Assembly (NCBI RefSeq): GCF_000745855.1
Contig: NZ_KN050766.1
Location: 92,942 to 156,941, forward strand
Direction: 5' to 3'
DNA length: 64,000 bases
From: Xenophilus azovorans DSM 13620
GTDB taxonomy: Bacteria > Pseudomonadota > Gammaproteobacteria > Burkholderiales > Burkholderiaceae_C
A model generated the notes under the pieces. That model made no database searches and was not told the origin of the DNA. It saw only the letters and a list, made by a program, of their open reading frames with translations. Each line of letters begins with the position of its first letter. The stretch's first letter is position 1. Made by a program: the position numbers and the translations under genes. Positions 1 to 64,000 of this stretch are shown here, one piece after another.

Positions 1-1
1 C

Positions 2-364
2 GCCTTCGAGAAGACCTGCGAGCAGCTGGGCTACGCCAATGCGCACATCGAGCGCTTCGCCGCGGTGGTGGTGGCGTCGGCCAGCGAGGCGCACGGCTTC
101 GAGGTGGTGTGCGAGCAAAGCGGGCAGACGGTGGAGGTGCCCGCGGGCAAGTCGATCCTGGACGCGCTGATCGACGCCGGGCTGAACCCGGACCACAGCT
201 GCAAGGAAGGCGTGTGCGGCGCCTGCGAGACGGCGGTGCTGGGCTTCGACGGCGAACTGGACCACCAGGACGGCATCCTGACCAAGCTCGAACGCCAGTC
301 GGGCAAGACGATGATGATCTGCGTGTCGCGCTGCACCGGCAGGAAGCTGGTGCTCGACATCTAG
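2..364 (+). CDS. PDR/VanB-type oxidoreductase, C-terminal ferredoxin part (5' end outside window)
   Basis: This is the end of a phthalate dioxygenase reductase / vanillate demethylase reductase type protein; the start lies before the window. The last ~85 residues form a plant-type [2Fe-2S] ferredoxin domain. Its cluster ligands are visible as HSCKEGVCGACE followed by MICVSRC about 45 residues later. In this family the N-terminal FMN and NADH domains pass electrons to this cluster and on to a Rieske-type ring-hydroxylating or demethylating oxygenase. The oxygenase partner and substrate are not in view. The reading frame is open from base 2 and ends in TAG. Family assignment is firm; substrate is unknown. 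Confidence 0.88.
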   Translation, partial: AFEKTCEQLGYANAHIERFAAVVVASASEAHGFEVVCEQSGQTVEVPAGKSILDALIDAGLNPDHSCKEGVCGACETAVLGFDGELDHQDGILTKLERQSGKTMMICVSRCTGRKLVLDI

Positions 365-416
365 GAGGGCGGTCCGTTCACAGCGTGCCGAGTCCCGGCG
401 CGGCGTCGGCGCTGCT

Positions 417-1181
417 TCAGAAGCGTTCGTCGGCTCCCAGGTAGCGCCACTGCCCCTGCGGCAGCTGCCCCAGCATCACGCGGCCGATGCGGATGCGCTT
501 GAGGCCCACCACCTTCAGGCCGACCAGCTCGCACATGCGGCGGATCTGGCGCTTCTTGCCCTCGGTGAGCACGAAGCGCAGCTGCTCCGGGTTCTGCCAG
601 TCGACGCGGGCCGGCCTGAGCGGCTGGCCGTCGAGCGCGAGGCCGTGGCGCAGCCGCGCCAGCTGCTCGCGGGGAAAGGCGGCCTGCACGTTCGCGGCGA
701 CGTTGCCGAAGCTCACCCGCACCAGGTATTCCTTCTCGATGTCCGAGTCCTCGCCGATCAGCCGGCGGGCGACGCGGCCGTCCTGCGTGAGCACCAGCAG
801 GCCGACCGAATCGATGTCCAGCCGTCCCGCCGGCGCGAGGCCGCGCAGCTGCTGCGGCGCGAAGCGCGTGCGCGAGGCGTCGCCGCGCCAGTGGTTGCGC
901 GGCTGCACCAGGGTGACGGCGGGCGGATGGCCGTCCTCGGCCTGGCCGCTGACGTAGCCCACCGGCTTGTGCAGCAGGATCGTCACCTGCTGCGCCTGCT
1001 GGCCCTGGGCCCGGCGGTCGACCTCGATGCGGTCCTGCGGCCCCACCTTCAGCCCCATCGGGGCCACCTGCCCGTTGACCTTGACCCATCCCTGCTCGAT
1101 CCAGGCATCGGCCTCGCGGCGCGAGCACAGGCCCAGGTCGGCCATGCGCTTGTTCAGGCGGATCGGTTCGGCGGCGGTCAT
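417..1181 (-). CDS. rluF: RluF-like 23S rRNA pseudouridine synthase (RsuA family)
   Basis: A 254-residue RsuA/RluB/E/F-family pseudouridine synthase that isomerises a uridine in rRNA. An N-terminal S4 RNA-binding domain (about residues 8-55, beginning [19 protein letters not shown]) is followed by the catalytic domain. The catalytic Asp lies in the motif [14 protein letters not shown]. The C-terminal [21 protein letters not shown] is the family signature. The KPVGYVS and EKEYLV segments are closest to RluF (U2604 of 23S rRNA), so the symbol is a best guess within the family. It is a single gene, convergent with the reductase upstream and divergent from the AhpD-like gene. Confidence 0.85.
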
Positions 1182-1301
1182 GAGGGTGGAATGCTAGCGG
1201 CTCGGCCGGGCGTGCGCCGGCGGCTCTGTCACAAACCGGGCGGCCGCCCCGTCTTGATGGCATCCCGTCCGTTTTTTTCAACCACCGAAGGAAGAAGCAC
1301 C

Positions 1302-1781
1302 ATGAACCAACGACTCAACGCCTCGCAGACCTCGCCCGAACTCTTCAGGAAGATGGTCGAGCTGAGCATGCAGGTCAAGAAGGCCGACCTGGACCCGAGG
1401 CTGCTGTACCTGGTCGACATCCGCGCCTCGCAGATCAACGGCTGCGGCTTCTGCCTGGACATGCATGTCAAGCAGGCCAAGCTGGCGGGCGAGGGCGAGC
1501 TGCGCCTGCACCACGTCGCGGCCTGGCGCGAATCGCAGTGGTTCGACGCGCGCGAGCGCGCCGCGCTGGCCTGGACGGAAGCGGTCAGCACGCTGCCGCC
1601 GCAGGGCGTGCCCGACGCCGACTACGAGGCGGCGCGCGCGCAGTTCTCCGAGAAGGAGCTGGTGGACCTGACCTTCGCCGTCATGGCCATCAACGCCTGG
1701 AACCGGCTGAACGTCGCCTTCCGCACCCTGCCGGGCTCGGCCGACAAGGCCTACGGGCTGGACAAGGCCGTCTTCGCCTGA
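1302..1781 (+). CDS. AhpD-like carboxymuconolactone decarboxylase family protein
   Basis: A 159-residue alpha-helical protein of the CMD/AhpD alkylhydroperoxidase-like family. The redox motif is visible as CGFCLDMH: a CxxC pair with a His four residues after the second Cys, as in AhpD. This suggests a thiol-dependent peroxidase or disulfide reductase role in the cytoplasm. The start ATG has a clear GGAAG ribosome site about 8 bases upstream. The reading frame stays open far upstream but without a better start. It is a single gene, facing the end of kdpE. The physiological substrate cannot be read from sequence. Confidence 0.85.
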   Translation: MNQRLNASQTSPELFRKMVELSMQVKKADLDPRLLYLVDIRASQINGCGFCLDMHVKQAKLAGEGELRLHHVAAWRESQWFDARERAALAWTEAVSTLPPQGVPDADYEAARAQFSEKELVDLTFAVMAINAWNRLNVAFRTLPGSADKAYGLDKAVFA

Positions 1782-1788
1782 GCCCCGC

Positions 1789-2481
<693 letters not shown>

Positions 2482-2491
2482 GGGCGCGGTG

Positions 2492-5185
2492 CTATTCGGG
2501 CAGCGCCGGCGGCTCGCGCCGCGGCAGCGTGACGGTGAATTCTGCGCCGTCCCCCGCGTCGGCGTTCGCCGCGGCGATCTCGCCGCCGTGCGCCTGCACG
2601 ATGGCCTGGCAGATCGCCAGCCCCAGGCCGACCCCGGGCACGGCCGATTCGGCCTGGCCGCGGGTGAACTTGTCGAACAGCACCTGCTCGCGGCCGCGCA
2701 GGTGCGGCGGCAGGCCGGCGCCGTGGTCGCGCACCGAGATGCGCAGCGCCTGCGGCAGCGCCCGGGCCGACACGACGATGGGCGGCGCCCCGTAGCGGGC
2801 GGCGTTCTCCAGCAGGTTGACCAGCACACGTTCGATCAGCACCGCGTCGAACTCCACCAGCGGCAGGTCGGCCGGCAGGTCGGTGCGCACCGCTGCCGCG
2901 CCGAGCGCCGGCTGCGCGGCACGGATGGCGGCGCCCACCGCCTCCTCGACCGACTGCCAGTCGCGCCGCAGGTTCACCCCGCCGCCTTCCAGCCGCGCCA
3001 TGTCCAGCAGGTTGCCCACCAGCGTGTTCAGCGCCTGCGCCTGGGCGACGATGGCCTGCGCCGTGCGCGCCTGCGCGTCCGACAGCGGCGGCGGCAGCGC
3101 GCGCAGCGACTCGGCCAGGGCGATCAGCGCCGTCAGCGGCGTGCGCACGTCGTGCGAGAGGGCGCCCAGCAGCGCGTTGCGCAGGCGCTCCGACTCGATC
3201 TCCACCACCGCCTGCCGTGCCACGTCGACGTAGTGCACGCGCTCGACCGCGATGGCGACCTGGCGCGCCAGCGTCTCCAGTTGCTGCGCCTGTTCGGGGA
3301 TGAGCAGCCAGCGCGGCTGCGCCGGCCGCAGCGCCAGCACGCCGCGCGCGCGCATCGGCGCGGCCAGCGGCACGTAGTGCCAGGGCTGCGCGGCCAGCGT
3401 GGCCGTGGACAGGCCGGCGCTTTGCCCGTGGCGGAAAGCCCAGTCGGCCACGCCGAGGTCGAAGCCCGCGGGCGGATCGGAGGGGGGCGCCAGGCGGTCC
3501 TGCGCGTCTGCCAGCAGCACCAGCGCCTCGCCGCCGAAGTGCCACTGCACCGCGGCCGCGCCGAGTGCCGCCACCTGGCCCGCCTCCAGCGCGGCCGACA
3601 GTTCGCGCGTCAGCTCGAAGAGCGACTGCGTGCGGCGTTCGCGGCTGGCCGACACGCCGGCCGCGAAGCGCAGCCCGGCGGTGAGCTGGCCCACCAGCAG
3701 GCCCACGCCCAGCATGACGGCGAAGGTCAGCAGGTACTGCACGTCGCTGACGGCGAAGGAGAGCGTGGGCTGCACGAAGAAGTAGTCGAAGGCGATGACG
3801 TTCAGCGCCGCCGCGCAGGCGGCCGGCCCGCGGCCGAAGCGCCAGGCCACGCCCACCACGCCCAGCAGGTAGAGCATGACGATGTTGGTCAGCTCCAGCA
3901 CGCCCGAGAGCGGCGTGGCCAGCAGCGTGACGGCGACGCTGCTGGCCGCGGCCCAGGCGAAGCCGGGCCAGCGGGCGGGGGCGCGCGTGGTGTCGTCCTG
4001 CGCCTCGCCGGGGTCGCGTGGTGCGCGGGCCACGCGGCGCGTGCTGCCGGCCGGCGCGACGGAGATCAGGTCCAGCGCCGGCGCGGTGCGCGCCACCTGG
4101 CGGGCCAGCGTCGGCTGCCAGGGCAGGCGCCGCGAGCGGCTGCGGCCGAGCACCAGCGTCGCGCAGTTCAGGCGCTGCGCCTGCGCGGCCAGCGCGGGCG
4201 CCACCTGCTGGCCGGTGAGCACGGCGGTTTCCGCGCCGAGGTCCTGCGCCAGCCGCAGCACGGCGAGGAGGCGGTCGCGCGCCGCGGCGGGCAGGCGCGC
4301 CAGGCGCGGCGTCTCCACGTAGGCGGCGTGCCAGCGGACGCTGAGCTGGCCGGCCAGGCGGGCGGCGGCGCGCACCGTCTGCGCGGCCTCCTCGCCGGGG
4401 CCCACCGCGGCGAGGATGGCGCCCGAGGTGTTCCAGGCCGGCGGTGCGCCGGCGCCCGACTGCTCCACGCGCCAGCCGCGCACGTCGTCCTCCACATGCT
4501 CGGCGGTGCGGCGCAGGGCGATCTCGCGCAGCGCGATCAGGTTGCCCTTGCGGAAGAAGTTCTGCGCCGCCTGCCGCGCCTGCTGCGGCAGGTAGACCTT
4601 GCCGGCGGCCAGGCGCGCGGCCAGTTCGTCGGGCGTGGCGTCCACCAGCACCACCTCGTCGGCTTCGTCCAGCACGGCATCGGGCACCGTCTCGTGCACG
4701 CGGATGCCGGTGATGGCGCCCACCGTGCCGTTCAGGCTCTCCAGGTGCTGCACGTTCAGCGCCGACCATATGTCGATGCCGGCGGCCAGCAGCTCCTGCA
4801 CGTCCTGCCAGCGCTTGGCATGGCGCGAGCCCGGCGCGTTGCTGTGGGCCAGCTCGTCCACCAGCAGCACCTCGGGGCGGCGCGCGAGGGCGGCGTCGAG
4901 GTCGAATTCCTGCAGCACGCGGCCGCGGTAGGGCACGCCGCGCAGCGGCAGCGCCGGCAGGCCTTCCAGCAGCGCCGCGGTCTCGGCGCGGCCGTGCGTC
5001 TCGATCACGCCGATCAGCACGTCGCGGCCGGCCTCGCGCTCGCGCCGTGCGGCGCTGAGCAGGGCCCAGGTCTTGCCGACCCCTGCGTTGGCGCCGAAGT
5101 AGATGCGCAGCCGGCCGCGCGGCGCCGCCTCCGCATGCAACTGCGCCAGCAGGGCGTCCGGGTCGGGGCGGGCGGCTTCGGCCAT
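2492..5185 (-). CDS. kdpD: KdpD, potassium-responsive sensor histidine kinase
   Basis: An 897-residue full-length KdpD. Order of parts: N-terminal KdpD domain with Walker A motif GANAGVGKTW (31-40) and LLVDELAHSN; a UspA-like domain (about 250-375); four closely packed membrane helices (about 408-505); a GAF-like segment; then the histidine kinase core. The phospho-accepting His678 lies in ALSHDVRTPLTAL, with an N box (NLLENAARYG) and a G box (GVGLGLAICQ). It senses low K+ or turgor and phosphorylates KdpE. It follows a small membrane-protein gene that separates it from kdpC. Confidence 0.96.
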   Translation of the reverse strand: MAEAARPDPDALLAQLHAEAAPRGRLRIYFGANAGVGKTWALLSAARREREAGRDVLIGVIETHGRAETAALLEGLPALPLRGVPYRGRVLQEFDLDAALARRPEVLLVDELAHSNAPGSRHAKRWQDVQELLAAGIDIWSALNVQHLESLNGTVGAITGIRVHETVPDAVLDEADEVVLVDATPDELAARLAAGKVYLPQQARQAAQNFFRKGNLIALREIALRRTAEHVEDDVRGWRVEQSGAGAPPAWNTSGAILAAVGPGEEAAQTVRAAARLAGQLSVRWHAAYVETPRLARLPAAARDRLLAVLRLAQDLGAETAVLTGQQVAPALAAQAQRLNCATLVLGRSRSRRLPWQPTLARQVARTAPALDLISVAPAGSTRRVARAPRDPGEAQDDTTRAPARWPGFAWAAASSVAVTLLATPLSGVLELTNIVMLYLLGVVGVAWRFGRGPAACAAALNVIAFDYFFVQPTLSFAVSDVQYLLTFAVMLGVGLLVGQLTAGLRFAAGVSASRERRTQSLFELTRELSAALEAGQVAALGAAAVQWHFGGEALVLLADAQDRLAPPSDPPAGFDLGVADWAFRHGQSAGLSTATLAAQPWHYVPLAAPMRARGVLALRPAQPRWLLIPEQAQQLETLARQVAIAVERVHYVDVARQAVVEIESERLRNALLGALSHDVRTPLTALIALAESLRALPPPLSDAQARTAQAIVAQAQALNTLVGNLLDMARLEGGGVNLRRDWQSVEEAVGAAIRAAQPALGAAAVRTDLPADLPLVEFDAVLIERVLVNLLENAARYGAPPIVVSARALPQALRISVRDHGAGLPPHLRGREQVLFDKFTRGQAESAVPGVGLGLAICQAIVQAHGGEIAAANADAGDGAEFTVTLPRREPPALPE

Positions 5186-5202
5186 GGGCTCGGCAGCTTA
5201 GC

Positions 5203-5334
5203 TCAGCGTCGCGCGCGCCGGCGCCGCTTCCAGCGGTGGCGCAGCGCGCCCCGGTTCACGGCGGCCCAGGCGAAGAGCGCGGGCACCACGAACGCGGCCA
5301 GCGCGAGCAGCAGGTGGAGCAGGTCGCGGGCCAC
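5203..5334 (-). CDS. Small membrane protein between kdpC and kdpD (43 aa)
   Basis: An uncharacterised 43-residue protein starting with GTG, preceded by an AAGGA ribosome site 6 bases upstream that overlaps the end of kdpC. Residues 4-26 form one strongly hydrophobic helix (LLHLLLALAAFVVPALFAWA), and the tail is very basic (about 10 Arg/Lys in the last 16 residues), predicting a single-span protein with the tail in the cytoplasm. It fills nearly the whole gap between kdpC and kdpD. The ribosome site, the membrane-like composition and the operon position support a real gene. Function is unknown; a link to KdpD or the pump is inference. It is not KdpF, which is found at its usual place before kdpA. 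Confidence 0.6.
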   Translation of the reverse strand: MARDLLHLLLALAAFVVPALFAWAAVNRGALRHRWKRRRRARR

Positions 5335-5344
5335 GGAGCGTCCT

Positions 5345-5938
5345 TCAGCGCTGCGGCAGCGCGTCCAGCGCGAGGTTGAGCGCCAGCACGTTCACGCGCG
5401 GCTCGCCGATCAGGCCGAACAGCAGCGGCGGCTCGGTGTGCTGCGCCACCAGTTGCTCCAGCTGTGCCGCCGGCAGGCCGCGCAGGCGGGCGATGCGGGG
5501 CAGCTGGTAGCGCGCCGCGGCCGGGCTGATGTGCGGGTCCAGGCCGCTGGCCGAGGCGGTGACCAGGTCGGCCGGCACCGGCGTGCCGCTGGCCGGGTCG
5601 GCGGCGCGCAGCGCCTCGATGCGCGCCCTGACCGCCTCCGCCAGCGCGGGGTTCAGCGGCCCCTGGTTCGAGCCCGACGAGGCGGCCGCGTTGTAGGGCA
5701 GGGGCGCGGTCGCCGAGGGGCGGCCCCAGAAGTGCCGCGGGTCGCTGAAGTTCTGGCCGATGAGCGCGGAGCCGACGGCCCGGCCGTCCCGCATCACCAG
5801 GCTGCCGGCCGCCGCCTCGGGGAAGGCGAGGCGGGCCACGCCGGTCACGGCCAGCGGGTAGGCGATGCCGGTGAGCACGCTCAGCAGCACGAACAGGGCG
5901 ATCGCCGGGCGCAGGAGGGAAAGGGTGTTCTTCATCAT
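5345..5938 (-). CDS. kdpC: KdpC, potassium-transporting ATPase subunit C
   Basis: A 197-residue KdpC with one N-terminal membrane helix (about 8-35) and a large periplasmic domain. Family landmarks are visible: [20 protein letters not shown], the NQGPLNPAL segment, [14 protein letters not shown] near residue 130, and a C-terminal [15 protein letters not shown]. KdpC stabilises the KdpFABC complex and is needed for high-affinity K+ transport. Two adjacent ATG codons could start it; the first is used. It lies 13 bases after kdpB. Confidence 0.95.
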
Positions 5939-5951
5939 GTGGCGGGTTCCT

Positions 5952-8048
<2,097 letters not shown>

Positions 8049-8055
8049 GGCGGCC

Positions 8056-9768
8056 TCACTTCCAGAGCATCAGGTGCTCGACCGCCGGGCCCAGGGCCAG
8101 CGCCGGCACGTAGTTCAGCAGGCCCACCAGCAGCACCGTGCCGATCAGCAGCACGACGAACAGCGGCCCGTGCGTGGGCAGCGTGCCGGCCGTCACCGGC
8201 ACGCGCTGCTTGCCGGCCAGCGCGCCGGCCATCGCCAGCACCGGCACGATCACGCCGAAGCGGCCCAGCCACATCGCCAGGCCCAGCCAGGCGTTGTAGA
8301 AGGGCGTGTTGGCCGCGAGGCCCGCGAAGGCGCTGCCGTTGTTGTTGGCCGCCGAGCTGAAGGCGTAGAGGATCTCGGAGAAGCCGTGCGCGCCCGGGTT
8401 GGCGATGCCGGCCCGGCCGGCGCCGGCGCCCACCGCCACGGCGGTGCCCAGCAGCACCAGCAGCGGCGTGACGAGGATGGCGATCGAGGTCAACTTCATC
8501 TCGTACACCTCGATCTTCTTGCCCAGGTACTCGGGCGTGCGGCCGATCATCAGCCCGGCGATGAACACCGCCAGCACCGCGAACACCAGCATGCCGTACA
8601 GGCCCGCGCCGACGCCGCCGAACACCACCTCGCCCAGCTGCATCAGCACCAGCGGCACGAGGCCGCCCAGCGGCGTGAAGGAGTCGTGCATGGCGACCAC
8701 GGCGCCGCAGGAGGCCGCGGTGGTGACCACGGCGAACAGCGCGGAGGCGTCGATGCCGAAGCGCAGCTCCTTGCCTTCCATGTTGCCCATCGACGGATCG
8801 ACGCCCAGCGCCGTCAGCAAAGGGTTGCCGGCGGCTTCCGCCCAGGTGGCGACGGCCACGGCGGCAACGAAGAGCAGCGTCATCGCCGCCAGCAGCGCCC
8901 ACCCCTGGCGGATGTCGCCCACGGCCCGGCCGAAGGCGAGGCACAGCGCGGCCGGGATGAGGAAGATCGCCAGCATCTGCACCAGGTTCGTCAGCGCCGT
9001 GGGGTTCTCGTAGGGGTGCGCCGAGTTGGCGTTGAAGAAGCCGCCGCCGTTGGTGCCCAGCATCTTGATGGCCTCCTGCGAGGCGACCGGGCCCAGGGCG
9101 AGGGTCTGCCGGCCGGCTTCCAGCGTCGCCACCTCGCGCGGGCCGTCGAAGTTCTGGATCACGCCCTGCGAGACGAAGAACACCGCGATCAGGAAGGCGA
9201 CCGGCACCAGCACCCACAGCGTGACGCGCGTGAGGTCGGCCCAGGCGTTGCCGACGGCGCCGAAGCGCGCCGTGCCCTGGCGGCCCCCGCCGCGCGCCGC
9301 GAAGCCGCGCACCAGCGCGAAGGCCACCGCGATGCCGGTGGCGGCGGACAGGAAGTTCTGCACCGCCAGCCCCAGCATCTGGGTGAGGTGGCTCATGGTG
9401 CTCTCGCCGCCGTAGCCCTGCCAGTTGGTGTTCGTCACGAAGCTCACGGCCGTGTTGAAGGCCGAGTCCGGCGAGACGGCGCCAAGGCCGGCGGGATTGA
9501 GCGGCAGCACGCCCTGCAGGCGCTGCAGCCCGTAGACCACCAGCGTGCCGAGCGCGTTGAAGACCAGCAGCGCCAGCGCGTAGCCGCTCCAGTCCATCAC
9601 GGCGTCCGGCCGTACGCCGGCCAGGCGATACAGCGGCGCCTCGGCGCGCTGCATCCAGCGCGGCAGGCGGCCGTCGACCAGCGCCGCGAGGCCGCGGCCC
9701 AGCGGCCAGGCCAGCAGGCCCAGCAGCACGAGGAACAGGGCCAGCAGGCCCCAGGCTTGCGCGTTCAC
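8056..9768 (-). CDS. kdpA: KdpA, potassium channel-like subunit of the K+ pump
   Basis: A 570-residue integral membrane protein of the Kdp pump, related to K+ channels. Filter-region sequences typical of KdpA are present: [55 protein letters not shown] and [14 protein letters not shown]. The start codon is GTG and overlaps the stop of kdpF by four bases (GTGA), so the two are translationally coupled. Length is normal for the family. Confidence 0.96.
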
Positions 9769-9869
9769 GGCTGGAACGCCTCGGCGCAGACCAGCGCGAA
9801 GACCAGGTAGGCCAGCAGCAGCACGGCGAGCAGCCCGCCGAAGCCGTAGAGGGCTTCCAACGGGATCAT
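9765..9869 (-). CDS. kdpF: KdpF, small stabilising subunit of the K+ pump
   Basis: A 34-residue single-span membrane protein. The core [16 protein letters not shown] closely matches the known KdpF pattern (E. coli LLLGYLVYALINAEAF, from memory). KdpF sits at the KdpA-lipid interface and stabilises the complex. The ATG overlaps the stop of the preceding small gene by four bases (ATGA), and its own stop overlaps the kdpA start. A longer in-frame reading from upstream is possible but would ignore this coupling. Confidence 0.88.
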
Positions 9870-9970
9870 GGCCGCTCTCCCTGCGGCCGGCCGAGCCGCC
9901 ACAGCCCGGCGGCCAATGCCGCCGCGGCCACCCAGAGCAGGGCCAGCGCGCCCATCCAGACCATGTCCAT
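9866..9970 (-). CDS. Small membrane protein at the head of the kdp operon (34 aa)
   Basis: An uncharacterised 34-residue protein read in a different frame from kdpF. It starts with ATG and has an AGGAG ribosome site 6 bases upstream. Residues 4-24 form a hydrophobic helix ([20 protein letters not shown]) followed by a short basic tail. Its stop overlaps the kdpF start (ATGA), the same coupling as kdpF to kdpA, so translation of the whole operon appears to begin here. Function is unknown. It could be a second KdpF-like stabilising peptide or a leader peptide that sets operon translation; both are inference. Confidence 0.6.
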
Positions 9971-9976
9971 TCATCA

Positions 9977-10004
9977 CTCCTGCCAACGTCAAACAGATGG
10001 CAGG
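9977..10004 (-). promoter_or_regulatory. kdp leader hairpin overlapping the first ribosome site
   Basis: A 7-bp perfect inverted repeat, CCTGCCA (9979-9985) and TGGCAGG (9998-10004), with a 12-base loop. It lies directly upstream of the first kdp-operon gene. In the minus-strand transcript the second arm contains the AGG of the AGGAG ribosome site (9981-9977), so folding would hide it. This may give translational control. No experimental class of riboswitch is recognised here. Confidence 0.4.
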
Positions 10005-10109
10005 CAGTCTCGGAACGGGGGCGTCAAAACGGGGTAGAGAGTGGGGTCGGCCGTATCAAAAAACCGTCAAGACGGCGAATAGCGCCAATAGTGGCATAAA
10101 GCAACTAAA

Positions 10110-10138
10110 TTGGACTTCACGCGGAAAGGCTGTTATCT
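10110..10138 (+). promoter_or_regulatory. Candidate sigma-70 promoter of the NAD salvage unit
   Basis: TTGGAC (10110-10115) and TTATCT (10133-10138) are separated by 17 bases, within a locally AT-richer stretch (about 10020-10140). They lie about 48 bases upstream of the NadM-Nudix start. Four of six bases match the consensus in each box. The rest of the 9971-10185 gap holds the kdp leader on the other strand and nothing else recognised. Confidence 0.4.
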
Positions 10139-10185
10139 TGGCCGCACGGCATCCACGGAGGGTGCTTTTCTTGGGGGATTCCCAG

Positions 10186-11283
10186 ATGAACGCCAACGCC
10201 ACGGGCGCCTCGCCGGCGCGCCAGTTCTCCTATGCGGTCGTGATCGGCCGCTTCCAGCCCCTGCACCACGGCCACCAGCGCTTGATCGAGCAGGCCCTGC
10301 GCACGGCCAGGCGCGTCATCGTCGTCGTCGGCTCCGACCGCCAGCCGCGCAGCGTGAAGAACCCCTTCACCTTCGACGAGCGCGAGCGCATGGTGCGCGC
10401 CTGCCTGCAGGGCCAGGCCGAGCAGATGCGCGTGAGCGTGGTGGGCGTGGGCGATTCGCCCTACAACGACCAGCTCTGGATCGCGTCCATCCAGCAAGCG
10501 GTGGACCGCCTCATCGCGCAGGACGGGGCCGACCCGGCGCACACGCGCGTGGCGCTGGTCGGCCACCTCAAGGACGCGAGCAGCTACTACCTGCGCCTGT
10601 TCCCGCGCTGGGAGTTCGTGCCCAACGAGGCCGTGCAGAGCATCCACGCGACCGAGGTGCGGCAGCTCTACTTCGATCCCGGGCGGCGCGGCCGGATCCC
10701 GCCCGACGCCTTGCCCGAGGGCACGGCGAGCTTCCTCGCGCAATTCGCCGCCTCGGCCGACTACGCCGCGCTGGTGGAGGAGCGCGTCTTCCTCGACGAC
10801 TACCGCGACAAGTACCGCTACGCCGGCAGCGAGTTTCCGCCCATCTTCACCACCGTCGACGCGGTGGTGGTCGAGGCCGGCCACATCCTGCTGGTGCAGC
10901 GCAGGTTCCAGCCGGGCAAGGGCGCATGGGCGCTGCCGGGCGGCTTCGTCGGGAAGAACGAGCGGCTGCTCGACGCCGCCATCCGCGAGCTGAAGGAGGA
11001 GACGCGCCTGAAGGTGCCGGTGCCGGTGCTGCACGGCAGCGTGAAGGGTCGCGAGGTCTTCGACGCGCCGCAGCGCTCGCAGCGCGGCCGCACCATCACG
11101 CACGCCTTCTTCTTCGAGCTGGCGCACAACCAGTGGACGGGGCTGACGGAAGTGCGCGCCAGCGACGACGCGGCGCAGGCGCGCTGGGTGCCGCTGGCCG
11201 AGTTCCTGGACATGCGCGAGCGCATGTACGAGGACCACTACTTCATCGCCAATCACTTCCTGGGAGGACTGGGCAAGAACTGA
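10186..11283 (+). CDS. nadM: Bifunctional NMN adenylyltransferase / Nudix hydrolase
   Basis: A 365-residue fusion enzyme. The N-terminal half (about 15-195) is an NMN adenylyltransferase that joins NMN and ATP to make NAD; its nucleotidyl-transferase motif is GRFQPLHHGH, with SIHATEVRQ further on. The C-terminal half (about 220-360) is a Nudix hydrolase, with box G...E...RELKEETRL at about residues 252-275, a variant in which the usual EExG glycine is Arg. Related fusions hydrolyse ADP-ribose. The ATG has a GGGGGA ribosome site. It lies 64 bases before nadV and they should form one salvage operon. Confidence 0.93.
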   Translation: MNANATGASPARQFSYAVVIGRFQPLHHGHQRLIEQALRTARRVIVVVGSDRQPRSVKNPFTFDERERMVRACLQGQAEQMRVSVVGVGDSPYNDQLWIASIQQAVDRLIAQDGADPAHTRVALVGHLKDASSYYLRLFPRWEFVPNEAVQSIHATEVRQLYFDPGRRGRIPPDALPEGTASFLAQFAASADYAALVEERVFLDDYRDKYRYAGSEFPPIFTTVDAVVVEAGHILLVQRRFQPGKGAWALPGGFVGKNERLLDAAIRELKEETRLKVPVPVLHGSVKGREVFDAPQRSQRGRTITHAFFFELAHNQWTGLTEVRASDDAAQARWVPLAEFLDMRERMYEDHYFIANHFLGGLGKN

Positions 11284-11347
11284 GGCAGCGCCCGGTCCAT
11301 GGCAACGGGCGCCGGTGGACGGCGCCCATCGTGAAAGGAGCTTTCAC

Positions 11348-12790
11348 ATGACCTCGAACCTTTCGTCCCCGCTGGGGCGCAACCTGCTGCTGCGCACCGA
11401 CTCGTACAAGGCCAGCCACTGGCTGCAGTACCCGCCCGGCACGCAGACGGTGTTCAGCTACGTGGAGTCGCGCGGCGGCGCATTCCGGCATGCCGTCTTC
11501 TTCGGGCTGCAGGCCTGGCTGCGCGAATACCTGTCCACGCCCATCACGCGCGACGACGTGGACGAGGCCACCGCGATCTTCGGCCTGCACGGCGAGCCCT
11601 TCAACCGCGAAGGCTGGCTGCGCCTGGTCGAGCGGCACGGCGGCCGGCTGCCGCTGCGCATCCGCGCGGTGCCCGAAGGCAGCGTGGTGCCCATGCACAA
11701 CGTGCTGGCGACGGTGGAGAACACCGACCCGGACTGCTTCTGGCTCACCAGCTACGTCGAGACCGAACTGCTGCGCGCCATCTGGTACCCCACCACCGTG
11801 GCCACGATCTCGGCCGCGGCCAAGGCGATCCTGCTGCGCTACCTGGAGGCCAACAGCGACGACCCCGAGGGCCAGATCGGCTTCAAGCTGCACGACTTCG
11901 GCGCGCGCGGCGTGTCGAGCAACGAGTCGGCCGCGCTGGGCGGCCTGGCGCACCTGGTCAACTTCCAGGGCACCGACACCGTGATGGCGCTGGTGGCCGG
12001 CCGCCGCTGGTACGGCTGCGAGATGGCGGGCTTCTCGATCCCCGCCGCCGAGCACAGCACCATCACCGGCTGGGGCCGCGAGCACGAGGCCGACGCGTAC
12101 CGCAACATGGTCGCGCAGTTCGGCAGGCCCGGCGCCGTGTTCGCGGTGGTGAGCGACAGCTACGACATCTTCAACGCCTGCGACCGCCTGTGGGGTGGAG
12201 AGCTGAAGGAGGCGGTCGAGCGCAGCGGCGCCACGCTGGTGGTGCGGCCCGACTCCGGCGACCCGGCCGAGACGGTGCTGAAGGTGGCGCACATCCTGGC
12301 CGCGCGCTTCGGCACGACGACCAACCGCAAGGGGTATCGCGTGCTGAAGACGGTGCGCATCATCCAGGGCGACGGCATCGACCTGCGCTCGCTGCGCACC
12401 GTGCTGGCCAACCTGCACCACCACGGCTTCGCGGCCGAGAACGTCGCCTTCGGCATGGGCGGCGGCCTGCTGCAGCAGTGCAACCGCGACACGATGCAAT
12501 GGGCGATGAAGTGCTCCGCCATGCAGGTGGACGGCGCGTGGCGCGACGTGTTCAAGCAGCCGGTGGGCGATGCCTCCAAGGCGTCGAAGAAGGGCCGGCT
12601 CACGCTGGCCGGCGGCGCGGCGGATGGCTGGCGCACGGTGCGGATCGACGGGCCTGGGGGCATGCCTGCGGACGATGCGCTGGAGACGGTGTTCGAGGAC
12701 GGTGAGCTTCGGCGCATGCAGGGCTTCGACGACGTGCGTGCGCGCGCGGCGGCCGGCGTGGCGCGGCTGGCCGACGCCTTGCCGCTGTGA
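11348..12790 (+). CDS. nadV: Nicotinamide phosphoribosyltransferase (NAMPT/NadV)
   Basis: A 480-residue NAMPT-type enzyme that converts nicotinamide and PRPP to NMN. The active-site region AEHSTITGWGREHE matches the catalytic His region of NAMPT, distinguishing it from nicotinate-specific PncB. Other landmarks are DSYKASHW near the N terminus, KLHDFGARGVSS, and VVRPDSGDPAETV for PRPP binding. Start ATG follows an AAAGGAG site. With the upstream NadM-Nudix it forms the two-step route nicotinamide to NMN to NAD that bypasses deamidation. Confidence 0.94.
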   Translation: MTSNLSSPLGRNLLLRTDSYKASHWLQYPPGTQTVFSYVESRGGAFRHAVFFGLQAWLREYLSTPITRDDVDEATAIFGLHGEPFNREGWLRLVERHGGRLPLRIRAVPEGSVVPMHNVLATVENTDPDCFWLTSYVETELLRAIWYPTTVATISAAAKAILLRYLEANSDDPEGQIGFKLHDFGARGVSSNESAALGGLAHLVNFQGTDTVMALVAGRRWYGCEMAGFSIPAAEHSTITGWGREHEADAYRNMVAQFGRPGAVFAVVSDSYDIFNACDRLWGGELKEAVERSGATLVVRPDSGDPAETVLKVAHILAARFGTTTNRKGYRVLKTVRIIQGDGIDLRSLRTVLANLHHHGFAAENVAFGMGGGLLQQCNRDTMQWAMKCSAMQVDGAWRDVFKQPVGDASKASKKGRLTLAGGAADGWRTVRIDGPGGMPADDALETVFEDGELRRMQGFDDVRARAAAGVARLADALPL

Positions 12791-12963
12791 GCCGGGGCCG
12801 GCTCCGTCGAGGGAAACCCCCAGGGCCGGTGACAGCGGATTGACAGCCATCGTTCCTAGAGTACGGCTCGAACAACAAGGGCGGCGCATCGTGCGGCAGG
12901 GCCACGGCCTCGTCGGCGAGCCAGCCGCCTGCAGGGACGGTCTTTCTCAACGAAGGCTGTGAA

Positions 12964-13953
12964 GTGCACAACACGCAGGAAGGTCTGAGGACGCGGCGCA
13001 GGCGGCTGCTCGGAGGGCTTGGCGCCGCCGCGATCGGGGCATGCATGCCGATCGGCAAGGCGCATGCGGCGCTGCCGCAGGTGAGAATCTTCATCCCGGC
13101 CAACGAGGGCGGCGGATGGGACCAGACGGGCCGCGCGTTGGGCTCCGCGCTGGTGGACTCCGGGGCCGCCGCGCAGGTGGTGTACGAGAACCTCGGCGGC
13201 AAGGGCGGCACGCCCGGGCTGGCGCGCTACGTGGAGGCCTACGGCAGCGCGGCCGACACCCTCCTGATGGGCGGCATGGTGATGACGGGCGCGATCGCCC
13301 TGCACAAGCCGCCGGTTACGCTGGCCCGGGTGGCGCCGGTCGCGCGGCTCACCAGCGACTACTGCGTGCTGGTCGTGCGCGCCGACTCGCCCATCACCAC
13401 CCCCAAGGCACTGGTGGCGCAGCTGCGCAGCCAGCCGGAGAAGACGCCGATCGCCGGCGGCTCGGCCGGCGGCGTCGACCACATGTTCGCCGGCATGCTC
13501 GCCCGCGTGGCCGGCCGCACGGCCGATCTGGTGTATCGGCCCTTCCCGGGCGGCGCGCAGGTGGTGGAGGCGGTCGTGGGCGGCCAGGCCGTCGCCGGCA
13601 TCGCCGGCTACAGCGAATTCGCCGAAGGAATCGGCAGCGGGCGCCTGCGCGCCATCGGCGTGTCGTCCAAGCGCCCTTTCCTCGGCATGCCTTCCTTCAA
13701 GGAGCAGGGGGTCGACGTCGATCTGGCCAACTGGCGCGGCGTGTTCACCGGCAAGGACGTGCCTGCCGAACGGCGGCAGGCGCTGCTCCAGGCCGTGCGC
13801 CAGGCGGTGAACTCGGAGGCCTGGCAGAAGGCCGTCAAGCGCAACAACTGGGACCCGTTCTGGCAGGAAGGCAGCGCCTTCCAGGGCTTCGTGGAACTCG
13901 ACAGCTCGATGGCAGACGTGCTGATCTACCTGCTCAAGCTGAAGAAGGGTTGA
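12964..13953 (+). CDS. Bug/TctC-type solute-binding protein (solo)
   Basis: A 329-residue periplasmic binding protein of the Bug (TctC) family, whose members bind carboxylates and other small solutes. The start is GTG with a GAAGG site. The N terminus is a Tat-like signal, RTRRRRLLGGLGAAAIG, ending near AHA. Family landmarks are RIFIPANEGGGWDQTGR, a glycine-rich ligand loop, and YRPFPGGAQVVEAVVGG in place of the usual VPYKG. Divergence from the other Bug proteins here is clear. No TctA/TctB membrane partner is near. A weak promoter-like TTGACA lies at 12840 in the 173-base upstream gap. Ligand unknown. Confidence 0.85.
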   Translation: MHNTQEGLRTRRRRLLGGLGAAAIGACMPIGKAHAALPQVRIFIPANEGGGWDQTGRALGSALVDSGAAAQVVYENLGGKGGTPGLARYVEAYGSAADTLLMGGMVMTGAIALHKPPVTLARVAPVARLTSDYCVLVVRADSPITTPKALVAQLRSQPEKTPIAGGSAGGVDHMFAGMLARVAGRTADLVYRPFPGGAQVVEAVVGGQAVAGIAGYSEFAEGIGSGRLRAIGVSSKRPFLGMPSFKEQGVDVDLANWRGVFTGKDVPAERRQALLQAVRQAVNSEAWQKAVKRNNWDPFWQEGSAFQGFVELDSSMADVLIYLLKLKKG

Positions 13954-13956
13954 GCC

Positions 13957-14982
13957 TCACACCACCAGCGGCGGCTCGGCCATCGCCTCGCACTGGTCCT
14001 GCAGCATCTGGATCTGGCCCTTCCAGTAGTCGCTGCTGCCGAACCAGGGGAAGGTGATCGGGAAGATCGGGTCTTCCCAGCGCCGGGCCAGCCAGGCCGA
14101 GTAGTGCAGCAGGCGCAGCGTGCGCAGCGGCTCGATCAGCGCCAGCTCGCGGCGGTCGAATTCGCGGAACTGCTCGTAGCCGTCGAGCAGGCCGCTCAGT
14201 TGAGCGGTGCGGTCGCGCCGTTCGCCGTCCAGCAGCATCCACAGGTCCTGCACGGCGAAGCCGGTGCGCGCGTCGTCCAGGTCCACGAAGTGCGGGCCGC
14301 CGCCCTCGCGGTCGGTGGGCGTCCACAGGATGTTGCCGGGGTGGCAGTCGCCGTGCAGGCGCAGCGTCGCCAGGCCCGAGGCCGGCGGGTCGGCCAGCGG
14401 GGTGTCGGCGATCATCGCCAGGGCCTGGTCGCAGGCGCGCGTCCATTCGGCCTGCACGTCCAGCGGAACCATGTGGTGCGTCAGCAGCCATTCCCGCGGC
14501 TCGGTGCCGAAGCTCGCCAGGTCCAGCGCCGGCCGGTGCACGAAAGGCCGCGCGGCGCCCACGGCATGGATGCGCGCGAGGAAGCGGCCCACCCATTCCA
14601 GCACCTCGAAGTCGTGCAGTTCCGGCGCGCGCCCGCCGCGCGAGGGGCTGACGCTGAAGGCGAAACCGGCGTGGTGGTGCACGGTGCCGCCCTGGAGCAC
14701 CAGCGGCGCAACCACCGGCACCTCGGCCGCCGCGAGTTCGGCGGCGAAGTCGTGCTCCTCCTGGATCTGCGCATCGCTCCAGCGGCCGGGGCGGTAGAAC
14801 TTGACGACCACGTTGCGGTGGTCCTCCAGGCCCTCGATGCCCACCTGGTAGACGCGGTTCTCGTAGGAGCTCAGCGCCACCAGCCGGCCGTCGCCGTGCA
14901 GGCCGAGCGTGGCCAGCGCGTCCAGCACCGTATCGGGCGTGAGCGAGGCGTAGGGGTGGGGCGAGGCGGGGGCGTCGGGCAT
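13957..14982 (-). CDS. srkA: SrkA-type stress response Ser/Thr kinase (YihE family)
   Basis: A 341-residue APH-like kinase of the SrkA/YihE/RdoA family. Visible motifs are SYENRVYQVG (nucleotide loop), VVVKFYRPGRWSDAQIQEEH (catalytic Lys and following Glu), LHGDCHPGNILW (catalytic loop) and FVDLDDA (metal-binding Asp). E. coli SrkA protects cells in stress and at the Cpx envelope-stress interface. It is convergent with the Bug gene, with only three bases between the stop codons. Single gene. Confidence 0.92.
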   Translation of the reverse strand: MPDAPASPHPYASLTPDTVLDALATLGLHGDGRLVALSSYENRVYQVGIEGLEDHRNVVVKFYRPGRWSDAQIQEEHDFAAELAAAEVPVVAPLVLQGGTVHHHAGFAFSVSPSRGGRAPELHDFEVLEWVGRFLARIHAVGAARPFVHRPALDLASFGTEPREWLLTHHMVPLDVQAEWTRACDQALAMIADTPLADPPASGLATLRLHGDCHPGNILWTPTDREGGGPHFVDLDDARTGFAVQDLWMLLDGERRDRTAQLSGLLDGYEQFREFDRRELALIEPLRTLRLLHYSAWLARRWEDPIFPITFPWFGSSDYWKGQIQMLQDQCEAMAEPPLVV

Positions 14983-15075
14983 CGGCGCATTGTCGGTGCG
15001 CCAACGGGCGTTGAAAGCGGATCAGTTCAATAGGTGCTTGCCCAGGGCGTGGCTCTTTCGGTGTCATGCTAAATT

Positions 15076-15102
15076 AATGAATAGATTATTCATTTAATGA
15101 AT
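15076..15102. promoter_or_regulatory. Palindromic operator before the catabolic cluster (probable IclR site)
   Basis: A perfect 15-bp palindrome ATTCATTTAATGAAT lies at 15088-15102, with an extra half-site AATGAAT at 15076-15082. It sits 17 bases before the ATG of the alpha/beta hydrolase gene. The same architecture (ATTCAT-N3-ATGAAT plus an extra half-site on one side) is at 20943-20967 before the IclR regulator gene. Together they are likely binding sites of that regulator; this is inference from symmetry, sharing and position. Confidence 0.6.
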
Positions 15103-15119
15103 TGAAAGGCGGCCTGGCA

Positions 15120-15965
15120 ATGATCCACTTCCCCATCACTCTTCCTTCCGGAGCGTTCACCCGCGTGCTCGCGGCCGGGCACGGAGATCGCCATGTGGTT
15201 CTGGTGCATGGCACGGGGGGGCGCGCGGACAGATGGAGCCGCAACATCGATGCGCTGGCCGAGGCGGGCCTGCGGGTCTGGGCCGTTGATCTGCCCGGCC
15301 ACGGCTATGCGTCCAAGGGCAAGGGCGTTCCCTGCTCCGTTCCGGCCTATCGCGCCTTCTTGGCCGAAGTCATGGATGCACTGGCCATCCCGAAGGCGAC
15401 CATCGTCGGTACTTCGCTGGGAGGCCATGTCGTGGCCTCCCATGCGCTGGAGCATCCACAGCGCGTGGAGCGGATCGTGCTGGTCGGCAGCATGGGGCTG
15501 GTGCCCATCGGCCAGGAGGCGCGCAACCGCATCCAGGCCGGAGCGAACAATCAGACGCGCGAAGGCGTGGAGAGCAAGCTCAGGCGCGTGATGCACGACC
15601 CCGCGCTCACCACGCCGGAGCTCGTCGAGGAGGAGTGGAGGATCAACAACTCCGCCGGCGCCCTCGACTCCTTTGCCACGCTGGGCAACTACATCGCCAT
15701 CGACCTGGACAACGACGTGATCGGCGAGACACTCGCCAAGTCGTCCCTCCCCGTGCTGCTGGTGTGGGGTGAGGAAGACAAGACTGTCGCCCCGGCCGTC
15801 GGCCGCCAGGCGCGCGAGATGCTGGCCAACAGCCAACTGGCCCTGATCGCTGGTGCGGCCCACACCGCCTACTACGAGAAGCCAGAAATCTTCAATGCGA
15901 TCCTGTGGGATTTCGCCATGGGCCGCGCGGGCCGGCATACAGCAGATGGGTTGAGCTGGAGCTGA
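15120..15965 (+). CDS. Alpha/beta-fold hydrolase, first gene of IclR-linked catabolic cluster
   Basis: A 281-residue alpha/beta hydrolase resembling C-C bond (MhpC-like) hydrolases and esterases. The oxyanion region is VLVHGTGG, the nucleophile Ser lies in IVGTSLGGHV, an acid is expected in LLVWGEEDKTV, and the His in AGAAHTAYYEKPE. The ATG is preceded by AAAGG 10 bases upstream. An upstream TTG (15102) would overlap the operator palindrome and is less likely. It starts a plus-strand run with the amidohydrolase, two Bug receptors and an FAH-family enzyme. Exact substrate unknown. Confidence 0.85.
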   Translation: MIHFPITLPSGAFTRVLAAGHGDRHVVLVHGTGGRADRWSRNIDALAEAGLRVWAVDLPGHGYASKGKGVPCSVPAYRAFLAEVMDALAIPKATIVGTSLGGHVVASHALEHPQRVERIVLVGSMGLVPIGQEARNRIQAGANNQTREGVESKLRRVMHDPALTTPELVEEEWRINNSAGALDSFATLGNYIAIDLDNDVIGETLAKSSLPVLLVWGEEDKTVAPAVGRQAREMLANSQLALIAGAAHTAYYEKPEIFNAILWDFAMGRAGRHTADGLSWS

Positions 15966-15970
15966 GCGCG

Positions 15971-17326
15971 GTGAAGAAATACATCGTCAACGGCACGCTG
16001 ATCGACGGCACCGGTCGTCCCGCGCAGAAGCTTGCCTGGATGGAGATGGACGGCGGCCGCATCAGCGCGATTGCTGCCGGCGAACAGGCGCCCCCGCTGC
16101 CTCCCGGCGCCAGCGTGACGATCGACGCCGCAGGCAAGACCGTGATGCCAGGGCTGACGGATGCGCATTGCCACATCTCGTACGGCGTGGCCCGCGGCAT
16201 CGAGGAGCAGGATCTCTTCGGCTCGCCGGAGTACCGCGCCATCCGTGGTGTCTACCACGCCCGCAAGGTACTGCAGTCGGGCGTGACCTCCTTCAGCGAC
16301 CCGGGCGGCAGCTGGTATGTGGGCGTGGCCGTGCGCGATGCGATCAAGGGCGGACTGTTCCCCGGCCCGCGCATCTCGGCGGCTGCCCGCTATCTCAGCA
16401 ATCATGCGGCGCTGACCGACTACTTTCCGTCCTGGGTGGGAAGCCCCAGGTCGGGCGTGGGGGCCATGACGGAGACGGCATCGCAGATGCTGGCTGAAGT
16501 GCGCGACCAGGTGAAGAACGGGGTGGACTTCATCAAGATCGCGGCCAGTGGCGAGTCGGCCACCCTGACGCCCGGCGGAGGCAGCGTGCCGGCCTTCCGT
16601 GCCGACGAGCTGAAGCTGATCGTCGACGAGGCGCACCGCCTCGGGCGACGCGTCACGGCCCATGCGCGGGCGGGTCAGTCCGTCTCCGATTGCATCGAAG
16701 CCGGCATCGACTGGATCCAACATGCCGACTTCATGGACCAGGCTTGTGCGGACAGGCTGGCCGACGCCGGGATTCCATGCTGCCCTGCGCTGACCTTCGT
16801 TGCCAACGTGGCCGAGTGGGGGCACATCGCCGGCTGTTCGCAAGGCCGCATCGATCGGTTCCGGCGCGATCTGGATCTCGCCGTCAAGAACCTCGAATAC
16901 GGCTGGCGCAACGGCGTGACGATGATGTGCGGTACCGACAGCGGCTTCGCCGTCACGCCCTACGGAGAGTGGCATGCGCGCGAACTCGAACTGTTCGTCA
17001 GCCACCTGGGCATGTCGCCGCTGCAAGCCATCACCTGCGGGACCAGGAACGCCGCCTTCACCGTCGATCCGGAAAACCTCGGAACGCTGGAAGTGGGCAA
17101 GTTCGCCGACCTGCTCGTCATCGACGGTGATCCGCTGCAGGACATCCGCATCCTGCAGGACAGCCGGCGGCTCTGCGCGGTGATTCTGGGCGGCGAGATG
17201 ACGGACATGACGCCGACGCCCGAGATGCACCGCTGGCCGTGGGAGCGGAGCCTGGCGATCTCCGAGCGCGAGCTCTATAGAGAAACGGTGGCATCGGCCT
17301 CCGTCACTCGGGCCGCCGCGGCCTGA
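15971..17326 (+). CDS. Metal-dependent amidohydrolase (imidazolonepropionase-like)
   Basis: A 451-residue amidohydrolase-superfamily enzyme. Metal ligands are visible: HxH in TDAHCHI, a probable carboxylated Lys in FIKIAASGES, His in VTAHARAG, His in WIQHADFMD and the final Asp in MCGTDSGFAV. The C-terminal GTLEVGKFADLLVIDGDPL is typical of the superfamily. It hydrolyses a C-N or related bond in a cyclic or acyl substrate not identifiable here. The GTG start has a GGAG site 9 bases upstream, inside the end of the preceding gene; an ATG at 15905 is in frame but would overlap that gene by 61 bases. Confidence 0.82.
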   Translation: MKKYIVNGTLIDGTGRPAQKLAWMEMDGGRISAIAAGEQAPPLPPGASVTIDAAGKTVMPGLTDAHCHISYGVARGIEEQDLFGSPEYRAIRGVYHARKVLQSGVTSFSDPGGSWYVGVAVRDAIKGGLFPGPRISAAARYLSNHAALTDYFPSWVGSPRSGVGAMTETASQMLAEVRDQVKNGVDFIKIAASGESATLTPGGGSVPAFRADELKLIVDEAHRLGRRVTAHARAGQSVSDCIEAGIDWIQHADFMDQACADRLADAGIPCCPALTFVANVAEWGHIAGCSQGRIDRFRRDLDLAVKNLEYGWRNGVTMMCGTDSGFAVTPYGEWHARELELFVSHLGMSPLQAITCGTRNAAFTVDPENLGTLEVGKFADLLVIDGDPLQDIRILQDSRRLCAVILGGEMTDMTPTPEMHRWPWERSLAISERELYRETVASASVTRAAAA

Positions 17327-17359
17327 CGTATTGCAAATCCAGAAAAAAGGAGATCAACC

Positions 17360-18322
17360 ATGATGAAAGCAATGCTGCGCTTCTGGGGCGCCGTGCTGGC
17401 CCTCGCCCTCGCGGGCAGCGTGTTCGCGCAGGACCCTCAGCGGATCACCATCGTCGTTCCCTATCCTGCGGGCGGGCTCTCCGACAACCTCGCGCGCATG
17501 ACGGCCACCGTGCTGTCCCGCAACATGGGCCTTCCGGTGATCGTCGACAACCGGCCGGGCGCCAACGGCTCCATCGGGCTCCAGGCCGTCGCCGCCGCCA
17601 AGCCAGACGGCGCCACCATCGGACTGGTGCCGGCGAGCGTCATGACCACCAACCCCTTCCTCTACAAGGATCTGAAAGTGGATCCGGTCAAGGACGTGGC
17701 TCCCTTGACACTGGCCCTGACGCTGCCCAACGTGCTGGTCGTCAATCCCGACAAGGTCCGGGCAAAGAGTTTCCCCGAACTGGTGGAGATGCTGCGCTCG
17801 CAACAAGGAGCCAGCTTCGGATCGATGGGCGCGGGTTCGAGCGCTCACCTCAACGGCGAGATGCTGCAGCACGACGCCAGGCTGGTGCTGACCCACGTTC
17901 CCTACAAGGGCAGCGCGCCGGTGATGAACGACCTGCTGGCCGGGATCATCCCCATGGCCTTCGACAACCTGCCGGTGGCTCTGCCCTACATCCGCTCCGG
18001 CAAGCTGCGCGCCCTGGGGGTCACGAGCCTGAAGCCTTCGCCCCAGGCGCCGGACGTGCCACCCATCAGCCAGTGGCTGCCAGGCTTCGAGGACAACATC
18101 TGGTTCGGCTACGTCGCGCCCAACGGACTCTCGCCTGCCATGGCGAAGCGTTTGCACGATGAACTGGCGAAGGCAGTCCGGTCCGACGAAGTGGCGCGTG
18201 CCATGCACGAGCGCGGCGCCACCGTCATCACCAGTACGCCCGACGAGATGCGCAGGACGATCCTCGACGAGCAGAAGAAATGGAGCGCGCTCATCAAGGA
18301 GCGGGGCATCCGCATCGATTGA
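17360..18322 (+). CDS. Bug/TctC-type solute-binding protein, catabolic cluster receptor 1
   Basis: A 320-residue periplasmic Bug protein with a classical signal peptide (FWGAVLALALAGSVFAQ). Family motifs: ITIVVPYPAGGLSDNLAR, VDNRPGANGSIG, a HVPYKGSAPVMNDLLAG ligand-side segment and SGKLRALGVTS. A strong AAAAAAGGAG ribosome site precedes the ATG. Its position between amidohydrolase and FAH-family genes suggests it binds the compound degraded by the cluster. No membrane components are encoded nearby. Two different Bug genes in one cluster may mean two related ligands. Confidence 0.9.
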   Translation: MMKAMLRFWGAVLALALAGSVFAQDPQRITIVVPYPAGGLSDNLARMTATVLSRNMGLPVIVDNRPGANGSIGLQAVAAAKPDGATIGLVPASVMTTNPFLYKDLKVDPVKDVAPLTLALTLPNVLVVNPDKVRAKSFPELVEMLRSQQGASFGSMGAGSSAHLNGEMLQHDARLVLTHVPYKGSAPVMNDLLAGIIPMAFDNLPVALPYIRSGKLRALGVTSLKPSPQAPDVPPISQWLPGFEDNIWFGYVAPNGLSPAMAKRLHDELAKAVRSDEVARAMHERGATVITSTPDEMRRTILDEQKKWSALIKERGIRID

Positions 18323-18340
18323 GATCGGAAATCAGAGAAC

Positions 18341-19039
18341 ATGACCCACTGCGTTTTTCCTCCGCCTGCCACTGTCGCGATCCCCGTGGCGGGACAACGG
18401 GGCCTGTTTCCCGTCCGGCGGGTGTATTGCGTCGGCCGCAACTATGAAGCCCATGTCCGGGAAATGGGCCATGACCCGGACAGGTCGCCTCCCATATTCT
18501 TCTGCAAGCCTGCGGATTCTGTTCTGCCCGTGCCCGCGGAGGGCGGTGTATTTCCCTATCCGTCCCGCACGGGCAACTGCCACCACGAGATCGAACTGGT
18601 GGTGGCCCTCGGGCGGCGAGGACGGGACATTCCCGCGGCTCGCGCCTCGGAACACATCTTCGGGTACGCCATCGGCTTGGACATGACGCGCCGCGATCTG
18701 CAGCGCGCCGCTGCGCAGGCAGGCCACCCCTGGGAGGTGGGCAAGGCCTTCGATTTCTCGGCGCCGATCGGCCCGATCCATCCCCTGGACAGCACGGGCC
18801 CCCTGCGAAGCGGAGCCATCACGCTGAACGTGCAGGGAGAGGCGCGCCAAAGATCGGATCTGTCGCAGTTGATCTGGAGCGTGGACGAGATGATCTCCGA
18901 GCTGTCCACGCTCTTCGAGCTTCATCCGGGCGACCTGATTTTCAGCGGCACGCCCGAGGGCGTCGGGCCGGTCGTCCGTGGCGACGTGATGGAAGGGACC
19001 GTCGAAGGACTGGGCTCCCTGAAAGTGACCGTGGCGTGA
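18341..19039 (+). CDS. Fumarylacetoacetate hydrolase family protein
   Basis: A 232-residue FAH-family enzyme of the short acylpyruvase/maleylpyruvate-hydrolase type. It begins with a compact N terminus (VYCVGRNYEAHVREMG). Metal and catalytic residues are visible in NCHHEIELVVALGRRG, IGLDMTRRDLQ, GKAFDFSAPIGP and FSGTPEGVGPV. Such enzymes cleave a C-C bond of beta-diketo acids or hydrolyse/decarboxylate 2-oxo acids. In this cluster it may process an open-chain intermediate after the hydrolase steps. Only a weak GGAA ribosome site is seen. Confidence 0.87.
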   Translation: MTHCVFPPPATVAIPVAGQRGLFPVRRVYCVGRNYEAHVREMGHDPDRSPPIFFCKPADSVLPVPAEGGVFPYPSRTGNCHHEIELVVALGRRGRDIPAARASEHIFGYAIGLDMTRRDLQRAAAQAGHPWEVGKAFDFSAPIGPIHPLDSTGPLRSGAITLNVQGEARQRSDLSQLIWSVDEMISELSTLFELHPGDLIFSGTPEGVGPVVRGDVMEGTVEGLGSLKVTVA

Positions 19040-19079
19040 GCCGAAACCCATGCCAAGCATTCGACAAAAGGAGACAAGC

Positions 19080-20066
19080 ATGTTTGATCGTCGCAAATTC
19101 CTGGCCGCATCGGGCGCCGTGTCCGCCAGCGTCCTCGGCTTCGGACGGCCGGCCCTCGCTCGACAGCCGCTGGATTCCGCGAGGATCGTCGTCGGCTTCG
19201 TGGCGGGAGGACTGTCCGACACGATGGCCCGCCGGATGGCGGATCGCATGCGCGGCAACTACGCCAACGCGGTGGTTGTCGAGAACAAGCCCGGCGCGTC
19301 CGGGCAGATCGCCAACGGCTTCGTCAAGGACGCCGTGGCCGACGGCAGCGTGCTGCTGCTCACGCACTCCTCGTCTCTGTCGATGTACCCGTTCACCTTT
19401 AAGAACCTGCCGTACAGGCCCATGGAGGATTTCCGGCCCGTGAGTTCCGCGTGCTACACGAACCACGCCTTCTGCGTGGGGCCGGCGGTGCCGGAATCGG
19501 TGCGCAGCATGAAGGACTTTCTCGCCTGGGCCGGGGCCAATCCGGAGAGGGCGAACTACGGCGCACCGGGCGTGGGCTCCATGCCTCACCTGATCATGAC
19601 CGTGGTGAACAAGACCGCAGGCGCAGATCTGCAGCCGGTGGTCTACAAAGGCACGGCGGCGGCGGTCACCGACATGCTCGGCGGGCAGATTTCCGGCGTA
19701 TCGGGCCCCGTAGGGAACTTCATGCCGATGGTGCGCAGCGGCAAGGCCCGGCTGATCGCGATCTCGGGCGACGCGCGCAGTTCCTTCGTTCCGGACCTTC
19801 CCACCTACCGGGAACAGGGTTTCGACATGACCGCCCGTGAGTGGTATGGCCTGTTCCTGCCGGCCAAGGCCAGCGATGCCGCGGTGCAACTCGCGAACAA
19901 GGCCGTGGTGGCGGCACTGTCGGACCCGAGCCTGGTGGATTTCATGAAGCAGGCCGGCGCCGACGTGGTGTCGTGCACGCCGGCTCAGCTGGCCGACATG
20001 CTGGCCAAGGACACCCAGGAGTGGCGGCGCCTCATCAAAGAGGTGGGCTTCACGGCGGAATCATGA
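19080..20066 (+). CDS. Bug/TctC-type solute-binding protein, catabolic cluster receptor 2
   Basis: A 328-residue periplasmic Bug protein with a Tat-like signal (FDRRKFLAASGAVSASVLG, cleavage near ALA). Motifs: RIVVGFVAGGLSDTMARR, VVENKPGASGQIAN, VVYKGTAAAVTDMLGGQ and SGKARLIAISGD. The AAAAGGAG site before the ATG is strong. It differs clearly from receptor 1, so it is not a recent duplicate. It ends 29 bases before the convergent iclR stop. Confidence 0.9.
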   Translation: MFDRRKFLAASGAVSASVLGFGRPALARQPLDSARIVVGFVAGGLSDTMARRMADRMRGNYANAVVVENKPGASGQIANGFVKDAVADGSVLLLTHSSSLSMYPFTFKNLPYRPMEDFRPVSSACYTNHAFCVGPAVPESVRSMKDFLAWAGANPERANYGAPGVGSMPHLIMTVVNKTAGADLQPVVYKGTAAAVTDMLGGQISGVSGPVGNFMPMVRSGKARLIAISGDARSSFVPDLPTYREQGFDMTAREWYGLFLPAKASDAAVQLANKAVVAALSDPSLVDFMKQAGADVVSCTPAQLADMLAKDTQEWRRLIKEVGFTAES

Positions 20067-20095
20067 GCGAGCATGGCGGGTTCGTCCGCACTCTC

Positions 20096-20881
20096 TCACT
20101 GCCCGATGCGGGTGACGATGGGCAGCACCTGCTCCACGGCGCGCCTGAGTGCCATGCCTGCGGCTTTGCGAGCCGTTGCCGAGCCCAGCGTCGAGGTGGC
20201 CGCCGTGCAGTTCAGGGCATAGGGCGTCCAGCGGCTGTTGTCCCGCAGGGGCACCGACACCGTCGAGAGTCCGGGGAAGAAGACGTCCACGTTGGAAACG
20301 AAGCCGTTTTGCGCATAGTCGTCCACGGCCGCCAGCGCCTTCGCGTGCATCTTCTTGTAGAGCGCCGCATCGGCCTTTCTGCACTGCGCCAGTGTTTCTT
20401 CCCGGTCGGGAGCGGCCATGCCCGCCAGCAGCGCCCAGCCTGTGCCGCTGTTGATGATGGGCACTTCCGAGCCGACGCGCAGATTCAGGCTCAGGATCGC
20501 GCGAGGCGCCTCCATGCGCTGCAGGTACAGCATGTTGGACGACTCTTTCACCGACAGGCTGCAGGCCGCCTGGTAGGTGTTGGCGATTTCCTGAAGCAGC
20601 GGACGCACCAGTTCGGTCAGCTCCAGTGTGTCGAGCGCGGCGAAGCCCAGCGTCAGGATGGAAAGTCCGGGGCGAAAGCTCCCGCCGTCCTTGTCGGCCA
20701 CCAGGTAGCCGCCGTGTTCGAGCGTCTTGCACAACCGCCAGACGGTGGGCTGGGGCAGCCCCGTCATGCGCGCGATGTCGCTGCTGCCGAGGCGTTCCCG
20801 GCCGTAGTCGAAACACCGAAGCACCGCCAGGCCGCGAAGCAGGCCGGTGACCAGGGGCTGGGATGAGGTCTTCTCAGTCAT
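20096..20881 (-). CDS. IclR-family transcriptional regulator of the cluster
   Basis: A 261-residue IclR-type regulator. The winged helix is at about 10-70 (VTGLLRGLAVLRCFDYG; recognition helix GLPQPTVWRLCKTLEHGGYL) and the effector-binding GAF-like domain runs from about 85 to the end, with VGSEVPIINSGTGWALLAG. It sits in the middle of the catabolic cluster on the opposite strand, divergent from the MDR oxidoreductase gene. It is expected to respond to a cluster substrate or intermediate and to bind the two ATTCAT-N3-ATGAAT palindromes, including one in its own promoter region. Confidence 0.92.
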   Translation of the reverse strand: MTEKTSSQPLVTGLLRGLAVLRCFDYGRERLGSSDIARMTGLPQPTVWRLCKTLEHGGYLVADKDGGSFRPGLSILTLGFAALDTLELTELVRPLLQEIANTYQAACSLSVKESSNMLYLQRMEAPRAILSLNLRVGSEVPIINSGTGWALLAGMAAPDREETLAQCRKADAALYKKMHAKALAAVDDYAQNGFVSNVDVFFPGLSTVSVPLRDNSRWTPYALNCTAATSTLGSATARKAAGMALRRAVEQVLPIVTRIGQ

Positions 20882-20942
20882 GCGGACGGAACGGGATGCC
20901 GATCACCTGTACTTGTTCATGAGCCGGAATCCACGGATATTG

Positions 20943-20967
20943 AATTCATTGCATGAATTATTTCATT
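20943..20967. promoter_or_regulatory. Palindromic operator in the iclR / oxidoreductase divergent promoter
   Basis: A 17-bp palindrome, arms AATTCAT (20943-20949) and ATGAATT (20953-20959) around TGC, followed by a half-site TTTCATT (20961-20967). It is in the 133-base gap between the divergent iclR and MDR oxidoreductase starts. The core ATTCATTGCATGAAT differs from the site at 15088-15102 only in its centre. Probable autoregulatory and target site of the IclR protein. Confidence 0.6.
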
Positions 20968-21014
20968 GATCCAGAGTGCGCCGAAAGCGCGGCGGCCCGA
21001 GGCGGCTCGCTCTC

Positions 21015-21995
21015 ATGAGGGCCATTGTCGTTGCGCCGGAGGGCGCCATCCTGGCCGAACGGCCCATGCCCGAGCCTCAACCCAACGAAGTGCTGGTGAG
21101 AGTGCGCGCAGCCAGCCTCAACCGCGCCGACCTGCACGTGGCGGCGGGCCATCAGCATGGGCGCAGCGGCGGCATGGGATCGGTCATCGGCATCGAATGG
21201 GCCGGCGAGGTGGCGGCGATGGGCGCGCAGGTGCCGCCCCACCTGCTGAGTGTGGGCGATGCCGTCATGTGCTCCGGCGTCGGAGGCTATGCCGAATATG
21301 CCTGCACGGACTGGGGCCGTGTCCATCGGCTTCCTTCGGGCTGGACGGACTTCGCGCGGGCGAGCACGCTACCGATCGCGCTGCAGACCTCGCATGATGC
21401 GATCACGGCCAGCGGCGCTTTCAGAAGCGGGCAGGCCGTTCTGGTCCACGGGGCCAGCAGCGCGGTGGGATTGATGGCCATGCAGGTTGCCCGGCTGCTC
21501 GGGGCGTCGCAGGTGCTGGGCTCCTCGGGCAACGAGGTACGCCGCCGTGCCCTGTTCGGCCACGGGGCGACGTCTGTCGTTGATTCGAGCCGGGGCGACT
21601 GGTCGCAACAGGTGCTGATGGCGACGAGGCAGCAAGGCGTCGATCTGGTGATCGACCTCGTGGCCGGCGACACGCTGTCGCAGTCGATGCTGGCTACCCG
21701 GATCGGCGGGCGCATCGTGAACGTCGGGCGGATGGGCGGCTTCACCGGTACTTTCGATTTCGATCTCCACTCGTTGCGCCGCCTGCACTACGTCGGCGCG
21801 ACCTTCCGCACGCGCAGCCTCGATGAAGTGCGCCAGATTGCGTGCGCCATGCGGGCCGACCTGTGGAGCGCCGTCGCCGATGGCCGGCTGTCCCTCCCGC
21901 TGAGCCGGACCTTCGCGCTGGAAGATGCCGCCGAGGCGCTGGCGCACATGCGCAGCAACGCGCATTTCGGCAAGCTGGTCCTTCTCGTTTCCTGA
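21015..21995 (+). CDS. Zinc-independent MDR oxidoreductase (quinone-reductase-like)
   Basis: A 326-residue medium-chain dehydrogenase/reductase of the quinone oxidoreductase group. The GroES-like N domain (VLVRVRAASLNRADLHVAAG) lacks the usual zinc-binding Cys/His set. The NADPH-binding fold is at VLVHGASSAVGLMAMQVARLLGA. Such proteins reduce quinones, enones or enoyl-CoA double bonds. It opens the second plus-strand unit of the cluster with the CoA-transferase, crotonase and thioesterase. The first in-frame ATG that aligns with family N termini (MRAIVVAPEG) is used. Confidence 0.85.
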   Translation: MRAIVVAPEGAILAERPMPEPQPNEVLVRVRAASLNRADLHVAAGHQHGRSGGMGSVIGIEWAGEVAAMGAQVPPHLLSVGDAVMCSGVGGYAEYACTDWGRVHRLPSGWTDFARASTLPIALQTSHDAITASGAFRSGQAVLVHGASSAVGLMAMQVARLLGASQVLGSSGNEVRRRALFGHGATSVVDSSRGDWSQQVLMATRQQGVDLVIDLVAGDTLSQSMLATRIGGRIVNVGRMGGFTGTFDFDLHSLRRLHYVGATFRTRSLDEVRQIACAMRADLWSAVADGRLSLPLSRTFALEDAAEALAHMRSNAHFGKLVLLVS

Positions 21996-22014
21996 CTCTC
22001 TCCAAGAATCTGCC

Positions 22015-23211
22015 ATGAGCCGCATTCAAGCTTCTTCCGCACTCGCCCGTTTCCGGGTACTGGATCTGTCACGGGTGCGTGCCGGTCCGACCTGCGCTCG
22101 CATGCTCGCGGACTTCGGTGCAGACGTGATCCGCATCGAGCCGCCGCCGGGCGTGGACCCGAACGACGCGATGTTCGCGGCCAAGCGAAAGGGCGGAGAT
22201 TTCCAGAATCTCAACCGCAACAAACGGGGCCTGACCTTGAACCTCAAGCGTCCCGAGGCGCGCGCGGTGCTGCACAAACTGGCGGAGAGCGCCGACGTGG
22301 TGCTCGAGAACTGGCGCCCGGACGTCAAGAAGCGCCTGGGCGTCGACTACGAAACCCTGCGCAAGATCAACCCACGCATCATCCTGGCCAGCATTTCCGG
22401 CTTCGGCCAGGATGGGCCTTATGCCTGGCGGCCGGGCTTCGACCAAGTCATACAGGGCATGGGGGGCCTCATGTCGGTGACGGGCTTCCCGAACACCGTG
22501 CCGACGCGGGCGGGCATTGCCGTATCGGACTCCAGCACGGGCCTTTATGCGGCGCTCGGCATCCTGACCGCCTTGCTCGAACGCGAGGTGTCGGGCGAAG
22601 GGCAGTGGGTGCATGCATCTTTGCTCCATAGCCAGATCGCGATGATGGATTTCCAGGCCGCGCGCTATCTGGTCGATGGCCAGGTGGCCGGCCAAGAAGG
22701 CAACGACCATCCGACCTCCGCGCCGATGGGGCTTTTCAAGGCCAGCGATGGCTACTTGAACATCGGCGTCTCCGGCGAAGGCCAGTGGAAGGATTTCTGC
22801 ACGGCGATCGGCAGGCTGGACTGGCTGGAGCGGCCAGAGTTCCGGCTCAATGCGGACCGCGTGCGCAACCGAGCCGAGATCAATGGAACGGTCCAGGCAC
22901 TGTTCGCCACCCACACCGTCCAGCATTGGGTGCAGCTGCTGAACAAGGCCAACATTCCCTCGGGACCGGTCTACGACATTCCCCAAATGTTCGAGGATGA
23001 TCAGGTCAGGCATCTCGGGGTGGTCGGCGAGGTCGACACCGCGCAGGGGGAGCGCCTGCGCCTCATCACCCAGCCCGTCGTGCTCGAACGCACGCCCGCG
23101 AGCCTGGTGGCCGCGGCGCCGGCGATCGGCCAGCACAGCGACGAAGTGCTGCGCGAGGCTGGCTACGCCGACGCGCAGATCGAGCAGTTGCGCGAGGCAG
23201 GAGCGATCTGA
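22015..23211 (+). CDS. CaiB/BaiF family III CoA-transferase
   Basis: A 398-residue family III CoA-transferase that moves CoA between an acyl-CoA and a carboxylate via an enzyme-bound anhydride. The probable catalytic Asp172 lies in AGIAVSDSSTGLYAALG, matching the GDSNTG region of formyl-CoA transferase. Other landmarks are VLDLSRVRAGPTCARMLADFGADVIRIE (written here as the standard N-terminal CoA-binding region, residues 15-42) and GEGQWVHASLL. It would activate the pathway acid for the crotonase and thioesterase downstream. Its stop overlaps the next start by one base. Confidence 0.9.
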   Translation: MSRIQASSALARFRVLDLSRVRAGPTCARMLADFGADVIRIEPPPGVDPNDAMFAAKRKGGDFQNLNRNKRGLTLNLKRPEARAVLHKLAESADVVLENWRPDVKKRLGVDYETLRKINPRIILASISGFGQDGPYAWRPGFDQVIQGMGGLMSVTGFPNTVPTRAGIAVSDSSTGLYAALGILTALLEREVSGEGQWVHASLLHSQIAMMDFQAARYLVDGQVAGQEGNDHPTSAPMGLFKASDGYLNIGVSGEGQWKDFCTAIGRLDWLERPEFRLNADRVRNRAEINGTVQALFATHTVQHWVQLLNKANIPSGPVYDIPQMFEDDQVRHLGVVGEVDTAQGERLRLITQPVVLERTPASLVAAAPAIGQHSDEVLREAGYADAQIEQLREAGAI

Positions 23212-24002
23212 TGGCGGGCGTTCTCCATCTCGACGACCTCGGTCCCGGGGCAAAGCAGATACGCATCGACAACCCGGGCAAGTACAACGCGATGTCCCTG
23301 TCCATGTGGCGGGAACTGGGCGAAACCGTCCGGGCGCTCGGCCAGGATGCGCAGATGCGGGTTCTCGTGCTGCGGGGCGACGGAGAGAAGGCGTTCATGT
23401 CCGGCGCCGACATCTCGGAATTCGACACGACGCGGACGGCGCAGACGGGCAGCGAGCAGTACGACCAGGCCGTCGAGGAAGCGCAGAAGGCGTTGCAGCA
23501 AGCCCCTTTTCCCGTTATGGCGGCCATCCGTGGCGTCTGCATGGGCGGTGGCCTCGGGCTGGCCGTCGCCTGCGACCTGCGCTATTGCACGAAGGCATCG
23601 TCCTTCCGGATGCCGGCCGCGCGCCTGGGGCTAGGCTACAGCTACGTCGGCATCCGGCAGATGGTCGATGCGATCGGCGCGGCTCGCACATCGGAGCTGT
23701 TCTTCACGGCACGCCGCTTCGACGGCGCGGAGGCCGAACGCATCGGCCTGGTGCATGCATGCTTCGACGACGAAGGCTTCGAGGACGCCGTGCAGACGGT
23801 CGTGGGTCAGGTCTCGGAGAACGCGCCGCTGACGGTGCGCCTAGCCAAGGCGGCGATCAGCTTGGCGACGAGCGACGTGGGTGCCGGCGGTCATGCCGTC
23901 GGGATCGAACGGGCGCGCCAGCGCTGCACGCGCAGCGAGGACTATGCCGAAGGGCGCCGCGCGTTCGCCGAGAAGCGCGCGCCCGTCTTCAAGGGGTTCT
24001 GA
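23211..24002 (+). CDS. Crotonase-superfamily protein lacking both hydratase glutamates
   Basis: A 263-residue enoyl-CoA hydratase/isomerase-like protein. The oxyanion-hole pattern is present (SGADISEF and GVCMGGGLGLAVACDLRY). The two Glu residues used by classical hydratases are not: the GGGxEL site reads GGGLGL and the PExxLG site reads PAARLGLG. It may therefore catalyse another crotonase reaction such as isomerisation, C-C cleavage or thioester hydrolysis, which is inference. It is translationally coupled to the CoA-transferase (TGATG) and ends directly against the thioesterase start. Confidence 0.85.
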   Translation: MAGVLHLDDLGPGAKQIRIDNPGKYNAMSLSMWRELGETVRALGQDAQMRVLVLRGDGEKAFMSGADISEFDTTRTAQTGSEQYDQAVEEAQKALQQAPFPVMAAIRGVCMGGGLGLAVACDLRYCTKASSFRMPAARLGLGYSYVGIRQMVDAIGAARTSELFFTARRFDGAEAERIGLVHACFDDEGFEDAVQTVVGQVSENAPLTVRLAKAAISLATSDVGAGGHAVGIERARQRCTRSEDYAEGRRAFAEKRAPVFKGF

Positions 24003-24440
24003 ATGAGGTCCAGCCATCCTCTTCTCCAAGACACCGAGCACTTTCCTTCGGCGCTTCTCTACAGCCTCGGATTCGAGGAGGTCTCGGCGCAGGACGGCCG
24101 CGCCGAAGTGCGCTTCCGGCCCCGCGCGGCGTTCACCCATAGCGGAGGCGGCACGGTGCAGGGCGGCTACGTCACGGCTTTCCTGGACAACGCCATGGCA
24201 TTCGCCGCGGCCAGCGCGCACGGCCAGCCCCGTCTGGCGACGCTGGAGATGAAGGTGTCGTTCATGGGTCGGGTGGGGATCGACCGGGTCATCGCCGTGG
24301 CCTGGGTCCGCAAGCTGGGGCGCAGCGTCGCCTTCATGGAAGCGGAACTGCGGGACGAGCGCGGCGGCGTGTTGGCCTGCGCATCGTCCACCTGCAAGGT
24401 GCTGTCGGAGCCGGCAAGCAGCCGGGATGCCGCCGGATAG
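24003..24440 (+). CDS. PaaI-type hotdog thioesterase
   Basis: A 145-residue hotdog-fold thioesterase. The motif region HSGGGTVQGGYVTAFLDNAMAFAA resembles the PaaI/YdiI active-site helix, with the HGG pattern changed to VQGG and Asp at the helix. It likely releases CoA from an acyl-CoA intermediate or rescues CoA. The ATG follows the crotonase stop without a gap. Last gene of the cluster. Confidence 0.85.
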   Translation: MRSSHPLLQDTEHFPSALLYSLGFEEVSAQDGRAEVRFRPRAAFTHSGGGTVQGGYVTAFLDNAMAFAAASAHGQPRLATLEMKVSFMGRVGIDRVIAVAWVRKLGRSVAFMEAELRDERGGVLACASSTCKVLSEPASSRDAAG

Positions 24441-24458
24441 CTCCGGGTGTCGTCAGGC

Positions 24459-24476
24459 GCCTGCGCGACGGCAGGC
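24459..24476. terminator. Weak hairpin between convergent operons
   Basis: GCCTGC (24459-24464) and GCAGGC (24471-24476) form a 6-bp stem with a 6-base loop in the 36-base gap between the two convergent transcription units. No T-run follows on either strand, so it could help end transcription but is not a classical intrinsic terminator. Confidence 0.25.
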
Positions 24477-25619
24477 TCAGGCCTGCGGCTCGAAGCGCTC
24501 GCCGGGCGTCAGCGGCACGTGGCGGTAGGTGGCCGGCGTGCGGCTGAGCTTCACCGGCGCGCCGAGCCCGCGCCAGCCGCCCTCCATCTCCACCACCATC
24601 CCGCGGTGCAGGGTGTGCGGATGCTGCAGCGCGGCGTCCACCGGCAGCACCGGCGCGGCGGGCACGCCGGCGGCCATCAGGTCGTCGACCAGCGTGCGGC
24701 CGTCGAAGGCGGCGAGCTGCGCCTCCAGCGTCTGCTTGAGACCGTCGCGGTGCACCGAGCGCGCGCCGGCGGTGGCGTAGTTCGGGTCCTGCGCCAGGCC
24801 GGGCAGGCCGATCACGCGGCAGAAGGCGGCGAACTGGCGGTCGTTGCCGACGGCGACGAAGACCGGGTCGGTGCCGGTGCGCAGCGCGTCGTAGGGGTAG
24901 ATGTTGGGGTGCGCGTTGCCGGTGCGCTTGGGGTTGCGGCCGTCCATGAACCAGTTGGCCGCGTGCGGGTGCAGCAGCGACAGGCCGCTGTCGTACAGCG
25001 CCGCCTCGACGAACTGGCCCTTGCCGCTTTTCTGCCGCTCCTGCAGCGCCAGCAGCACGCCGATCACGGCATTCAGGCCCGTCACCATGTCGACCACCGG
25101 CAGGCCCACGCGCAGCGGGCCGCCCTCGGCCTCGCCGTTGATGCTCATGATGCCGGTCATGGCCTGCACGGCGGCGTCGTAGCCGGGCAGGGCGCCCAGC
25201 GGGCCGTCGCTGCCGAAGCCCGAGACGCGGCACCACACCAGCCGCGGGAAGCGCTGCGAGAGCGTGTCGTAGCCGATGCCCCAGCGCTCCATCGTGCCGG
25301 TCTTGAAGTTCTCGATCAGCACGTCGGCCTCGGCCGCCAGGGCGAGCAGCGCCTCGCGGCCCTCGGGGGTGGTCAGGTCCAGGTGCTGGATGCGCTTGTT
25401 GCGGTTCAGCCCGTGGTAGTACGAGGCCACGCCGTCGCGGAAGGGCGGGCCCCAGGTGCGCGTGTCGTCGCCGCCCGGCGGCTCGACCTTGAGCACGTCG
25501 GCGCCGTGGTCGCCCAGGATCTGCCCGCAGTACGGGCCGCCGAGGATGCGCGAGATGTCGAGCACGCGGATGCCGGCCAGCGCGCCGGCGCAGGAAGAGG
25601 AGGGTGTGGTGGTGTTCAT
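24477..25619 (-). CDS. CaiB/BaiF family III CoA-transferase
   Basis: A 380-residue family III CoA-transferase, last gene of a five-gene minus-strand cluster. The N-terminal region RVLDISRILGGPYCGQILGD and the Asp177 site in VGLPVVDMVTGLNAVIGV fit the family, as does GKGQFVEAALYDSGL. It is only distantly like the CoA-transferase at 22.0 kb. It overlaps the upstream thioesterase gene by four bases (ATGA). It probably makes the CoA ester of the acid imported by the neighbouring Bug receptors, which the acyl-CoA dehydrogenase then oxidises. Confidence 0.92.
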   Translation of the reverse strand: MNTTTPSSSCAGALAGIRVLDISRILGGPYCGQILGDHGADVLKVEPPGGDDTRTWGPPFRDGVASYYHGLNRNKRIQHLDLTTPEGREALLALAAEADVLIENFKTGTMERWGIGYDTLSQRFPRLVWCRVSGFGSDGPLGALPGYDAAVQAMTGIMSINGEAEGGPLRVGLPVVDMVTGLNAVIGVLLALQERQKSGKGQFVEAALYDSGLSLLHPHAANWFMDGRNPKRTGNAHPNIYPYDALRTGTDPVFVAVGNDRQFAAFCRVIGLPGLAQDPNYATAGARSVHRDGLKQTLEAQLAAFDGRTLVDDLMAAGVPAAPVLPVDAALQHPHTLHRGMVVEMEGGWRGLGAPVKLSRTPATYRHVPLTPGERFEPQA

Positions 25620-26089
25620 GGGCTGGGGGGTGTCGATGCGGCGCGCGCCACGAGCTTGAAGGTGCCGGTGGCCATCGCCACCAGCGTGCCGTCTTCCGTG
25701 TGCACCTCGCCGCGGGCGAAGCTGATGGAGCGGCCGCGCCGCTCGCAGTGCGCGGTGGCGATCAGGTCGCCGCCGCCGGCCGAGACGAAGTGCAGCGTCA
25801 GGTCGATGGTGACCACGCCGAAGGCGGCCGGGTCGTGCGAACGCACCGCCGCGGCCAGGCCGCAGTCCAGCAGCGAGGCGATGGCGCCGCCGTGCACGTC
25901 GCCGCGGCTGTTGGTCTGCTCGGGCTGGTACAGCATGCGGATGCGGGCCCGGTCGTGGCCGACGGCCTCGCCGCGCAGGGCCATGGCGCGGGCCATCGGC
26001 ATCGGCAGGCCGAACAGCACGCCGGCGGGTTCGCCCTCGAAGGGGTTGGCATCGGCGGCGGTGGCGGAGGGTGCGGTGGATGTCGTCAT
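25616..26089 (-). CDS. PaaI-type hotdog thioesterase
   Basis: A 157-residue hotdog thioesterase. The active-site segment NSRGDVHGGAIASLLDCGLAAAV carries the HGG motif and helix Asp of the PaaI group. It hydrolyses acyl-CoA esters in the cytoplasm. Its end overlaps the CoA-transferase start, so the activating and releasing enzymes are co-translated. A similar pair occurs at 22.0-24.4 kb in the neighbouring cluster, in different order and with diverged sequence. Confidence 0.87.
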   Translation of the reverse strand: MTTSTAPSATAADANPFEGEPAGVLFGLPMPMARAMALRGEAVGHDRARIRMLYQPEQTNSRGDVHGGAIASLLDCGLAAAVRSHDPAAFGVVTIDLTLHFVSAGGGDLIATAHCERRGRSISFARGEVHTEDGTLVAMATGTFKLVARAASTPPSP

Positions 26090-26119
26090 GGCCCGATCAT
26101 CGCGCCGGGCGGCGCGGCT

Positions 26120-27115
26120 TCATGGCTTGCGCGTGCCCGAGGGCGCCTTGAACTGTTCCATGCGCGACTTCTCGCGGGCGAAGGCGCTCCTCGCGTACTG
26201 CGCGAATTCCTCCGGGCTGCGGTAGTTCAGCGGCTGGTTGAGCTGGTCGAGCACCTTGCGCCCGTCGGCCGATTCCAGCGCGGCCTTGAAGGCATCATGG
26301 AGGACGCGCACGCGCTCGGCCGGCAGGCCCTGCGGGCCGGCGATGCCGTAGGGCGACTCGACCACCGCGTCCACGCCCAGCTCGCGCAGCGTGGGCACGT
26401 CGGGGAACTGCGGCACGCGCTTCGGCGTGAGCATCGCCAGGTAGCGCAGGCGGCCGGAGTGGATGTACGTCGAGGCCACGCCCGACAGCACGCCGGCGTC
26501 GACGTGGCCGCCGAGCAGGTCGCTCGCCTGGTCGGAGTCGCCCTTGTAGGGCACGCGGTTCAGGTCGATGCCGGCCTTGCCCGCCAGCTCGGCCAGCACG
26601 ATGCTGGGCGTCTGCACCGGGCCCGCGGCGCCGACGGAGATCTCGCCGGGGCGCTTCTTCGCGTCCGCCAGGAACTCGGCCCAGTTCTTCCAGGGCGCGT
26701 CCTGCCGGACGGCCAGCCCGAAGGTGTAGTCGGTCAGGCCGATGATGTAGCTGAGCTTCAGCGGGTCGAAGGCGACGCGGTTCAGGTACGGCTCGCGGTA
26801 CACGCTGGCCGGCAGCACGGCGACCGTGTAGCCGTCGGGCTGGGCCCGCGCCAGCTCGGCGGCGCCGAAGGTCCCGTTGGCGCCGGGCTTGTTGTCGATG
26901 ACGACCGGCTGCCCCAGAAGCGACGACGCCTGCTGCGCGACCACGCGCAGGTGGGTGTCGGTCGGCCCGCCCGCGCCGTAGGGCACGACGAGGCGGACCG
27001 GCCTGGCGGGAAACCCGCCGCCCTGGGCCGCGGCCAGGGGATGGATCGCCGCCGCCAGGGCGGCTGCGGAGGCCGCGGCCAGCAGGCTGCGGCGCGAGGG
27101 ATGGTCGTTGCGCAT
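26120..27115 (-). CDS. Bug/TctC-type solute-binding protein
   Basis: A 331-residue periplasmic Bug protein. Tat-like N terminus (HPSRRSLLAAASAAALAAA) with cleavage near AAA-QGG. Motifs: VRLVVPYGAGGPTDTHLRV, VIDNKPGANGTFG, NRVPYKGDSDQASDLLGGH and SGRLRYLAMLT. A GGGAGG site precedes the chosen ATG; an upstream ATG at 27220 would give an unlikely basic extension. It shares the operon with another Bug gene and CoA enzymes. Ligand unknown. Confidence 0.9.
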   Translation of the reverse strand: MRNDHPSRRSLLAAASAAALAAAIHPLAAAQGGGFPARPVRLVVPYGAGGPTDTHLRVVAQQASSLLGQPVVIDNKPGANGTFGAAELARAQPDGYTVAVLPASVYREPYLNRVAFDPLKLSYIIGLTDYTFGLAVRQDAPWKNWAEFLADAKKRPGEISVGAAGPVQTPSIVLAELAGKAGIDLNRVPYKGDSDQASDLLGGHVDAGVLSGVASTYIHSGRLRYLAMLTPKRVPQFPDVPTLRELGVDAVVESPYGIAGPQGLPAERVRVLHDAFKAALESADGRKVLDQLNQPLNYRSPEEFAQYARSAFAREKSRMEQFKAPSGTRKP

Positions 27116-27177
27116 GGATGCCTCCCGGGATGTGTGACAGACGGATGACGTGCCGCGGCCTGCGGCGAGGCGCGCCC

Positions 27178-28176
27178 TCAGTCGAGCTGCGCGCCCGACT
27201 GCGCCACCACGCCCTTCCACTTCGCCGTCTCCGCGGTGATGAAGCGGGCCAGTTGCTGGGGCGAGTGGTCCGGCGCCGGCTCCAGGCCCTGCGAGGCGAA
27301 CAGCTCCTTGACCTTGGGCGTGGCCAGCACCTCGGTGAAGGCCTTGTTCAGCCTGGCGACGCGGTCGGCCGGCGTGCCGGCGGGGGCGACGATGCCGAAG
27401 AACACGCTCACGTCGTAGCCCTTGTAGCCCTGCTCGGCGATGCTGGGCACCTGCGGCAGCGCCTGCGAGCGCGCGGCCGTGGCCACGCCCAGCGCGCGCA
27501 GCTTGCCGGCCTTGACGTAGGGCAGGGCGGTGAGGATGTCGGTGAAGGTCATGCTCACCTGGTTGCCCAGCAGGTCGTTGAGCGCCGGGCCGGTGCCCTT
27601 GTACGGGACGTGCATGATGTCGGTGCCCGCCACCGAGTTGAACAGCACGCCCGCCAGGTGCGAGGAGGCGCCGTTGCCCGACGAGGCGTAGCTGAGCTTG
27701 CCCGGGTTGGCCTTGGCGTAGGCGACCAGTTCCTTCACGTCCTTCACCGGCAGAGAGGGATGCACCACCAGGATGTTGGGCAGGTGCCCGATCTGGATGA
27801 CGGGCGCGAAGCTCTTGGTCTGGTCGTAGCCGATCTTGCGGTACAGGCTGGAGTTGATCGCGAGCGGGCCCGAGGTGCCGAACAGCAGCGTGTGGCCGTC
27901 GGCCTCGGCGCGCGCCACGTATTCGGCGCCGATGTTGCCGCCGGCGCCGGCGCGGTTCTCCACGATCATGGGCTGGCCCAGGCGGTCCTTCATCTCGGCG
28001 GCCAGGGTGCGGGCCATCGCATCCGTCGGGCCGCCGGGCGGGAAGGGCACGACCAGCGTGACCGGCTTGGTCGGGAAGGCGCCCTCGGCCAGCGCGGCCG
28101 GCGCGAAGGCGGCCGGGCCCAGCAGGGCGGCGGCCAGCAGCAGGGCGCGGCGGGGGCGTGAGAAGTGATGACGCAT
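27178..28176 (-). CDS. Bug/TctC-type solute-binding protein
   Basis: A 332-residue periplasmic Bug protein with a long signal peptide (RALLLAAALLGPAAFAPAALA). Motifs: VTLVVPFPPGGPTDAMART, VENRAGAGGNIGAEYVARA, HVPYKGTGPALNDLLGNQ and AGKLRALGVATA, close to the canonical pattern. An AAGGAGA site precedes the ATG. It lies between the acyl-CoA dehydrogenase and the second Bug gene. Confidence 0.92.
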   Translation of the reverse strand: MRHHFSRPRRALLLAAALLGPAAFAPAALAEGAFPTKPVTLVVPFPPGGPTDAMARTLAAEMKDRLGQPMIVENRAGAGGNIGAEYVARAEADGHTLLFGTSGPLAINSSLYRKIGYDQTKSFAPVIQIGHLPNILVVHPSLPVKDVKELVAYAKANPGKLSYASSGNGASSHLAGVLFNSVAGTDIMHVPYKGTGPALNDLLGNQVSMTFTDILTALPYVKAGKLRALGVATAARSQALPQVPSIAEQGYKGYDVSVFFGIVAPAGTPADRVARLNKAFTEVLATPKVKELFASQGLEPAPDHSPQQLARFITAETAKWKGVVAQSGAQLD

Positions 28177-28263
28177 GGCGTATGTCTCCTTGGTTTCTAG
28201 GTCATGGAACGGCGGCCGTCGCGCGGGGCGAGGGCGCCGTCTGGGGGGAACAGGTCGCTCCGC

Positions 28264-29967
28264 TCAGGCCGCGACGGCGGCGGGCGTGCCGCTGGCGGCC
28301 CAGGCGGCGGGCACGGCGTCGGGGCTGAGCGGGTCGCGCGGCAGCACGCGGTGCAGCAGCGCCAGTTGCGCCCAGCGCATGCGCTCGGTCGAGCCGCTGC
28401 GCGCAGCCTCCCAGGCCATGGCGATGGCGCTGGTGCAGTGGTACAGGGCCGAGGCGGCCTGGCGGGCCAGCACTTCGCCGCCTTCCTGCGCGGCGGTCTG
28501 GGCCAGGGCGCAGGCGCGGTCCATCGCCTCGCGCAGGGCCGTGGCGAAGGCCGGCGCGATGCCCGGCTCGGCCAGCAGCGCCTCGGCGTGCGCCCGCAGC
28601 ACCGGCAGCGAGTTCTCGCGCTTGATGGCGCGGATCACGTCCAGCGCCACGATGTTGCTGGTGCCTTCCCAGATCGAGCCCAGGTGCGCGTCGCGCACCA
28701 GGCGCGGATCGCTCCATTCCTCGATGTAGCCGCAGCCGCCGCGCACCTCCATCGCGTCGCCCGTGACCTTGCGCGCGTCGCGGCAGGCGCGGAACTTGAT
28801 GAGCGGCGTGAGGATGCGCAGCAGCGCGTAGGCGCCGTCCTCGCCCGCGTCGGAGCGGGCCAGCGCCTGCGCGGTCTGGAACACCATCGTGCGCGCCTGC
28901 TCGGCCGGCACGCGCAGCTTGTCGAGCTGGCGCTGCATCAGCGGCATGTCCGCCAGGCGCTTGCCGAAGGCGCGGCGCTCGGCCGCGATGTACTCGGCCT
29001 CGGCCACCGCGCGGCGCATCAGGCCGGCGGCGCGCACGCCGTTGGACAGGCGCGAGTTGTTCACCATGTCGGCCATCTGCACGAAGCCGCGGCCCTGCTC
29101 GCCGACGAGGTACGCCGTCGCGCCTTCGAGGCGGATCTCGCCGCTGGCCATCGAGCGCGTGCCCATCTTGTCCTTCAGCCGGATGATGCGGTAGCGGTTG
29201 AGGCTGCCGTCCTCCAGCCGGCGCGGCAGCAGGAAGAGCGAGACGCCCTTCATGCCCGGCGCACCGCCCTCCACGCGGGCCAGCACCATCGCGAAGCCGG
29301 CGTCGGGGTTGGAGCAGAACCACTTGTCGCCGGTCAGCAGCCACTCGCCATTCGGGCCGGGGCGGGCCAGCGTGGTGGTGGCGGCGATGTCGGAGCCGGC
29401 GGCCTGCTCGGTCATGAACATGGCGCCCTGCGCCAGCTCGTCGAAGTCCAGCGTCGTCAGGCGCGGCAGGAAGCGGGCCACCAGCGCGGGGCTGCCGAAC
29501 TTCTTGAGCGTGCGGGTGAGCGAGTCGGTCATCGAGACCGGGCAGCACAGGCCGAACTCGGCCTGCACGAAGAGATAGAACAGCACGTACTTGACGGCCG
29601 GCGGCATCTTGCCCTGCCAGCCGAAGGTCTCGTCGCGGTGCGAGATCGCGCCCATCGCGAATTCCGACAGCGCCAGGCGTTCCATCTCGACGTAGGCCGG
29701 GTGCTTGACGATGCGCTGCACGTCCAGGCCGGTGCGGGTGCGGCTCTCCAGCACGGGCGGGTTGCGGTCGGCGGTGCCGGCCAGCTCGTCCAGCGGGCCG
29801 CCGGCCAGGCCGCCCAGACGCTCGAAGTGCGGCGCCATGTGGCGGCGCAGGTCGTCGGGCAGGTACAGCGTCAGCAGGCGCTGCAGCTCGGCGTCCACCG
29901 TGTAGAGGTTCTGGCCGTGGCGGTCGGGGATCGGGTGCGTGACAGCAGCGGAAGTCGATTCGGTCAT
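28264..29967 (-). CDS. AidB-like acyl-CoA dehydrogenase
   Basis: A 567-residue flavoprotein of the acyl-CoA dehydrogenase superfamily, longer than classical members (about 390) and with the N-terminal extension of the AidB group (QNLYTVDAELQRLLTLYL...NPPVLESRTRTGLDVQ). FAD and substrate regions are visible in AMFMTEQAAGSDIAAT and CSNPDAGFAMVLARV, and the C-terminal FAD/dimer region in IWEGTSNIVALDVIRA. It could oxidise an acyl-CoA or act in alkylation-damage defence like AidB; the CoA-transferase/Bug operon favours a metabolic role. The start with a GGAGA site is used. Divergent from the LysR gene. Confidence 0.87.
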   Translation of the reverse strand: MTESTSAAVTHPIPDRHGQNLYTVDAELQRLLTLYLPDDLRRHMAPHFERLGGLAGGPLDELAGTADRNPPVLESRTRTGLDVQRIVKHPAYVEMERLALSEFAMGAISHRDETFGWQGKMPPAVKYVLFYLFVQAEFGLCCPVSMTDSLTRTLKKFGSPALVARFLPRLTTLDFDELAQGAMFMTEQAAGSDIAATTTLARPGPNGEWLLTGDKWFCSNPDAGFAMVLARVEGGAPGMKGVSLFLLPRRLEDGSLNRYRIIRLKDKMGTRSMASGEIRLEGATAYLVGEQGRGFVQMADMVNNSRLSNGVRAAGLMRRAVAEAEYIAAERRAFGKRLADMPLMQRQLDKLRVPAEQARTMVFQTAQALARSDAGEDGAYALLRILTPLIKFRACRDARKVTGDAMEVRGGCGYIEEWSDPRLVRDAHLGSIWEGTSNIVALDVIRAIKRENSLPVLRAHAEALLAEPGIAPAFATALREAMDRACALAQTAAQEGGEVLARQAASALYHCTSAIAMAWEAARSGSTERMRWAQLALLHRVLPRDPLSPDAVPAAWAASGTPAAVAA

Positions 29968-29996
29968 GGCGTGTCTCCGTGTTTGCGCCATTGTTC

Positions 29997-30024
29997 GATC
30001 GGCATCGATCCGTGTCCAATATTG
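29997..30024. promoter_or_regulatory. Candidate operator in the dehydrogenase / LysR divergent region
   Basis: Two dyads lie in the 85-base gap: GATCG (29997-30001) with CGATC (30006-30010) around GCAT, and CAATATTG (30017-30024). Either could be bound by the divergent LysR protein. A clean T-N11-A box is not obvious. Confidence 0.3.
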
Positions 30025-30052
30025 TTTAGGTCTTCTTCGATAGGTGATGCGA

Positions 30053-30946
30053 ATGATGGAGCTGCGCCACCTGCGCTACTTCTCGGTGCTGGCCGACGAG
30101 CTGCACTTCGGCCGCGCCGCGCAGCGGCTGGCGATCTCGCAGCCGCCGCTGTCGGTGGCGATCCGCCAGCTGGAGGACGCGGTGGGCGCGCGCCTGTTCG
30201 AGCGCAACAGCAAGGAGGTGCGCCTGACGGCCGCCGGCCTGGCGCTGCGCGAGTCGGCGCGGCGCCTGCTGCGCCAGACGGAGGAGATGGCGCTGGAGGC
30301 GCGCGACGTGGCGGCCGGTTCGGTGGGCCGGCTGCGCATCGGTTTTGTCGGCGCGATGCTCTACCGCGGGCTGCCGCAGGCGCTGCGGGCCTTCCAGGCC
30401 CGGCACCCCGGCGTGCGCATCAGCCTGGCGGAACTGAACACCGGCGAACAGGTGGCCGAGTTGCTGCACGACCGGCTGGACCTGGGCTTCGTGCACACGC
30501 ACCGCCTGCCGCAGGGGCTGGCGCAGCGCCTGCTGCTGACCGAGCCCTTCGTCTGCTGCCTGCCGACGCGCCACGCGCTGGCCCGGCGGCGCGTGCTGGC
30601 GCCGTCCGAGCTGCGCGAGCAGCCCTTCGTGCTGTTCTCGCGCACCGCCTCGCCCGATTACCACGAGCGCATCCTGTCGATCTGCGCGGCGGCGGGTTTT
30701 TTGCCCGAAGTGCGGCACGAGGTGCGGCACTGGCTGGCGGTGGTGTCGCTGGTCTCGCAGGGCCTGGGCGTGGCGCTGGTGCCCGAGGCCATGCAGCGCA
30801 GCGCGCTCAAGGGCGCGGTGTTCCGGCCGCTGGACCGCGAGGTGGCCCAGTCCGAAACCTACGGCGTGTGGCGGCCGGGGCCGCGCAACATGCTGGTCGA
30901 GCGGCTGCTGCAGGACATGGCCCGCGCCCTGCCGCCGGGGCGGTGA
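30053..30946 (+). CDS. LysR-family regulator, divergent to the dehydrogenase operon
   Basis: A 297-residue LysR-type regulator. N-terminal winged helix at about 1-60 (ELRHLRYFSVLADELHFGRAA; SQPPLSVAIRQLEDAVGARLF), then a periplasmic-binding-like effector domain from about 90. The start among clustered GTG/ATG codons is uncertain by a few residues; the ATG 8 bases after AGGTG is used. It is likely to control the divergent acyl-CoA dehydrogenase/Bug/CoA-transferase operon in response to the imported acid or its CoA ester. Confidence 0.92.
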   Translation: MMELRHLRYFSVLADELHFGRAAQRLAISQPPLSVAIRQLEDAVGARLFERNSKEVRLTAAGLALRESARRLLRQTEEMALEARDVAAGSVGRLRIGFVGAMLYRGLPQALRAFQARHPGVRISLAELNTGEQVAELLHDRLDLGFVHTHRLPQGLAQRLLLTEPFVCCLPTRHALARRRVLAPSELREQPFVLFSRTASPDYHERILSICAAAGFLPEVRHEVRHWLAVVSLVSQGLGVALVPEAMQRSALKGAVFRPLDREVAQSETYGVWRPGPRNMLVERLLQDMARALPPGR

Positions 30947-30965
30947 GCGCGGGCCGGCCCCCCCG

Positions 30966-31328
30966 TCAGGCCTGGCGGCGGCCGAGCAGCACCGCGGCCA
31001 GCGCGATGAGGCCGGGCAGTGCTTGCACGAGCAGGATCTTCGGCGTGGCGGTGGCGGCGCCGAACACGCCGGCGACGATCACGCAGCCGAGGAAGAAGAT
31101 CACCACCGGCCGCTGGCGGCTGAACACGCCCCAGACCAGGCCCGCGGCCAGGAAGCCGTTGTACAGGCCCTGGTTGGCGGCCAGCACGGTGGTGGCGTCG
31201 GCCAGCTCCTGCGTGAGGTTGAAGGCCTTCAGCCCGGCCGGCTTGTTCCAGAAGAACATCTCCAGCACCAGGATGTAGACGTGCTCCGCTGCGACCAGCA
31301 GGGCGAGGATGCGGGCGAGAAGATTCAT
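30966..31328 (-). CDS. DUF1304 family membrane protein
   Basis: A 120-residue protein with four predicted membrane helices, of the DUF1304 family. The pattern AEHVYILVLEMFFWNKP and ANQGLYNGFLAAGLVWG is characteristic. Function is not established. It is the last gene of a minus-strand run with ohr and ohrR and may be co-expressed in peroxide stress, which is inference from position. The chosen ATG (MNLLARILALLVA) begins the first helix. Confidence 0.82.
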   Translation of the reverse strand: MNLLARILALLVAAEHVYILVLEMFFWNKPAGLKAFNLTQELADATTVLAANQGLYNGFLAAGLVWGVFSRQRPVVIFFLGCVIVAGVFGAATATPKILLVQALPGLIALAAVLLGRRQA

Positions 31329-31393
31329 GGGAAATCGGTCGCCCTCCCGTCGAAGGCCCTGCGCGGGCCGTCGCGGAGGGGGTGGCAGGGGCA

Positions 31394-31822
31394 TCAGGCG
31401 ATGGTCAGTTCGACCGGGATGTTGCCGCGCGTCGCGTTCGAGTAGGGGCAGACGGCGTGGGCGGCGTCCACCAGCTTCTTCTTCGCGTCGGCATCCAGGC
31501 CCGGCAGGCTGATCGCCAGCTTGACGGCGACGCCGTAGGCCGCGCCGCCGTTGGTCGGGCCGAGCGAGACGCTGGCGTCGACCGCCACGTCTTCCGGCAC
31601 CTTGACGCCGACCTTCGGGCCCACCGCTTTCATCGCGCCGATGAAGCAGGCCGAGTAGCCCACGGCGAAGAGTTGCTCGGGGTTGGTGCCGGCCTTGCCG
31701 GAGCCGGGCGGGTTGAGCTTGACGTCGAGCGCGCCGTCGCTGGATTGGCCGGCGCCGCCGTCGCGGCCGCCGGTGGTGTGCGATTCGGCGGTGTAGAGAA
31801 CCTTGTCGAGCTGAGTGGTCAT
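31394..31822 (-). CDS. ohr: Ohr, organic hydroperoxide resistance protein
   Basis: A 142-residue OsmC/Ohr thiol peroxidase that reduces organic hydroperoxides using lipoyl or similar thiols. The two reactive Cys are visible in FAVGYSACFIGAMK and HAVCPYSNATRGNI, as in Ohr. The N-terminal VLYTAESHTTGGRDG is the family signature. It follows ohrR on the same strand, and OhrR is its usual repressor. Confidence 0.95.
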   Translation of the reverse strand: MTTQLDKVLYTAESHTTGGRDGGAGQSSDGALDVKLNPPGSGKAGTNPEQLFAVGYSACFIGAMKAVGPKVGVKVPEDVAVDASVSLGPTNGGAAYGVAVKLAISLPGLDADAKKKLVDAAHAVCPYSNATRGNIPVELTIA

Positions 31823-31854
31823 GGTCTTTCCTTGGGTGATGGAGGAGGAGAAGT

Positions 31855-31870
31855 GCTTCGGAACCGAAGC
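31855..31870. promoter_or_regulatory. Inverted repeat in the ohrR-ohr gap
   Basis: A perfect dyad GCTTCGG-aa-CCGAAGC lies in the 73-base gap, 33 bases before the ohr start. It could form an RNA hairpin in the ohrR-ohr message and modulate ohr relative to ohrR. It does not resemble the OhrR operator found upstream. Confidence 0.35.
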
Positions 31871-31895
31871 GGCGGGAGAAATGGCGAAGGCGGCT

Positions 31896-32351
31896 TCAGG
31901 CGGCCTGTTTCACGCGGTCGCGCAAGGCGCGCAACTGCAGGGTGAGCGAGGCGATCTCGCCGAGGGAGCACTGGGTGGCCGCGATCAGGCAGTCCGGCAC
32001 CTCCAGCGCCCGGGCCTTGAGCCTGCGGCCTTTCGGTGTCAGCATGATGTGCACGCGCCGCTCGTCGGCGACATCGCGCACGCGGCTGACGAAGCCGGCC
32101 GCCTCCAGCCGCTTGAGCAGGGGCGTGAGCGTGCCGGAGTCGAGCGAGAGGCGCTCGCCCAGGGCGGAGACCATCGGGCCGTCTTCCTCCCACAGGGCCA
32201 GCATGACGAGGTATTGCGGGTAGGTCAGGCCCAGCTTGTCGAGCAGCGGCTTGTACAGCTTGGTCATCGCCAGCGAGGCCGAATAGATGGCGAAGCACAG
32301 CTGGTTGTCCAGCTTCAGCAGTTCGTCGGGGGAGAGGGGCGCCTTCGACAT
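31896..32351 (-). CDS. ohrR: OhrR, MarR-type peroxide-sensing repressor
   Basis: A 151-residue MarR-family repressor. The peroxide-sensing Cys19 is in LDNQLCFAIYSASLAM, the position known for OhrR proteins, and the winged helix spans about 45-105 (ALGERLSLDSGTLTPLLKRLE; DERRVHIMLTPKG). Oxidation of the Cys by organic hydroperoxide releases DNA and induces ohr. It precedes ohr on the same strand, and CAATTG repeats at its promoter suggest autoregulation. Confidence 0.94.
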   Translation of the reverse strand: MSKAPLSPDELLKLDNQLCFAIYSASLAMTKLYKPLLDKLGLTYPQYLVMLALWEEDGPMVSALGERLSLDSGTLTPLLKRLEAAGFVSRVRDVADERRVHIMLTPKGRRLKARALEVPDCLIAATQCSLGEIASLTLQLRALRDRVKQAA

Positions 32352-32368
32352 AGTTCGAATGTAGTTGG

Positions 32369-32389
32369 CAATTGAATTGTGTGCAATTG
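32369..32389. promoter_or_regulatory. Probable OhrR operator
   Basis: CAATTG occurs at 32369-32374 and 32384-32389 with AATTG between (32375-32379), 18-38 bases upstream of the ohrR start. Short AT-rich CAATT/AATTG repeats are the known pattern of OhrR boxes. This stretch is strikingly AT-rich against the ~70% GC surroundings. Confidence 0.6.
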
Positions 32390-32430
32390 ATTCGATGGAC
32401 GACCCTGCTGGCGACGTGGGCGTGCGGGGT

Positions 32431-32856
32431 GCGCGCCGTGGCCGGGGGCCTGGGGCGCGGGCTCATGGTGGGGCGGTCGGCGCGTTGCGCCGACTTCGCT
32501 GCGGTGCTCGGCCAGGGGGGGCGGTGCCGCAGAACTCGCTGCGTTCACTTCGTTCACTGCGCTCGAACAGCTGCGGCAAGTCAGATGTTGAAGCGTGCCT
32601 GTCCTTCGGCAGGCACGCCCGCCCCTGTCCTGCGCTCCTCGCCGCCCCACAAATCGCCCGCGCCCCAGGCCCCCGGCCACGGCGCGTGGAACCGGGAGGG
32701 AGCATCCAAGGTGCCGTCAACCCGCTACCCCCGTTCGGGCTGAGCCTGTCGAAGCCGGGTGCCGCGCTTCGACAGGCTCAGCGTGAACGGGTGAGGGGAA
32801 TTGAACTGGGCAAGGGGTGTTCTGCAACGGTGCGTTGGGCCGCGGGAGCAGGCCCA
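32431..32856 (+). repeat. Structured dispersed repeat, copy A
   Basis: First of three same-orientation copies. A 255-bp box is closed by perfect 31-nt inverted repeats (32432-32462 and 32656-32686). Inside are a second inner stem (TGGGGCGG near 32467 and CCGCCCCA near 32642), a GTCGGCGC-gtt-GCGCCGAC hairpin, and a 9-bp hairpin at 32593-32618 (GCGTGCCTG / CAGGCACGC). It is followed at 32731-32790 by a 60-nt hairpin with a 17-bp stem (32739-32755 / 32766-32782) plus CCGTTC/GAACGG ends. The element fills the gap between ohrR and the enoyl-CoA hydratase stop. Open frames across it are artefacts. Confidence 0.85.
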
Positions 32857-32878
32857 TCGAGCGCGACCCCAAAGAGAC

Positions 32879-33697
32879 TCAGCGCCCCATGAACCGCGCC
32901 GGCCGCTTCTCGATGAAGGCCCGGATGCCTTCTGCCGCATCTTCACTGGCCGCCAGCCGCTGCTGCACCGGGATGAAGTCGGCCACCGCCGCCGCCTGTC
33001 CCAGCTCGATGGCCTTGAGCACGTTCAGCCGCGTGGCGACCACGGCCTGCGGCGCCTGCGCGGCGATGCGGCGTGCCAGGCCGAGCGCGGTGTCCATCAG
33101 CTCGGCCACCGGCACCACCTTCTGCACGAAGTTGCAGCGGTATGCCTCGGCGGCGTCGAACTCGTCGGCGGTCAGCAGGTGCAGCATGGCGTTGCCCACG
33201 CCGGCACGCTCGGGCATGCGCAGCGTGGCGCCGCCGGCGGGCAGGATGCAGCGCTGCACTTCCATTTGCGAGAAGCGGCAGTCGTCCGCCGCCACCACGA
33301 TGTCGGCGCCCAGCATCAGCTCGATGCCCACGGTGAAGCAGATGCCCTTGACGGCCGCCACCATCGGCTTGGTGCGGCGTCGGTAGCCGGGCAGGCCGAA
33401 GTCGTGCGGCTCCACCAGGCCGGGCGGGGTGAGCTTCTCGCCGCGCTTGAGGTAGTCGGCCACGGCCGGCAGGTCCAGGCCGGCCGTGAAGTGGTCGCCG
33501 TAGGCGTGCAGCACGCCGACGCGAAGCTGCGGGTCGTCGTCCAGCCGGGTGTAGGCCTCGGCCAGCTCGCGGAACATGCGCGGCGTCCAGCCGTTGCGCT
33601 TGGCGGGGCGGTTGATGCCGACGAGCAGGATGTGCTCGTCGACGACTTCGCAGCTGATGCAGCCCTCGGGCGGCGGGGTGACGGGGGTCGGTGTCAT
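32879..33697 (-). CDS. Enoyl-CoA hydratase/isomerase family protein
   Basis: A 272-residue crotonase. Oxyanion-hole regions FTAGLDLPAVADY and ICFTVGIELMLGADIV are present. Both classical Glu positions are retained (GIELML and SQMEVQRCILPAGG), unlike the crotonase at 23.2 kb, so true hydration of enoyl-CoA is plausible. The chosen ATG follows an AAGGAGA site. It precedes nothing in its own direction except the repeat and is downstream of the 3-hydroxybutyryl-CoA dehydrogenase, with which it could act in beta-oxidation. Confidence 0.88.
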   Translation of the reverse strand: MTPTPVTPPPEGCISCEVVDEHILLVGINRPAKRNGWTPRMFRELAEAYTRLDDDPQLRVGVLHAYGDHFTAGLDLPAVADYLKRGEKLTPPGLVEPHDFGLPGYRRRTKPMVAAVKGICFTVGIELMLGADIVVAADDCRFSQMEVQRCILPAGGATLRMPERAGVGNAMLHLLTADEFDAAEAYRCNFVQKVVPVAELMDTALGLARRIAAQAPQAVVATRLNVLKAIELGQAAAVADFIPVQQRLAASEDAAEGIRAFIEKRPARFMGR

Positions 33698-33764
33698 GGG
33701 GTCTCCTTCGGGACGAACCATAGTGCAGCCGGGCCGCCGGCCCCGTCGCCTGGATGACGGCCGG

Positions 33765-34613
33765 TCAGTAGGTGTAGACGCCCCGGCCGGTCTTGCGGCC
33801 GAGCTGGCCGGCGGCCACCATCTCCTTGAGCAGCGGGCAGGCGCGGTACTTGGAGTCGCCGAACTCCTCCAGGTACACCTCCATCACCGCCAGGCACACG
33901 TCCAGCCCGATCATGTCGGCCAGCGCCAGCGGGCCGATGGGGTGGTTGCAGCCGAGCTTCATGCCGGCGTCGATGTCCTCCGGCGTCGCCAGGCCCTCGG
34001 CCAGCACGAAGAAGGCCTCGTTGATCATCGGCACCAGGATGCGGTTGACCACGAAGCCCGGCGCGTTCTTCACCGTGATGGGCTGCTTGCCGAGCTTGAC
34101 GGCCAGCGCCTTCACCGCGTCGTGCGTGGCGTCGCTGGTCAGGTAGCCGCGGATCAGCTCCACCAGCGCCATCATCGGCACCGGGTTGAAGAAGTGCATG
34201 CCGATGAAGCGGTCGGGCCGCTGGGTGTCGGCGGCGAGCTGCGTGATGGAGATGGACGAGGTGTTGGAGGCGATGATCACCTCCGGCGCCAGCAGGCCGT
34301 CCACCTGCTGCAGGATCTTGCGCTTGAGCTCGTGGTTCTCGGTGGCCGCTTCGATGACGAGCTGCGCCGCCTTCAGGTCGTCGTAGTTCGTCGAGCCCCG
34401 GATCAGCGCCAGCGCGTCCTTCTTCTGCGCCTCGGTCAGCTTCTCCTTCTTGATCAGCCGGTCGAGGCTGCCGGAGACGGCGGTCAGGCCCTTGTCCACC
34501 GCGGCCTGGTGGATGTCCACCATCACCACCTTGATGCCCGAGACGGCGCAGGCCTGCGCGATGCCGTTGCCCATGGTGCCGGCGCCGATGATGCCGACGG
34601 TCTGGATGTCCAT
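33765..34613 (-). CDS. 3-hydroxybutyryl-CoA dehydrogenase
   Basis: A 282-residue short 3-hydroxyacyl-CoA dehydrogenase that interconverts 3-hydroxyacyl-CoA and acetoacetyl-type esters with NAD(P). The N-terminal Rossmann motif is VGIIGAGTMGNGIAQ; the catalytic His lies in RFIGMHFFNPVPMM, with Asn in VVNRILVPMINEA and NHPIGPLALADMIGLD. It is the FadB/PaaH/Hbd single-domain type; substrate chain length is not readable. It sits 67 bases upstream of the enoyl-CoA hydratase gene. Confidence 0.94.
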   Translation of the reverse strand: MDIQTVGIIGAGTMGNGIAQACAVSGIKVVMVDIHQAAVDKGLTAVSGSLDRLIKKEKLTEAQKKDALALIRGSTNYDDLKAAQLVIEAATENHELKRKILQQVDGLLAPEVIIASNTSSISITQLAADTQRPDRFIGMHFFNPVPMMALVELIRGYLTSDATHDAVKALAVKLGKQPITVKNAPGFVVNRILVPMINEAFFVLAEGLATPEDIDAGMKLGCNHPIGPLALADMIGLDVCLAVMEVYLEEFGDSKYRACPLLKEMVAAGQLGRKTGRGVYTY

Positions 34614-34689
34614 TGAGTGCTCCTCGAAAGAAAGAAAAAGGGGGATCGATGGCCGATGCTAGCGGCAGCCGATGGCATTGCGCCGGACT

Positions 34690-36342
34690 TCAGCGCCGGG
34701 GGCGGATGCGGTAGATGGCGTTGTCGCGGTCGGCCGAGACGTAGATGCTGCCGTCCGCCCCCACCGCCACGCCGGTGGGCACGTTGGTCGGCGGCAGGCC
34801 GGGGCTGGGCGCCAGGCCGATGGGCAGCCGCTCGGCCACGGTGCGGCGGCTGCCGTCGGCGGGGTCGATCTCCACCAGCCGCTGCGCCGCGGCCTCGGCC
34901 ACGATGAAGCTGCCCCAGGGCGTCTGCGCCAGGCCCTCCGGCATCGCCAGGCCCTGTGCCACCGCCACCGGCTGTCCGCCGGCCAGCGGCACGCGCAGCA
35001 GCCGGCCGGCCGCCTCGGTCACGTAGATCGCGCCGTCGGCGCCCAGCACCATCTGCACCGGGCCCTGGATGCCGCCGGCCAGCACCTTCCGCTCGGCGAA
35101 CTTCTCGCCGCTGGCGCGGGTGAGGGTGCCGGTGGCGATCTCGGCCACGATCACGCTGCCGTCCTCCAGCGGGATCGCGTCGTAGGGCGCCTTCAGCCCG
35201 TGGATGACGGCGGTGGTCTTGCGCGTGGCGCGGTCCACCAGCTGCACTGTGCCGGTGAACCACGAGCTGAGCGCGAAGCGCGTCCTCGACAGGCCCACCG
35301 AGAAGGGGTACTCCAGCTCCGGCTCGCGCTGCATGCGGAAGATGTCGCTCACCGCGCCGCTCTTCAGGTCGACCTCGCGGAAGCCGAAGATGTCGGCCAC
35401 CCACAGCCGGTCGCCCTCGGCCTTCAGTCCGCCGGGCACCGCCACCGCGCCGCCGGTGAGCGTGCGCAGCTCGCCGGTGGCGGGGTTGAAGGCCTGCACC
35501 GCGTTGTCGGCCATGTTGGAGATGTAGATCGTGCCGTCCGGCGCGATCGCCAGGTTGTCCAGCGAGGGCTTGAGCTGCCGGGCCACCGTCTTGCGGCCGG
35601 TGGCCAGCTCCACCCGCACCAGTTCGCCGCTGCGCGCATCGACCACCCACAGGTGGCCCTTGCCGTCCAGGTTGGCGGCGGCGGGGATCTGGAAGCCGTC
35701 GGCGATCACGGTGACGGCGCCGCTGGCCGGGTCGATCTTCACCACCTGGCCCTTGAACCACAGCGGCCCGTAGAGCATGCCGTCGGGCCCGACCTCGAAG
35801 CCGTTGAAGCCGCCCAGGTCCTTCCCGATCAGGCGCGGCGGCGTCCGGCCGCTGCGGTCGATCTCCCACAGCGCGTCGCCCAGGAAGACCTGCGACGCAT
35901 AGAGCCTGCCGCTGCGGCGGTCGAAGTCCAGCGAGTTCAGGCCCGGCAGCTCCTTGGCCAGCACCTGCATCGGCGCGCCGTCGCGCTCCCGGTAGCGCAG
36001 CATGCCCATCAGGTAGTTGGTCCAGGCCAGCTCGCCGCGAGGGCCGACGGCGATGTCGTCGGCCTGGCCCTCGGGCGCGCCGATGAAGACGCGGGCCTCG
36101 CCGGTGCGGCGGTCCACCTCCCAGATCGAGCTGCCCACCACCGAGCCGGCGAGCAGGCGGCCCTGGCGGTCCACCGCCAGGCCGTGCACGCCGGCGAAGG
36201 CGGAGGGCCGGACCAGCGCCTCGGGCGCGGCCCAGCCGGCAGGGCGGGTGGGGGCGGGCGTGGAGCAGCCCGACAGGGCGGCGGCCAGGAAGGCGCCGGC
36301 GAGCATGGCGCCCGCCGCGCCGCGGCGCAGGGTGGAAGGCAT
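34690..36342 (-). CDS. Beta-propeller lipoprotein (SMP-30/NHL-like)
   Basis: A 550-residue exported lipoprotein. The lipobox is LSGCSTPAP near residue 25, predicting lipidation and an envelope location. The rest consists of repeated propeller blades of the NHL/SMP-30/Vgb type, each with a pattern like LAVDRQGRLLAG, GPDGMLYGPLWF, APDGTIYISN, GADGAIYVTEA and GADGSIYVSAD. Members include lactonases and binding scaffolds; no specific catalytic set was identified. The chosen ATG follows GGAGA; upstream in-frame codons would remove the signal peptide. A 259-base divergent gap separates it from the esterase gene, with no clear motif. Confidence 0.78.
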   Translation of the reverse strand: MPSTLRRGAAGAMLAGAFLAAALSGCSTPAPTRPAGWAAPEALVRPSAFAGVHGLAVDRQGRLLAGSVVGSSIWEVDRRTGEARVFIGAPEGQADDIAVGPRGELAWTNYLMGMLRYRERDGAPMQVLAKELPGLNSLDFDRRSGRLYASQVFLGDALWEIDRSGRTPPRLIGKDLGGFNGFEVGPDGMLYGPLWFKGQVVKIDPASGAVTVIADGFQIPAAANLDGKGHLWVVDARSGELVRVELATGRKTVARQLKPSLDNLAIAPDGTIYISNMADNAVQAFNPATGELRTLTGGAVAVPGGLKAEGDRLWVADIFGFREVDLKSGAVSDIFRMQREPELEYPFSVGLSRTRFALSSWFTGTVQLVDRATRKTTAVIHGLKAPYDAIPLEDGSVIVAEIATGTLTRASGEKFAERKVLAGGIQGPVQMVLGADGAIYVTEAAGRLLRVPLAGGQPVAVAQGLAMPEGLAQTPWGSFIVAEAAAQRLVEIDPADGSRRTVAERLPIGLAPSPGLPPTNVPTGVAVGADGSIYVSADRDNAIYRIRPRR

Positions 36343-36601
36343 GGGTGTCTCCTGTGGCGTGGAAGTCCGCCGCGCGTGCCGCCGGCCATGCCTGCGGCAG
36401 CGGGCGGACCGAGTCTTCGGCAGCCGGTGGCGCGGCGCAATCACGCAGGGGACAAGAAGCAAGGGCGCGCCGCGCAGCCAGTTTTCGCAAGCGGCGGCGC
36501 GGCGCGGCTGCGTACCCTCGGCGAGTTCCCTCCCGGCACTGGCCGGCCCGGCGCGGACCGCGCAAGATGGCGCCTTCGCAACCTCGTTCCGAACACAGCC
36601 C

Positions 36602-37567
36602 ATGCTCCATCCCCAAGCCCGAGCCCTGATCGACCTGATGGCCGAACGCGGCGTGCCGCCCACCCACACCCTGGCGCCGCCGGAGGCCCGCGCCCTCTAC
36701 CGCGACCGGCGTGCCTACACCCAGCCCGCCGCGCCCGAGGTGGCCGAGGTGCGCGACCTGCAGGCCGCCGGCCCGCACGGCGACATCCCGTTGCGCAGCT
36801 ACCGGCCCGCCGGCGCCGCGCCTGACGCCGTGCTGCCCGTGCTCGTCTACTACCACGGCGGCGGCTGGGTGATCGGCGACCTGGACACGCACGACACGCT
36901 GTGCCGCGAGCTGGCCAACGGCGCCGGTTGCGCCGTGGTGGCGGTGGACTACCGCCTCGCGCCCGAGCACCGCTTCCCGGCCGCGGTGGACGACGCGCTG
37001 GCCGCCACGCGCTGGGTGGCCCGGCACGCGGCCGAGCTGCGCATCGACCCGGCCCGCCTGGCCGTGGGCGGCGACAGCGCCGGCGGCAACCTCGCCGCGG
37101 TGGTGGCGCTGGCCGCGCGCGACGACACCGACGGCGGCGGCCCGCTGCCGATCGTGTTCCAGCTGCTCATCTACCCCGGCGTGGACATGCGCCGCGGCCA
37201 TGCCTCGCACCAGACCAACGGCCAGGGCTACGTGCTCACGCAGGACACCATCACCTACTTCCACGACCACTACATCGACGACCCCGCGCACGACGCCGAC
37301 TGGCGCGCCTCGCCCCTGCTGGCGGCCGGCCATGCCGGGCTGCCGCCCGCGCTGGTGATCACCGCCGGCTACGACCCGCTGCGCGACGAGGGGCTGGACT
37401 ACGCCCGCGCGCTGTCCGGCGCCGGCAGCCGCGTCGCCCACGTGTGCTTCGAGCGGCAGATCCACGGCTTCATCACCATGGGCCGCGTGCTCGACGAGGC
37501 CAACACGGCGGTCGCGCTGTGCGCGGCCGAGCTGCGCCGCGCCTTCGCCGCGCCGGCCGCGCGCTGA
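36602..37567 (+). CDS. HSL-type alpha/beta hydrolase (carboxylesterase)
   Basis: A 321-residue esterase of the hormone-sensitive lipase family (lipolytic family IV). The oxyanion motif HGGGWVIGD, nucleophile Ser in GGDSAGGNLAA, catalytic Asp in GYDPLRDEG and His in QIHGFITM are all visible. It lacks a signal peptide, so it is cytoplasmic and likely hydrolyses short-chain esters. Divergent from the propeller lipoprotein; followed by the AraC regulator. Confidence 0.93.
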   Translation: MLHPQARALIDLMAERGVPPTHTLAPPEARALYRDRRAYTQPAAPEVAEVRDLQAAGPHGDIPLRSYRPAGAAPDAVLPVLVYYHGGGWVIGDLDTHDTLCRELANGAGCAVVAVDYRLAPEHRFPAAVDDALAATRWVARHAAELRIDPARLAVGGDSAGGNLAAVVALAARDDTDGGGPLPIVFQLLIYPGVDMRRGHASHQTNGQGYVLTQDTITYFHDHYIDDPAHDADWRASPLLAAGHAGLPPALVITAGYDPLRDEGLDYARALSGAGSRVAHVCFERQIHGFITMGRVLDEANTAVALCAAELRRAFAAPAAR

Positions 37568-37704
37568 ACTAGGGAAAGCCCCGTCCAGATGGGTGCCAAC
37601 GCCCGCCGTGCCGTCGGTACGATGCGCCCAACCCGGGAGAGCCGGCGCGCAGTGGCGCGGCGGGGTGTGCGATGCGTCCAACGACTTCGAGGAGACCGAG
37701 CAGC

Positions 37705-38517
37705 ATGCAGACGACGAGGGTGGTGCACGCCGACGGTGGGGAGCGCCTCATGTGGCTGACGACGCAGCGCGTCTTCTATGCCGGCCTGCTGGGCCTGGCG
37801 AGCGAGCGCAGCTTCGGCGGCTGGGGCGTGTACGTGTCGCCGCGCGGCCTGCCCAACCGCATCCGCATCGGCGGCGGGGCCTGGCAGTCGGGCGAGCTGC
37901 TGGTCGTGCCGCCGCAGGTGCCGCACCACGTCCAGAGCGCCGAGCCGCTGGTCCTGAACCTGCTCGTCGAGTCGGAATCGGTCGATCCCGATGCGCTGCC
38001 CGCCGTGCTGCGCCGCTGCGGCCCGGTGGACGACCCCGCCTTCGTGCGCCGCGTGCGCGCGGCCCATGCGCAGCTCGTGGCCGCCTCCGGCCGCGAGTGC
38101 TTCGGCGGCATCGACTTCGACCGCCTCTTCTTCGGCCAGCCGCTGCCCGAGCGGCCGCTGGACGCGCGCATCCGGCAGGTGATCGAGCGCGTGAGCGCCG
38201 CGCCCGCGGCGCCGTGGTCGGCCGAGCAGTGCGCCGCCGACGTGCACCTGTCCTTCTCGCGCTTCCTGCACCTGTTCAAGGCGCAGACGGGCATGACCTT
38301 CCGCGCCTTCCGCGCCTGGAAGCGCGCCCGCAGCCTGCTGCGCTACGTGCGGGAGTCGGCCAGCCTGACCGACATCGCGCTGGACGCCGGCTACCCCGAC
38401 TCCACCCACTTCAGCCATTCGATCCGCCAGATCTACGGGCTGCGGCCCAGCGAGATCGTGGCCGGCTCGCGGCGCCTGGCGCTGCACGACGCCGCGGGCG
38501 AGGTGCTATGCGGCTGA
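37705..38517 (+). CDS. AraC-family transcriptional regulator
   Basis: A 270-residue regulator with an N-terminal cupin-like sensing domain (QSGELLVVPPQVPHHVQSAEPL) and a C-terminal double helix-turn-helix AraC domain (about 170-260; SFSRFLHLFKAQTGMTFRAF and LTDIALDAGYPDSTHFSHSI). The ATG after GGAG is used; an ATG 33 bases upstream has no ribosome site. It is transcribed toward the liv operon, 64 bases ahead of livH, and could control it or the esterase gene. Confidence 0.9.
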   Translation: MQTTRVVHADGGERLMWLTTQRVFYAGLLGLASERSFGGWGVYVSPRGLPNRIRIGGGAWQSGELLVVPPQVPHHVQSAEPLVLNLLVESESVDPDALPAVLRRCGPVDDPAFVRRVRAAHAQLVAASGRECFGGIDFDRLFFGQPLPERPLDARIRQVIERVSAAPAAPWSAEQCAADVHLSFSRFLHLFKAQTGMTFRAFRAWKRARSLLRYVRESASLTDIALDAGYPDSTHFSHSIRQIYGLRPSEIVAGSRRLALHDAAGEVLCG

Positions 38518-38581
38518 CAGCGCCTCACCGCACCCCGGCCGCGGGCCGCCGCCTTCCCGGGCGCTGAGGGGGCGGCGCGCG

Positions 38582-39457
38582 GTGCAAGTCCTCCAGCTCC
38601 TGCTCTCCGGCATCGCCCAGGGCTGCATCTACGGCCTGATCGCGCTGGGCTTCGTGCTCATCTACAAGGCCACCGAGACGGTGAGCTTCGCCCAGGGCGA
38701 CCTGATGATGCTGGGGGCCTTCGCCGCCTTCGCGGGCATGTCGCTGTTCGGCCTGCCGTTCTGGGCGGCGGCGCTGCTGGCGCTGGCGGCGATGGTCGCC
38801 TTCGGCATGCTGGTGGAGCTGGCCGTCATCCGGCCCATCCTGGGCCAGCCGCAGTTCTCCATCGTCATGCTGACCATCGGCATCGGCTACGTGCTGCGCG
38901 GCCTGATCACCATGGTGCCCGGCATCGGCACCGAGACGCACACGCTGGCCGTGCCCTACAAGGACCAGGTCTGGAAGCTCGGCGGCCTGGTGGTCAACGT
39001 GGAGCAGGCGGTGGTGGTCGGCGCCACCGCCGTGCTGTGCGCGCTGCTGTTCGCCATGTTCCGCTACAGCAAGCTGGGCATTGCCATGCAGGCCAGCTCG
39101 CAGAACCAGCTGGCGGCCTACTACATGGGCATCCCGGTCAAGCGGCTGAACTCGCTGGTGTGGGGCCTGGCGGCGGCGGTGGCCACGGTGGCCGGCATGC
39201 TGCTGGCGCCCATCACCTTCGTGCACGCCAACATGGGCTTCATCGGGCTGAAGGCCTTCCCCGCGGCGGTGGTGGGCGGCTTCGGCAGCCTGCCGGGCGC
39301 CATCGTCGGCGGGCTGATCATCGGCGTGGTGGAGTCGCTGGCCGGCTTCTACCTGCCCGACGGCTTCAAGGACACGGCGCCCTACATCGTGGTGCTGGCG
39401 ATGCTGATGCTCAAGCCGAACGGCCTGTTCGGCGAGAAGCTCAGGAAGAAGGTGTAG
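38582..39457 (+). CDS. livH: LivH-type branched-chain/aromatic acid ABC permease
   Basis: A 291-residue inner-membrane permease of the LivH family with about eight helices. N-terminal IAQGCIYGLIALGFVLIYKA and the C-terminal EAA-like region AFPAAVVGGFGSLPGAIVGG are typical. Start is GTG after a GAGGGGG site. With LivM it forms the channel of a hydrophobic amino acid or aromatic/aliphatic acid importer; the adjacent acyl-CoA ligase argues for an acid other than an amino acid. Confidence 0.93.
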   Translation: MQVLQLLLSGIAQGCIYGLIALGFVLIYKATETVSFAQGDLMMLGAFAAFAGMSLFGLPFWAAALLALAAMVAFGMLVELAVIRPILGQPQFSIVMLTIGIGYVLRGLITMVPGIGTETHTLAVPYKDQVWKLGGLVVNVEQAVVVGATAVLCALLFAMFRYSKLGIAMQASSQNQLAAYYMGIPVKRLNSLVWGLAAAVATVAGMLLAPITFVHANMGFIGLKAFPAAVVGGFGSLPGAIVGGLIIGVVESLAGFYLPDGFKDTAPYIVVLAMLMLKPNGLFGEKLRKKV

Positions 39458-39467
39458 CAGGGCCGTC

Positions 39468-40544
39468 ATGCGCTTCCTCTTCAAGACCAGCTACGCGCAG
39501 GACATCGCGCTCGCCAAGCACGGCGGCCACCGCTTCTGGTATGCGCTGCTCGGCCTCGCGCTGCTGGCCGCGCCCTGGGCGCTCGACGAATACTGGCTCG
39601 CGCAGCTCAACTTCGTGCTCATCTACTCGGTGGTGGGCCTGGGGCTGATGCTGCTGGCCGGCTTCACCGGGCAGTTCTCCATCGGGCACGCGGCCTTCCT
39701 GGGCACGGGGGCCTACACGCAGGGCGTGCTGGTCAACCTGGGCGTGCCCTTCCCGCTGGCGATGGTGGCGGCGGCGCTGCTCTCGGCGGCGGTGGGCGTG
39801 GTGGTCGCCATGCCGGCGCTGCGCGTCAAGGGCATCTACCTGGGCATCGCCACGCTGGCCTTCGGCTTCATCGTCGAGGAGGTGTTCGCGCGCTGGGAGA
39901 GTGTTACCGGCGGCAACGCGGGGCTGCACGTGAAGTCGCCGCACTTGTTCGGCATCGACTTCGGCGGCGGGGAGGCCTTCTACTTCGTGTGCCTGGTCAC
40001 CACCATCCTGTGCACGCTGGGCGTGCTCAACCTGCTGCGCGCGCCCACCGGGCGGGCCTTCGTCGCGATCCGCGACTCGGAGGTCTCGGCGCAGAGCATG
40101 GGCATCCACCTGGCGCGCTACAAGACGCTGTCCTTCGCCGTGTCGGCGGCGCTGGCCGGGCTGGGCGGGGCGCTGTACGCGCACAAGATCAGTTTCCTCT
40201 CGCCCGACCAGTTCAGCATCCTGCAGTCCATCGACCTGCTGCTGATGGTGGTGATCGGCGGTCTGGGCTCGGTGCACGGCGTGTTCCTGGGCGCGATCTT
40301 CCTGATCTCGATGCCGCAGCTCATCGCCATGAGCAAGGACTGGCTGCCCGAGGCCATCGGCCAGGCGCCGGGGCTGCAGGGGCTGGTGTACGGCGTGGTG
40401 CTGATCGCCTTCGTGCTCTTCGAGCCGATGGGCCTGTACGGGCGCTGGCTGAAGATCCGCACCTGGCTGCAGCTCTTTCCCTTCTACCGCCGGGGCATGT
40501 TCAAGCGGCAGAAGTCGTTCACGAAATCCGACCGATTGAAATGA
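39468..40544 (+). CDS. livM: LivM-type ABC permease
   Basis: A 358-residue second permease of the same importer. Motifs include LAGFTGQFSIGHAAFLGTGAY and the EAA-like VVIGGLGSVHGVFLGAIF. It lies 10 bases after livH. The C-terminal tail is long and basic (FYRRGMFKRQKSFTKSDRLK). It is separated from livG by an 82-base palindromic stretch. Confidence 0.93.
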   Translation: MRFLFKTSYAQDIALAKHGGHRFWYALLGLALLAAPWALDEYWLAQLNFVLIYSVVGLGLMLLAGFTGQFSIGHAAFLGTGAYTQGVLVNLGVPFPLAMVAAALLSAAVGVVVAMPALRVKGIYLGIATLAFGFIVEEVFARWESVTGGNAGLHVKSPHLFGIDFGGGEAFYFVCLVTTILCTLGVLNLLRAPTGRAFVAIRDSEVSAQSMGIHLARYKTLSFAVSAALAGLGGALYAHKISFLSPDQFSILQSIDLLLMVVIGGLGSVHGVFLGAIFLISMPQLIAMSKDWLPEAIGQAPGLQGLVYGVVLIAFVLFEPMGLYGRWLKIRTWLQLFPFYRRGMFKRQKSFTKSDRLK

Positions 40545-40626
40545 TGAGCCCCCACGCTCCTCACTTCGTGTGTCGCTGCCCCCCAAGGGGGCGCTCAGTG
40601 CCCTTCGGGCGGCCGGGCGGGCACTG
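40545..40626. repeat. Palindromic intercistronic repeat between livM and livG
   Basis: Two hairpins: GCCCCC (40578-40583) with GGGGGC (40587-40592), and CAGTGCCC (40596-40603) with GGGCACTG (40619-40626) holding a nested GGGC/GCCC. The preceding CACGCTCC...CACTTCGTGTGTCGC stretch looks like a repeat common between genes in Comamonadaceae (from memory). The second hairpin ends at the base before the livG ATG and contains its only ribosome-site-like bases. Confidence 0.65.
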
Positions 40627-41442
40627 ATGAGCGGCGACATCCTCCTCTCGGCCCACGACCTGAGCGTGCGCTTCGGCGGCGTGCTGGCGGTCAACAAGGT
40701 GGGCTTCGAGGTGCGGCGCGGCGAGGTGTTCACCCTCATCGGCCCCAACGGCGCCGGCAAGACGACGGTGTTCAACCTCATCAGCCGCATCTACCAGCCC
40801 ACCACCGGCAGCATCACCTGGCACGGCGAAGGCGGCGCGCCGGTGGTGCTGACCGAACAGCCGCCGCACGCCATCGCGGCGCTGGGCATCGCGCGCACCT
40901 TCCAGAACATCGAGCTGTTCGAGCACGCCACGGTGCTGCACAACCTGCTGATCGGCCGCCACACGCACCGCCGCACCGGCTTCTGGCGCGAGGTCTTCTT
41001 CACCCCCGCCACGCGCCGCGCCGAGATCGAGGCGCGCGAGAAGGCCGAGCAGGTGATCGACCTGCTGGACCTGCAGCACCACCGCGACGCGCTGGCGGCC
41101 GGCCTGCCGTATGGCGTGCGCAAGGTGGTGGAGCTGGCGCGCGCGCTGTGTACCGAGCCGAAGCTGCTGCTGCTGGACGAACCCTCGTCGGGCCTGAACG
41201 TGGAGGAGACGGCCGACATGGCCTTCTGGATCCAGGACATCCAGCAGGAGCTGGGCATCTCGGTGCTGATGGTGGAGCACGACATGACGCTGGTGTCCAA
41301 GGTGTCCGACCGCGTGCTGGCGATGAACCAGGGCGAAGTGCTGGCGCTGGGCACGGCGCGCGAGGTGCAGGCGGACCCGCGCGTGGTGGAAGCCTATCTC
41401 GGTACGGTGGAAGACGTGAGCAGCCTCAGGAGGACGGCATGA
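40627..41442 (+). CDS. livG: LivG-type ABC ATP-binding protein
   Basis: A 271-residue ATPase. Walker A GPNGAGKTTVFN, a signature region degenerate at PYGVRKVVELARAL, Walker B LLLLDEPSSGLN and switch His in LMVEHDM are visible. The ABC signature (normally LSGGQ-like) reads PYGVRK, common in LivG-type proteins. The ATG directly follows a hairpin with no AGGAG site. Its stop overlaps livF (ATGA). Confidence 0.93.
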   Translation: MSGDILLSAHDLSVRFGGVLAVNKVGFEVRRGEVFTLIGPNGAGKTTVFNLISRIYQPTTGSITWHGEGGAPVVLTEQPPHAIAALGIARTFQNIELFEHATVLHNLLIGRHTHRRTGFWREVFFTPATRRAEIEAREKAEQVIDLLDLQHHRDALAAGLPYGVRKVVELARALCTEPKLLLLDEPSSGLNVEETADMAFWIQDIQQELGISVLMVEHDMTLVSKVSDRVLAMNQGEVLALGTAREVQADPRVVEAYLGTVEDVSSLRRTA

Positions 41443-42212
41443 CCGACGACGTGCTGCAACTGCTCAACGTCGAGAGCGCCTACGGCCCCATCAAGGCCAT
41501 CCGCGGCGTGAGCCTGAAGGTGCGGCGCGGCGAGATCGCCACCGTGCTGGGCAGCAACGGCGCCGGCAAGACGACCATCCTCAAGACCATCTCCGGCATC
41601 ATCGACCCGCGCAAGGGCACGGTGCACTTCAAGGGCCTGGACATCACCGCCAAGGACCCGGCCTACATCGTGCAGCAGGGCCTGTCGCACGTGCCCGAGG
41701 GGCGCGAGGTGTTCCCGCTGCTGTCGGTGCGCGACAACCTGCTGATGGGCGCCTACACCCGGCGCGACCGCGACGGCGTGGCGCGCGACATGGAGACGGT
41801 GTTCGGCTACTTCCCCATCCTGAAGGAGCGCGCCGCGCAGGACGCCGGCCTGCTCTCCGGCGGCCAGCAGCAGATGCTGGCGATCAGCCGTGCGCTGATG
41901 GCCGCGCCGGAGCTGATGCTGCTGGACGAGCCCTCGCTGGGCCTCTCCCCCAAGCTCACCAAGGAGATCTTCGAGATCGTGGTGCGCATCAACCGCGAGC
42001 GCGGGACGACGCTGCTGCTGGTGGAGCAGAACGCCAACATGGCGCTCAACGCCGCCGACTACGGCTACGTGCTGGAGAACGGCCGCATCGTCATGGAAGA
42101 CACCTGCGAGCGCCTGCGCGAGAAGGAGGACATCAAGGAGTTCTACCTCGGCATGCAGGAAAGCGGCGCCCGCGGCGAGCGGCGCTGGAAGAAAAAGAAG
42201 ACATGGCGATGA
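41439..42212 (+). CDS. livF: LivF-type ABC ATP-binding protein
   Basis: A 257-residue second ATPase. Walker A GSNGAGKTTILK, signature LLSGGQQQMLAISRALM, Walker B LMLLDEPSLGLSP and switch VEQNAN are visible. It pairs with LivG to drive import through LivHM. The last residues (RRWKKKKTWR) are basic, and its end overlaps the acyl-CoA ligase start. Confidence 0.93.
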   Translation: MTDDVLQLLNVESAYGPIKAIRGVSLKVRRGEIATVLGSNGAGKTTILKTISGIIDPRKGTVHFKGLDITAKDPAYIVQQGLSHVPEGREVFPLLSVRDNLLMGAYTRRDRDGVARDMETVFGYFPILKERAAQDAGLLSGGQQQMLAISRALMAAPELMLLDEPSLGLSPKLTKEIFEIVVRINRERGTTLLLVEQNANMALNAADYGYVLENGRIVMEDTCERLREKEDIKEFYLGMQESGARGERRWKKKKTWR

Positions 42213-44089
42213 ACGGCAGCAGCGCGTACCTCCCCGCGGGCCTCTGGGACACCGCCCACATGCAGCCGCGCACCGACGTCGTGGTGCCGGGCGAGACGCT
42301 GCCTGCCGTGTTCTGGAACGCCGCCGGCCTGCGCGGCGAGCAGGTGTGGATGCGCCAGAAGGAGCTGGGCATCTGGCGCGCCTGGACGTGGGCGCAGACC
42401 GCCGAGGCGGTGCGCGAGATCGCCCACGGCCTGCTGGCGCTGGGTTTCGCGCGCGGCGAGTGCGCGTCGATCCTGTCCAACACCGTCGTCGAATGGGTGC
42501 TGGCCGACCTGGCGGTGCTGAGCTGCGCGGGCGTCTCCAACGGCATCTACCCGACCGACGCGGCGAGCCAGGTGCACTACCTGTGCGAGGACTCGCGCAG
42601 CGTCGTGCTCTTCGTCGAGGACGACGAGCAGCTCGACAAGGCGCTGGCCGTGCGTTCGCAGCTGCCGCTGCTGCGCAAGGTGGTCGTGTTCGACATGAAG
42701 GGGCTGCGCGACTTCCGCGACCCCGACGTGCTGAGCCTGGACACCCTGCGCGCGATGGGCCGCGAGCACCTGGCGCAGAACCCGGGCGCGGTGGAGGAGC
42801 GTGTGGCCCAGGTGCAGCCGGAAGACCTGGCCATCCTCATCTACACCTCGGGCACCACCGGCAAGCCCAAGGGCGCCATGCACAGCCATGCCGGGCTGGT
42901 GTACGCCATGCGCGGCTACAACACGCTGATCGCGCAGGACGAGCGCGACGAGCGCATGTGCTTTTTACCGCTGTGCCACGTGGCCGAGCGCATGGGCGGC
43001 GAGTACTTCGCCATGTACACCGGCGCGGTGCTCAACTTCGTCGAGAACCCGGAGACGGTGCCAGAGAACGTGCGCGAGATCGCGCCCACCGTGTTCCTGG
43101 CCGTGCCGCGGGTGTGGGAGAAGTTCTACTCGGGCGTGATGATCGCGCTGAAGGAGGCCACGCCGCTGCAGCGCGCCGTCTACGCCTGGGCCATCGGCGT
43201 CGGCCAGCGCATCGCCGAGCGGGTGCTGGCCGGGCAGCCGGTGGGCGGCGCGCTGAAGCTGCGCTTCCGCATGGCGCGCTGGCTGGCGCTGGACAACGTG
43301 CGCAAGCTCATCGGCATCCACCGGGCGCGCTTCCTCGTCACCGGCGCGGCGCCCATCTCGCCCGAGCTGGTGCGCTGGTACCTCGCGCTGGGCGTGCCGA
43401 TGCTGGAGGTGTGGGGCATGACGGAGACCGGTGGCGCTTCCACCGGCATGCCGGCGGCGCGCATCAAGCCCGGCTCCATTGGCCCGGCCACGGCGTACAA
43501 CGAGGTGCGCATCGACGAGGGCACCGGCGAAATCCGGGTGCGCGGGCCGAACGTCTTCATGGGCTACCTGCACCAGCCCGAGAAGACGGCCGAGACCATC
43601 GACCCGGACGGCTGGCTGCACACCGGCGACGTCGGCTCGGTGGACGAGGACGGGTATTTCCGCATCACCGACCGGATGAAGGACATCATCATCACGGCAG
43701 GCGGCAAGAACATCACGCCCAGCGAGCTGGAGAACGAGCTCAAGTTCAGCCCCTACGTCACCGACGCGGTGGTGATCGGGGATGCGAGGCCCTACCTGAC
43801 GGTGATCATCATGATCGACCAGGAGAACGTCGAGAAATTCGCGCAGGACCACGACGTGCCCTTCAGCAACTACGCCAGCCTGACGCGGGCGCCCGAGGTG
43901 CAGGCGCTGATCCAGGGCGAGATCGACCGCGTCAACGCGAAGTTCGCCCGGGTCGAGCAGATCAAGAAGTTCTTCCTGCTGGACACGCAACTCAGCGCCG
44001 AGGACGAGGAGCTGACGCCCACCATGAAGCTCAAGCGCAAGCTGGTGCAGGCCAAGTACGCCGACCGCATCGAAGCCATGTACTCGTGA
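42203..44089 (+). CDS. AMP-binding acyl-CoA ligase in the liv operon
   Basis: A 628-residue long-chain-type acyl-CoA synthetase (FadD15/bubblegum-like). The P-loop is YTSGTTGKPKGAMHSHAG (from about 214), with VWGMTETGGAS, GWLHTGDVG and the KDIIITAGGKNI motif. It adenylates a carboxylic acid and forms its CoA ester. It sits between livF and the livK-type receptor and overlaps livF by 10 bases; an alternative ATG at 42209 would give a 4-base overlap. Position suggests the Liv system imports the acid that this enzyme activates. Confidence 0.92.
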   Translation: MAMNGSSAYLPAGLWDTAHMQPRTDVVVPGETLPAVFWNAAGLRGEQVWMRQKELGIWRAWTWAQTAEAVREIAHGLLALGFARGECASILSNTVVEWVLADLAVLSCAGVSNGIYPTDAASQVHYLCEDSRSVVLFVEDDEQLDKALAVRSQLPLLRKVVVFDMKGLRDFRDPDVLSLDTLRAMGREHLAQNPGAVEERVAQVQPEDLAILIYTSGTTGKPKGAMHSHAGLVYAMRGYNTLIAQDERDERMCFLPLCHVAERMGGEYFAMYTGAVLNFVENPETVPENVREIAPTVFLAVPRVWEKFYSGVMIALKEATPLQRAVYAWAIGVGQRIAERVLAGQPVGGALKLRFRMARWLALDNVRKLIGIHRARFLVTGAAPISPELVRWYLALGVPMLEVWGMTETGGASTGMPAARIKPGSIGPATAYNEVRIDEGTGEIRVRGPNVFMGYLHQPEKTAETIDPDGWLHTGDVGSVDEDGYFRITDRMKDIIITAGGKNITPSELENELKFSPYVTDAVVIGDARPYLTVIIMIDQENVEKFAQDHDVPFSNYASLTRAPEVQALIQGEIDRVNAKFARVEQIKKFFLLDTQLSAEDEELTPTMKLKRKLVQAKYADRIEAMYS

Positions 44090-44114
44090 AACCCAAGCAA
44101 AAGGAGACGCCGCC

Positions 44115-45272
44115 ATGAACAAGACCCTGATCGCCCTGGCCGCTCTGGCCCTGGCCAGCCCCTTCGCCCTGGCCCAGCAGGGCGTGAGCAAGGACGAGAT
44201 CCGCATCGGCACCATCCAGGACCTGTCCGGGCCGCTGGCGGGCTTCGGCAAGCAGTCGCGCAACGGCATGCAGCTGCGCGTGGAGGAGATCAACGAGCAG
44301 GGCGGCATCAACGGCCGCAAGCTCAAGCTGTACGTGGAGGACTCGGGCTACGACCCCAAGAAGGCGGTGCTGGCGGCGCAGAAGCTGGTGAACCAGGACA
44401 AGATCTTCATCATGGCCGGCCACATCGGCACCGCGCAGAATATGGCGGCGATGCCGGTGCAGTTCGACAAGAACGTCATCAACTTCTTCCCGATCACCGC
44501 CGCGCGAGAGATGTACGAGCCGCACCACCGGCTCAAGTACTCCTTCGCCGCCACCTACTACGACCAGATCCGCATGGCGCTGCCCAAGCTGGTGAAGGAC
44601 AAGGGCGCCAAGAAGGTCTGCACCATCTACCAGGACGACGAGTTCGGCCTGGAGGTGCAGCGCGGCGCCGAGGCGGGCCTGAAGACGGTGGGCATGGAGT
44701 TGGCCGAGAAGACCAGCTTCAAGCGCGGCGCCACCGACTTCAGCAGCCAGGTGGCGAAGATGAAGGCCGCGGGCTGCGACCTGGTGGTGCTCGGCACCAT
44801 CATCCGCGAGACCATCGGCACCGTGGGCGAGGCGCGCAAGACGGGCTTCAACCCGGTGTTCCTCGGCTCCAGCGCCGCCTACACCGACCTGATCCACAAG
44901 CTGGGCGGCAAGGCGATGGACGGCATCTACGCCACCATGACGGTGCAGAACCCCTACACCGACGAGGCGAACGAGAAGATCCGCTTCTGGGCCAACAAGT
45001 ACAAGACCAAGTTCAATGAGGACCCGACCGTGTTCTCGGTCTACGGCTACATGATCATCGACGCCTTCGCCCAGGTGGCGCAGAAGGCCGGCGCCAACCT
45101 GACGACCGATTCCTTCGTCAAGCTGATGGACGCCAGCACCTTCGAGCCCGACATGTTCGGCGCGCCGAAGATGACCTTCACCGCCACCAAGCGCCTGGGC
45201 AACAACGCCTCGCGGCTGTCGCAGATCGTGGATGGGAAGTGGAAGGTGGTGTCGGACTACCTGGCGCAGTAG
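44115..45272 (+). CDS. LivK-type periplasmic substrate-binding protein
   Basis: A 385-residue type I periplasmic receptor with a signal peptide (TLIALAALALASPFALAQ). DEIRIGTIQDLSGPLAGFGKQ and the GGINGRKLKLYVEDSGYDP region are typical of the LivJ/LivK (Peripla_BP_6) family. An AAAAGGAG site precedes the ATG. Last gene of the operon and probable ligand receptor of LivHMGF. It is followed by a terminator hairpin. Confidence 0.93.
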   Translation: MNKTLIALAALALASPFALAQQGVSKDEIRIGTIQDLSGPLAGFGKQSRNGMQLRVEEINEQGGINGRKLKLYVEDSGYDPKKAVLAAQKLVNQDKIFIMAGHIGTAQNMAAMPVQFDKNVINFFPITAAREMYEPHHRLKYSFAATYYDQIRMALPKLVKDKGAKKVCTIYQDDEFGLEVQRGAEAGLKTVGMELAEKTSFKRGATDFSSQVAKMKAAGCDLVVLGTIIRETIGTVGEARKTGFNPVFLGSSAAYTDLIHKLGGKAMDGIYATMTVQNPYTDEANEKIRFWANKYKTKFNEDPTVFSVYGYMIIDAFAQVAQKAGANLTTDSFVKLMDASTFEPDMFGAPKMTFTATKRLGNNASRLSQIVDGKWKVVSDYLAQ

Positions 45273-45294
45273 GCTGCCGGATGCGTCGATGACG

Positions 45295-45323
45295 AGGCCG
45301 CTCCTTTCCGGACGGCCTTTTTT
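45295..45323 (+). terminator. Intrinsic terminator of the liv operon
   Basis: AGGCCG (45295-45300) pairs with CGGCCT (45313-45318), followed by a run of six T (45318-45323), 23 bases after the livK stop. The loop is 12 bases. It is the only clear stem plus T-run in the window. Confidence 0.7.
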
Positions 45324-45335
45324 GTGGTCCGTGGC

Positions 45336-45763
45336 GCGCGCCGTGGCCGGGGGCCTGGGGCGCGGGCTCATGGTGGGGCGGTCGGCGCGTTGCGCCGACT
45401 GCGCTGCGGTGCTCGGCCGCGGGGCGGTGCCGCAGAACTCGCTACGCGCTCCTTCGGAGCGCTGCGCTCAAACAGCTGCGGCAAGTCAGATGTTGAAGCG
45501 TGCCTGTCCTTCGGCAGGCACGCCCGCCCCACGGCCTGCGCTCCTCGCCGCCCCACAAATCGCCCTCGCCCCAGGCCCCCGGCCACGGCGCGTGGAACCG
45601 TTGGTAGAGCATCCAACGGGGAGGCTGATACCCCAACCACCGTTCGGGCTGAGCCTGTCGAAGCCGGGTGACGCGCTTCGACAGGCTCAGCGTGAACGGG
45701 TGAGGGGAGTTGAACGGGCAGAGGTGTTCTGCAACGGTCCGTTGGGTCGCGGGAGCAGGCCCA
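45336..45763 (+). repeat. Structured dispersed repeat, copy B
   Basis: Second copy, same orientation as copy A. Outer inverted repeats are at 45337-45367 and 45562-45592 (one mismatch). The 9-bp hairpin is at 45498-45523, and the trailing 60-nt hairpin at 45640-45699. It begins 13 bases after the liv terminator and shares the last ~35 bases (to GCAGGCCCA) with copy A. In place of copy A's GTTCAC direct repeat it has a GCGCTCC-ttc-GGAGCGC hairpin. Confidence 0.85.
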
Positions 45764-46008
45764 GGCCCCGGTGAGGGGGCGGTGGCGCGCCTGTGGAGCG
45801 CCGAGAAGCGCAGGGCGGCCGGGCTGCATGCCTGCCGCAGGACAGGCATGCTTCGTGATCTGACTCGGCGCAGATGTTTGAGCGCAGTGAACGAAGTGAA
45901 CGTAGCGAGTTCTGCGCCGGCCCGGCCGCGCGAGCATCGCAGGGGAGTCGGCGCAACGCGCCGACCGCTCCACCGAAGCGCCACCGTCCCCTCACCGGGG
46001 CCTGGGCC
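45758..46008 (-). repeat. Diverged inverted relative of the repeat (copy B2)
   Basis: A 251-bp box facing copy B. The outer arms (45758-45788 and 45978-46008, 31 nt, one mismatch) differ completely from the arms of copies A-C but are complementary to each other. The core, read on the minus strand, keeps the GTCGGCGC-gtt-GCGCCGAC hairpin, the GCAGAACTCGCT segment and the AGTCAGAT segment. The 9-bp hairpin (45826-45851) has a paired change, GCATGCCTG / CAGGCATGC against GCGTGCCTG / CAGGCACGC. It lacks the trailing 60-nt hairpin. Confidence 0.75.
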
Positions 46009-46046
46009 GGCACTGAGCCCGAGCCCAAGAGCCCAAAAGCCCGGCT

Positions 46047-47201
46047 TCAGGCCGTCGGATACGTCCCCGGCAGCAGGATCGAGCGATCCACGTTCTGGAT
46101 GTTCGTGTGCCCGCAGAAGGCCATCGTCACGTCCAGCTCCTTGTGGATGATCTGCAGCGCCTTGGTGACGCCGGCCTCGCCCATCGCGCCCAGGCCGTAG
46201 GCCATGGCGCGGCCGATCATGGTGCCTCGTGCGCCCAGCGCCCAGGCCTTGAGCACGTCCTGGCCGCTGCGGATGCCGCCGTCCATCCACACCTCCAGCC
46301 GATCGCCCACCGCGTCGACGATGGGCGGCAGCGCGGAGATGCTCGAGGGCGCGCCGTCGAGCTGGCGCCCGCCGTGGTTGCTCACCACGATGGCGTCCGC
46401 GCCCGCCTCGGCCGCCAGTCGCGCGTCCTCCTCGACCATGATGCCCTTGAGGATCAGCTTGCCGCCCCACTGCCGCTTGACCCACTCGATGTCGGCCCAC
46501 GACAGGCGCGGGTCGAACTGCTCGTTGGTCCAGGCCGCCAGCGAGCTCATGTCGGAGACGCCCTTGACGTGGCCCACCAGGTTGCGGAAGGTGCGCCGCT
46601 TCGTGCCGGCCATGCCCAGGCACCAGCGCGGCTTGGTCATCAGGTTGAGGATGTTCTTCAGCGTCGGCCTGGGCGGCGCCGTCAGGCCGTTCTTCAGGTC
46701 CTTGTGGCGCTGGCCGATCACCTGCAGGTCGAGCGTGAGCACCAGCGCGCTGCAGTTGGCGTCGCGCGCGCGGCCGATCATCCGGGCCATCGATTCGCGG
46801 TCGCGCATCATGTAGAGCTGGAACCAGAACGGCGCCTTCGTGTGCTCGGCGATGTCCTCGATCGAGCAGATGCTCATGGTCGAGAGCGTGAAGGGGATGC
46901 CGAACTTCTCGGCCGCGCGCGCGGCGTGGATCTCGCCGTCTGCGTGCTGCATGCCCGTCAGGCCCACCGGCGCGATGGACACCGGCATCGCCGCTGCCTG
47001 GCCCGCCATCGTGGTCGCCGTGGTGCGCCCCTCCATGTTCACCGCCACGCGCTGGCGCAGCTTGATCTTCTGGAAGTCCTCCTCGTTGGCGCGGTAGGTG
47101 CCCTCCGTCCACGAACCCGAGTCGGCGTAGTCGTAGAACATGCGCGGCACGCGCCGCTCGGCGAGCACGCGCAGGTCCTCGATGGTGGTGATGACGCTCA
47201 T
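46047..47201 (-). CDS. lldD: FMN-dependent alpha-hydroxy acid (L-lactate) dehydrogenase
   Basis: A 384-residue TIM-barrel flavoprotein of the glycolate/lactate oxidase family. The N-terminal IEDLRVLAERRVPRMFYDY and the catalytic His/Arg segment VVSNHGGRQLDGAPSS are diagnostic, with WMDGGIRSGQDVLKA for FMN phosphate binding. Adjacent lactate permease makes oxidation of L-lactate to pyruvate the likely role. It lies 16 bases after lctP. Repeat copy B2 begins just past its stop. Confidence 0.9.
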   Translation of the reverse strand: MSVITTIEDLRVLAERRVPRMFYDYADSGSWTEGTYRANEEDFQKIKLRQRVAVNMEGRTTATTMAGQAAAMPVSIAPVGLTGMQHADGEIHAARAAEKFGIPFTLSTMSICSIEDIAEHTKAPFWFQLYMMRDRESMARMIGRARDANCSALVLTLDLQVIGQRHKDLKNGLTAPPRPTLKNILNLMTKPRWCLGMAGTKRRTFRNLVGHVKGVSDMSSLAAWTNEQFDPRLSWADIEWVKRQWGGKLILKGIMVEEDARLAAEAGADAIVVSNHGGRQLDGAPSSISALPPIVDAVGDRLEVWMDGGIRSGQDVLKAWALGARGTMIGRAMAYGLGAMGEAGVTKALQIIHKELDVTMAFCGHTNIQNVDRSILLPGTYPTA

Positions 47202-47217
47202 GGGGCGAATTGTCCGT

Positions 47218-48879
47218 TCAATGCACGACCATCAGCGTGAACGGCCAGACGTAGGCCTGCATCGTCACGTACAGGCCGACCAGGCAGGCCAGCGCGATGG
47301 AGTGGAAGAACACGTAGCGCAGGATGTCGCCCTCGTGGTTGAACCAGCGCGTGGCGGTGGAGGCGACCACGATCGACTGCGCGTCGATCATCTTGCCCAT
47401 CACGCCGCCCGAGCTGTTGGCCGCGCCCATCAGGTTGGGGCTCAGGTGCAGCTGCTCGGCCGCCACCTTCTGCATGCCGCCGAACAGCACGTTGGAGGCG
47501 GTGTCGGAGCCGGTGAGCGCCACGCCCAGCCAGCCCATCAGCGTGCCGAAGAAGGGATACAGCACGCCCGTGTTGGCGAAGGCCAGGCCCAGCGTGGTGT
47601 CGGTGCCCGAGTAGCGGGTGAGCGTGCCCAGCGCCAGCATCAGCACGATGGTCAGCAGCGAGAACTTCACCAGCCACAGCGTCTTGAAGAAGGTGCGCAC
47701 GATGGCCACGGGGTTGTACTTCATCACCAGCGCGCCGACGATGGCGGCCGCCAGGATGCCCGTGCCGGTGGCCGACAGCAGGTTCAGCGAGTAGACGGCC
47801 GTTTCCTTGTGCGGCGTGGGCACCACGGGCGGCATCTTCTCGATCATGTTGTGCAGGCCTTCCATCGGGAAGGAAGGCGCGAACAGGCCGTTGAGCCAGG
47901 TCTTGACCGAGGGCAGGCCCCAGATGAAGACGAACACCGACAGGATGACCCACGGCGTCCAGGCGGCCACCAGCGCCTGGGTGCTGTGGCGGGTGACGGG
48001 CTGCGGCGGCTTGGCTTCGGCGGCGCTCGGGTCGTGGCCGCGCAGCGAGGGTGAGGTCCACACCTTCTTCGGCTTCCACGCGCGCAGGAAGGCGACCAGG
48101 CAGATCATCGAGACGATGGCGGCGATGATGTCCACCAGCTCGGGGCCGATGAAGTTGGACACCAGGTACTGCGGCACCGCGAAGCTCACGCCGGTGACCA
48201 GGATGGCCGGCCAGATCTCCATCATGCCCTTGCGCCCGGCGAAGGCCCAGATCAGCCAGAAGGGCACCAGCAGCGAGAAGAAGGGCAACTGGCGGCCGAT
48301 CATGGCCGTCACTTCCATCAGGTCGTAGCCGTGCACCTTGGCCAGGGTGATCACCGGCGTGCCCAGCGCACCGAAGGCCACCGGCGCCGTGTTCGCGATC
48401 AGGCTCAGGCCCGAGGCCGCCAGCGGCGAGAAGCCCAGGCCGATCAGAATGGCCGCCGTCACCGCCACCGGCGTGCCGAAGCCGGCCGCGCCCTCGAAGA
48501 AGGCGCCGAAGCAGAAGGCGATCAGCAGGAGCTGGATGCGCCGGTCCTCGGTGATGCCCGACAGCGAGTCCTGCAGCACGGCGAAGCTGCCGTTCTGCTC
48601 GGTGAGCTGGTGGAGGAAGATGATGTTCAGCACGATCCAGCCGATGGGCAGCAGGCCGGTGAAGCCGCCGAACAGGGCCGCGCGGCCGGCCATGTCGGCC
48701 GGCATGCCGTAGGCGAAGATGGCCACCAGCAGCGCCGCCACCAGGCCCATGCCGGCCGCGATGTGCGCCTTGATGTGGAAGAAGCCCAGGGCGGCCAGCA
48801 TCACCACCACCGGGATCGCCGCGAGGGCGGTGGAGATGAACATGTTGCCGAACGGGTCGTAGATCTGCTGCCAGGTCAT
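47218..48879 (-). CDS. lctP: L-lactate permease (LctP family)
   Basis: A 553-residue polytopic membrane protein of the lactate permease family with about 12-14 helices; length is normal. ALGFFHIKAHIAAGMGLVAA near the N terminus, FCFGAFFEGAAGFGTPVAV and GGVMGKMIDAQSIVVAS are landmarks. It imports lactate or glycolate with protons. The start has an AGGAG site. It is first in a two-gene operon with lldD, preceded by a 382-base upstream region and the LysR gene in the same direction. Confidence 0.94.
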   Translation of the reverse strand: MTWQQIYDPFGNMFISTALAAIPVVVMLAALGFFHIKAHIAAGMGLVAALLVAIFAYGMPADMAGRAALFGGFTGLLPIGWIVLNIIFLHQLTEQNGSFAVLQDSLSGITEDRRIQLLLIAFCFGAFFEGAAGFGTPVAVTAAILIGLGFSPLAASGLSLIANTAPVAFGALGTPVITLAKVHGYDLMEVTAMIGRQLPFFSLLVPFWLIWAFAGRKGMMEIWPAILVTGVSFAVPQYLVSNFIGPELVDIIAAIVSMICLVAFLRAWKPKKVWTSPSLRGHDPSAAEAKPPQPVTRHSTQALVAAWTPWVILSVFVFIWGLPSVKTWLNGLFAPSFPMEGLHNMIEKMPPVVPTPHKETAVYSLNLLSATGTGILAAAIVGALVMKYNPVAIVRTFFKTLWLVKFSLLTIVLMLALGTLTRYSGTDTTLGLAFANTGVLYPFFGTLMGWLGVALTGSDTASNVLFGGMQKVAAEQLHLSPNLMGAANSSGGVMGKMIDAQSIVVASTATRWFNHEGDILRYVFFHSIALACLVGLYVTMQAYVWPFTLMVVH

Positions 48880-49033
48880 GGCGCGTCTCCTGTTGGTGTG
48901 TCGTTGTGGGAATGGCGCGGGCGCCGGCGGCGCCCTGGCTGACAGGCACGGCCCAGCCGGCTGCGGGGCCTGCCGGGAGCGGACTGTAGGGGCGGGGTTC
49001 CGCCGCGTGCGTGAAATATGGTTGCGGCGGGTG

Positions 49034-49087
49034 TGAAAGTTTTTCAGTGCCGCCCGCGCGGCGCCCAGGCTGCTTCAGTTTTTCATG
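49034..49087. promoter_or_regulatory. Repeated AGTTTTTCA sites upstream of lctP
   Basis: TGAAA-gtt-TTTCA (49034-49046) is a perfect dyad. The stretch AGTTTTTCA occurs within it and again about 40 bases later (ending near 49086). They lie about 155-210 bases upstream of lctP in an AT-rich patch. Possible binding sites of the neighbouring LysR protein or upstream promoter elements; nothing else is recognised in 48880-49030 or 49088-49200. Confidence 0.35.
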
Positions 49088-49200
49088 GAGCGGCGCGCGC
49101 TGTCCGCATCGCATGGAACACGACAGCCTTCCCTGATCCGAAGGCCGCGGAGCAGGCCATGCCAGGGCACCCGAGGAACTGGCTTGGCCAGGCCTCCGGG

Positions 49201-49261
49201 TGCGCCCCCCTCCCGCCGAAGGCGAGAGAGGGGGGAGCGGCGAAGCCGCTTGGGGGGTGTG
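49201..49261. repeat. GC palindrome array before the LysR stop
   Basis: A 61-base stretch with nested hairpins: CGCC-gaa-GGCG, GCGGC-gaa-GCCGC and an outer CCCCCCTC / GAGAGGGGGG pairing. It abuts the LysR stop codon and lies between that gene and the lctP promoter. It resembles REP-like intergenic elements of Comamonadaceae (from memory) and could stop or slow transcription from the LysR gene. Confidence 0.5.
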
Positions 49262-50161
49262 TCATTTCAACGCACCGCGTAGCCAGTCGACGAAGGCGGC
49301 GCATTCCCAGCGTTCCAGCGTGCCCGGCTTCCAGCACAGGAAGTAGTCGTGCGGCGAGCGCACGCTGCGCGGCGACAGGCGCACCAGGCGGCCGCTGTCC
49401 AGCCAGCTCTGCCCGAGCCGCATGCGCATCAGCGCCACGCCGAAGCCGGCCACCGCGGCGTCGTGCACCAGCCCCAGGTCGTTGAACTGGTTGCCCGAGG
49501 CCGGCTCCGGCAGGCCGATGCCGCAGGCGCGGAACCAGGTGCGCCAGGGCTCCAGCGGCGAGCGGATCAGGTGCGCGCGGCCGATCGACGCCTCCGTCTC
49601 GAAGCCGTCGTCGAAGGGACCGGCCTCGCGCAGGTACTCCGGGCTGCACACCGGGCAGACCTCGTCCGAGAGCAGGTGCATCGACTCGCGGTCGGGGAAG
49701 GGACCGGTGCCGAAGCGCAGCTCGATGTCGGCCTCCTCGGCCGTCACGTTGTGGATCGGGATGGCCACCTGCAGCATCAGCTCGATGTCCGGGTAGGCGT
49801 GGCGGAACATCGCCAGCCGCGGCAGCAGCAACTGGCGCGAGAAGGTGGGCGTGACCGCCACGCGCAGCCGCGCCGGCGCGTCGGCGCCGGGCTGGCCGGC
49901 CAGCGGCTGGTCCTGCAGCGCCGCCATCGCCTCGCGCACGCGCGCCAGGTAGGCGGCGCCCTCGGCCGTGGGCAGGAACTCGCCGCGCGCGGCGAAGAGC
50001 TTCAGGCCGAGCTGCGACTCGAGCTGGCGGATGCGGTGGCTCACCGCGCTGGGCGTGACGCTCAGCTCGGCCGCCGCCTGCGTCACGCTGCGCAGGCGCG
50101 CGACGGCCTCGAAGGCCAGCAGGGCCTGGATGGGCGGGATGCGGGCGGCGTTGGGGGCCAT
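49262..50161 (-). CDS. LysR-family regulator upstream of lactate genes
   Basis: A 299-residue GcvA-like LysR regulator. The helix-turn-helix is at about 12-60 (ALLAFEAVARLRSVTQAAAELSVTPSAVSHRIRQLESQLGLKLF by position; recognition helix TPSAVSHRIRQLE), and the effector domain starts near residue 95. It lies directly upstream of lctP-lldD on the same strand and is the likely regulator of lactate use. Confidence 0.9.
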   Translation of the reverse strand: MAPNAARIPPIQALLAFEAVARLRSVTQAAAELSVTPSAVSHRIRQLESQLGLKLFAARGEFLPTAEGAAYLARVREAMAALQDQPLAGQPGADAPARLRVAVTPTFSRQLLLPRLAMFRHAYPDIELMLQVAIPIHNVTAEEADIELRFGTGPFPDRESMHLLSDEVCPVCSPEYLREAGPFDDGFETEASIGRAHLIRSPLEPWRTWFRACGIGLPEPASGNQFNDLGLVHDAAVAGFGVALMRMRLGQSWLDSGRLVRLSPRSVRSPHDYFLCWKPGTLERWECAAFVDWLRGALK

Positions 50162-50189
50162 GCCGTCATTGTGCGCGGGCCGGGCGCCC

Positions 50190-51461
50190 TCACCCGCCCA
50201 GCGCGCGGGTGGCGGCGTGGATGAGCAGGCCGACCAGCCCGCCCACCAGCGTGCCGTTGATGCGGATGAACTGCAGGTCGCGGCCGATGGCGCGCTCCAC
50301 CTCGCCGGTCAGTTCGGCGCTGTCCCACTGCGCGACGCGCTCCTCGATGTAGCGGCGGATGCGCTCGCGCCAGCGGTCGATGGCGCGGGGCGCGCCGTCG
50401 AGGAGCTGTTCGTCGATCCAGCGGCGCATCGCCTCGTCGGCCTGCAGCCGCTCGCCGAGCGTGCCGGCCAGCTGGGTGACGCGGCGGCGCAGGCTGGAGT
50501 CCTCGCGCGCCAGGTCGGCGTCGAGCCAGGCGCGCAGGCGGTCCCACAGGCCCTGCAGGTAGTCGGCCAGGGCGGGGTGGGCCAGCAGCTCGGCGCGGAT
50601 TTGCTCGCCGCGGGCGATGAAGGCCGGGTCGGCCTGCAGCCGCGCCGCCGCGCGGTCCATGAAGCCGTCGAAGCGCCGGCGCAGCGGATGGCCGGGCGTG
50701 GCCGCCGTCTCGCCCAGCGTGCGCGCGACGGCGGCGACGATCTTGCGCGTGGCCAGGCGGGCCGCCACCTGGTCCAGCCCGACGTAGCGCAGCGCCTTGA
50801 TCTCGCGGGCGATGGCGTCGGTGAGCTGCTCCTGCAACTGCTCGTCGTCCAGCAGCGCGGCCGTGCGGCCCAGCAGGTCGTCCAGCAGCGCCTGGTGGCG
50901 GCCGTCGGCGGTCAGCGCCTCCAGCACCCGGCCGGCCAGCCGCGAGAAGTCCAGCTGCGCCAGGCCTGCGCCCGCCGCCCGCGCCAGGAAGGCGCGCACC
51001 CGCTCGTCGTCGAAGGCGGTGAGGCCGTAGCGCAGCAGCACGGCCGCCAGGGCGCCCAGCTGCCCGGCCTGTGCCGGGCGGGCCAGCCAGCGCGCCAGGC
51101 GCAGGGCCGGGTCGGCGGCGCGCAGCTTGGCCAGCACCTGCGGCGTGGCGAGGAAGTGGTCGCAGATGAAATTCGCCAGGTTGCGCCCGATGCGCGCCTT
51201 GTTCTCCGGGATGATGGCCGTGTGCGGGATCGGCAGCCCGAGCGGGCGGCGGAACAGCGCCGTCACCGCGAACCAGTCGGCAATGGCGCCGACCATCGCC
51301 GCCTCGGCGAAGGCCGCCACGTAGCCCATGGCCGGGTGCAGGGCGCCCCAGCGCGTGGCCGCGGCATAGAGCAGGGCGGCGCCGGCCAGCAGCGCCAGCG
51401 CCAGGCGCTTCATGCCGGCGGCCGGATGGCGCGCGGCGCGGGTCGCCTCGGCCTCAGCCAA
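50190..51461 (-). CDS. DUF445 family membrane protein
   Basis: A 423-residue protein with an N-terminal hydrophobic segment (LALALLAGAALLYAA), a second membrane-like segment with GAIADWFAVTALFRRPLGLPIPHTAIIPENKARIG, the hallmark of DUF445, then long helices and a final hydrophobic segment (FIRINGTLVGGLVGLLIHA). The family is widespread and of unknown function. The start is uncertain: TTG at 51461 overlaps the ArgE-like gene by 8 bases; an ATG at 51413 lacks a ribosome site. Confidence 0.8.
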   Translation of the reverse strand: MAEAEATRAARHPAAGMKRLALALLAGAALLYAAATRWGALHPAMGYVAAFAEAAMVGAIADWFAVTALFRRPLGLPIPHTAIIPENKARIGRNLANFICDHFLATPQVLAKLRAADPALRLARWLARPAQAGQLGALAAVLLRYGLTAFDDERVRAFLARAAGAGLAQLDFSRLAGRVLEALTADGRHQALLDDLLGRTAALLDDEQLQEQLTDAIAREIKALRYVGLDQVAARLATRKIVAAVARTLGETAATPGHPLRRRFDGFMDRAAARLQADPAFIARGEQIRAELLAHPALADYLQGLWDRLRAWLDADLAREDSSLRRRVTQLAGTLGERLQADEAMRRWIDEQLLDGAPRAIDRWRERIRRYIEERVAQWDSAELTGEVERAIGRDLQFIRINGTLVGGLVGLLIHAATRALGG

Positions 51462-52659
51462 TGTCCTTCGTGTCCGCCAGGCCCTGCATGAAAACCTCGC
51501 AGCGGGCGAGCTGTTCCAGCGTCACGTACTCGTCGGGCTGATGCGCCTGCGCGATGCTGCCCGGGCCGCACACCACCGTGGGAATGCCGGCGCCCTTGAA
51601 CAGGCCCGCCTCGGTGCCGAAGGCCACCAGCGTGGTGCGCGGCTCGCCGGCGAGGCGCTGGGCCAGGCGCGTCACCGCGTCCTTCTCGTCGCCCTGGAAG
51701 GCCGGGATCTCGCAGATGGTCTCGAAGCGGAAGCCCGCCTCGGGCGCGACCTTCTTCATCGCCGGCTCCAGCGAGCGGGCGTAGGCCTCGACCTCGCGCT
51801 GCATGGCCAGCGCGTCCACCATCGGCAGGTTGCGGAACTCGTAGCGGAACTCCGCGTCGCGCGGCACCACGTTGTCGGCGATGCCGCCGTGGAACTGGCC
51901 CACGCTGGCGGTGGAATAGGGCACGTCGAAGCCGGTGTAGCGCCGCTCGGCCCGCTCGTACAGCTCGGCCATGTCGCGCAGCTTGCCGACCACGCGGGCG
52001 GCCATCTCGACGGCGTTGACCGACTGCGGCGTGAGCGAGGAGTGCGCCTCCTTGCCGCGCACGCAGCAGCGCCAGCGGTACACGCCCTTGTGCGCGATGG
52101 CCGGCACCATCAGCGTCGGCTCGCCGACGATGCAGGCCAGCGGGCGGATGTCGGCCTCCTTCAGGTCGGCGATCAGCTCGCGCACGCCGAAGCAGCCGAT
52201 CTCCTCCTCGTAGCTGAGGGCCAGGTGCACCGAGAAGGGCGCGTCGCTCTCGACGAAGCGCTCGGCGTTGGCCAGCGCCACCGCGATGAAGCCCTTCATG
52301 TCGGCCGCGCCGCGGCCGTACAGGCGCGCGCTGCCGCGGAAGTCGTCGCCCTCGGTGATCGGCCAGTCCTGCACGATGGCCGAGAGCGGGTCCACGCTCC
52401 AGTCCTGGCCGTCCCAGGAAACGGTGTCGGTGTGGCCCGAGAGGATGACGCCGGCCGGCTTGCCCGCGCCCAGCGTGGCGAACAGGTTGGCCTTGGTCCG
52501 GTCGGCGTTCCAGGTCAGGCGGCTGCGGATGCCCAGCCCGGCCAGGTGGTCGCGCGCGAAGTCGATCAGCTCCAGGTTGCTGTTCGCGCTGACGGTGTTC
52601 ATCTGCACCAGCGTCTGGGCGAACTCCAGGGCGCGGGCGGAAAGGGCGGTCTCGGGCAT
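51454..52659 (-). CDS. argE: ArgE-like acetylornithine deacetylase (M20 family)
   Basis: A 401-residue M20 metallo-deacylase of the ArgE/DapE group. The metal-binding HTDTVSWDGQDW, YGRGAADMKGF, the catalytic Glu pair in LSYEEEIGCFG and the final His region GPGSIAQAHQPDEYV are visible. It would release ornithine from N-acetylornithine or deacylate a related amino acid. Start at the ATG giving the usual N terminus; upstream codons extend into the intergenic region. Divergent from another M20 gene across 109 bases. Confidence 0.88.
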   Translation of the reverse strand: MPETALSARALEFAQTLVQMNTVSANSNLELIDFARDHLAGLGIRSRLTWNADRTKANLFATLGAGKPAGVILSGHTDTVSWDGQDWSVDPLSAIVQDWPITEGDDFRGSARLYGRGAADMKGFIAVALANAERFVESDAPFSVHLALSYEEEIGCFGVRELIADLKEADIRPLACIVGEPTLMVPAIAHKGVYRWRCCVRGKEAHSSLTPQSVNAVEMAARVVGKLRDMAELYERAERRYTGFDVPYSTASVGQFHGGIADNVVPRDAEFRYEFRNLPMVDALAMQREVEAYARSLEPAMKKVAPEAGFRFETICEIPAFQGDEKDAVTRLAQRLAGEPRTTLVAFGTEAGLFKGAGIPTVVCGPGSIAQAHQPDEYVTLEQLARCEVFMQGLADTKDIG

Positions 52660-52768
52660 GGGGGGATTGTGAGGCAGCCGGCCGCCGCCCGCCCGCGGCG
52701 CAGGGCGCGCCCCGGGCCCCGGGTTTGCGGCGGTGGCGGCTTCGGCCCAAAAGCCTAGACTGCGGCGC

Positions 52769-53968
52769 ATGAAGCTCATCGATTCCATCGTCACGCAGGC
52801 CGCCGGCATCGCCGCCATCCGGCGCGACCTGCACGCGCATCCCGAACTGGCCTACGAGGAAGTCCGCACCGCAGACGTGGTTGCGGCGCGGCTGACGGAA
52901 TGGGGCATTCCCATCCACCGCGGCCTGGGCACCACCGGCGTGGTCGGCATCGTGAAGAACGGCACCAGCCCGCGCGCCGTGGGCCTGCGCGCCGACATGG
53001 ACGCGCTGCCCATCCACGAGCTCAACACCTTCACGCATGCCAGCAAGCACGAGGGCAAGATGCACGCCTGCGGCCACGACGGCCACACCGCCATGCTGCT
53101 GGCGGCGGCGCAGCACCTGGCGAAGCACCGCCACTTCGACGGTACCGTCTACCTGATCTTCCAGCCGGCCGAGGAGGGCGGCGGCGGCGCTGACCGGATG
53201 ATCAAGGACGGGCTGTTCGAGAAGTTCCCGATGGAGGCCGTGTTCGGCATGCACAACTGGCCGGGCATGCAGGCCGGGCAGTTCGCCGTCAGCCCCGGGC
53301 CGGTGATGGCCTCGGGCAACAAGTTCTACATCACCGTGCGCGGCAAGGGCGGTCACGCGGCGCTGCCGCACACCACCATCGACCCGGTGCCCATCGCCTG
53401 CGAGATGGTGCAGGCCTTCCAGACCATCCTGACGCGCAAGATGAAGCCGCTGGACGCGGCCGTCATCTCCGTGACCACGGTGCATGCCGGCGACACCAAC
53501 AACGTGATCCCCAACGACTGCGAGATCACCGGCACCGTGCGCACCTTCTCCATCGAGGTGCTGGACATGATCGAGGCGCGCATGCGCAAGATCTCCGAGC
53601 ACATCTGCGCCGCGCACGACGCCGAGTGCGATTTCGAGTTCGTGCGCTACTACCCGCCCACCGTCAACACCGAGGCCGAGGCGAACTTCGCCCGCGGCGT
53701 GATGGCGAGCGTGGTCGGCGCCGACAACGTGCTGAAGCAGGAGCCGGCGATGACCTCCGAGGACTTCGCCTTCATGCTGCAGGCCAGGCCCGGCGCCTAC
53801 GCCTTCATCGGCAACGGCGACGGCAGCCACCGCCCGGCGCTGCACGGCGAGGGGCCCTGTACGCTGCACAACGCCAGCTACGACTTCAACGACGACCTGA
53901 TCCCGCTGGGCGCCACGGTCTGGGTGCAGCTGGCCGAGCAGTGGCTGGCCCGGGAGCGTGCCGCATGA
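52769..53968 (+). CDS. M20 aminoacylase/hippurate hydrolase family protein
   Basis: A 399-residue M20D amidohydrolase of the HipO/AbgB/IAA-amino-acid hydrolase type. RRDLHAHPELAYEE at the N terminus, the metal site ACGHDGHTAML, the catalytic QPAEEGGGGAD, MHNWPG and the C-terminal MTSEDFAFML are all present. It cleaves N-acylated amino acids such as hippurate. Translationally coupled (ATGA) to the DUF2817 gene. Confidence 0.93.
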   Translation: MKLIDSIVTQAAGIAAIRRDLHAHPELAYEEVRTADVVAARLTEWGIPIHRGLGTTGVVGIVKNGTSPRAVGLRADMDALPIHELNTFTHASKHEGKMHACGHDGHTAMLLAAAQHLAKHRHFDGTVYLIFQPAEEGGGGADRMIKDGLFEKFPMEAVFGMHNWPGMQAGQFAVSPGPVMASGNKFYITVRGKGGHAALPHTTIDPVPIACEMVQAFQTILTRKMKPLDAAVISVTTVHAGDTNNVIPNDCEITGTVRTFSIEVLDMIEARMRKISEHICAAHDAECDFEFVRYYPPTVNTEAEANFARGVMASVVGADNVLKQEPAMTSEDFAFMLQARPGAYAFIGNGDGSHRPALHGEGPCTLHNASYDFNDDLIPLGATVWVQLAEQWLARERAA

Positions 53969-55074
53969 TCGGCGTGGCGGAGGCTTTCCCGGCGAGCTAT
54001 GCCGAGGGGCGCGCCAAGTTCCTGGCCGCCTGCGTGGCGGCGGGGCTGCCGGTGCAGACGCATCCGCTCGCGCTGCCCGGCGCCGGGGGCGAGGCGCTGG
54101 CGATGGACGTGGCGCGCGAAGGCCCGGCCGATGCCGAGCGCCTGCTCGTCGTCACCAGCGCCTGCCACGGCGTGGAGGGCCACTGCGGCAGCGGCGTGCA
54201 GGTCTTCGCGCTGCACGACGACGAGTGGCGCGACAAGGCGCGCGCCGCCGGCGTGGCGGTGCTGTACGTGCATGCGCTCAATCCGCACGGCTTCTCGTAC
54301 GGGCGGCGGACGACGCAGGAGAACGTGGACCTGAACCGCAACTTCGCGGACTTCGGCGCTCCGCTGCCCGCCAACCCCGCGTATGCCGAGCTGCACGCGC
54401 TGCTGCTGCCGCGCGAGTGGCCGCCCACGCCGGCCAACGAGGCGGCGCTGGGCCAGTGGATGCAGCAGCACGGCATGCCCGCCTTCCAGGCCGCCATGTC
54501 GAGTGGGCAGTACCAGTTCGAGGACGGCGTGTTCTTCGGCGGCAAGGCACCCACCTGGAGCAACCGCACGCTGCGCCAGGTGCTGCGCCAGCACGGCGCG
54601 GCGGCGCGGCGCATCGCCTGGATCGACCTGCACACCGGCCTGGGCCCGAACGGGCTGGGCGAGCGCATCTTCGCCTGCCGCGACGACGCGGCCGCCTACC
54701 GGCGCGCCAGCGCCTGGTGGAGCGGCGGCGGCGCCACGCCCGTCACCTCGATCTACGACGGCAGCTCCACCTCCTCGCTGCTCAACGGCCTGATGTGGAA
54801 CGCGGTCTACGAGGAATGCCCGCAGGCCGAGTACACCGGCATCGCGATGGAGTACGGCACGCTGCCGCTGCTGGAGGTGATGCAGGCCACGCGTGCCGAC
54901 CACTGGCTGCACAACCATCCCGACGCCGCCCCCGAGTTGGCCGCGGCCATCCGCCGGCAGATGCGCGAGGCCTTCTACACCGACACCGACGCCTGGAAGG
55001 GGCAGGTCATCAGCCAGGCGCGGCAGGCGATGTTCCAGGCGGTGGATGGGTTGAGTGGGGTGGCTGACTCCTGA
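53965..55074 (+). CDS. DUF2817 / M14-like metallopeptidase
   Basis: A 369-residue protein of the DUF2817 family, related to M14 zinc carboxypeptidases. Zinc-site candidates are visible: SACHGVEGHCGSG (HxxE), NVDLNRNFADFG and WIDLHTGLGPNG, with a late Glu in GIAMEYGTLPLLE. It may trim an amide or peptide bond, possibly handling the product or substrate of the co-translated M20 enzyme. Repeat copy C begins 15 bases after its stop. Confidence 0.85.
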   Translation: MIGVAEAFPASYAEGRAKFLAACVAAGLPVQTHPLALPGAGGEALAMDVAREGPADAERLLVVTSACHGVEGHCGSGVQVFALHDDEWRDKARAAGVAVLYVHALNPHGFSYGRRTTQENVDLNRNFADFGAPLPANPAYAELHALLLPREWPPTPANEAALGQWMQQHGMPAFQAAMSSGQYQFEDGVFFGGKAPTWSNRTLRQVLRQHGAAARRIAWIDLHTGLGPNGLGERIFACRDDAAAYRRASAWWSGGGATPVTSIYDGSSTSSLLNGLMWNAVYEECPQAEYTGIAMEYGTLPLLEVMQATRADHWLHNHPDAAPELAAAIRRQMREAFYTDTDAWKGQVISQARQAMFQAVDGLSGVADS

Positions 55075-55089
55075 CGTGACTTAGGGGGA

Positions 55090-55461
55090 GCGCGCCGTGG
55101 CCGGGGCCTGGGGCGCGGGCTCATGGTGGGGCGGTCGGCGCGTTGCGCCGACTTCGCTGCGGTGCTCGGCCAGGGGCGGCGCTGCATAACTCACTGCGCG
55201 CTCCTGCGGAGCGCTCCGTTCAAACAGGTGCAGCGAGTCAGAGTTGAAGCGTGCCTGTCCTACCGCAGGCCCGCCCGCCCCTGTCCTGCGCTCCTCGCCG
55301 CCCCACAAATCGCCCGCGCCCCAGGCCCCCGGCCACGGCGCGTGGAACCGGGAGGGAGCATCCAAGGTGCCGTCAACCCACCACCCCCGTTCGGGCTGAG
55401 CCTGTCGAAGCCGGGTGATGCGCTTCGACAGGCTCAGCGTGAACGGGTGAGGGGAGTTGAC
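55090..55461 (+). repeat. Structured dispersed repeat, copy C
   Basis: Third copy, same orientation. Outer arms are at 55090-55120 and 55312-55342 (one-base bulge). The inner 9-bp hairpin has one unpaired change (CAGGCCCGC). The 60-nt hairpin is at 55387-55446. The stretch between the box and the hairpin is nearly identical to copy A and different from copy B, so A and C are closer relatives. The copy ends about 60 bases before the kinase/phosphatase stop and lacks the final segment shared by A and B. Confidence 0.85.
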
Positions 55462-55521
55462 CGGGGCCAGGGCCGGACCATGGCTTACCCCGCTCCCCCT
55501 CACACGCCCGAGGCGGCCATC

Positions 55522-57270
55522 TCAGCGCCCTAACACCCGCAGAGCGATCAGCACGACGACCGCCAGCGCCAGCAGCAGCGCGATCCCTTGCCAGAAGCGC
55601 ACCGGGTCGCGCTCGGCCAGCGGCACGGGGCGCCGCTGCAGGAACTGCGGCGCCGGTGCGCGCAGGTCGTGCACGAACTCCGACACCGCCTCCTGGCGCC
55701 GCTGCGCATCGGGCTGCAGGGCCTTGTGCAGAACGGCATCGACCCAGGCCGGCAGTTCGGGCCGGTGGTGGCGCAGCGGCACGCAGCGCAGCCGGCGCAG
55801 GTCGGCCGGCGTGCGTACGCGGGCAGCGTCCAGGCTGTAGGGCAACTGGCCGGCCAGCATCTGGTAGGCGATCGCGGCCAGCGAGAACAGGTCCGAGCGC
55901 TCGCTGGCGCCTTCGCCCAACAGCAGTTCCGGCGCGGCGTACTGCAGCGTGCCTTCCACCGCAGGCGCGGGCGGCGCGTCCAGCCGCTCCGCCAGCCCGG
56001 CCACGTGCACCGAGCCCAGGTCGATCAAGGTCACGGTGCCGGCGGCGTCGACCATCAGGTTCTCGGGGCGCAGGTCCTGGTGCAGCATCTCGCGCCGGTG
56101 CAGCGCCTGCAGGCCGCGCGCGGCCTGCTCCACGATGGCGCGCACCGCCTCCAGCGGCGGCCGGGGATGGTCGCGCATCCACTGCGCCAGCGTCTGGCCC
56201 TCGACGAAGTCCAGCGCGACAAACAGGTGGCGGCGCGGCCGTTCGGCCGTGGCGGCCTTCACGACGTGCGGGCCGTCGATGCGCCGCGCCGCCCACTCTT
56301 CCAGCACGAAGCGGTCGAGGTGCGCGGCATCGTCACGCAGGTCGACCGAGGGGGTCTTCAGCACCACATGCCGGCCGGTGGCGTCGTCGCGCGCCAGGTG
56401 CACGTGGCTGCGCGGGCCGACGAACAGTTCGCGCAGCACGGTGAAGCCTTCGAAGTGCATGCCGGCCGCCAGCGGCGGCGGCAGCGCCAGCGCCAGCGTC
56501 TCGCGCTGCCGGTGCAGCGCATCGGCGCCGGGCTCGGGCAGCGCATCCACTCGCAGCAACTGGACGGTGGCGTCGTCCTCGCTGCCGCGGTCGTGCGCCT
56601 GCGCCACCAGCGTGCGGGCGGCGGCGTCGAGGTCGCCGCCGCAGCCGGCGACGGCCTCGTGCACCGCGGCGGCATCGAGGTGCGTGTGCGCGCCGTCGGT
56701 GGCCAGCAGGTAGAGCTCGCCCGGCTCGGCCTCCCAGCCGTGGTGGTCGATCTCCACGTGCGCGCCGATGCCCAGGGCGCGGCCGAGGTAGGCCTCCTCG
56801 GCCGAGACGCGCACGCGGTGGTCCTGCGTCAGCTGCTCCAGCGCCTGCGCATGGACGCGGTAGACCCGCGCATCGCCCACGTGCAGCAGGTGCAGCCGGC
56901 GGCCCTTGAGGATCAGCGCGCTGAAGGTGCAGACGCAGCCACGGTCCTTGTCGAAGCGCGCGTCGCCGCGCTGGTTCTGGGCGTGCAGCCAGGCGTTGAG
57001 CGCGCCGAGCACGCGCTCGGCCGAGCGGCGCGTGGACCAGGCTTCGGAGGTGGCGTAGTAGTCGTCCAGGAAGCCGCGCACCGCCGCCGCGCTGGCCACC
57101 TGGCTCACGCGGCTGGAGCCGATGCCGTCGGCCAGCGCCAGCGCGATGCCCTTGGCGGCCAGCAGGTGGCCGGCGGGCAGCATGGCGCCGTGGAAGTCCT
57201 GGTTCGGGCCGTCGCGGCCGGCCGCCGAGTGCTGGCCGACCGAGACGCGCGGCAGGGCGTGCGGCGGCAC
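55522..57270 (-). CDS. PP2C phosphatase-Ser/Thr kinase fusion with C-terminal anchor
   Basis: A 582-residue fusion. The N-terminal PP2C domain (about 1-245) has NQDF (23-26), ADGIG (47-51), VGDARVYR (131-138), TDG (191-193) and EDDAT (231-235), the metal-binding set. The protein kinase domain (about 275-540) has VAIK-type Lys305 in VVLKTP, HQDLRPEN (398-404, HQD for HRD) and DLG (417-419, for DFG), so it looks catalytically competent. A single membrane helix ends the protein (about 560-580). Start is GTG, 10 bases after nirC. Such fusions are known beside nitrate/nitrite assimilation genes; target unknown. Confidence 0.92.
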   Translation of the reverse strand: MPPHALPRVSVGQHSAAGRDGPNQDFHGAMLPAGHLLAAKGIALALADGIGSSRVSQVASAAAVRGFLDDYYATSEAWSTRRSAERVLGALNAWLHAQNQRGDARFDKDRGCVCTFSALILKGRRLHLLHVGDARVYRVHAQALEQLTQDHRVRVSAEEAYLGRALGIGAHVEIDHHGWEAEPGELYLLATDGAHTHLDAAAVHEAVAGCGGDLDAAARTLVAQAHDRGSEDDATVQLLRVDALPEPGADALHRQRETLALALPPPLAAGMHFEGFTVLRELFVGPRSHVHLARDDATGRHVVLKTPSVDLRDDAAHLDRFVLEEWAARRIDGPHVVKAATAERPRRHLFVALDFVEGQTLAQWMRDHPRPPLEAVRAIVEQAARGLQALHRREMLHQDLRPENLMVDAAGTVTLIDLGSVHVAGLAERLDAPPAPAVEGTLQYAAPELLLGEGASERSDLFSLAAIAYQMLAGQLPYSLDAARVRTPADLRRLRCVPLRHHRPELPAWVDAVLHKALQPDAQRRQEAVSEFVHDLRAPAPQFLQRRPVPLAERDPVRFWQGIALLLALAVVVLIALRVLGR

Positions 57271-57280
57271 CGGGCGGCGC

Positions 57281-58144
57281 TCAGGCCAGGGCGCGTTGCG
57301 AGGAGGACTTCGCCTCGGTCCGGGCGGAAGCGGCCGGCGCGGCGCGCTTGGGCGCCGTCTTGTAGTGGGTGGCGTACAGCGTCATGCCGACGAAGGTCAG
57401 GCCCCCCACCAGGTTGCCCAGCACGGTGGGCAGCTCGTTCCAGATGAAGTAGTCCATCAGCGTGAAGTTGCCGCCCAGCATCAGGCCGGTGGGGAACAGG
57501 AACATGTTGACGATCGAGTGCTCGAAGCCCATGTAGAAGAAGATCATCACCGGCATCCACATGCCGATGGCCTTGCCCGACACGCTGGTGGACATCATGG
57601 CCGCCACCACGCCGGTGGAGACCATCCAGTTGCACATCACCGCGCGGATGAACAGCGTGAGCATGCCCGCCGCGCCGTGCGCCGAATAGCCCACCGTGCG
57701 CCCCTCGCCGATGTGGCCGAGCTTGACGCCGATGGCGTTGGGCGCCTCGGAGAAGCCGAAGGTGAAGATGATGGCCATGAAGACGGCCACCGTCAGCGCG
57801 CCGGCGAAGTTGCCGGCGAACACCAGCCCCCAGTTGCGCAGCACGCCGCGCCAGGTGGCGCCCGGGCGCCGGTCGAACACGGCCAGCGGCGCCAGCGTGA
57901 ACACGCCGGTCAGCAGGTCGAAGCCCAGCAGGTACAGCATGATGAAGCCGACCGGGAACAGCATCGCGCCGACCAGCGCGTTGCCGGTGTTGACGGTGAC
58001 CGTCACCGCGAAGGCCGCCGCCAGCGCCAGGATGGCACCGGCCATGTAGGCGCGGATCAGCGTGTCGCGGGTGGACATCAGGAGCTTGGATTCGCCGGCG
58101 TCGACCATCTTGGTCACGAACTCGGCAGGTGCGAGGTAGGCCAT
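57281..58144 (-). CDS. nirC: NirC-type formate/nitrite transporter
   Basis: A 287-residue FNT-family channel with six helices. FNT signatures are GAMLFPVGFIMLYLLGFDLLTG, GNFAGAL, FIRAVMCNWMV and FYMGFEHSIVNMFLFP. It moves nitrite (or formate) across the inner membrane and supplies the nitrite reductase encoded just upstream. An AAGGA site precedes the ATG. Confidence 0.93.
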   Translation of the reverse strand: MAYLAPAEFVTKMVDAGESKLLMSTRDTLIRAYMAGAILALAAAFAVTVTVNTGNALVGAMLFPVGFIMLYLLGFDLLTGVFTLAPLAVFDRRPGATWRGVLRNWGLVFAGNFAGALTVAVFMAIIFTFGFSEAPNAIGVKLGHIGEGRTVGYSAHGAAGMLTLFIRAVMCNWMVSTGVVAAMMSTSVSGKAIGMWMPVMIFFYMGFEHSIVNMFLFPTGLMLGGNFTLMDYFIWNELPTVLGNLVGGLTFVGMTLYATHYKTAPKRAAPAASARTEAKSSSQRALA

Positions 58145-58192
58145 GGAATTTCCTTGTGGAGAGGGGGAAGAGAAGGGAATGGAGGCGGGCGA

Positions 58193-58540
58193 TCAGGCCA
58201 GCCGGACCAGGACCTGCCCGCCCTCGGCGCGCGCGGCATGGGCGCGCACCGAGTGCTCGGGCGCTTCGAGGCATTCGCCGGTGGCGAGGTCGAAGTGGTT
58301 CTTGTAGAGCGGCGAGGCGACGACGATGCGCTCGCCCAGGCTGCCGACCAGGCCGCGCGAGAGCACGCTGGCGCCGGACTTCGGGTCCACGTTGTCGATG
58401 GCGTAGAGCCGTTCGGCGCCGACGCGGAAGACCGCCACGTGCCGGTGGCCGACCCGGGCGCACACGCCGGTGTCGGGCAGGATGTCGTCGAGCGCGCACA
58501 CGGCGGCCCACTGCAGGGTGTCGGGGGAGTCGGGCTTCAT
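58193..58540 (-). CDS. nirD: NirD, nitrite reductase small subunit
   Basis: A 115-residue Rieske-fold protein without the Fe-S ligands of true Rieske proteins, as expected for NirD. VAVFRVGAERLYAIDNVDP and SPLYKNHFDLATGECLE are family motifs. It works with NirB in cytoplasmic NADH-dependent reduction of nitrite to ammonium. It lies 23 bases after nirB. An overlong in-frame reading extends into nirB and is rejected. Confidence 0.94.
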   Translation of the reverse strand: MKPDSPDTLQWAAVCALDDILPDTGVCARVGHRHVAVFRVGAERLYAIDNVDPKSGASVLSRGLVGSLGERIVVASPLYKNHFDLATGECLEAPEHSVRAHAARAEGGQVLVRLA

Positions 58541-58563
58541 GGTCGTGTCCTCGGGCAGGGCGT

Positions 58564-61086
58564 TCAGGCGGGGAGTGCGGCGGCCCGCTTCTCCTCGGGG
58601 CGCGCCGGGCGGATCTGCCCGCGCTCCTCGATGAAGACGACGTGCTCGTCCGGCCGGTCGCTGTTGACGAAGCTGCGGAAGCGCGCGCGCGTGGCGGGCG
58701 TGGTGACGGCGGTCTTCCATTCGCACTGGTAGGTGTCGACCACGTGCTGCATCTGCGCCTCCAGCTCGGCGCCGATCCCGAGGCTGTCGCGGATGAGCAC
58801 GTCCTTCAGGTAGTCCAGCCCGCCTTCGAGCGATTCGCGCCAGGTGCTGGTGCGCTGCAGCCGGTCGGCGGTGCGCACGTAGAACATCAGGAAGCGGTCG
58901 ATCAGGCGGATCAACTCGTCCTTCTTCAGATCGGAGGCGATCAGCTCGGCGTGGCGCGGCTTCATGCCGCCGTTGCCGCAGACGTAGAGGTTCCAGCCCT
59001 TGTCGGTGGCGATCACGCCCACGTCCTTGCCCTGGGCCTCGGCGCATTCGCGCGTGCAGCCGGAGACGCCGAACTTGATCTTGTGCGGTGCGCGCAGGCC
59101 CTTGTAGCGGTTCTCCAGCTCGACCGCGAGGCCCACGCTGTCATCCACGCCGTAGCGGCACCAGATCGAGCCGACGCAGCTCTTCACCGTGCGCAGCGAC
59201 TTGCCGTAGGCATGGCCCGACTCGAAGCCGGCGGCGATCAGCTCCTCCCAGATCAGCGGCAACTGCTCCAGCCGCGCGCCGAACATGTCTACCCGCGCGC
59301 CGCCCGTCACCTTGGTGTACAGGCCGTACTTCTTGGCCACCGTGCCGACGGCGATCAGGCCGTCGGGCGTGACTTCACCGCCGGGCATGCGCGGCACCAC
59401 CGAGTAGGTGCCGTCCTTCTGGATGTTGCCGAGGAAGTAGTCGTTGCTGTCCTGCAGCTTGGCGAGCTGGGGCTGGAGCACGAAGTCGTTCCAGCACGAG
59501 GCCAGGATGCTGGCCGCCGCCGGCTTGCAGACGTCGCAGCCCAGGCCCTGGCCGTGCTTGTCGAGCAGTTCGTCGAAGGTCCGGATCCCGCCGACGCGCA
59601 CCAGGTGGTACAGCGCCTGGCGCGAGTGGGCGAAGTGCTCGCAGAGGTGGTTGTTCACCGCCATGCCGCGGCGCGCCATCTCGAACTTCATCACCTGCGT
59701 GACCAGCGGCACGCAGCCGCCGCAGGTGGCGCCCGCTTTCGTGCAGGCCTTGATGTCGGCCACGGTGCAGGCGCCTTCGCCGACGGCGGCGCAGATCGCG
59801 CCCTTGGTGACGCTGTTGCACGAGCAGATCTGCGCGCCGTCGGGCAGCGCCTCCACGCCCAGCCCGGGCTTCGCCTGGCCGTCGCTGGAAGGCAGGATCA
59901 GGAACTCGGGCGCCTCCGGCAGCGCGATGCCGTTCAGCGCCATCTGCAGCAGCGTGCCGTACTCGTCGGCGTTGCCCACCAGCACGGCGCCCAGCAGCCT
60001 GCTGCCGTCCCCGCTTACGACGATCTTCTTGTAGACCTGCCTGCGCTCGTCGATGAACTGGTAGGCGCGCGAACGGGGCGTGCGGCCGTGCGCGTCGCCG
60101 ATGCTGGCCACGTCCACGCCCATCAGCTTGAGCTTGGTGCTCATGTCGGCGCCGGTGAAGGCGGCCTGCGCGTCGCCGGCGATGTGCCTGGCCGCCACGC
60201 GCGCCATCTCGTAGCCGGGCGCGACCAGGCCGAACACCTGCTCGTTCCACGAGGCGCACTCGCCGATGGCGTAGACGTGGCGGTCGCTGGCGCGGCAGTG
60301 GTCGTCCACCGCCACGCCGCCGCGCGGGCCGATGGCCAGCGCGCACTGGCGCGCCAGCGCGTCCTGCGCCCGGATGCCGGCGGAGAACACGATCATGTCG
60401 GTCTCCAGGTAGGTGCCGTCCGCGAACACCATGCGGTGCCGCGCACTGGCGCCATCGGTGATCTCCACCGTGTTGCGGTCGGTGTGGACGTGCACGCCCA
60501 GCGCCTCGATCCTGCTGCGCAGCGTGCGCCCGCCGCCTTCGTCCACCTGCACCGCCATCAGGCGCGGCGCGAACTCGACCACGTGCGTCTCCAGGCCCAT
60601 GTCGCGCAGCGCCTTGGCGCACTCCAGGCCGAGCAGGCCGCCGCCGACGACCACGCCGCTTTGGCTGCGCGCGCCGCAGGCCTGCATGGCCTCCAGGTCC
60701 TCGATGGTGCGGTAGACGAAGCAGTGGGGCCGGTCGCGGCCCGGCACCGCGGGCACGAAGGGCACCGAGCCGGTGGCCAGCACCAGCCGGTCGTAGGGCA
60801 GCACCTCGCCGTCGGCCGTGGTGACGGTGTTGTTGCGCCGCTCGACGGCGACGGCCTTCGCGCCCAGGCGCAGGGTGAAGCCGGTCTTCTCGAAGAAGCC
60901 GGGCTCGACCAGCGAGAGGTCCTCGGCGCTGCGGCCCGAGAAGAAGTCCGAGAGATGCACCCGGTCGTAGGCCGGACGCGGCTCCTCGCACAGCACGGTG
61001 ACTTCCGCACCCGGCACCCCGAGCGCGTGCAGCTGCTCGAGGAACTTGTGGCCCACCATGCCGTGGCCGATGACGATGATCTTCAT
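58564..61086 (-). CDS. nirB: NirB, NADH-dependent nitrite reductase large subunit
   Basis: An 840-residue NirB. Order: FAD/NADH oxidoreductase (about 1-310; IVIGHGMVGHKFLEQL and VVVGGGLLGLECAKALRDMG), a BFD-like [2Fe-2S] domain (SCNSVTKGAI...CTKAGATCGGC), a second BFD-like Cys set (GLGCDVCKPA) and the siroheme/[4Fe-4S] domain with SCVGSIWCRYG and SGCTRECAEAQGKD. It makes ammonium from nitrite in the cytoplasm. The ATG giving MKIIVIGHGMVGH is chosen. First gene of the nirB-nirD-nirC-kinase operon. Confidence 0.96.
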   Translation of the reverse strand: MKIIVIGHGMVGHKFLEQLHALGVPGAEVTVLCEEPRPAYDRVHLSDFFSGRSAEDLSLVEPGFFEKTGFTLRLGAKAVAVERRNNTVTTADGEVLPYDRLVLATGSVPFVPAVPGRDRPHCFVYRTIEDLEAMQACGARSQSGVVVGGGLLGLECAKALRDMGLETHVVEFAPRLMAVQVDEGGGRTLRSRIEALGVHVHTDRNTVEITDGASARHRMVFADGTYLETDMIVFSAGIRAQDALARQCALAIGPRGGVAVDDHCRASDRHVYAIGECASWNEQVFGLVAPGYEMARVAARHIAGDAQAAFTGADMSTKLKLMGVDVASIGDAHGRTPRSRAYQFIDERRQVYKKIVVSGDGSRLLGAVLVGNADEYGTLLQMALNGIALPEAPEFLILPSSDGQAKPGLGVEALPDGAQICSCNSVTKGAICAAVGEGACTVADIKACTKAGATCGGCVPLVTQVMKFEMARRGMAVNNHLCEHFAHSRQALYHLVRVGGIRTFDELLDKHGQGLGCDVCKPAAASILASCWNDFVLQPQLAKLQDSNDYFLGNIQKDGTYSVVPRMPGGEVTPDGLIAVGTVAKKYGLYTKVTGGARVDMFGARLEQLPLIWEELIAAGFESGHAYGKSLRTVKSCVGSIWCRYGVDDSVGLAVELENRYKGLRAPHKIKFGVSGCTRECAEAQGKDVGVIATDKGWNLYVCGNGGMKPRHAELIASDLKKDELIRLIDRFLMFYVRTADRLQRTSTWRESLEGGLDYLKDVLIRDSLGIGAELEAQMQHVVDTYQCEWKTAVTTPATRARFRSFVNSDRPDEHVVFIEERGQIRPARPEEKRAAALPA

Positions 61087-61408
61087 GTCGGTCCTGCACG
61101 CACGCGCGGGCCCGGCTGAAGGGGGTGCAGGAAGGCACTTCCGCCGGCACACGAGTGCGAAGTCGTGTTGGAACTACCGGGCTGGCTGCCCGCGGGGGGC
61201 GTCAGCTCGATCGGGTCCCGCCGGCGTTGGCGGAGGTGCCGAGCGGATCGGGGCAACGCTGCCCGCGGCTCGGCGACCAGTGCCATGCAAGGGCCGTGCC
61301 TGCCGATCCGGGCGCCGCAGCGGCCCGCGAAGCGGGAAGACGGCGCAGTCGGGTGCATCCTGCGGCGCGCAGCGGTCCGGATTGGTGCATCGCGGCAGAA
61401 TCGGGGCC
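61087..61408. other. Divergent intergenic region nirB / ybaK-like gene
   Basis: A 322-base GC-rich gap with no gene. A CACGA...TCGTG hairpin (about 61149-61166) is present upstream of nirB, but no nitrate-responsive two-hairpin leader or sigma-54 promoter could be recognised. No convincing promoter boxes seen. Confidence 0.4.
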
Positions 61409-61921
61409 ATGTGCGGCTCCGAACTCCATTCCCTGCCCGACGGCGTCCAGCGCGTCGCCCGGCACCTCCAGGCCAGCGGGCATCCCCATGCGCCGCGCAT
61501 GCTCGACGACGCGGCGCGCACCGCGCAGCAGGCGGCCGACGCGCTGGGCATCGCGCTCGGGCAGATCGCCAAGAGCATCGTCTTCCGCCGTAAGGCCGAT
61601 GACGCGGCGGTGCTGGTCGTCACCTCCGGCGACCGGCGCGTCGACGAGAAGAAGGTCGATGCGCTGGTCGGCAAGACCGGCCGCGCCGACGCCGATTTCG
61701 TCAAGGGCAAGACCGGCTTCTCGATCGGCGGCGTCTCGCCGGTGGCGCACGCCACGCCGCCGGTGGTGCTGATCGACCGCGAACTGTTCCGCTTCGACGA
61801 GATCTGGGCCGCGGCCGGACATCCGCACGCGGTGTTCCGCCTGCGCCCGCAGGATCTGGAAGCGCTCACCGGCGGCGCGCCCGTGGCGGACGTGGTGCAG
61901 CCGCCGGCGGCGGGTGGATGA
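61409..61921 (+). CDS. YbaK/ProX-type aminoacyl-tRNA deacylase
   Basis: A 170-residue YbaK/EbsC-family protein. The key Lys is in GQIAKSIVFRR and the GKTGFSIGGVSPVAH stretch is the substrate loop of the family. Members hydrolyse mischarged Cys- or Ala-tRNA(Pro) in trans. The stop overlaps the next gene by four bases (ATGA). Confidence 0.9.
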   Translation: MCGSELHSLPDGVQRVARHLQASGHPHAPRMLDDAARTAQQAADALGIALGQIAKSIVFRRKADDAAVLVVTSGDRRVDEKKVDALVGKTGRADADFVKGKTGFSIGGVSPVAHATPPVVLIDRELFRFDEIWAAAGHPHAVFRLRPQDLEALTGGAPVADVVQPPAAGG

Positions 61922-62172
61922 ACGCGCCGCTGCACCTGCACCCCGTGCTCGAGCGCGCGCGGCTGGTGCGCTCGGCCGTGGCGCAGGGCCTGGAGCCGGT
62001 GCCCTCGCCGTGCATCTCGGTGTGCCGGATGGACGCCGCCAGCGGCCTGTGCGAAGGTTGCTTCCGCACCCTCGAAGAGATCGCGCACTGGCGCACCCTG
62101 GACGACCCCGCCCGCCTCGCCGTCTGGTCGCGGGTGGAACAGCGCATCGCGCACGCAACGGCCTGCCCATGA
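61918..62172 (+). CDS. DUF1289 family small protein
   Basis: An 84-residue protein with the four-Cys DUF1289 pattern: SPCISVCRMD then LCEGCFRTLEEIAHW. This is a probable metal- or cluster-binding module of unknown function. It is coupled by four-base overlaps to genes on both sides. Confidence 0.87.
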   Translation: MNAPLHLHPVLERARLVRSAVAQGLEPVPSPCISVCRMDAASGLCEGCFRTLEEIAHWRTLDDPARLAVWSRVEQRIAHATACP

Positions 62173-62813
62173 AACACATCGACTTCTACCTGGACTTCGT
62201 CTCCCCCTACGCGTACCTCGCCTTCGAGCACCTGCCGCAGGCGCTGGAAGGGCTGAGCCACGAGGTGGCCTACAAGCCGGTGCTGCTGGGCGCCGTCGTG
62301 CGGCACCACGGCCAGCGGGCGCCGGCGGAGATCCCCGCCAAGCGGAGCTGGACCTACCGCCACGTGCTCTGGCTGGGCCATGCGCACGGCATCCCGATCG
62401 AGATGCCGGCCACCCACCCCTACAACCCGCTGCCGCACCTGCGCCTGGCGCTGGCGGCGACGGCGCTGCCCGGCGGCCAGATCAACCGCTACCTGGCCGA
62501 GACCGTGTTCCGCGAAGTCTGGCGCGGCGGCCAGGAGGCGGCCGACCCGGCGCGGCTGACCGGGCTCGCGCAGCGGCTGCAGCCGGCGCGCGACCCGGCC
62601 GGCGACGAGGTCAAGGCGCAGCTCAAGGCCAACACCGACGAGGCCATCGCGCAGGGCGTCTTCGGCACGCCGGCCTTCGTGGTCGACGGGCGCCTGTTCT
62701 GGGGCTTCGACGGCCTGGCCATGCTGCGCGCCTACCTGACCGGCGACGACTGGTTCGCCGGATCGCGGTGGGACGAGGCCGACCAGCGGCCTTCGGCGCT
62801 GGCGAAGGGCTGA
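62169..62813 (+). CDS. 2-hydroxychromene-2-carboxylate isomerase-like protein (DsbA fold)
   Basis: A 214-residue thioredoxin-fold protein of the HCCA isomerase/kappa-GST group. The active-site DFVSPYAYLAF with its Ser (about residue 12) replaces the CxxC of DsbA, and GVFGTPAFVVDGRLFWGFD is the cis-Pro region. Classical members isomerise a naphthalene-degradation intermediate with glutathione. No naphthalene genes are near, so a general glutathione-dependent role is equally possible. Confidence 0.9.
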   Translation: MKHIDFYLDFVSPYAYLAFEHLPQALEGLSHEVAYKPVLLGAVVRHHGQRAPAEIPAKRSWTYRHVLWLGHAHGIPIEMPATHPYNPLPHLRLALAATALPGGQINRYLAETVFREVWRGGQEAADPARLTGLAQRLQPARDPAGDEVKAQLKANTDEAIAQGVFGTPAFVVDGRLFWGFDGLAMLRAYLTGDDWFAGSRWDEADQRPSALAKG

Positions 62814-62859
62814 GCCCGGCGTCGCCGGTGCCCGATGCCCCGCGCGTGGGGTGTGCGGC

Positions 62860-63318
62860 CTATTGGCTGTTGCAGGTGCCCTGCGTTGCCAGTTCGAGCT
62901 TCGCCACGGCTTCCTTGCCTTGGGCTTCAGGAATGACCTCGAGGTCGGCGCCGCCAACGAATACGCCGAGCCTGATGTATTGCCGCACGAAATAATTCTT
63001 GCCGGCCTCGAACAGCAAGATGAGCGTGTTTGGCGAGAATTCTGATTCCGTGGAAATCACGTGCTCTTTATTGCCGGCCACTTCGGTATAGAAGAAGACG
63101 TCCGGTGCGGATTCCCCGATGCACTTGCCGTCGACACGGAGATCCTTCTTCAGCGCTCTGCCGACGGCGCTGTCTCGATAGAGGTACAGGCCCGAATTTC
63201 CCGGCGACGGCGCCGAGAATTGCTTGGCCTTGTCCGAGGCCCCCTGACTTTCCATCTGAACGGATGCGCAGCCCGTGAACAAGGCCGACGCCAGCGCAAT
63301 AAATGCGATCTTCTTCAT
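62860..63318 (-). CDS. DUF2846-like small lipoprotein in AT-richer DNA
   Basis: A 152-residue predicted lipoprotein. Signal MKKIAFIALASALFTGC has a clear lipobox (FTGC at 14-17). The body (GLYLYRDSAVGRALKKDL, FSPNTLILLFEAGKNYFVRQY) resembles the DUF2846 group of envelope proteins of unknown function. Local GC is about 53% against ~70% around it, and codon choice differs from the neighbours, suggesting acquisition. Single gene, with an AGGGGAGG-like site before the ATG. Confidence 0.75.
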   Translation of the reverse strand: MKKIAFIALASALFTGCASVQMESQGASDKAKQFSAPSPGNSGLYLYRDSAVGRALKKDLRVDGKCIGESAPDVFFYTEVAGNKEHVISTESEFSPNTLILLFEAGKNYFVRQYIRLGVFVGGADLEVIPEAQGKEAVAKLELATQGTCNSQ

Positions 63319-63617
63319 GATCCTCCCCTTCCGGAATTAAGTCTTCGCGGGATGCCGCGAATTCAGCGCATCTGCGATGCAACGGCATGGTAACGCCGTG
63401 TTTCCGAGGGATTGGTTCAATGGAGAAGGTAGGTGTTTTCCCTCGGCAGATGCGGCGCGGTCCGATTTTTTCTTTATCCGAAACATTGGCCCCGGGTTCA
63501 CCCTCGGGTTGTCAGAAAAGATTCAGTTTGGTGCAAGGAAAGGGTCAGTCCGCCTCCAAAGAATGAAGTACGGCCCGGGTTCCGCGGGCCGATCATTCCA
63601 TTCACGAGGAGACAGCA
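63319..63617. other. AT-richer intergenic region before the MHS transporter
   Basis: A 299-base gap, roughly half GC, holding the upstream regions of the lipoprotein (minus strand) and the transporter (plus strand). No confident promoter, repeat or RNA was identified. Confidence 0.4.
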
Positions 63618-64000
63618 ATGGCAGCCACACTGGATTCGAAGGGGATGCCGCACCCGGCCCCCCGGCCCATGACGGCGGAGGAGCGGAAGGTCATCTTCGC
63701 TTCTTCGCTCGGCACGGTGTTCGAGTGGTACGACTTCTACCTGTACGGCTCGCTGGCGGGCATCATCGCCAAGCAGTTCTTCAGCGGGCTGGATGCCGGC
63801 GCGGCCTTCATCTTCGCGCTGCTGGCCTTCGCCGCCGGCTTCCTGGTGCGGCCCTTCGGCGCCATCGTGTTCGGCCGCCTGGGCGACATGATCGGGCGCA
63901 AGTACACCTTCCTGGTCACCATCCTGATCATGGGCCTGTCGACCTTCATCGTCGGCCTGCTGCCCAGCTACGCCACCATCGGCGTGGCCGCGCCGGTGAT
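63618..64000 (+). CDS. MHS-type major facilitator transporter (3' end outside window)
   Basis: The first ~127 residues of an MFS transporter of the metabolite:H+ symporter group (ShiA/KgtP/ProP-like). SSLGTVFEWYDFYLYGSLA and FGAIVFGRLGDMIGRKYTFL are characteristic of the first helix and the loop between helices 2 and 3. It imports an organic acid, osmolyte or similar solute with protons; the substrate cannot be told from this part. A GAGGAG site precedes the ATG. Confidence 0.92.
   Translation, partial: MAATLDSKGMPHPAPRPMTAEERKVIFASSLGTVFEWYDFYLYGSLAGIIAKQFFSGLDAGAAFIFALLAFAAGFLVRPFGAIVFGRLGDMIGRKYTFLVTILIMGLSTFIVGLLPSYATIGVAAPV

What the first reader, a model, noticed from the sequence alone, without database searches (positions are those of the whole stretch)
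32431..55461. Three same-orientation copies of a two-part structured intergenic repeat
Copies at 32431-32856, 45336-45763 and 55090-55461 share the same architecture. Each has a ~252-256-bp box closed by ~31-nt inverted repeats with nested inner hairpins, then a spacer, then an exactly 60-nt hairpin with a 17-bp stem. All three stand between genes, just past the end of an operon or gene on at least one side. No transposase is seen and no clean target duplication could be found. They may be MITE-like mobile DNA, 3'-end RNA elements or a structured RNA family.
Basis: seen in the sequence. Interest (0 to 1): 0.72.

Follow-up and report, generated by a model that had tools for sequence, protein, structure and literature searches.

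The report
Twin folded repeats behind genes
The three repeats are copies, two of them damaged, of a widespread and apparently undescribed non-coding element made of two facing, elaborately folded halves that sits behind genes in many related bacteria; evolution has kept the fold of one particular strand, which points to a real but still unproven job.

Summary
The unit is not "box + 60-nt hairpin". It is two homologous ~235-257-nt boxes facing each other (A> spacer <B). Copies 1 and 3 kept only A. The 60-nt hairpin is a separate dispersed repeat lying in some spacers.

Matches occur in 15/15 genomes of the genus (probably Xenophilus or near it). Covariance models find boxes in 237/399 sampled genomes of the family and 49/369 of the class; no Rfam family reaches its gathering score. 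Adjacent boxes almost always face each other (30/30, 13/13, 11/13, 11/11). In 67 boxes 55 of 69 pairs show double changes and 95% of cells pair (72% shuffled). The fold is kept on one strand: A.C mismatches outnumber G.T 48:9 in close pairs and 36:7 between same-locus pairs; unpaired sites show no such bias. Boxes sit behind genes and very rarely between divergent ones; empty sites and copying between loci show past mobility.

Best reading: a once-mobile twin-box element retained for a strand-specific fold, probably acting in RNA at transcript ends whichever way transcription arrives. That function is inferred, not shown.

The parts
32431..32686 (+). Copy 1, box A (256 nt)
32731..32790 (.). 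Separate dispersed 60-nt palindrome lying in the copy 1 spacer; not part of the element
32791..32856 (+). Copy 1, rest of the spacer, matching copy 2 up to where B begins there; B and right end missing
45325..45331 (+). Copy 2, possible left end TGGTCCG
   Evidence: read; recurrence weak
45336..45592 (+). Copy 2, box A (257 nt)
45593..45764 (.). Copy 2, spacer (172 nt) between the facing boxes
45640..45699 (.). Separate 60-nt palindrome in the copy 2 spacer
45765..46001 (-).
46002..46010 (+). Copy 2, altered right end (CTGGGCCGG followed by CAC, not ACCA)
55090..55342 (+). Copy 3, box A (253 nt); B missing
55388..55446 (.). Separate palindrome (59 nt) in the copy 3 spacer
55473..55480 (+). Copy 3, right-end sequence CCGGACCA reached directly from the spacer
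41439..41442 (+). Empty site: two ABC-transporter genes overlap by 4 nt here; G001, G005, G007 and G009 have a solo box (type C) between their orthologues

Best explanation
A dispersed, non-coding, once-mobile twin-box element. Each box is a multi-branched fold: a closing stem, a small hairpin, an inner stem with a conserved AACTC...AAACA loop and, in long forms, a third stem-loop. The boxes face each other, so the strand whose fold is conserved always runs outward from the spacer. SHOWN: facing architecture, covariation, strand asymmetry, high conservation at fixed loci, position behind genes, empty sites, copying between loci. INFERRED: it persists because the fold acts in RNA at transcript ends. 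Whichever way RNA polymerase arrives, the last box it copies is in the folding orientation and ends, insulates or protects that transcript. In class-wide relatives a T-rich tract follows the box on exactly that strand, as in intrinsic terminators. Spread was probably by an enzyme acting in trans, which was not identified.
For: Facing boxes: 30 of 30 multi-box rows in the genus, 13 of 13, 11 of 13 and 11 of 11 neighbouring pairs in family, order and class loci. Covariation: 55 of 69 pairs with double changes, 95.0% of cells paired against 71.9% shuffled and 32-43% slid; 26 of 30 and 93.7% against 66.1% class-wide. Strand: A.C against G.T 68:6, 39:10, 14:9 and 24:9, flipped on the complement; 48:9 in 30 disjoint close pairs; 36:7 in 21 same-locus pairs. 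Conservation: B 0.92-0.99 in 20 of 20 same-locus comparisons, above fourfold sites of the neighbouring genes each time. Position: 0 of 42 rows divergent in the genus; 17 convergent, 28 tandem, 1 divergent of 46 elsewhere. T-rich outward flank in class forms. Empty sites.
Against: No T-rich tract outward in the window's genus (0 of 67 boxes) and little in the family set (6 of 38); in the class set A-rich stretches are nearly as common (40 against 44 of 53) because a further hairpin follows. Copy 2 already has a terminator-like hairpin with six T upstream of A. About half of the genus pairs (15 of 30 rows) lie between tandem genes, some apparently inside operons, where a strong terminator would be costly. 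Solo boxes between tandem genes show no preference for the orientation the model predicts (5 in it, 9 against it). The number of further pair types is not above shuffles. No transcription data. Exchange between copies could account for part of the conservation.
Confidence: 0.45

Rival explanations
1. A non-autonomous transposon (MITE-like) whose two ends are the boxes. A transposase supplied in trans recognises the folded strand that has its 3' end at each outer end; by symmetry that is the outward strand found here. Host function is nil or secondary.
For: Empty sites at copy 1 in 8 sister genomes; elements at different loci 98% identical over about 850 nt; A boxes swapped at two loci; right end CCGGACCA in 14 of 29 elements.
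Against: The left counterpart TGGTCCGG is exact in only 1 of 29 elements, with GTCCG near the junction in 8; no target duplication could be read and no autonomous copy was found in the loci fetched; same-locus pairs still show structure-keeping changes after insertion.
Confidence: 0.25
2. A giant REPIN-like element moved by the genus's RAYT-type (Y1_Tnp) transposase.
For: Inverted twins like REP doublets; exactly one PF01797 match in 14 of 15 genus genomes; REPs likewise lie between convergent and unidirectional genes (PMC3733652, passages read).
Against: No box or 60-nt hairpin beside the 13 of 14 Y1_Tnp loci examined, only fragments of 24 and 44 nt; G002 has box matches but no PF01797 match; boxes are several times the 20-40 nt of REPs.
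Confidence: 0.08
3. No function: long quasi-palindromes kept paired by template switching and exchange between copies.
For: Boxes are exchanged; whole boxes appear cleanly lost in several copies; long palindromes are known to mutate this way (general knowledge).
Against: Intermediates between close copies are mostly A.C, not G.T, although unpaired sites show no such bias; arm-to-arm copying should not favour one strand's wobble pairs. Loop residues are also conserved.
Confidence: 0.12

Closest known systems
REP / BIME / REPIN repeats
   Same: Dispersed intergenic palindromes, inverted pairs, preference for convergent and unidirectional gaps, argued to act in RNA (PMC3733652, passages read).
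   Different: Boxes of ~235-257 nt with branched folds rather than 20-40 nt; no RAYT linkage found; the REPIN-like item here is the separate 60-nt hairpin.
Structured MITEs (ERIC, NEMIS, RUP, Nezha; recalled, named also in PMC3733652 passages)
   Same: Non-coding, dispersed, foldable, empty sites.
   Different: Two separately folding halves of ~240 nt each; terminal inverted repeats weak; no target duplication read; no source transposase.
Bidirectional intrinsic terminators between convergent genes
   Same: Position, and in class-wide forms a T-rich tract after the fold on the outward strand.
   Different: Much larger, duplicated and dispersed as a repeat; T-tract missing in the window's genus; also between tandem genes.

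Membership tests
Any Rfam 15 family | Match at the curated gathering score | tested here: not met
   0 in the window and in 15 related loci. At relaxed threshold, three weak matches overlap only the 60-nt hairpin region.
REP / REPIN | Short (20-40 nt) palindromic unit | tested here: not met
   Boxes are about 224-257 nt.
REP / REPIN | Repeats flank a RAYT gene | tested here: not met
   13 of 14 Y1_Tnp loci of the genus examined, no box or hairpin beside them.
REP / REPIN | GTAG or CGTC tag at the unit's end | not tested
   -
MITE | Dispersed, non-coding, present/absent at orthologous sites | tested here: met
   Copy 1 empty sites in 8 sister genomes; copy 2 site empty in 3.
MITE | Terminal inverted repeats | tested here: inconclusive
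   Right end CCGGACCA in 14 of 29 elements; exact left counterpart in 1, GTCCG near the junction in 8.
MITE | Target-site duplication | tested here: inconclusive
   Flanks too diverged to read one.
MITE | Autonomous relative with a transposase | not tested
   No systematic search; none noticed in fetched loci.
Structured RNA acting at transcript ends | Compensatory changes and strand preference for wobble pairs | tested here: met
   (single-stranded DNA would give the same signal).
Structured RNA acting at transcript ends | Transcribed, with a 3'-end, processing or stability effect | not testable with these tools
   No expression data held.
Intrinsic terminator | GC-rich hairpin followed by a T-tract on the transcript strand | tested here: inconclusive
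   Outward nt 11-30 are 47-48% T and 8-9% A in class forms, but 0 of 67 genus boxes have a T-rich 8-mer outward.

The most novel reading that the evidence does not exclude
A class-wide, undescribed family of direction-insensitive transcript-end modules: two facing RNA folds, so that transcription from either side meets one box in working orientation. It spread as mobile DNA and was then held in place by selection on the outward strand.
Probability: 0.3. Interest if true: 0.85.

Novelty: new variant of a known kind. Interest (0 to 1): 0.62.

Why it matters
Interspersed structured repeats usually look like debris. Here one family reaches across many families of a class, keeps a two-box facing layout, and shows selection on the fold of a single strand at fixed sites. 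If it acts at transcript ends it is a large unrecognised regulatory layer; if it is a transposon end it implies an enzyme that reads folded DNA. Either can be tested with ordinary transcript mapping. Four own-genome boxes are cut at scaffold gaps, runs of N or contig ends, so short-read genomes will under-count it.

Tried and rejected
Box + hairpin as one element: rejected, because the hairpin is separate and absent in two species with box matches. An island integrated into a box: L010 and L004 carry complementary parts of A 124 kb apart, but both stop at runs of N, so they are assembly breaks. RAYT linkage: not found. Phage or plasmid carriage: one 27-letter core pattern gave 0 stretches in viral contigs; no phage match with two queries; plasmid-collection matches were partial or only to the hairpin, the clearest on a 2.5-Mb Variovorax replicon. 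Template-switch origin of the covariation: disfavoured by the strand bias. Strand choice by folding energy alone: weak; the complement is better by 7.9 kcal/mol on average, but by 5.4 in simple shuffles of a third of the boxes, and the DNA-parameter result (67 of 70) had no shuffle control. A first gene caller picked wrong frames and was replaced. A pseudoknot AACTC-GAGTC was considered and its columns located, but it was not tested. Paper searches for hairpin and outer-arm letters found nothing relevant; topical searches listed no paper that, from titles, abstract starts and the passages read, describes this family. Most listed papers were not opened.

Limits: at family, order and class rank the genome searches scored only 7 (R1) or 9 (R2) candidates per genome, so presence and copy counts are lower bounds; E-value limits differed (1e-4 family, 1e-5 order and class) and model E-values are rough. 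A3, A4 and A6 are fitted to their models; A4 holds duplicate loci and shares loci with A6. Box sets exclude boxes with N or cut by a locus end; A1 uses 67 of 70. One search kept only facing pairs and is not used for orientation counts. One search used coordinates and dropped four duplicate loci. One search used part of those loci and could not score 15 of 61 groups (11 at an edge, 4 with no gene within 700 nt). Gene calls are my own script's. G005 and G006 look like near-duplicates. No systematic IS search and no search for other transposase families was made.

Full report
WHAT IS THERE. The three reported boxes exist at the stated places, with long closing arms and a fold far beyond shuffled sequence (z -11.3). 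A search of the own genome with copy 1 gave 83 matches, both strands of palindromes counted; 55 fall in the region of the 60-nt hairpin alone. A smaller set are boxes, one of them inverted just after copy 2. Alignment of the four window boxes shows that this one, 45765-46001 on the minus strand, is a homologue (B) with different closing arms and much the same inner parts (z -8.3).

THE UNIT IS A FACING PAIR. All 15 genomes searched in the genus have matches. When boxes are grouped by distance without regard to strand, every multi-box group in the genus set is A> <B: 30 of 30 rows, one of which repeats window copy 2. The same holds in loci of other genera of the family (13 of 13 neighbouring pairs under 600 nt), in loci found at order rank (11 of 13) and at class rank (11 of 11). 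In the family set 10 of 13 pairs have 117-130 nt between cores; longer spacers in the window's genus hold extra sequence, in some cases the 60-nt palindrome. That palindrome occurs in 18 of 40 relatives but not in G002 or G014, which have box matches. It is therefore an independent repeat.

ENDS, LOSS AND MOVEMENT. In the junction table of 29 elements the right end CCGGACCA recurs in 14; its left counterpart TGGTCCGG is exact in only 1, with GTCCG near the junction in 8, so terminal inverted repeats are suggested, not shown. Copy 3 passes from the spacer to CCGGACCA with B missing; copy 1 stops where B would start. B also appears lost in L004, L007 and L056, and A at one locus in G007. At the copy 1 site eight sister genomes have a 93-109-nt gap between the same two genes where the window has 527 nt; in the other six the two genes are not neighbours. 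At the copy 2 site ten of 14 sister genomes show a box after the orthologous gene: seven both boxes, G007 B only, G008 and G013 part of A near a contig end; G010's contig ends at what reads as the start of A; G002, G004 and G014 have none. Two elements in different species at different loci are 98% identical over about 850 nt, while one of them is 89% identical to the element at its own locus in the other species. At two loci the A box has been swapped while B has not (A 0.80-0.81 against B 0.92-0.98). So units and single boxes are copied or exchanged between places.

THE FOLD IS UNDER SELECTION, ON ONE STRAND. In 67 genus boxes 55 of 69 predicted pairs have changes on both sides; 95.0% of cells pair, against 71.9% in shuffles and 32-43% in slid versions; the number of further pair types is not above shuffles. 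Over 55 class-wide boxes the figures are 26 of 30 pairs and 93.7% against 66.1%, on a model-fitted alignment, again without an excess of pair types. Shuffles ignore relatedness, so closer comparisons were made. When boxes are folded with wobble pairs forbidden, single mismatches inside stems are mostly A.C and less often G.T in the A orientation (68:6, 39:10, 14:9 and 24:9 for the genus, family, order and class sets), and the ratio flips when the complement is folded. In 30 disjoint close pairs one-sided changes give A.C 48 times, G.T 9 times and other mismatches 15 times, while unpaired sites show A/G 31 and C/T 34 (Fisher P 2.6e-5). Restricted to 21 pairs at the same locus in different species the counts are 36 and 7 (against unpaired sites P 8e-4). 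A.C here is G.T on the other strand, so the strand whose fold is kept is the complement of A, which in a facing pair always runs outward. RNA and single-stranded DNA would give the same signal. The same-locus result means the constraint acts after insertion, unless exchange between copies refreshes them. In 20 same-locus comparisons B boxes are 0.92-0.99 identical and A boxes 0.95-0.98 in 14 and 0.80-0.81 in the six that involve a swapped A; fourfold sites of neighbouring genes are 0.74-0.94 and spacers 0.24-0.98.

WHERE IT SITS. None of 42 scored rows in the genus lies between divergent genes (39 without the rows that repeat window copies; many rows are orthologous, 20 neighbourhoods in all, two of them at contig edges), while the window's own gene pairs are 39 tandem, 9 convergent and 9 divergent. 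Elsewhere 46 of 61 groups could be scored: 17 convergent, 28 tandem, 1 divergent, against 3, 43 and 8 among 54 other gene pairs in the same loci. A named example lies between convergent genes in a Variovorax paradoxus replicon. Tandem sites include gaps between genes that read as hpaD and hpaF, as liv-type ABC genes, and as an acyl-CoA dehydrogenase and a semialdehyde dehydrogenase (recognised by eye from the sequences, not by a family search).

HOW FAR IT REACHES. Model R1 finds boxes in 237 of 399 genomes and 92 of 141 genera of the family and in 61 of 399 genomes of the order, 50 of them in 15 other families, where many cores are shorter and lack the third stem-loop. Model R2, built from 13 short cores, finds 49 of 369 genomes and 42 of 272 genera of the class. 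Many class forms have outer arms reading, outward, CGCCTTTTCTTTGG and then a TACTTTCTTTT...AAAAGAAAGTA hairpin. Named contigs with one exact core pattern, 60 stretches, include Xenophilus, Variovorax, Acidovorax, Pseudacidovorax, Methylibium and Rhizobacter, the last four from metagenome assemblies. No Rfam family reaches its gathering score in the window or in 15 related loci.

HOW IT MIGHT WORK. The facing layout, the outward conserved strand, the position behind genes and, in class forms, the T-rich tract after the box on that strand (nt 11-30 outward 47-48% T, 8-9% A) fit a module that handles transcript ends from either side. Against it: the tract is missing in this genus (0 of 67 boxes), copy 2 has a separate terminator-like hairpin upstream, tandem sites are common, and solo boxes between tandem genes are not oriented as the model would predict (5 for, 9 against). 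A transposon-end role for the fold fits the mobility data and, by symmetry, the same strand. I put the transcript-end reading at 0.45 and the transposon-end reading at 0.25.

KNOWN KINDS. It resembles REP/BIME pairs and structured MITEs. The REP survey PMC3733652 (passages read) reports the same preference for convergent and unidirectional gaps and argues from stem G-T pairs that repeats act in RNA. PMC2267715 and PMC2817692 were also read only in passages. REP membership fails on unit size and on RAYT linkage as far as tested; MITE membership is met for empty sites and open for ends, target duplication and source. No paper in the held library was found to describe it (searches); subscription journals are mostly not held.

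Noticed in passing
window 32731-32790, 45640-45699, 55388-55446: The 60-nt palindrome is two inverted ~25-nt units 10 nt apart, REPIN-like, with 32-50 matches in each of 13 of the 15 genus genomes (both strands counted) and none in G002 and G014; a 32-nt piece also matches a Sphingobium plasmid.
   Followed up: partly
L153 (own genome C20:73415-73684) and L303-L314: A single RAYT-like Y1_Tnp gene in 14 of 15 genus genomes; G002 lacks a match and also lacks the 60-nt palindrome, but G014 has the gene and lacks the palindrome.
   Followed up: partly
window 1 (contig position C1:92942) and C1:217557: The window begins right after a run of N that interrupts an A box; another A box is interrupted by N near C1:217557. 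Boxes seem to break short-read assembly.
   Followed up: partly
L253-L258, either side of the short cores: Outer arms with nested hairpins (TACTTTCTTTTGGCGAAGCAAAAGAAAGTA type), and near-exact 13-nt direct repeats like CTGCGCTGCTCGG on both sides of the inner stem of each short box. Possible protein-binding sites.
   Followed up: no
L161:533-1661: Two facing boxes about 800 nt apart with what looks by eye like an open reading frame between them; a possible cargo-bearing form.
   Followed up: no
L129 (G008), after position 2837: Box A breaks off into unrelated sequence shortly before the contig end; possibly an insertion into the box.
   Followed up: no
window 45302-45323: A terminator-like hairpin followed by six T lies between the substrate-binding-protein stop codon and copy 2 (read by eye).
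   Followed up: no
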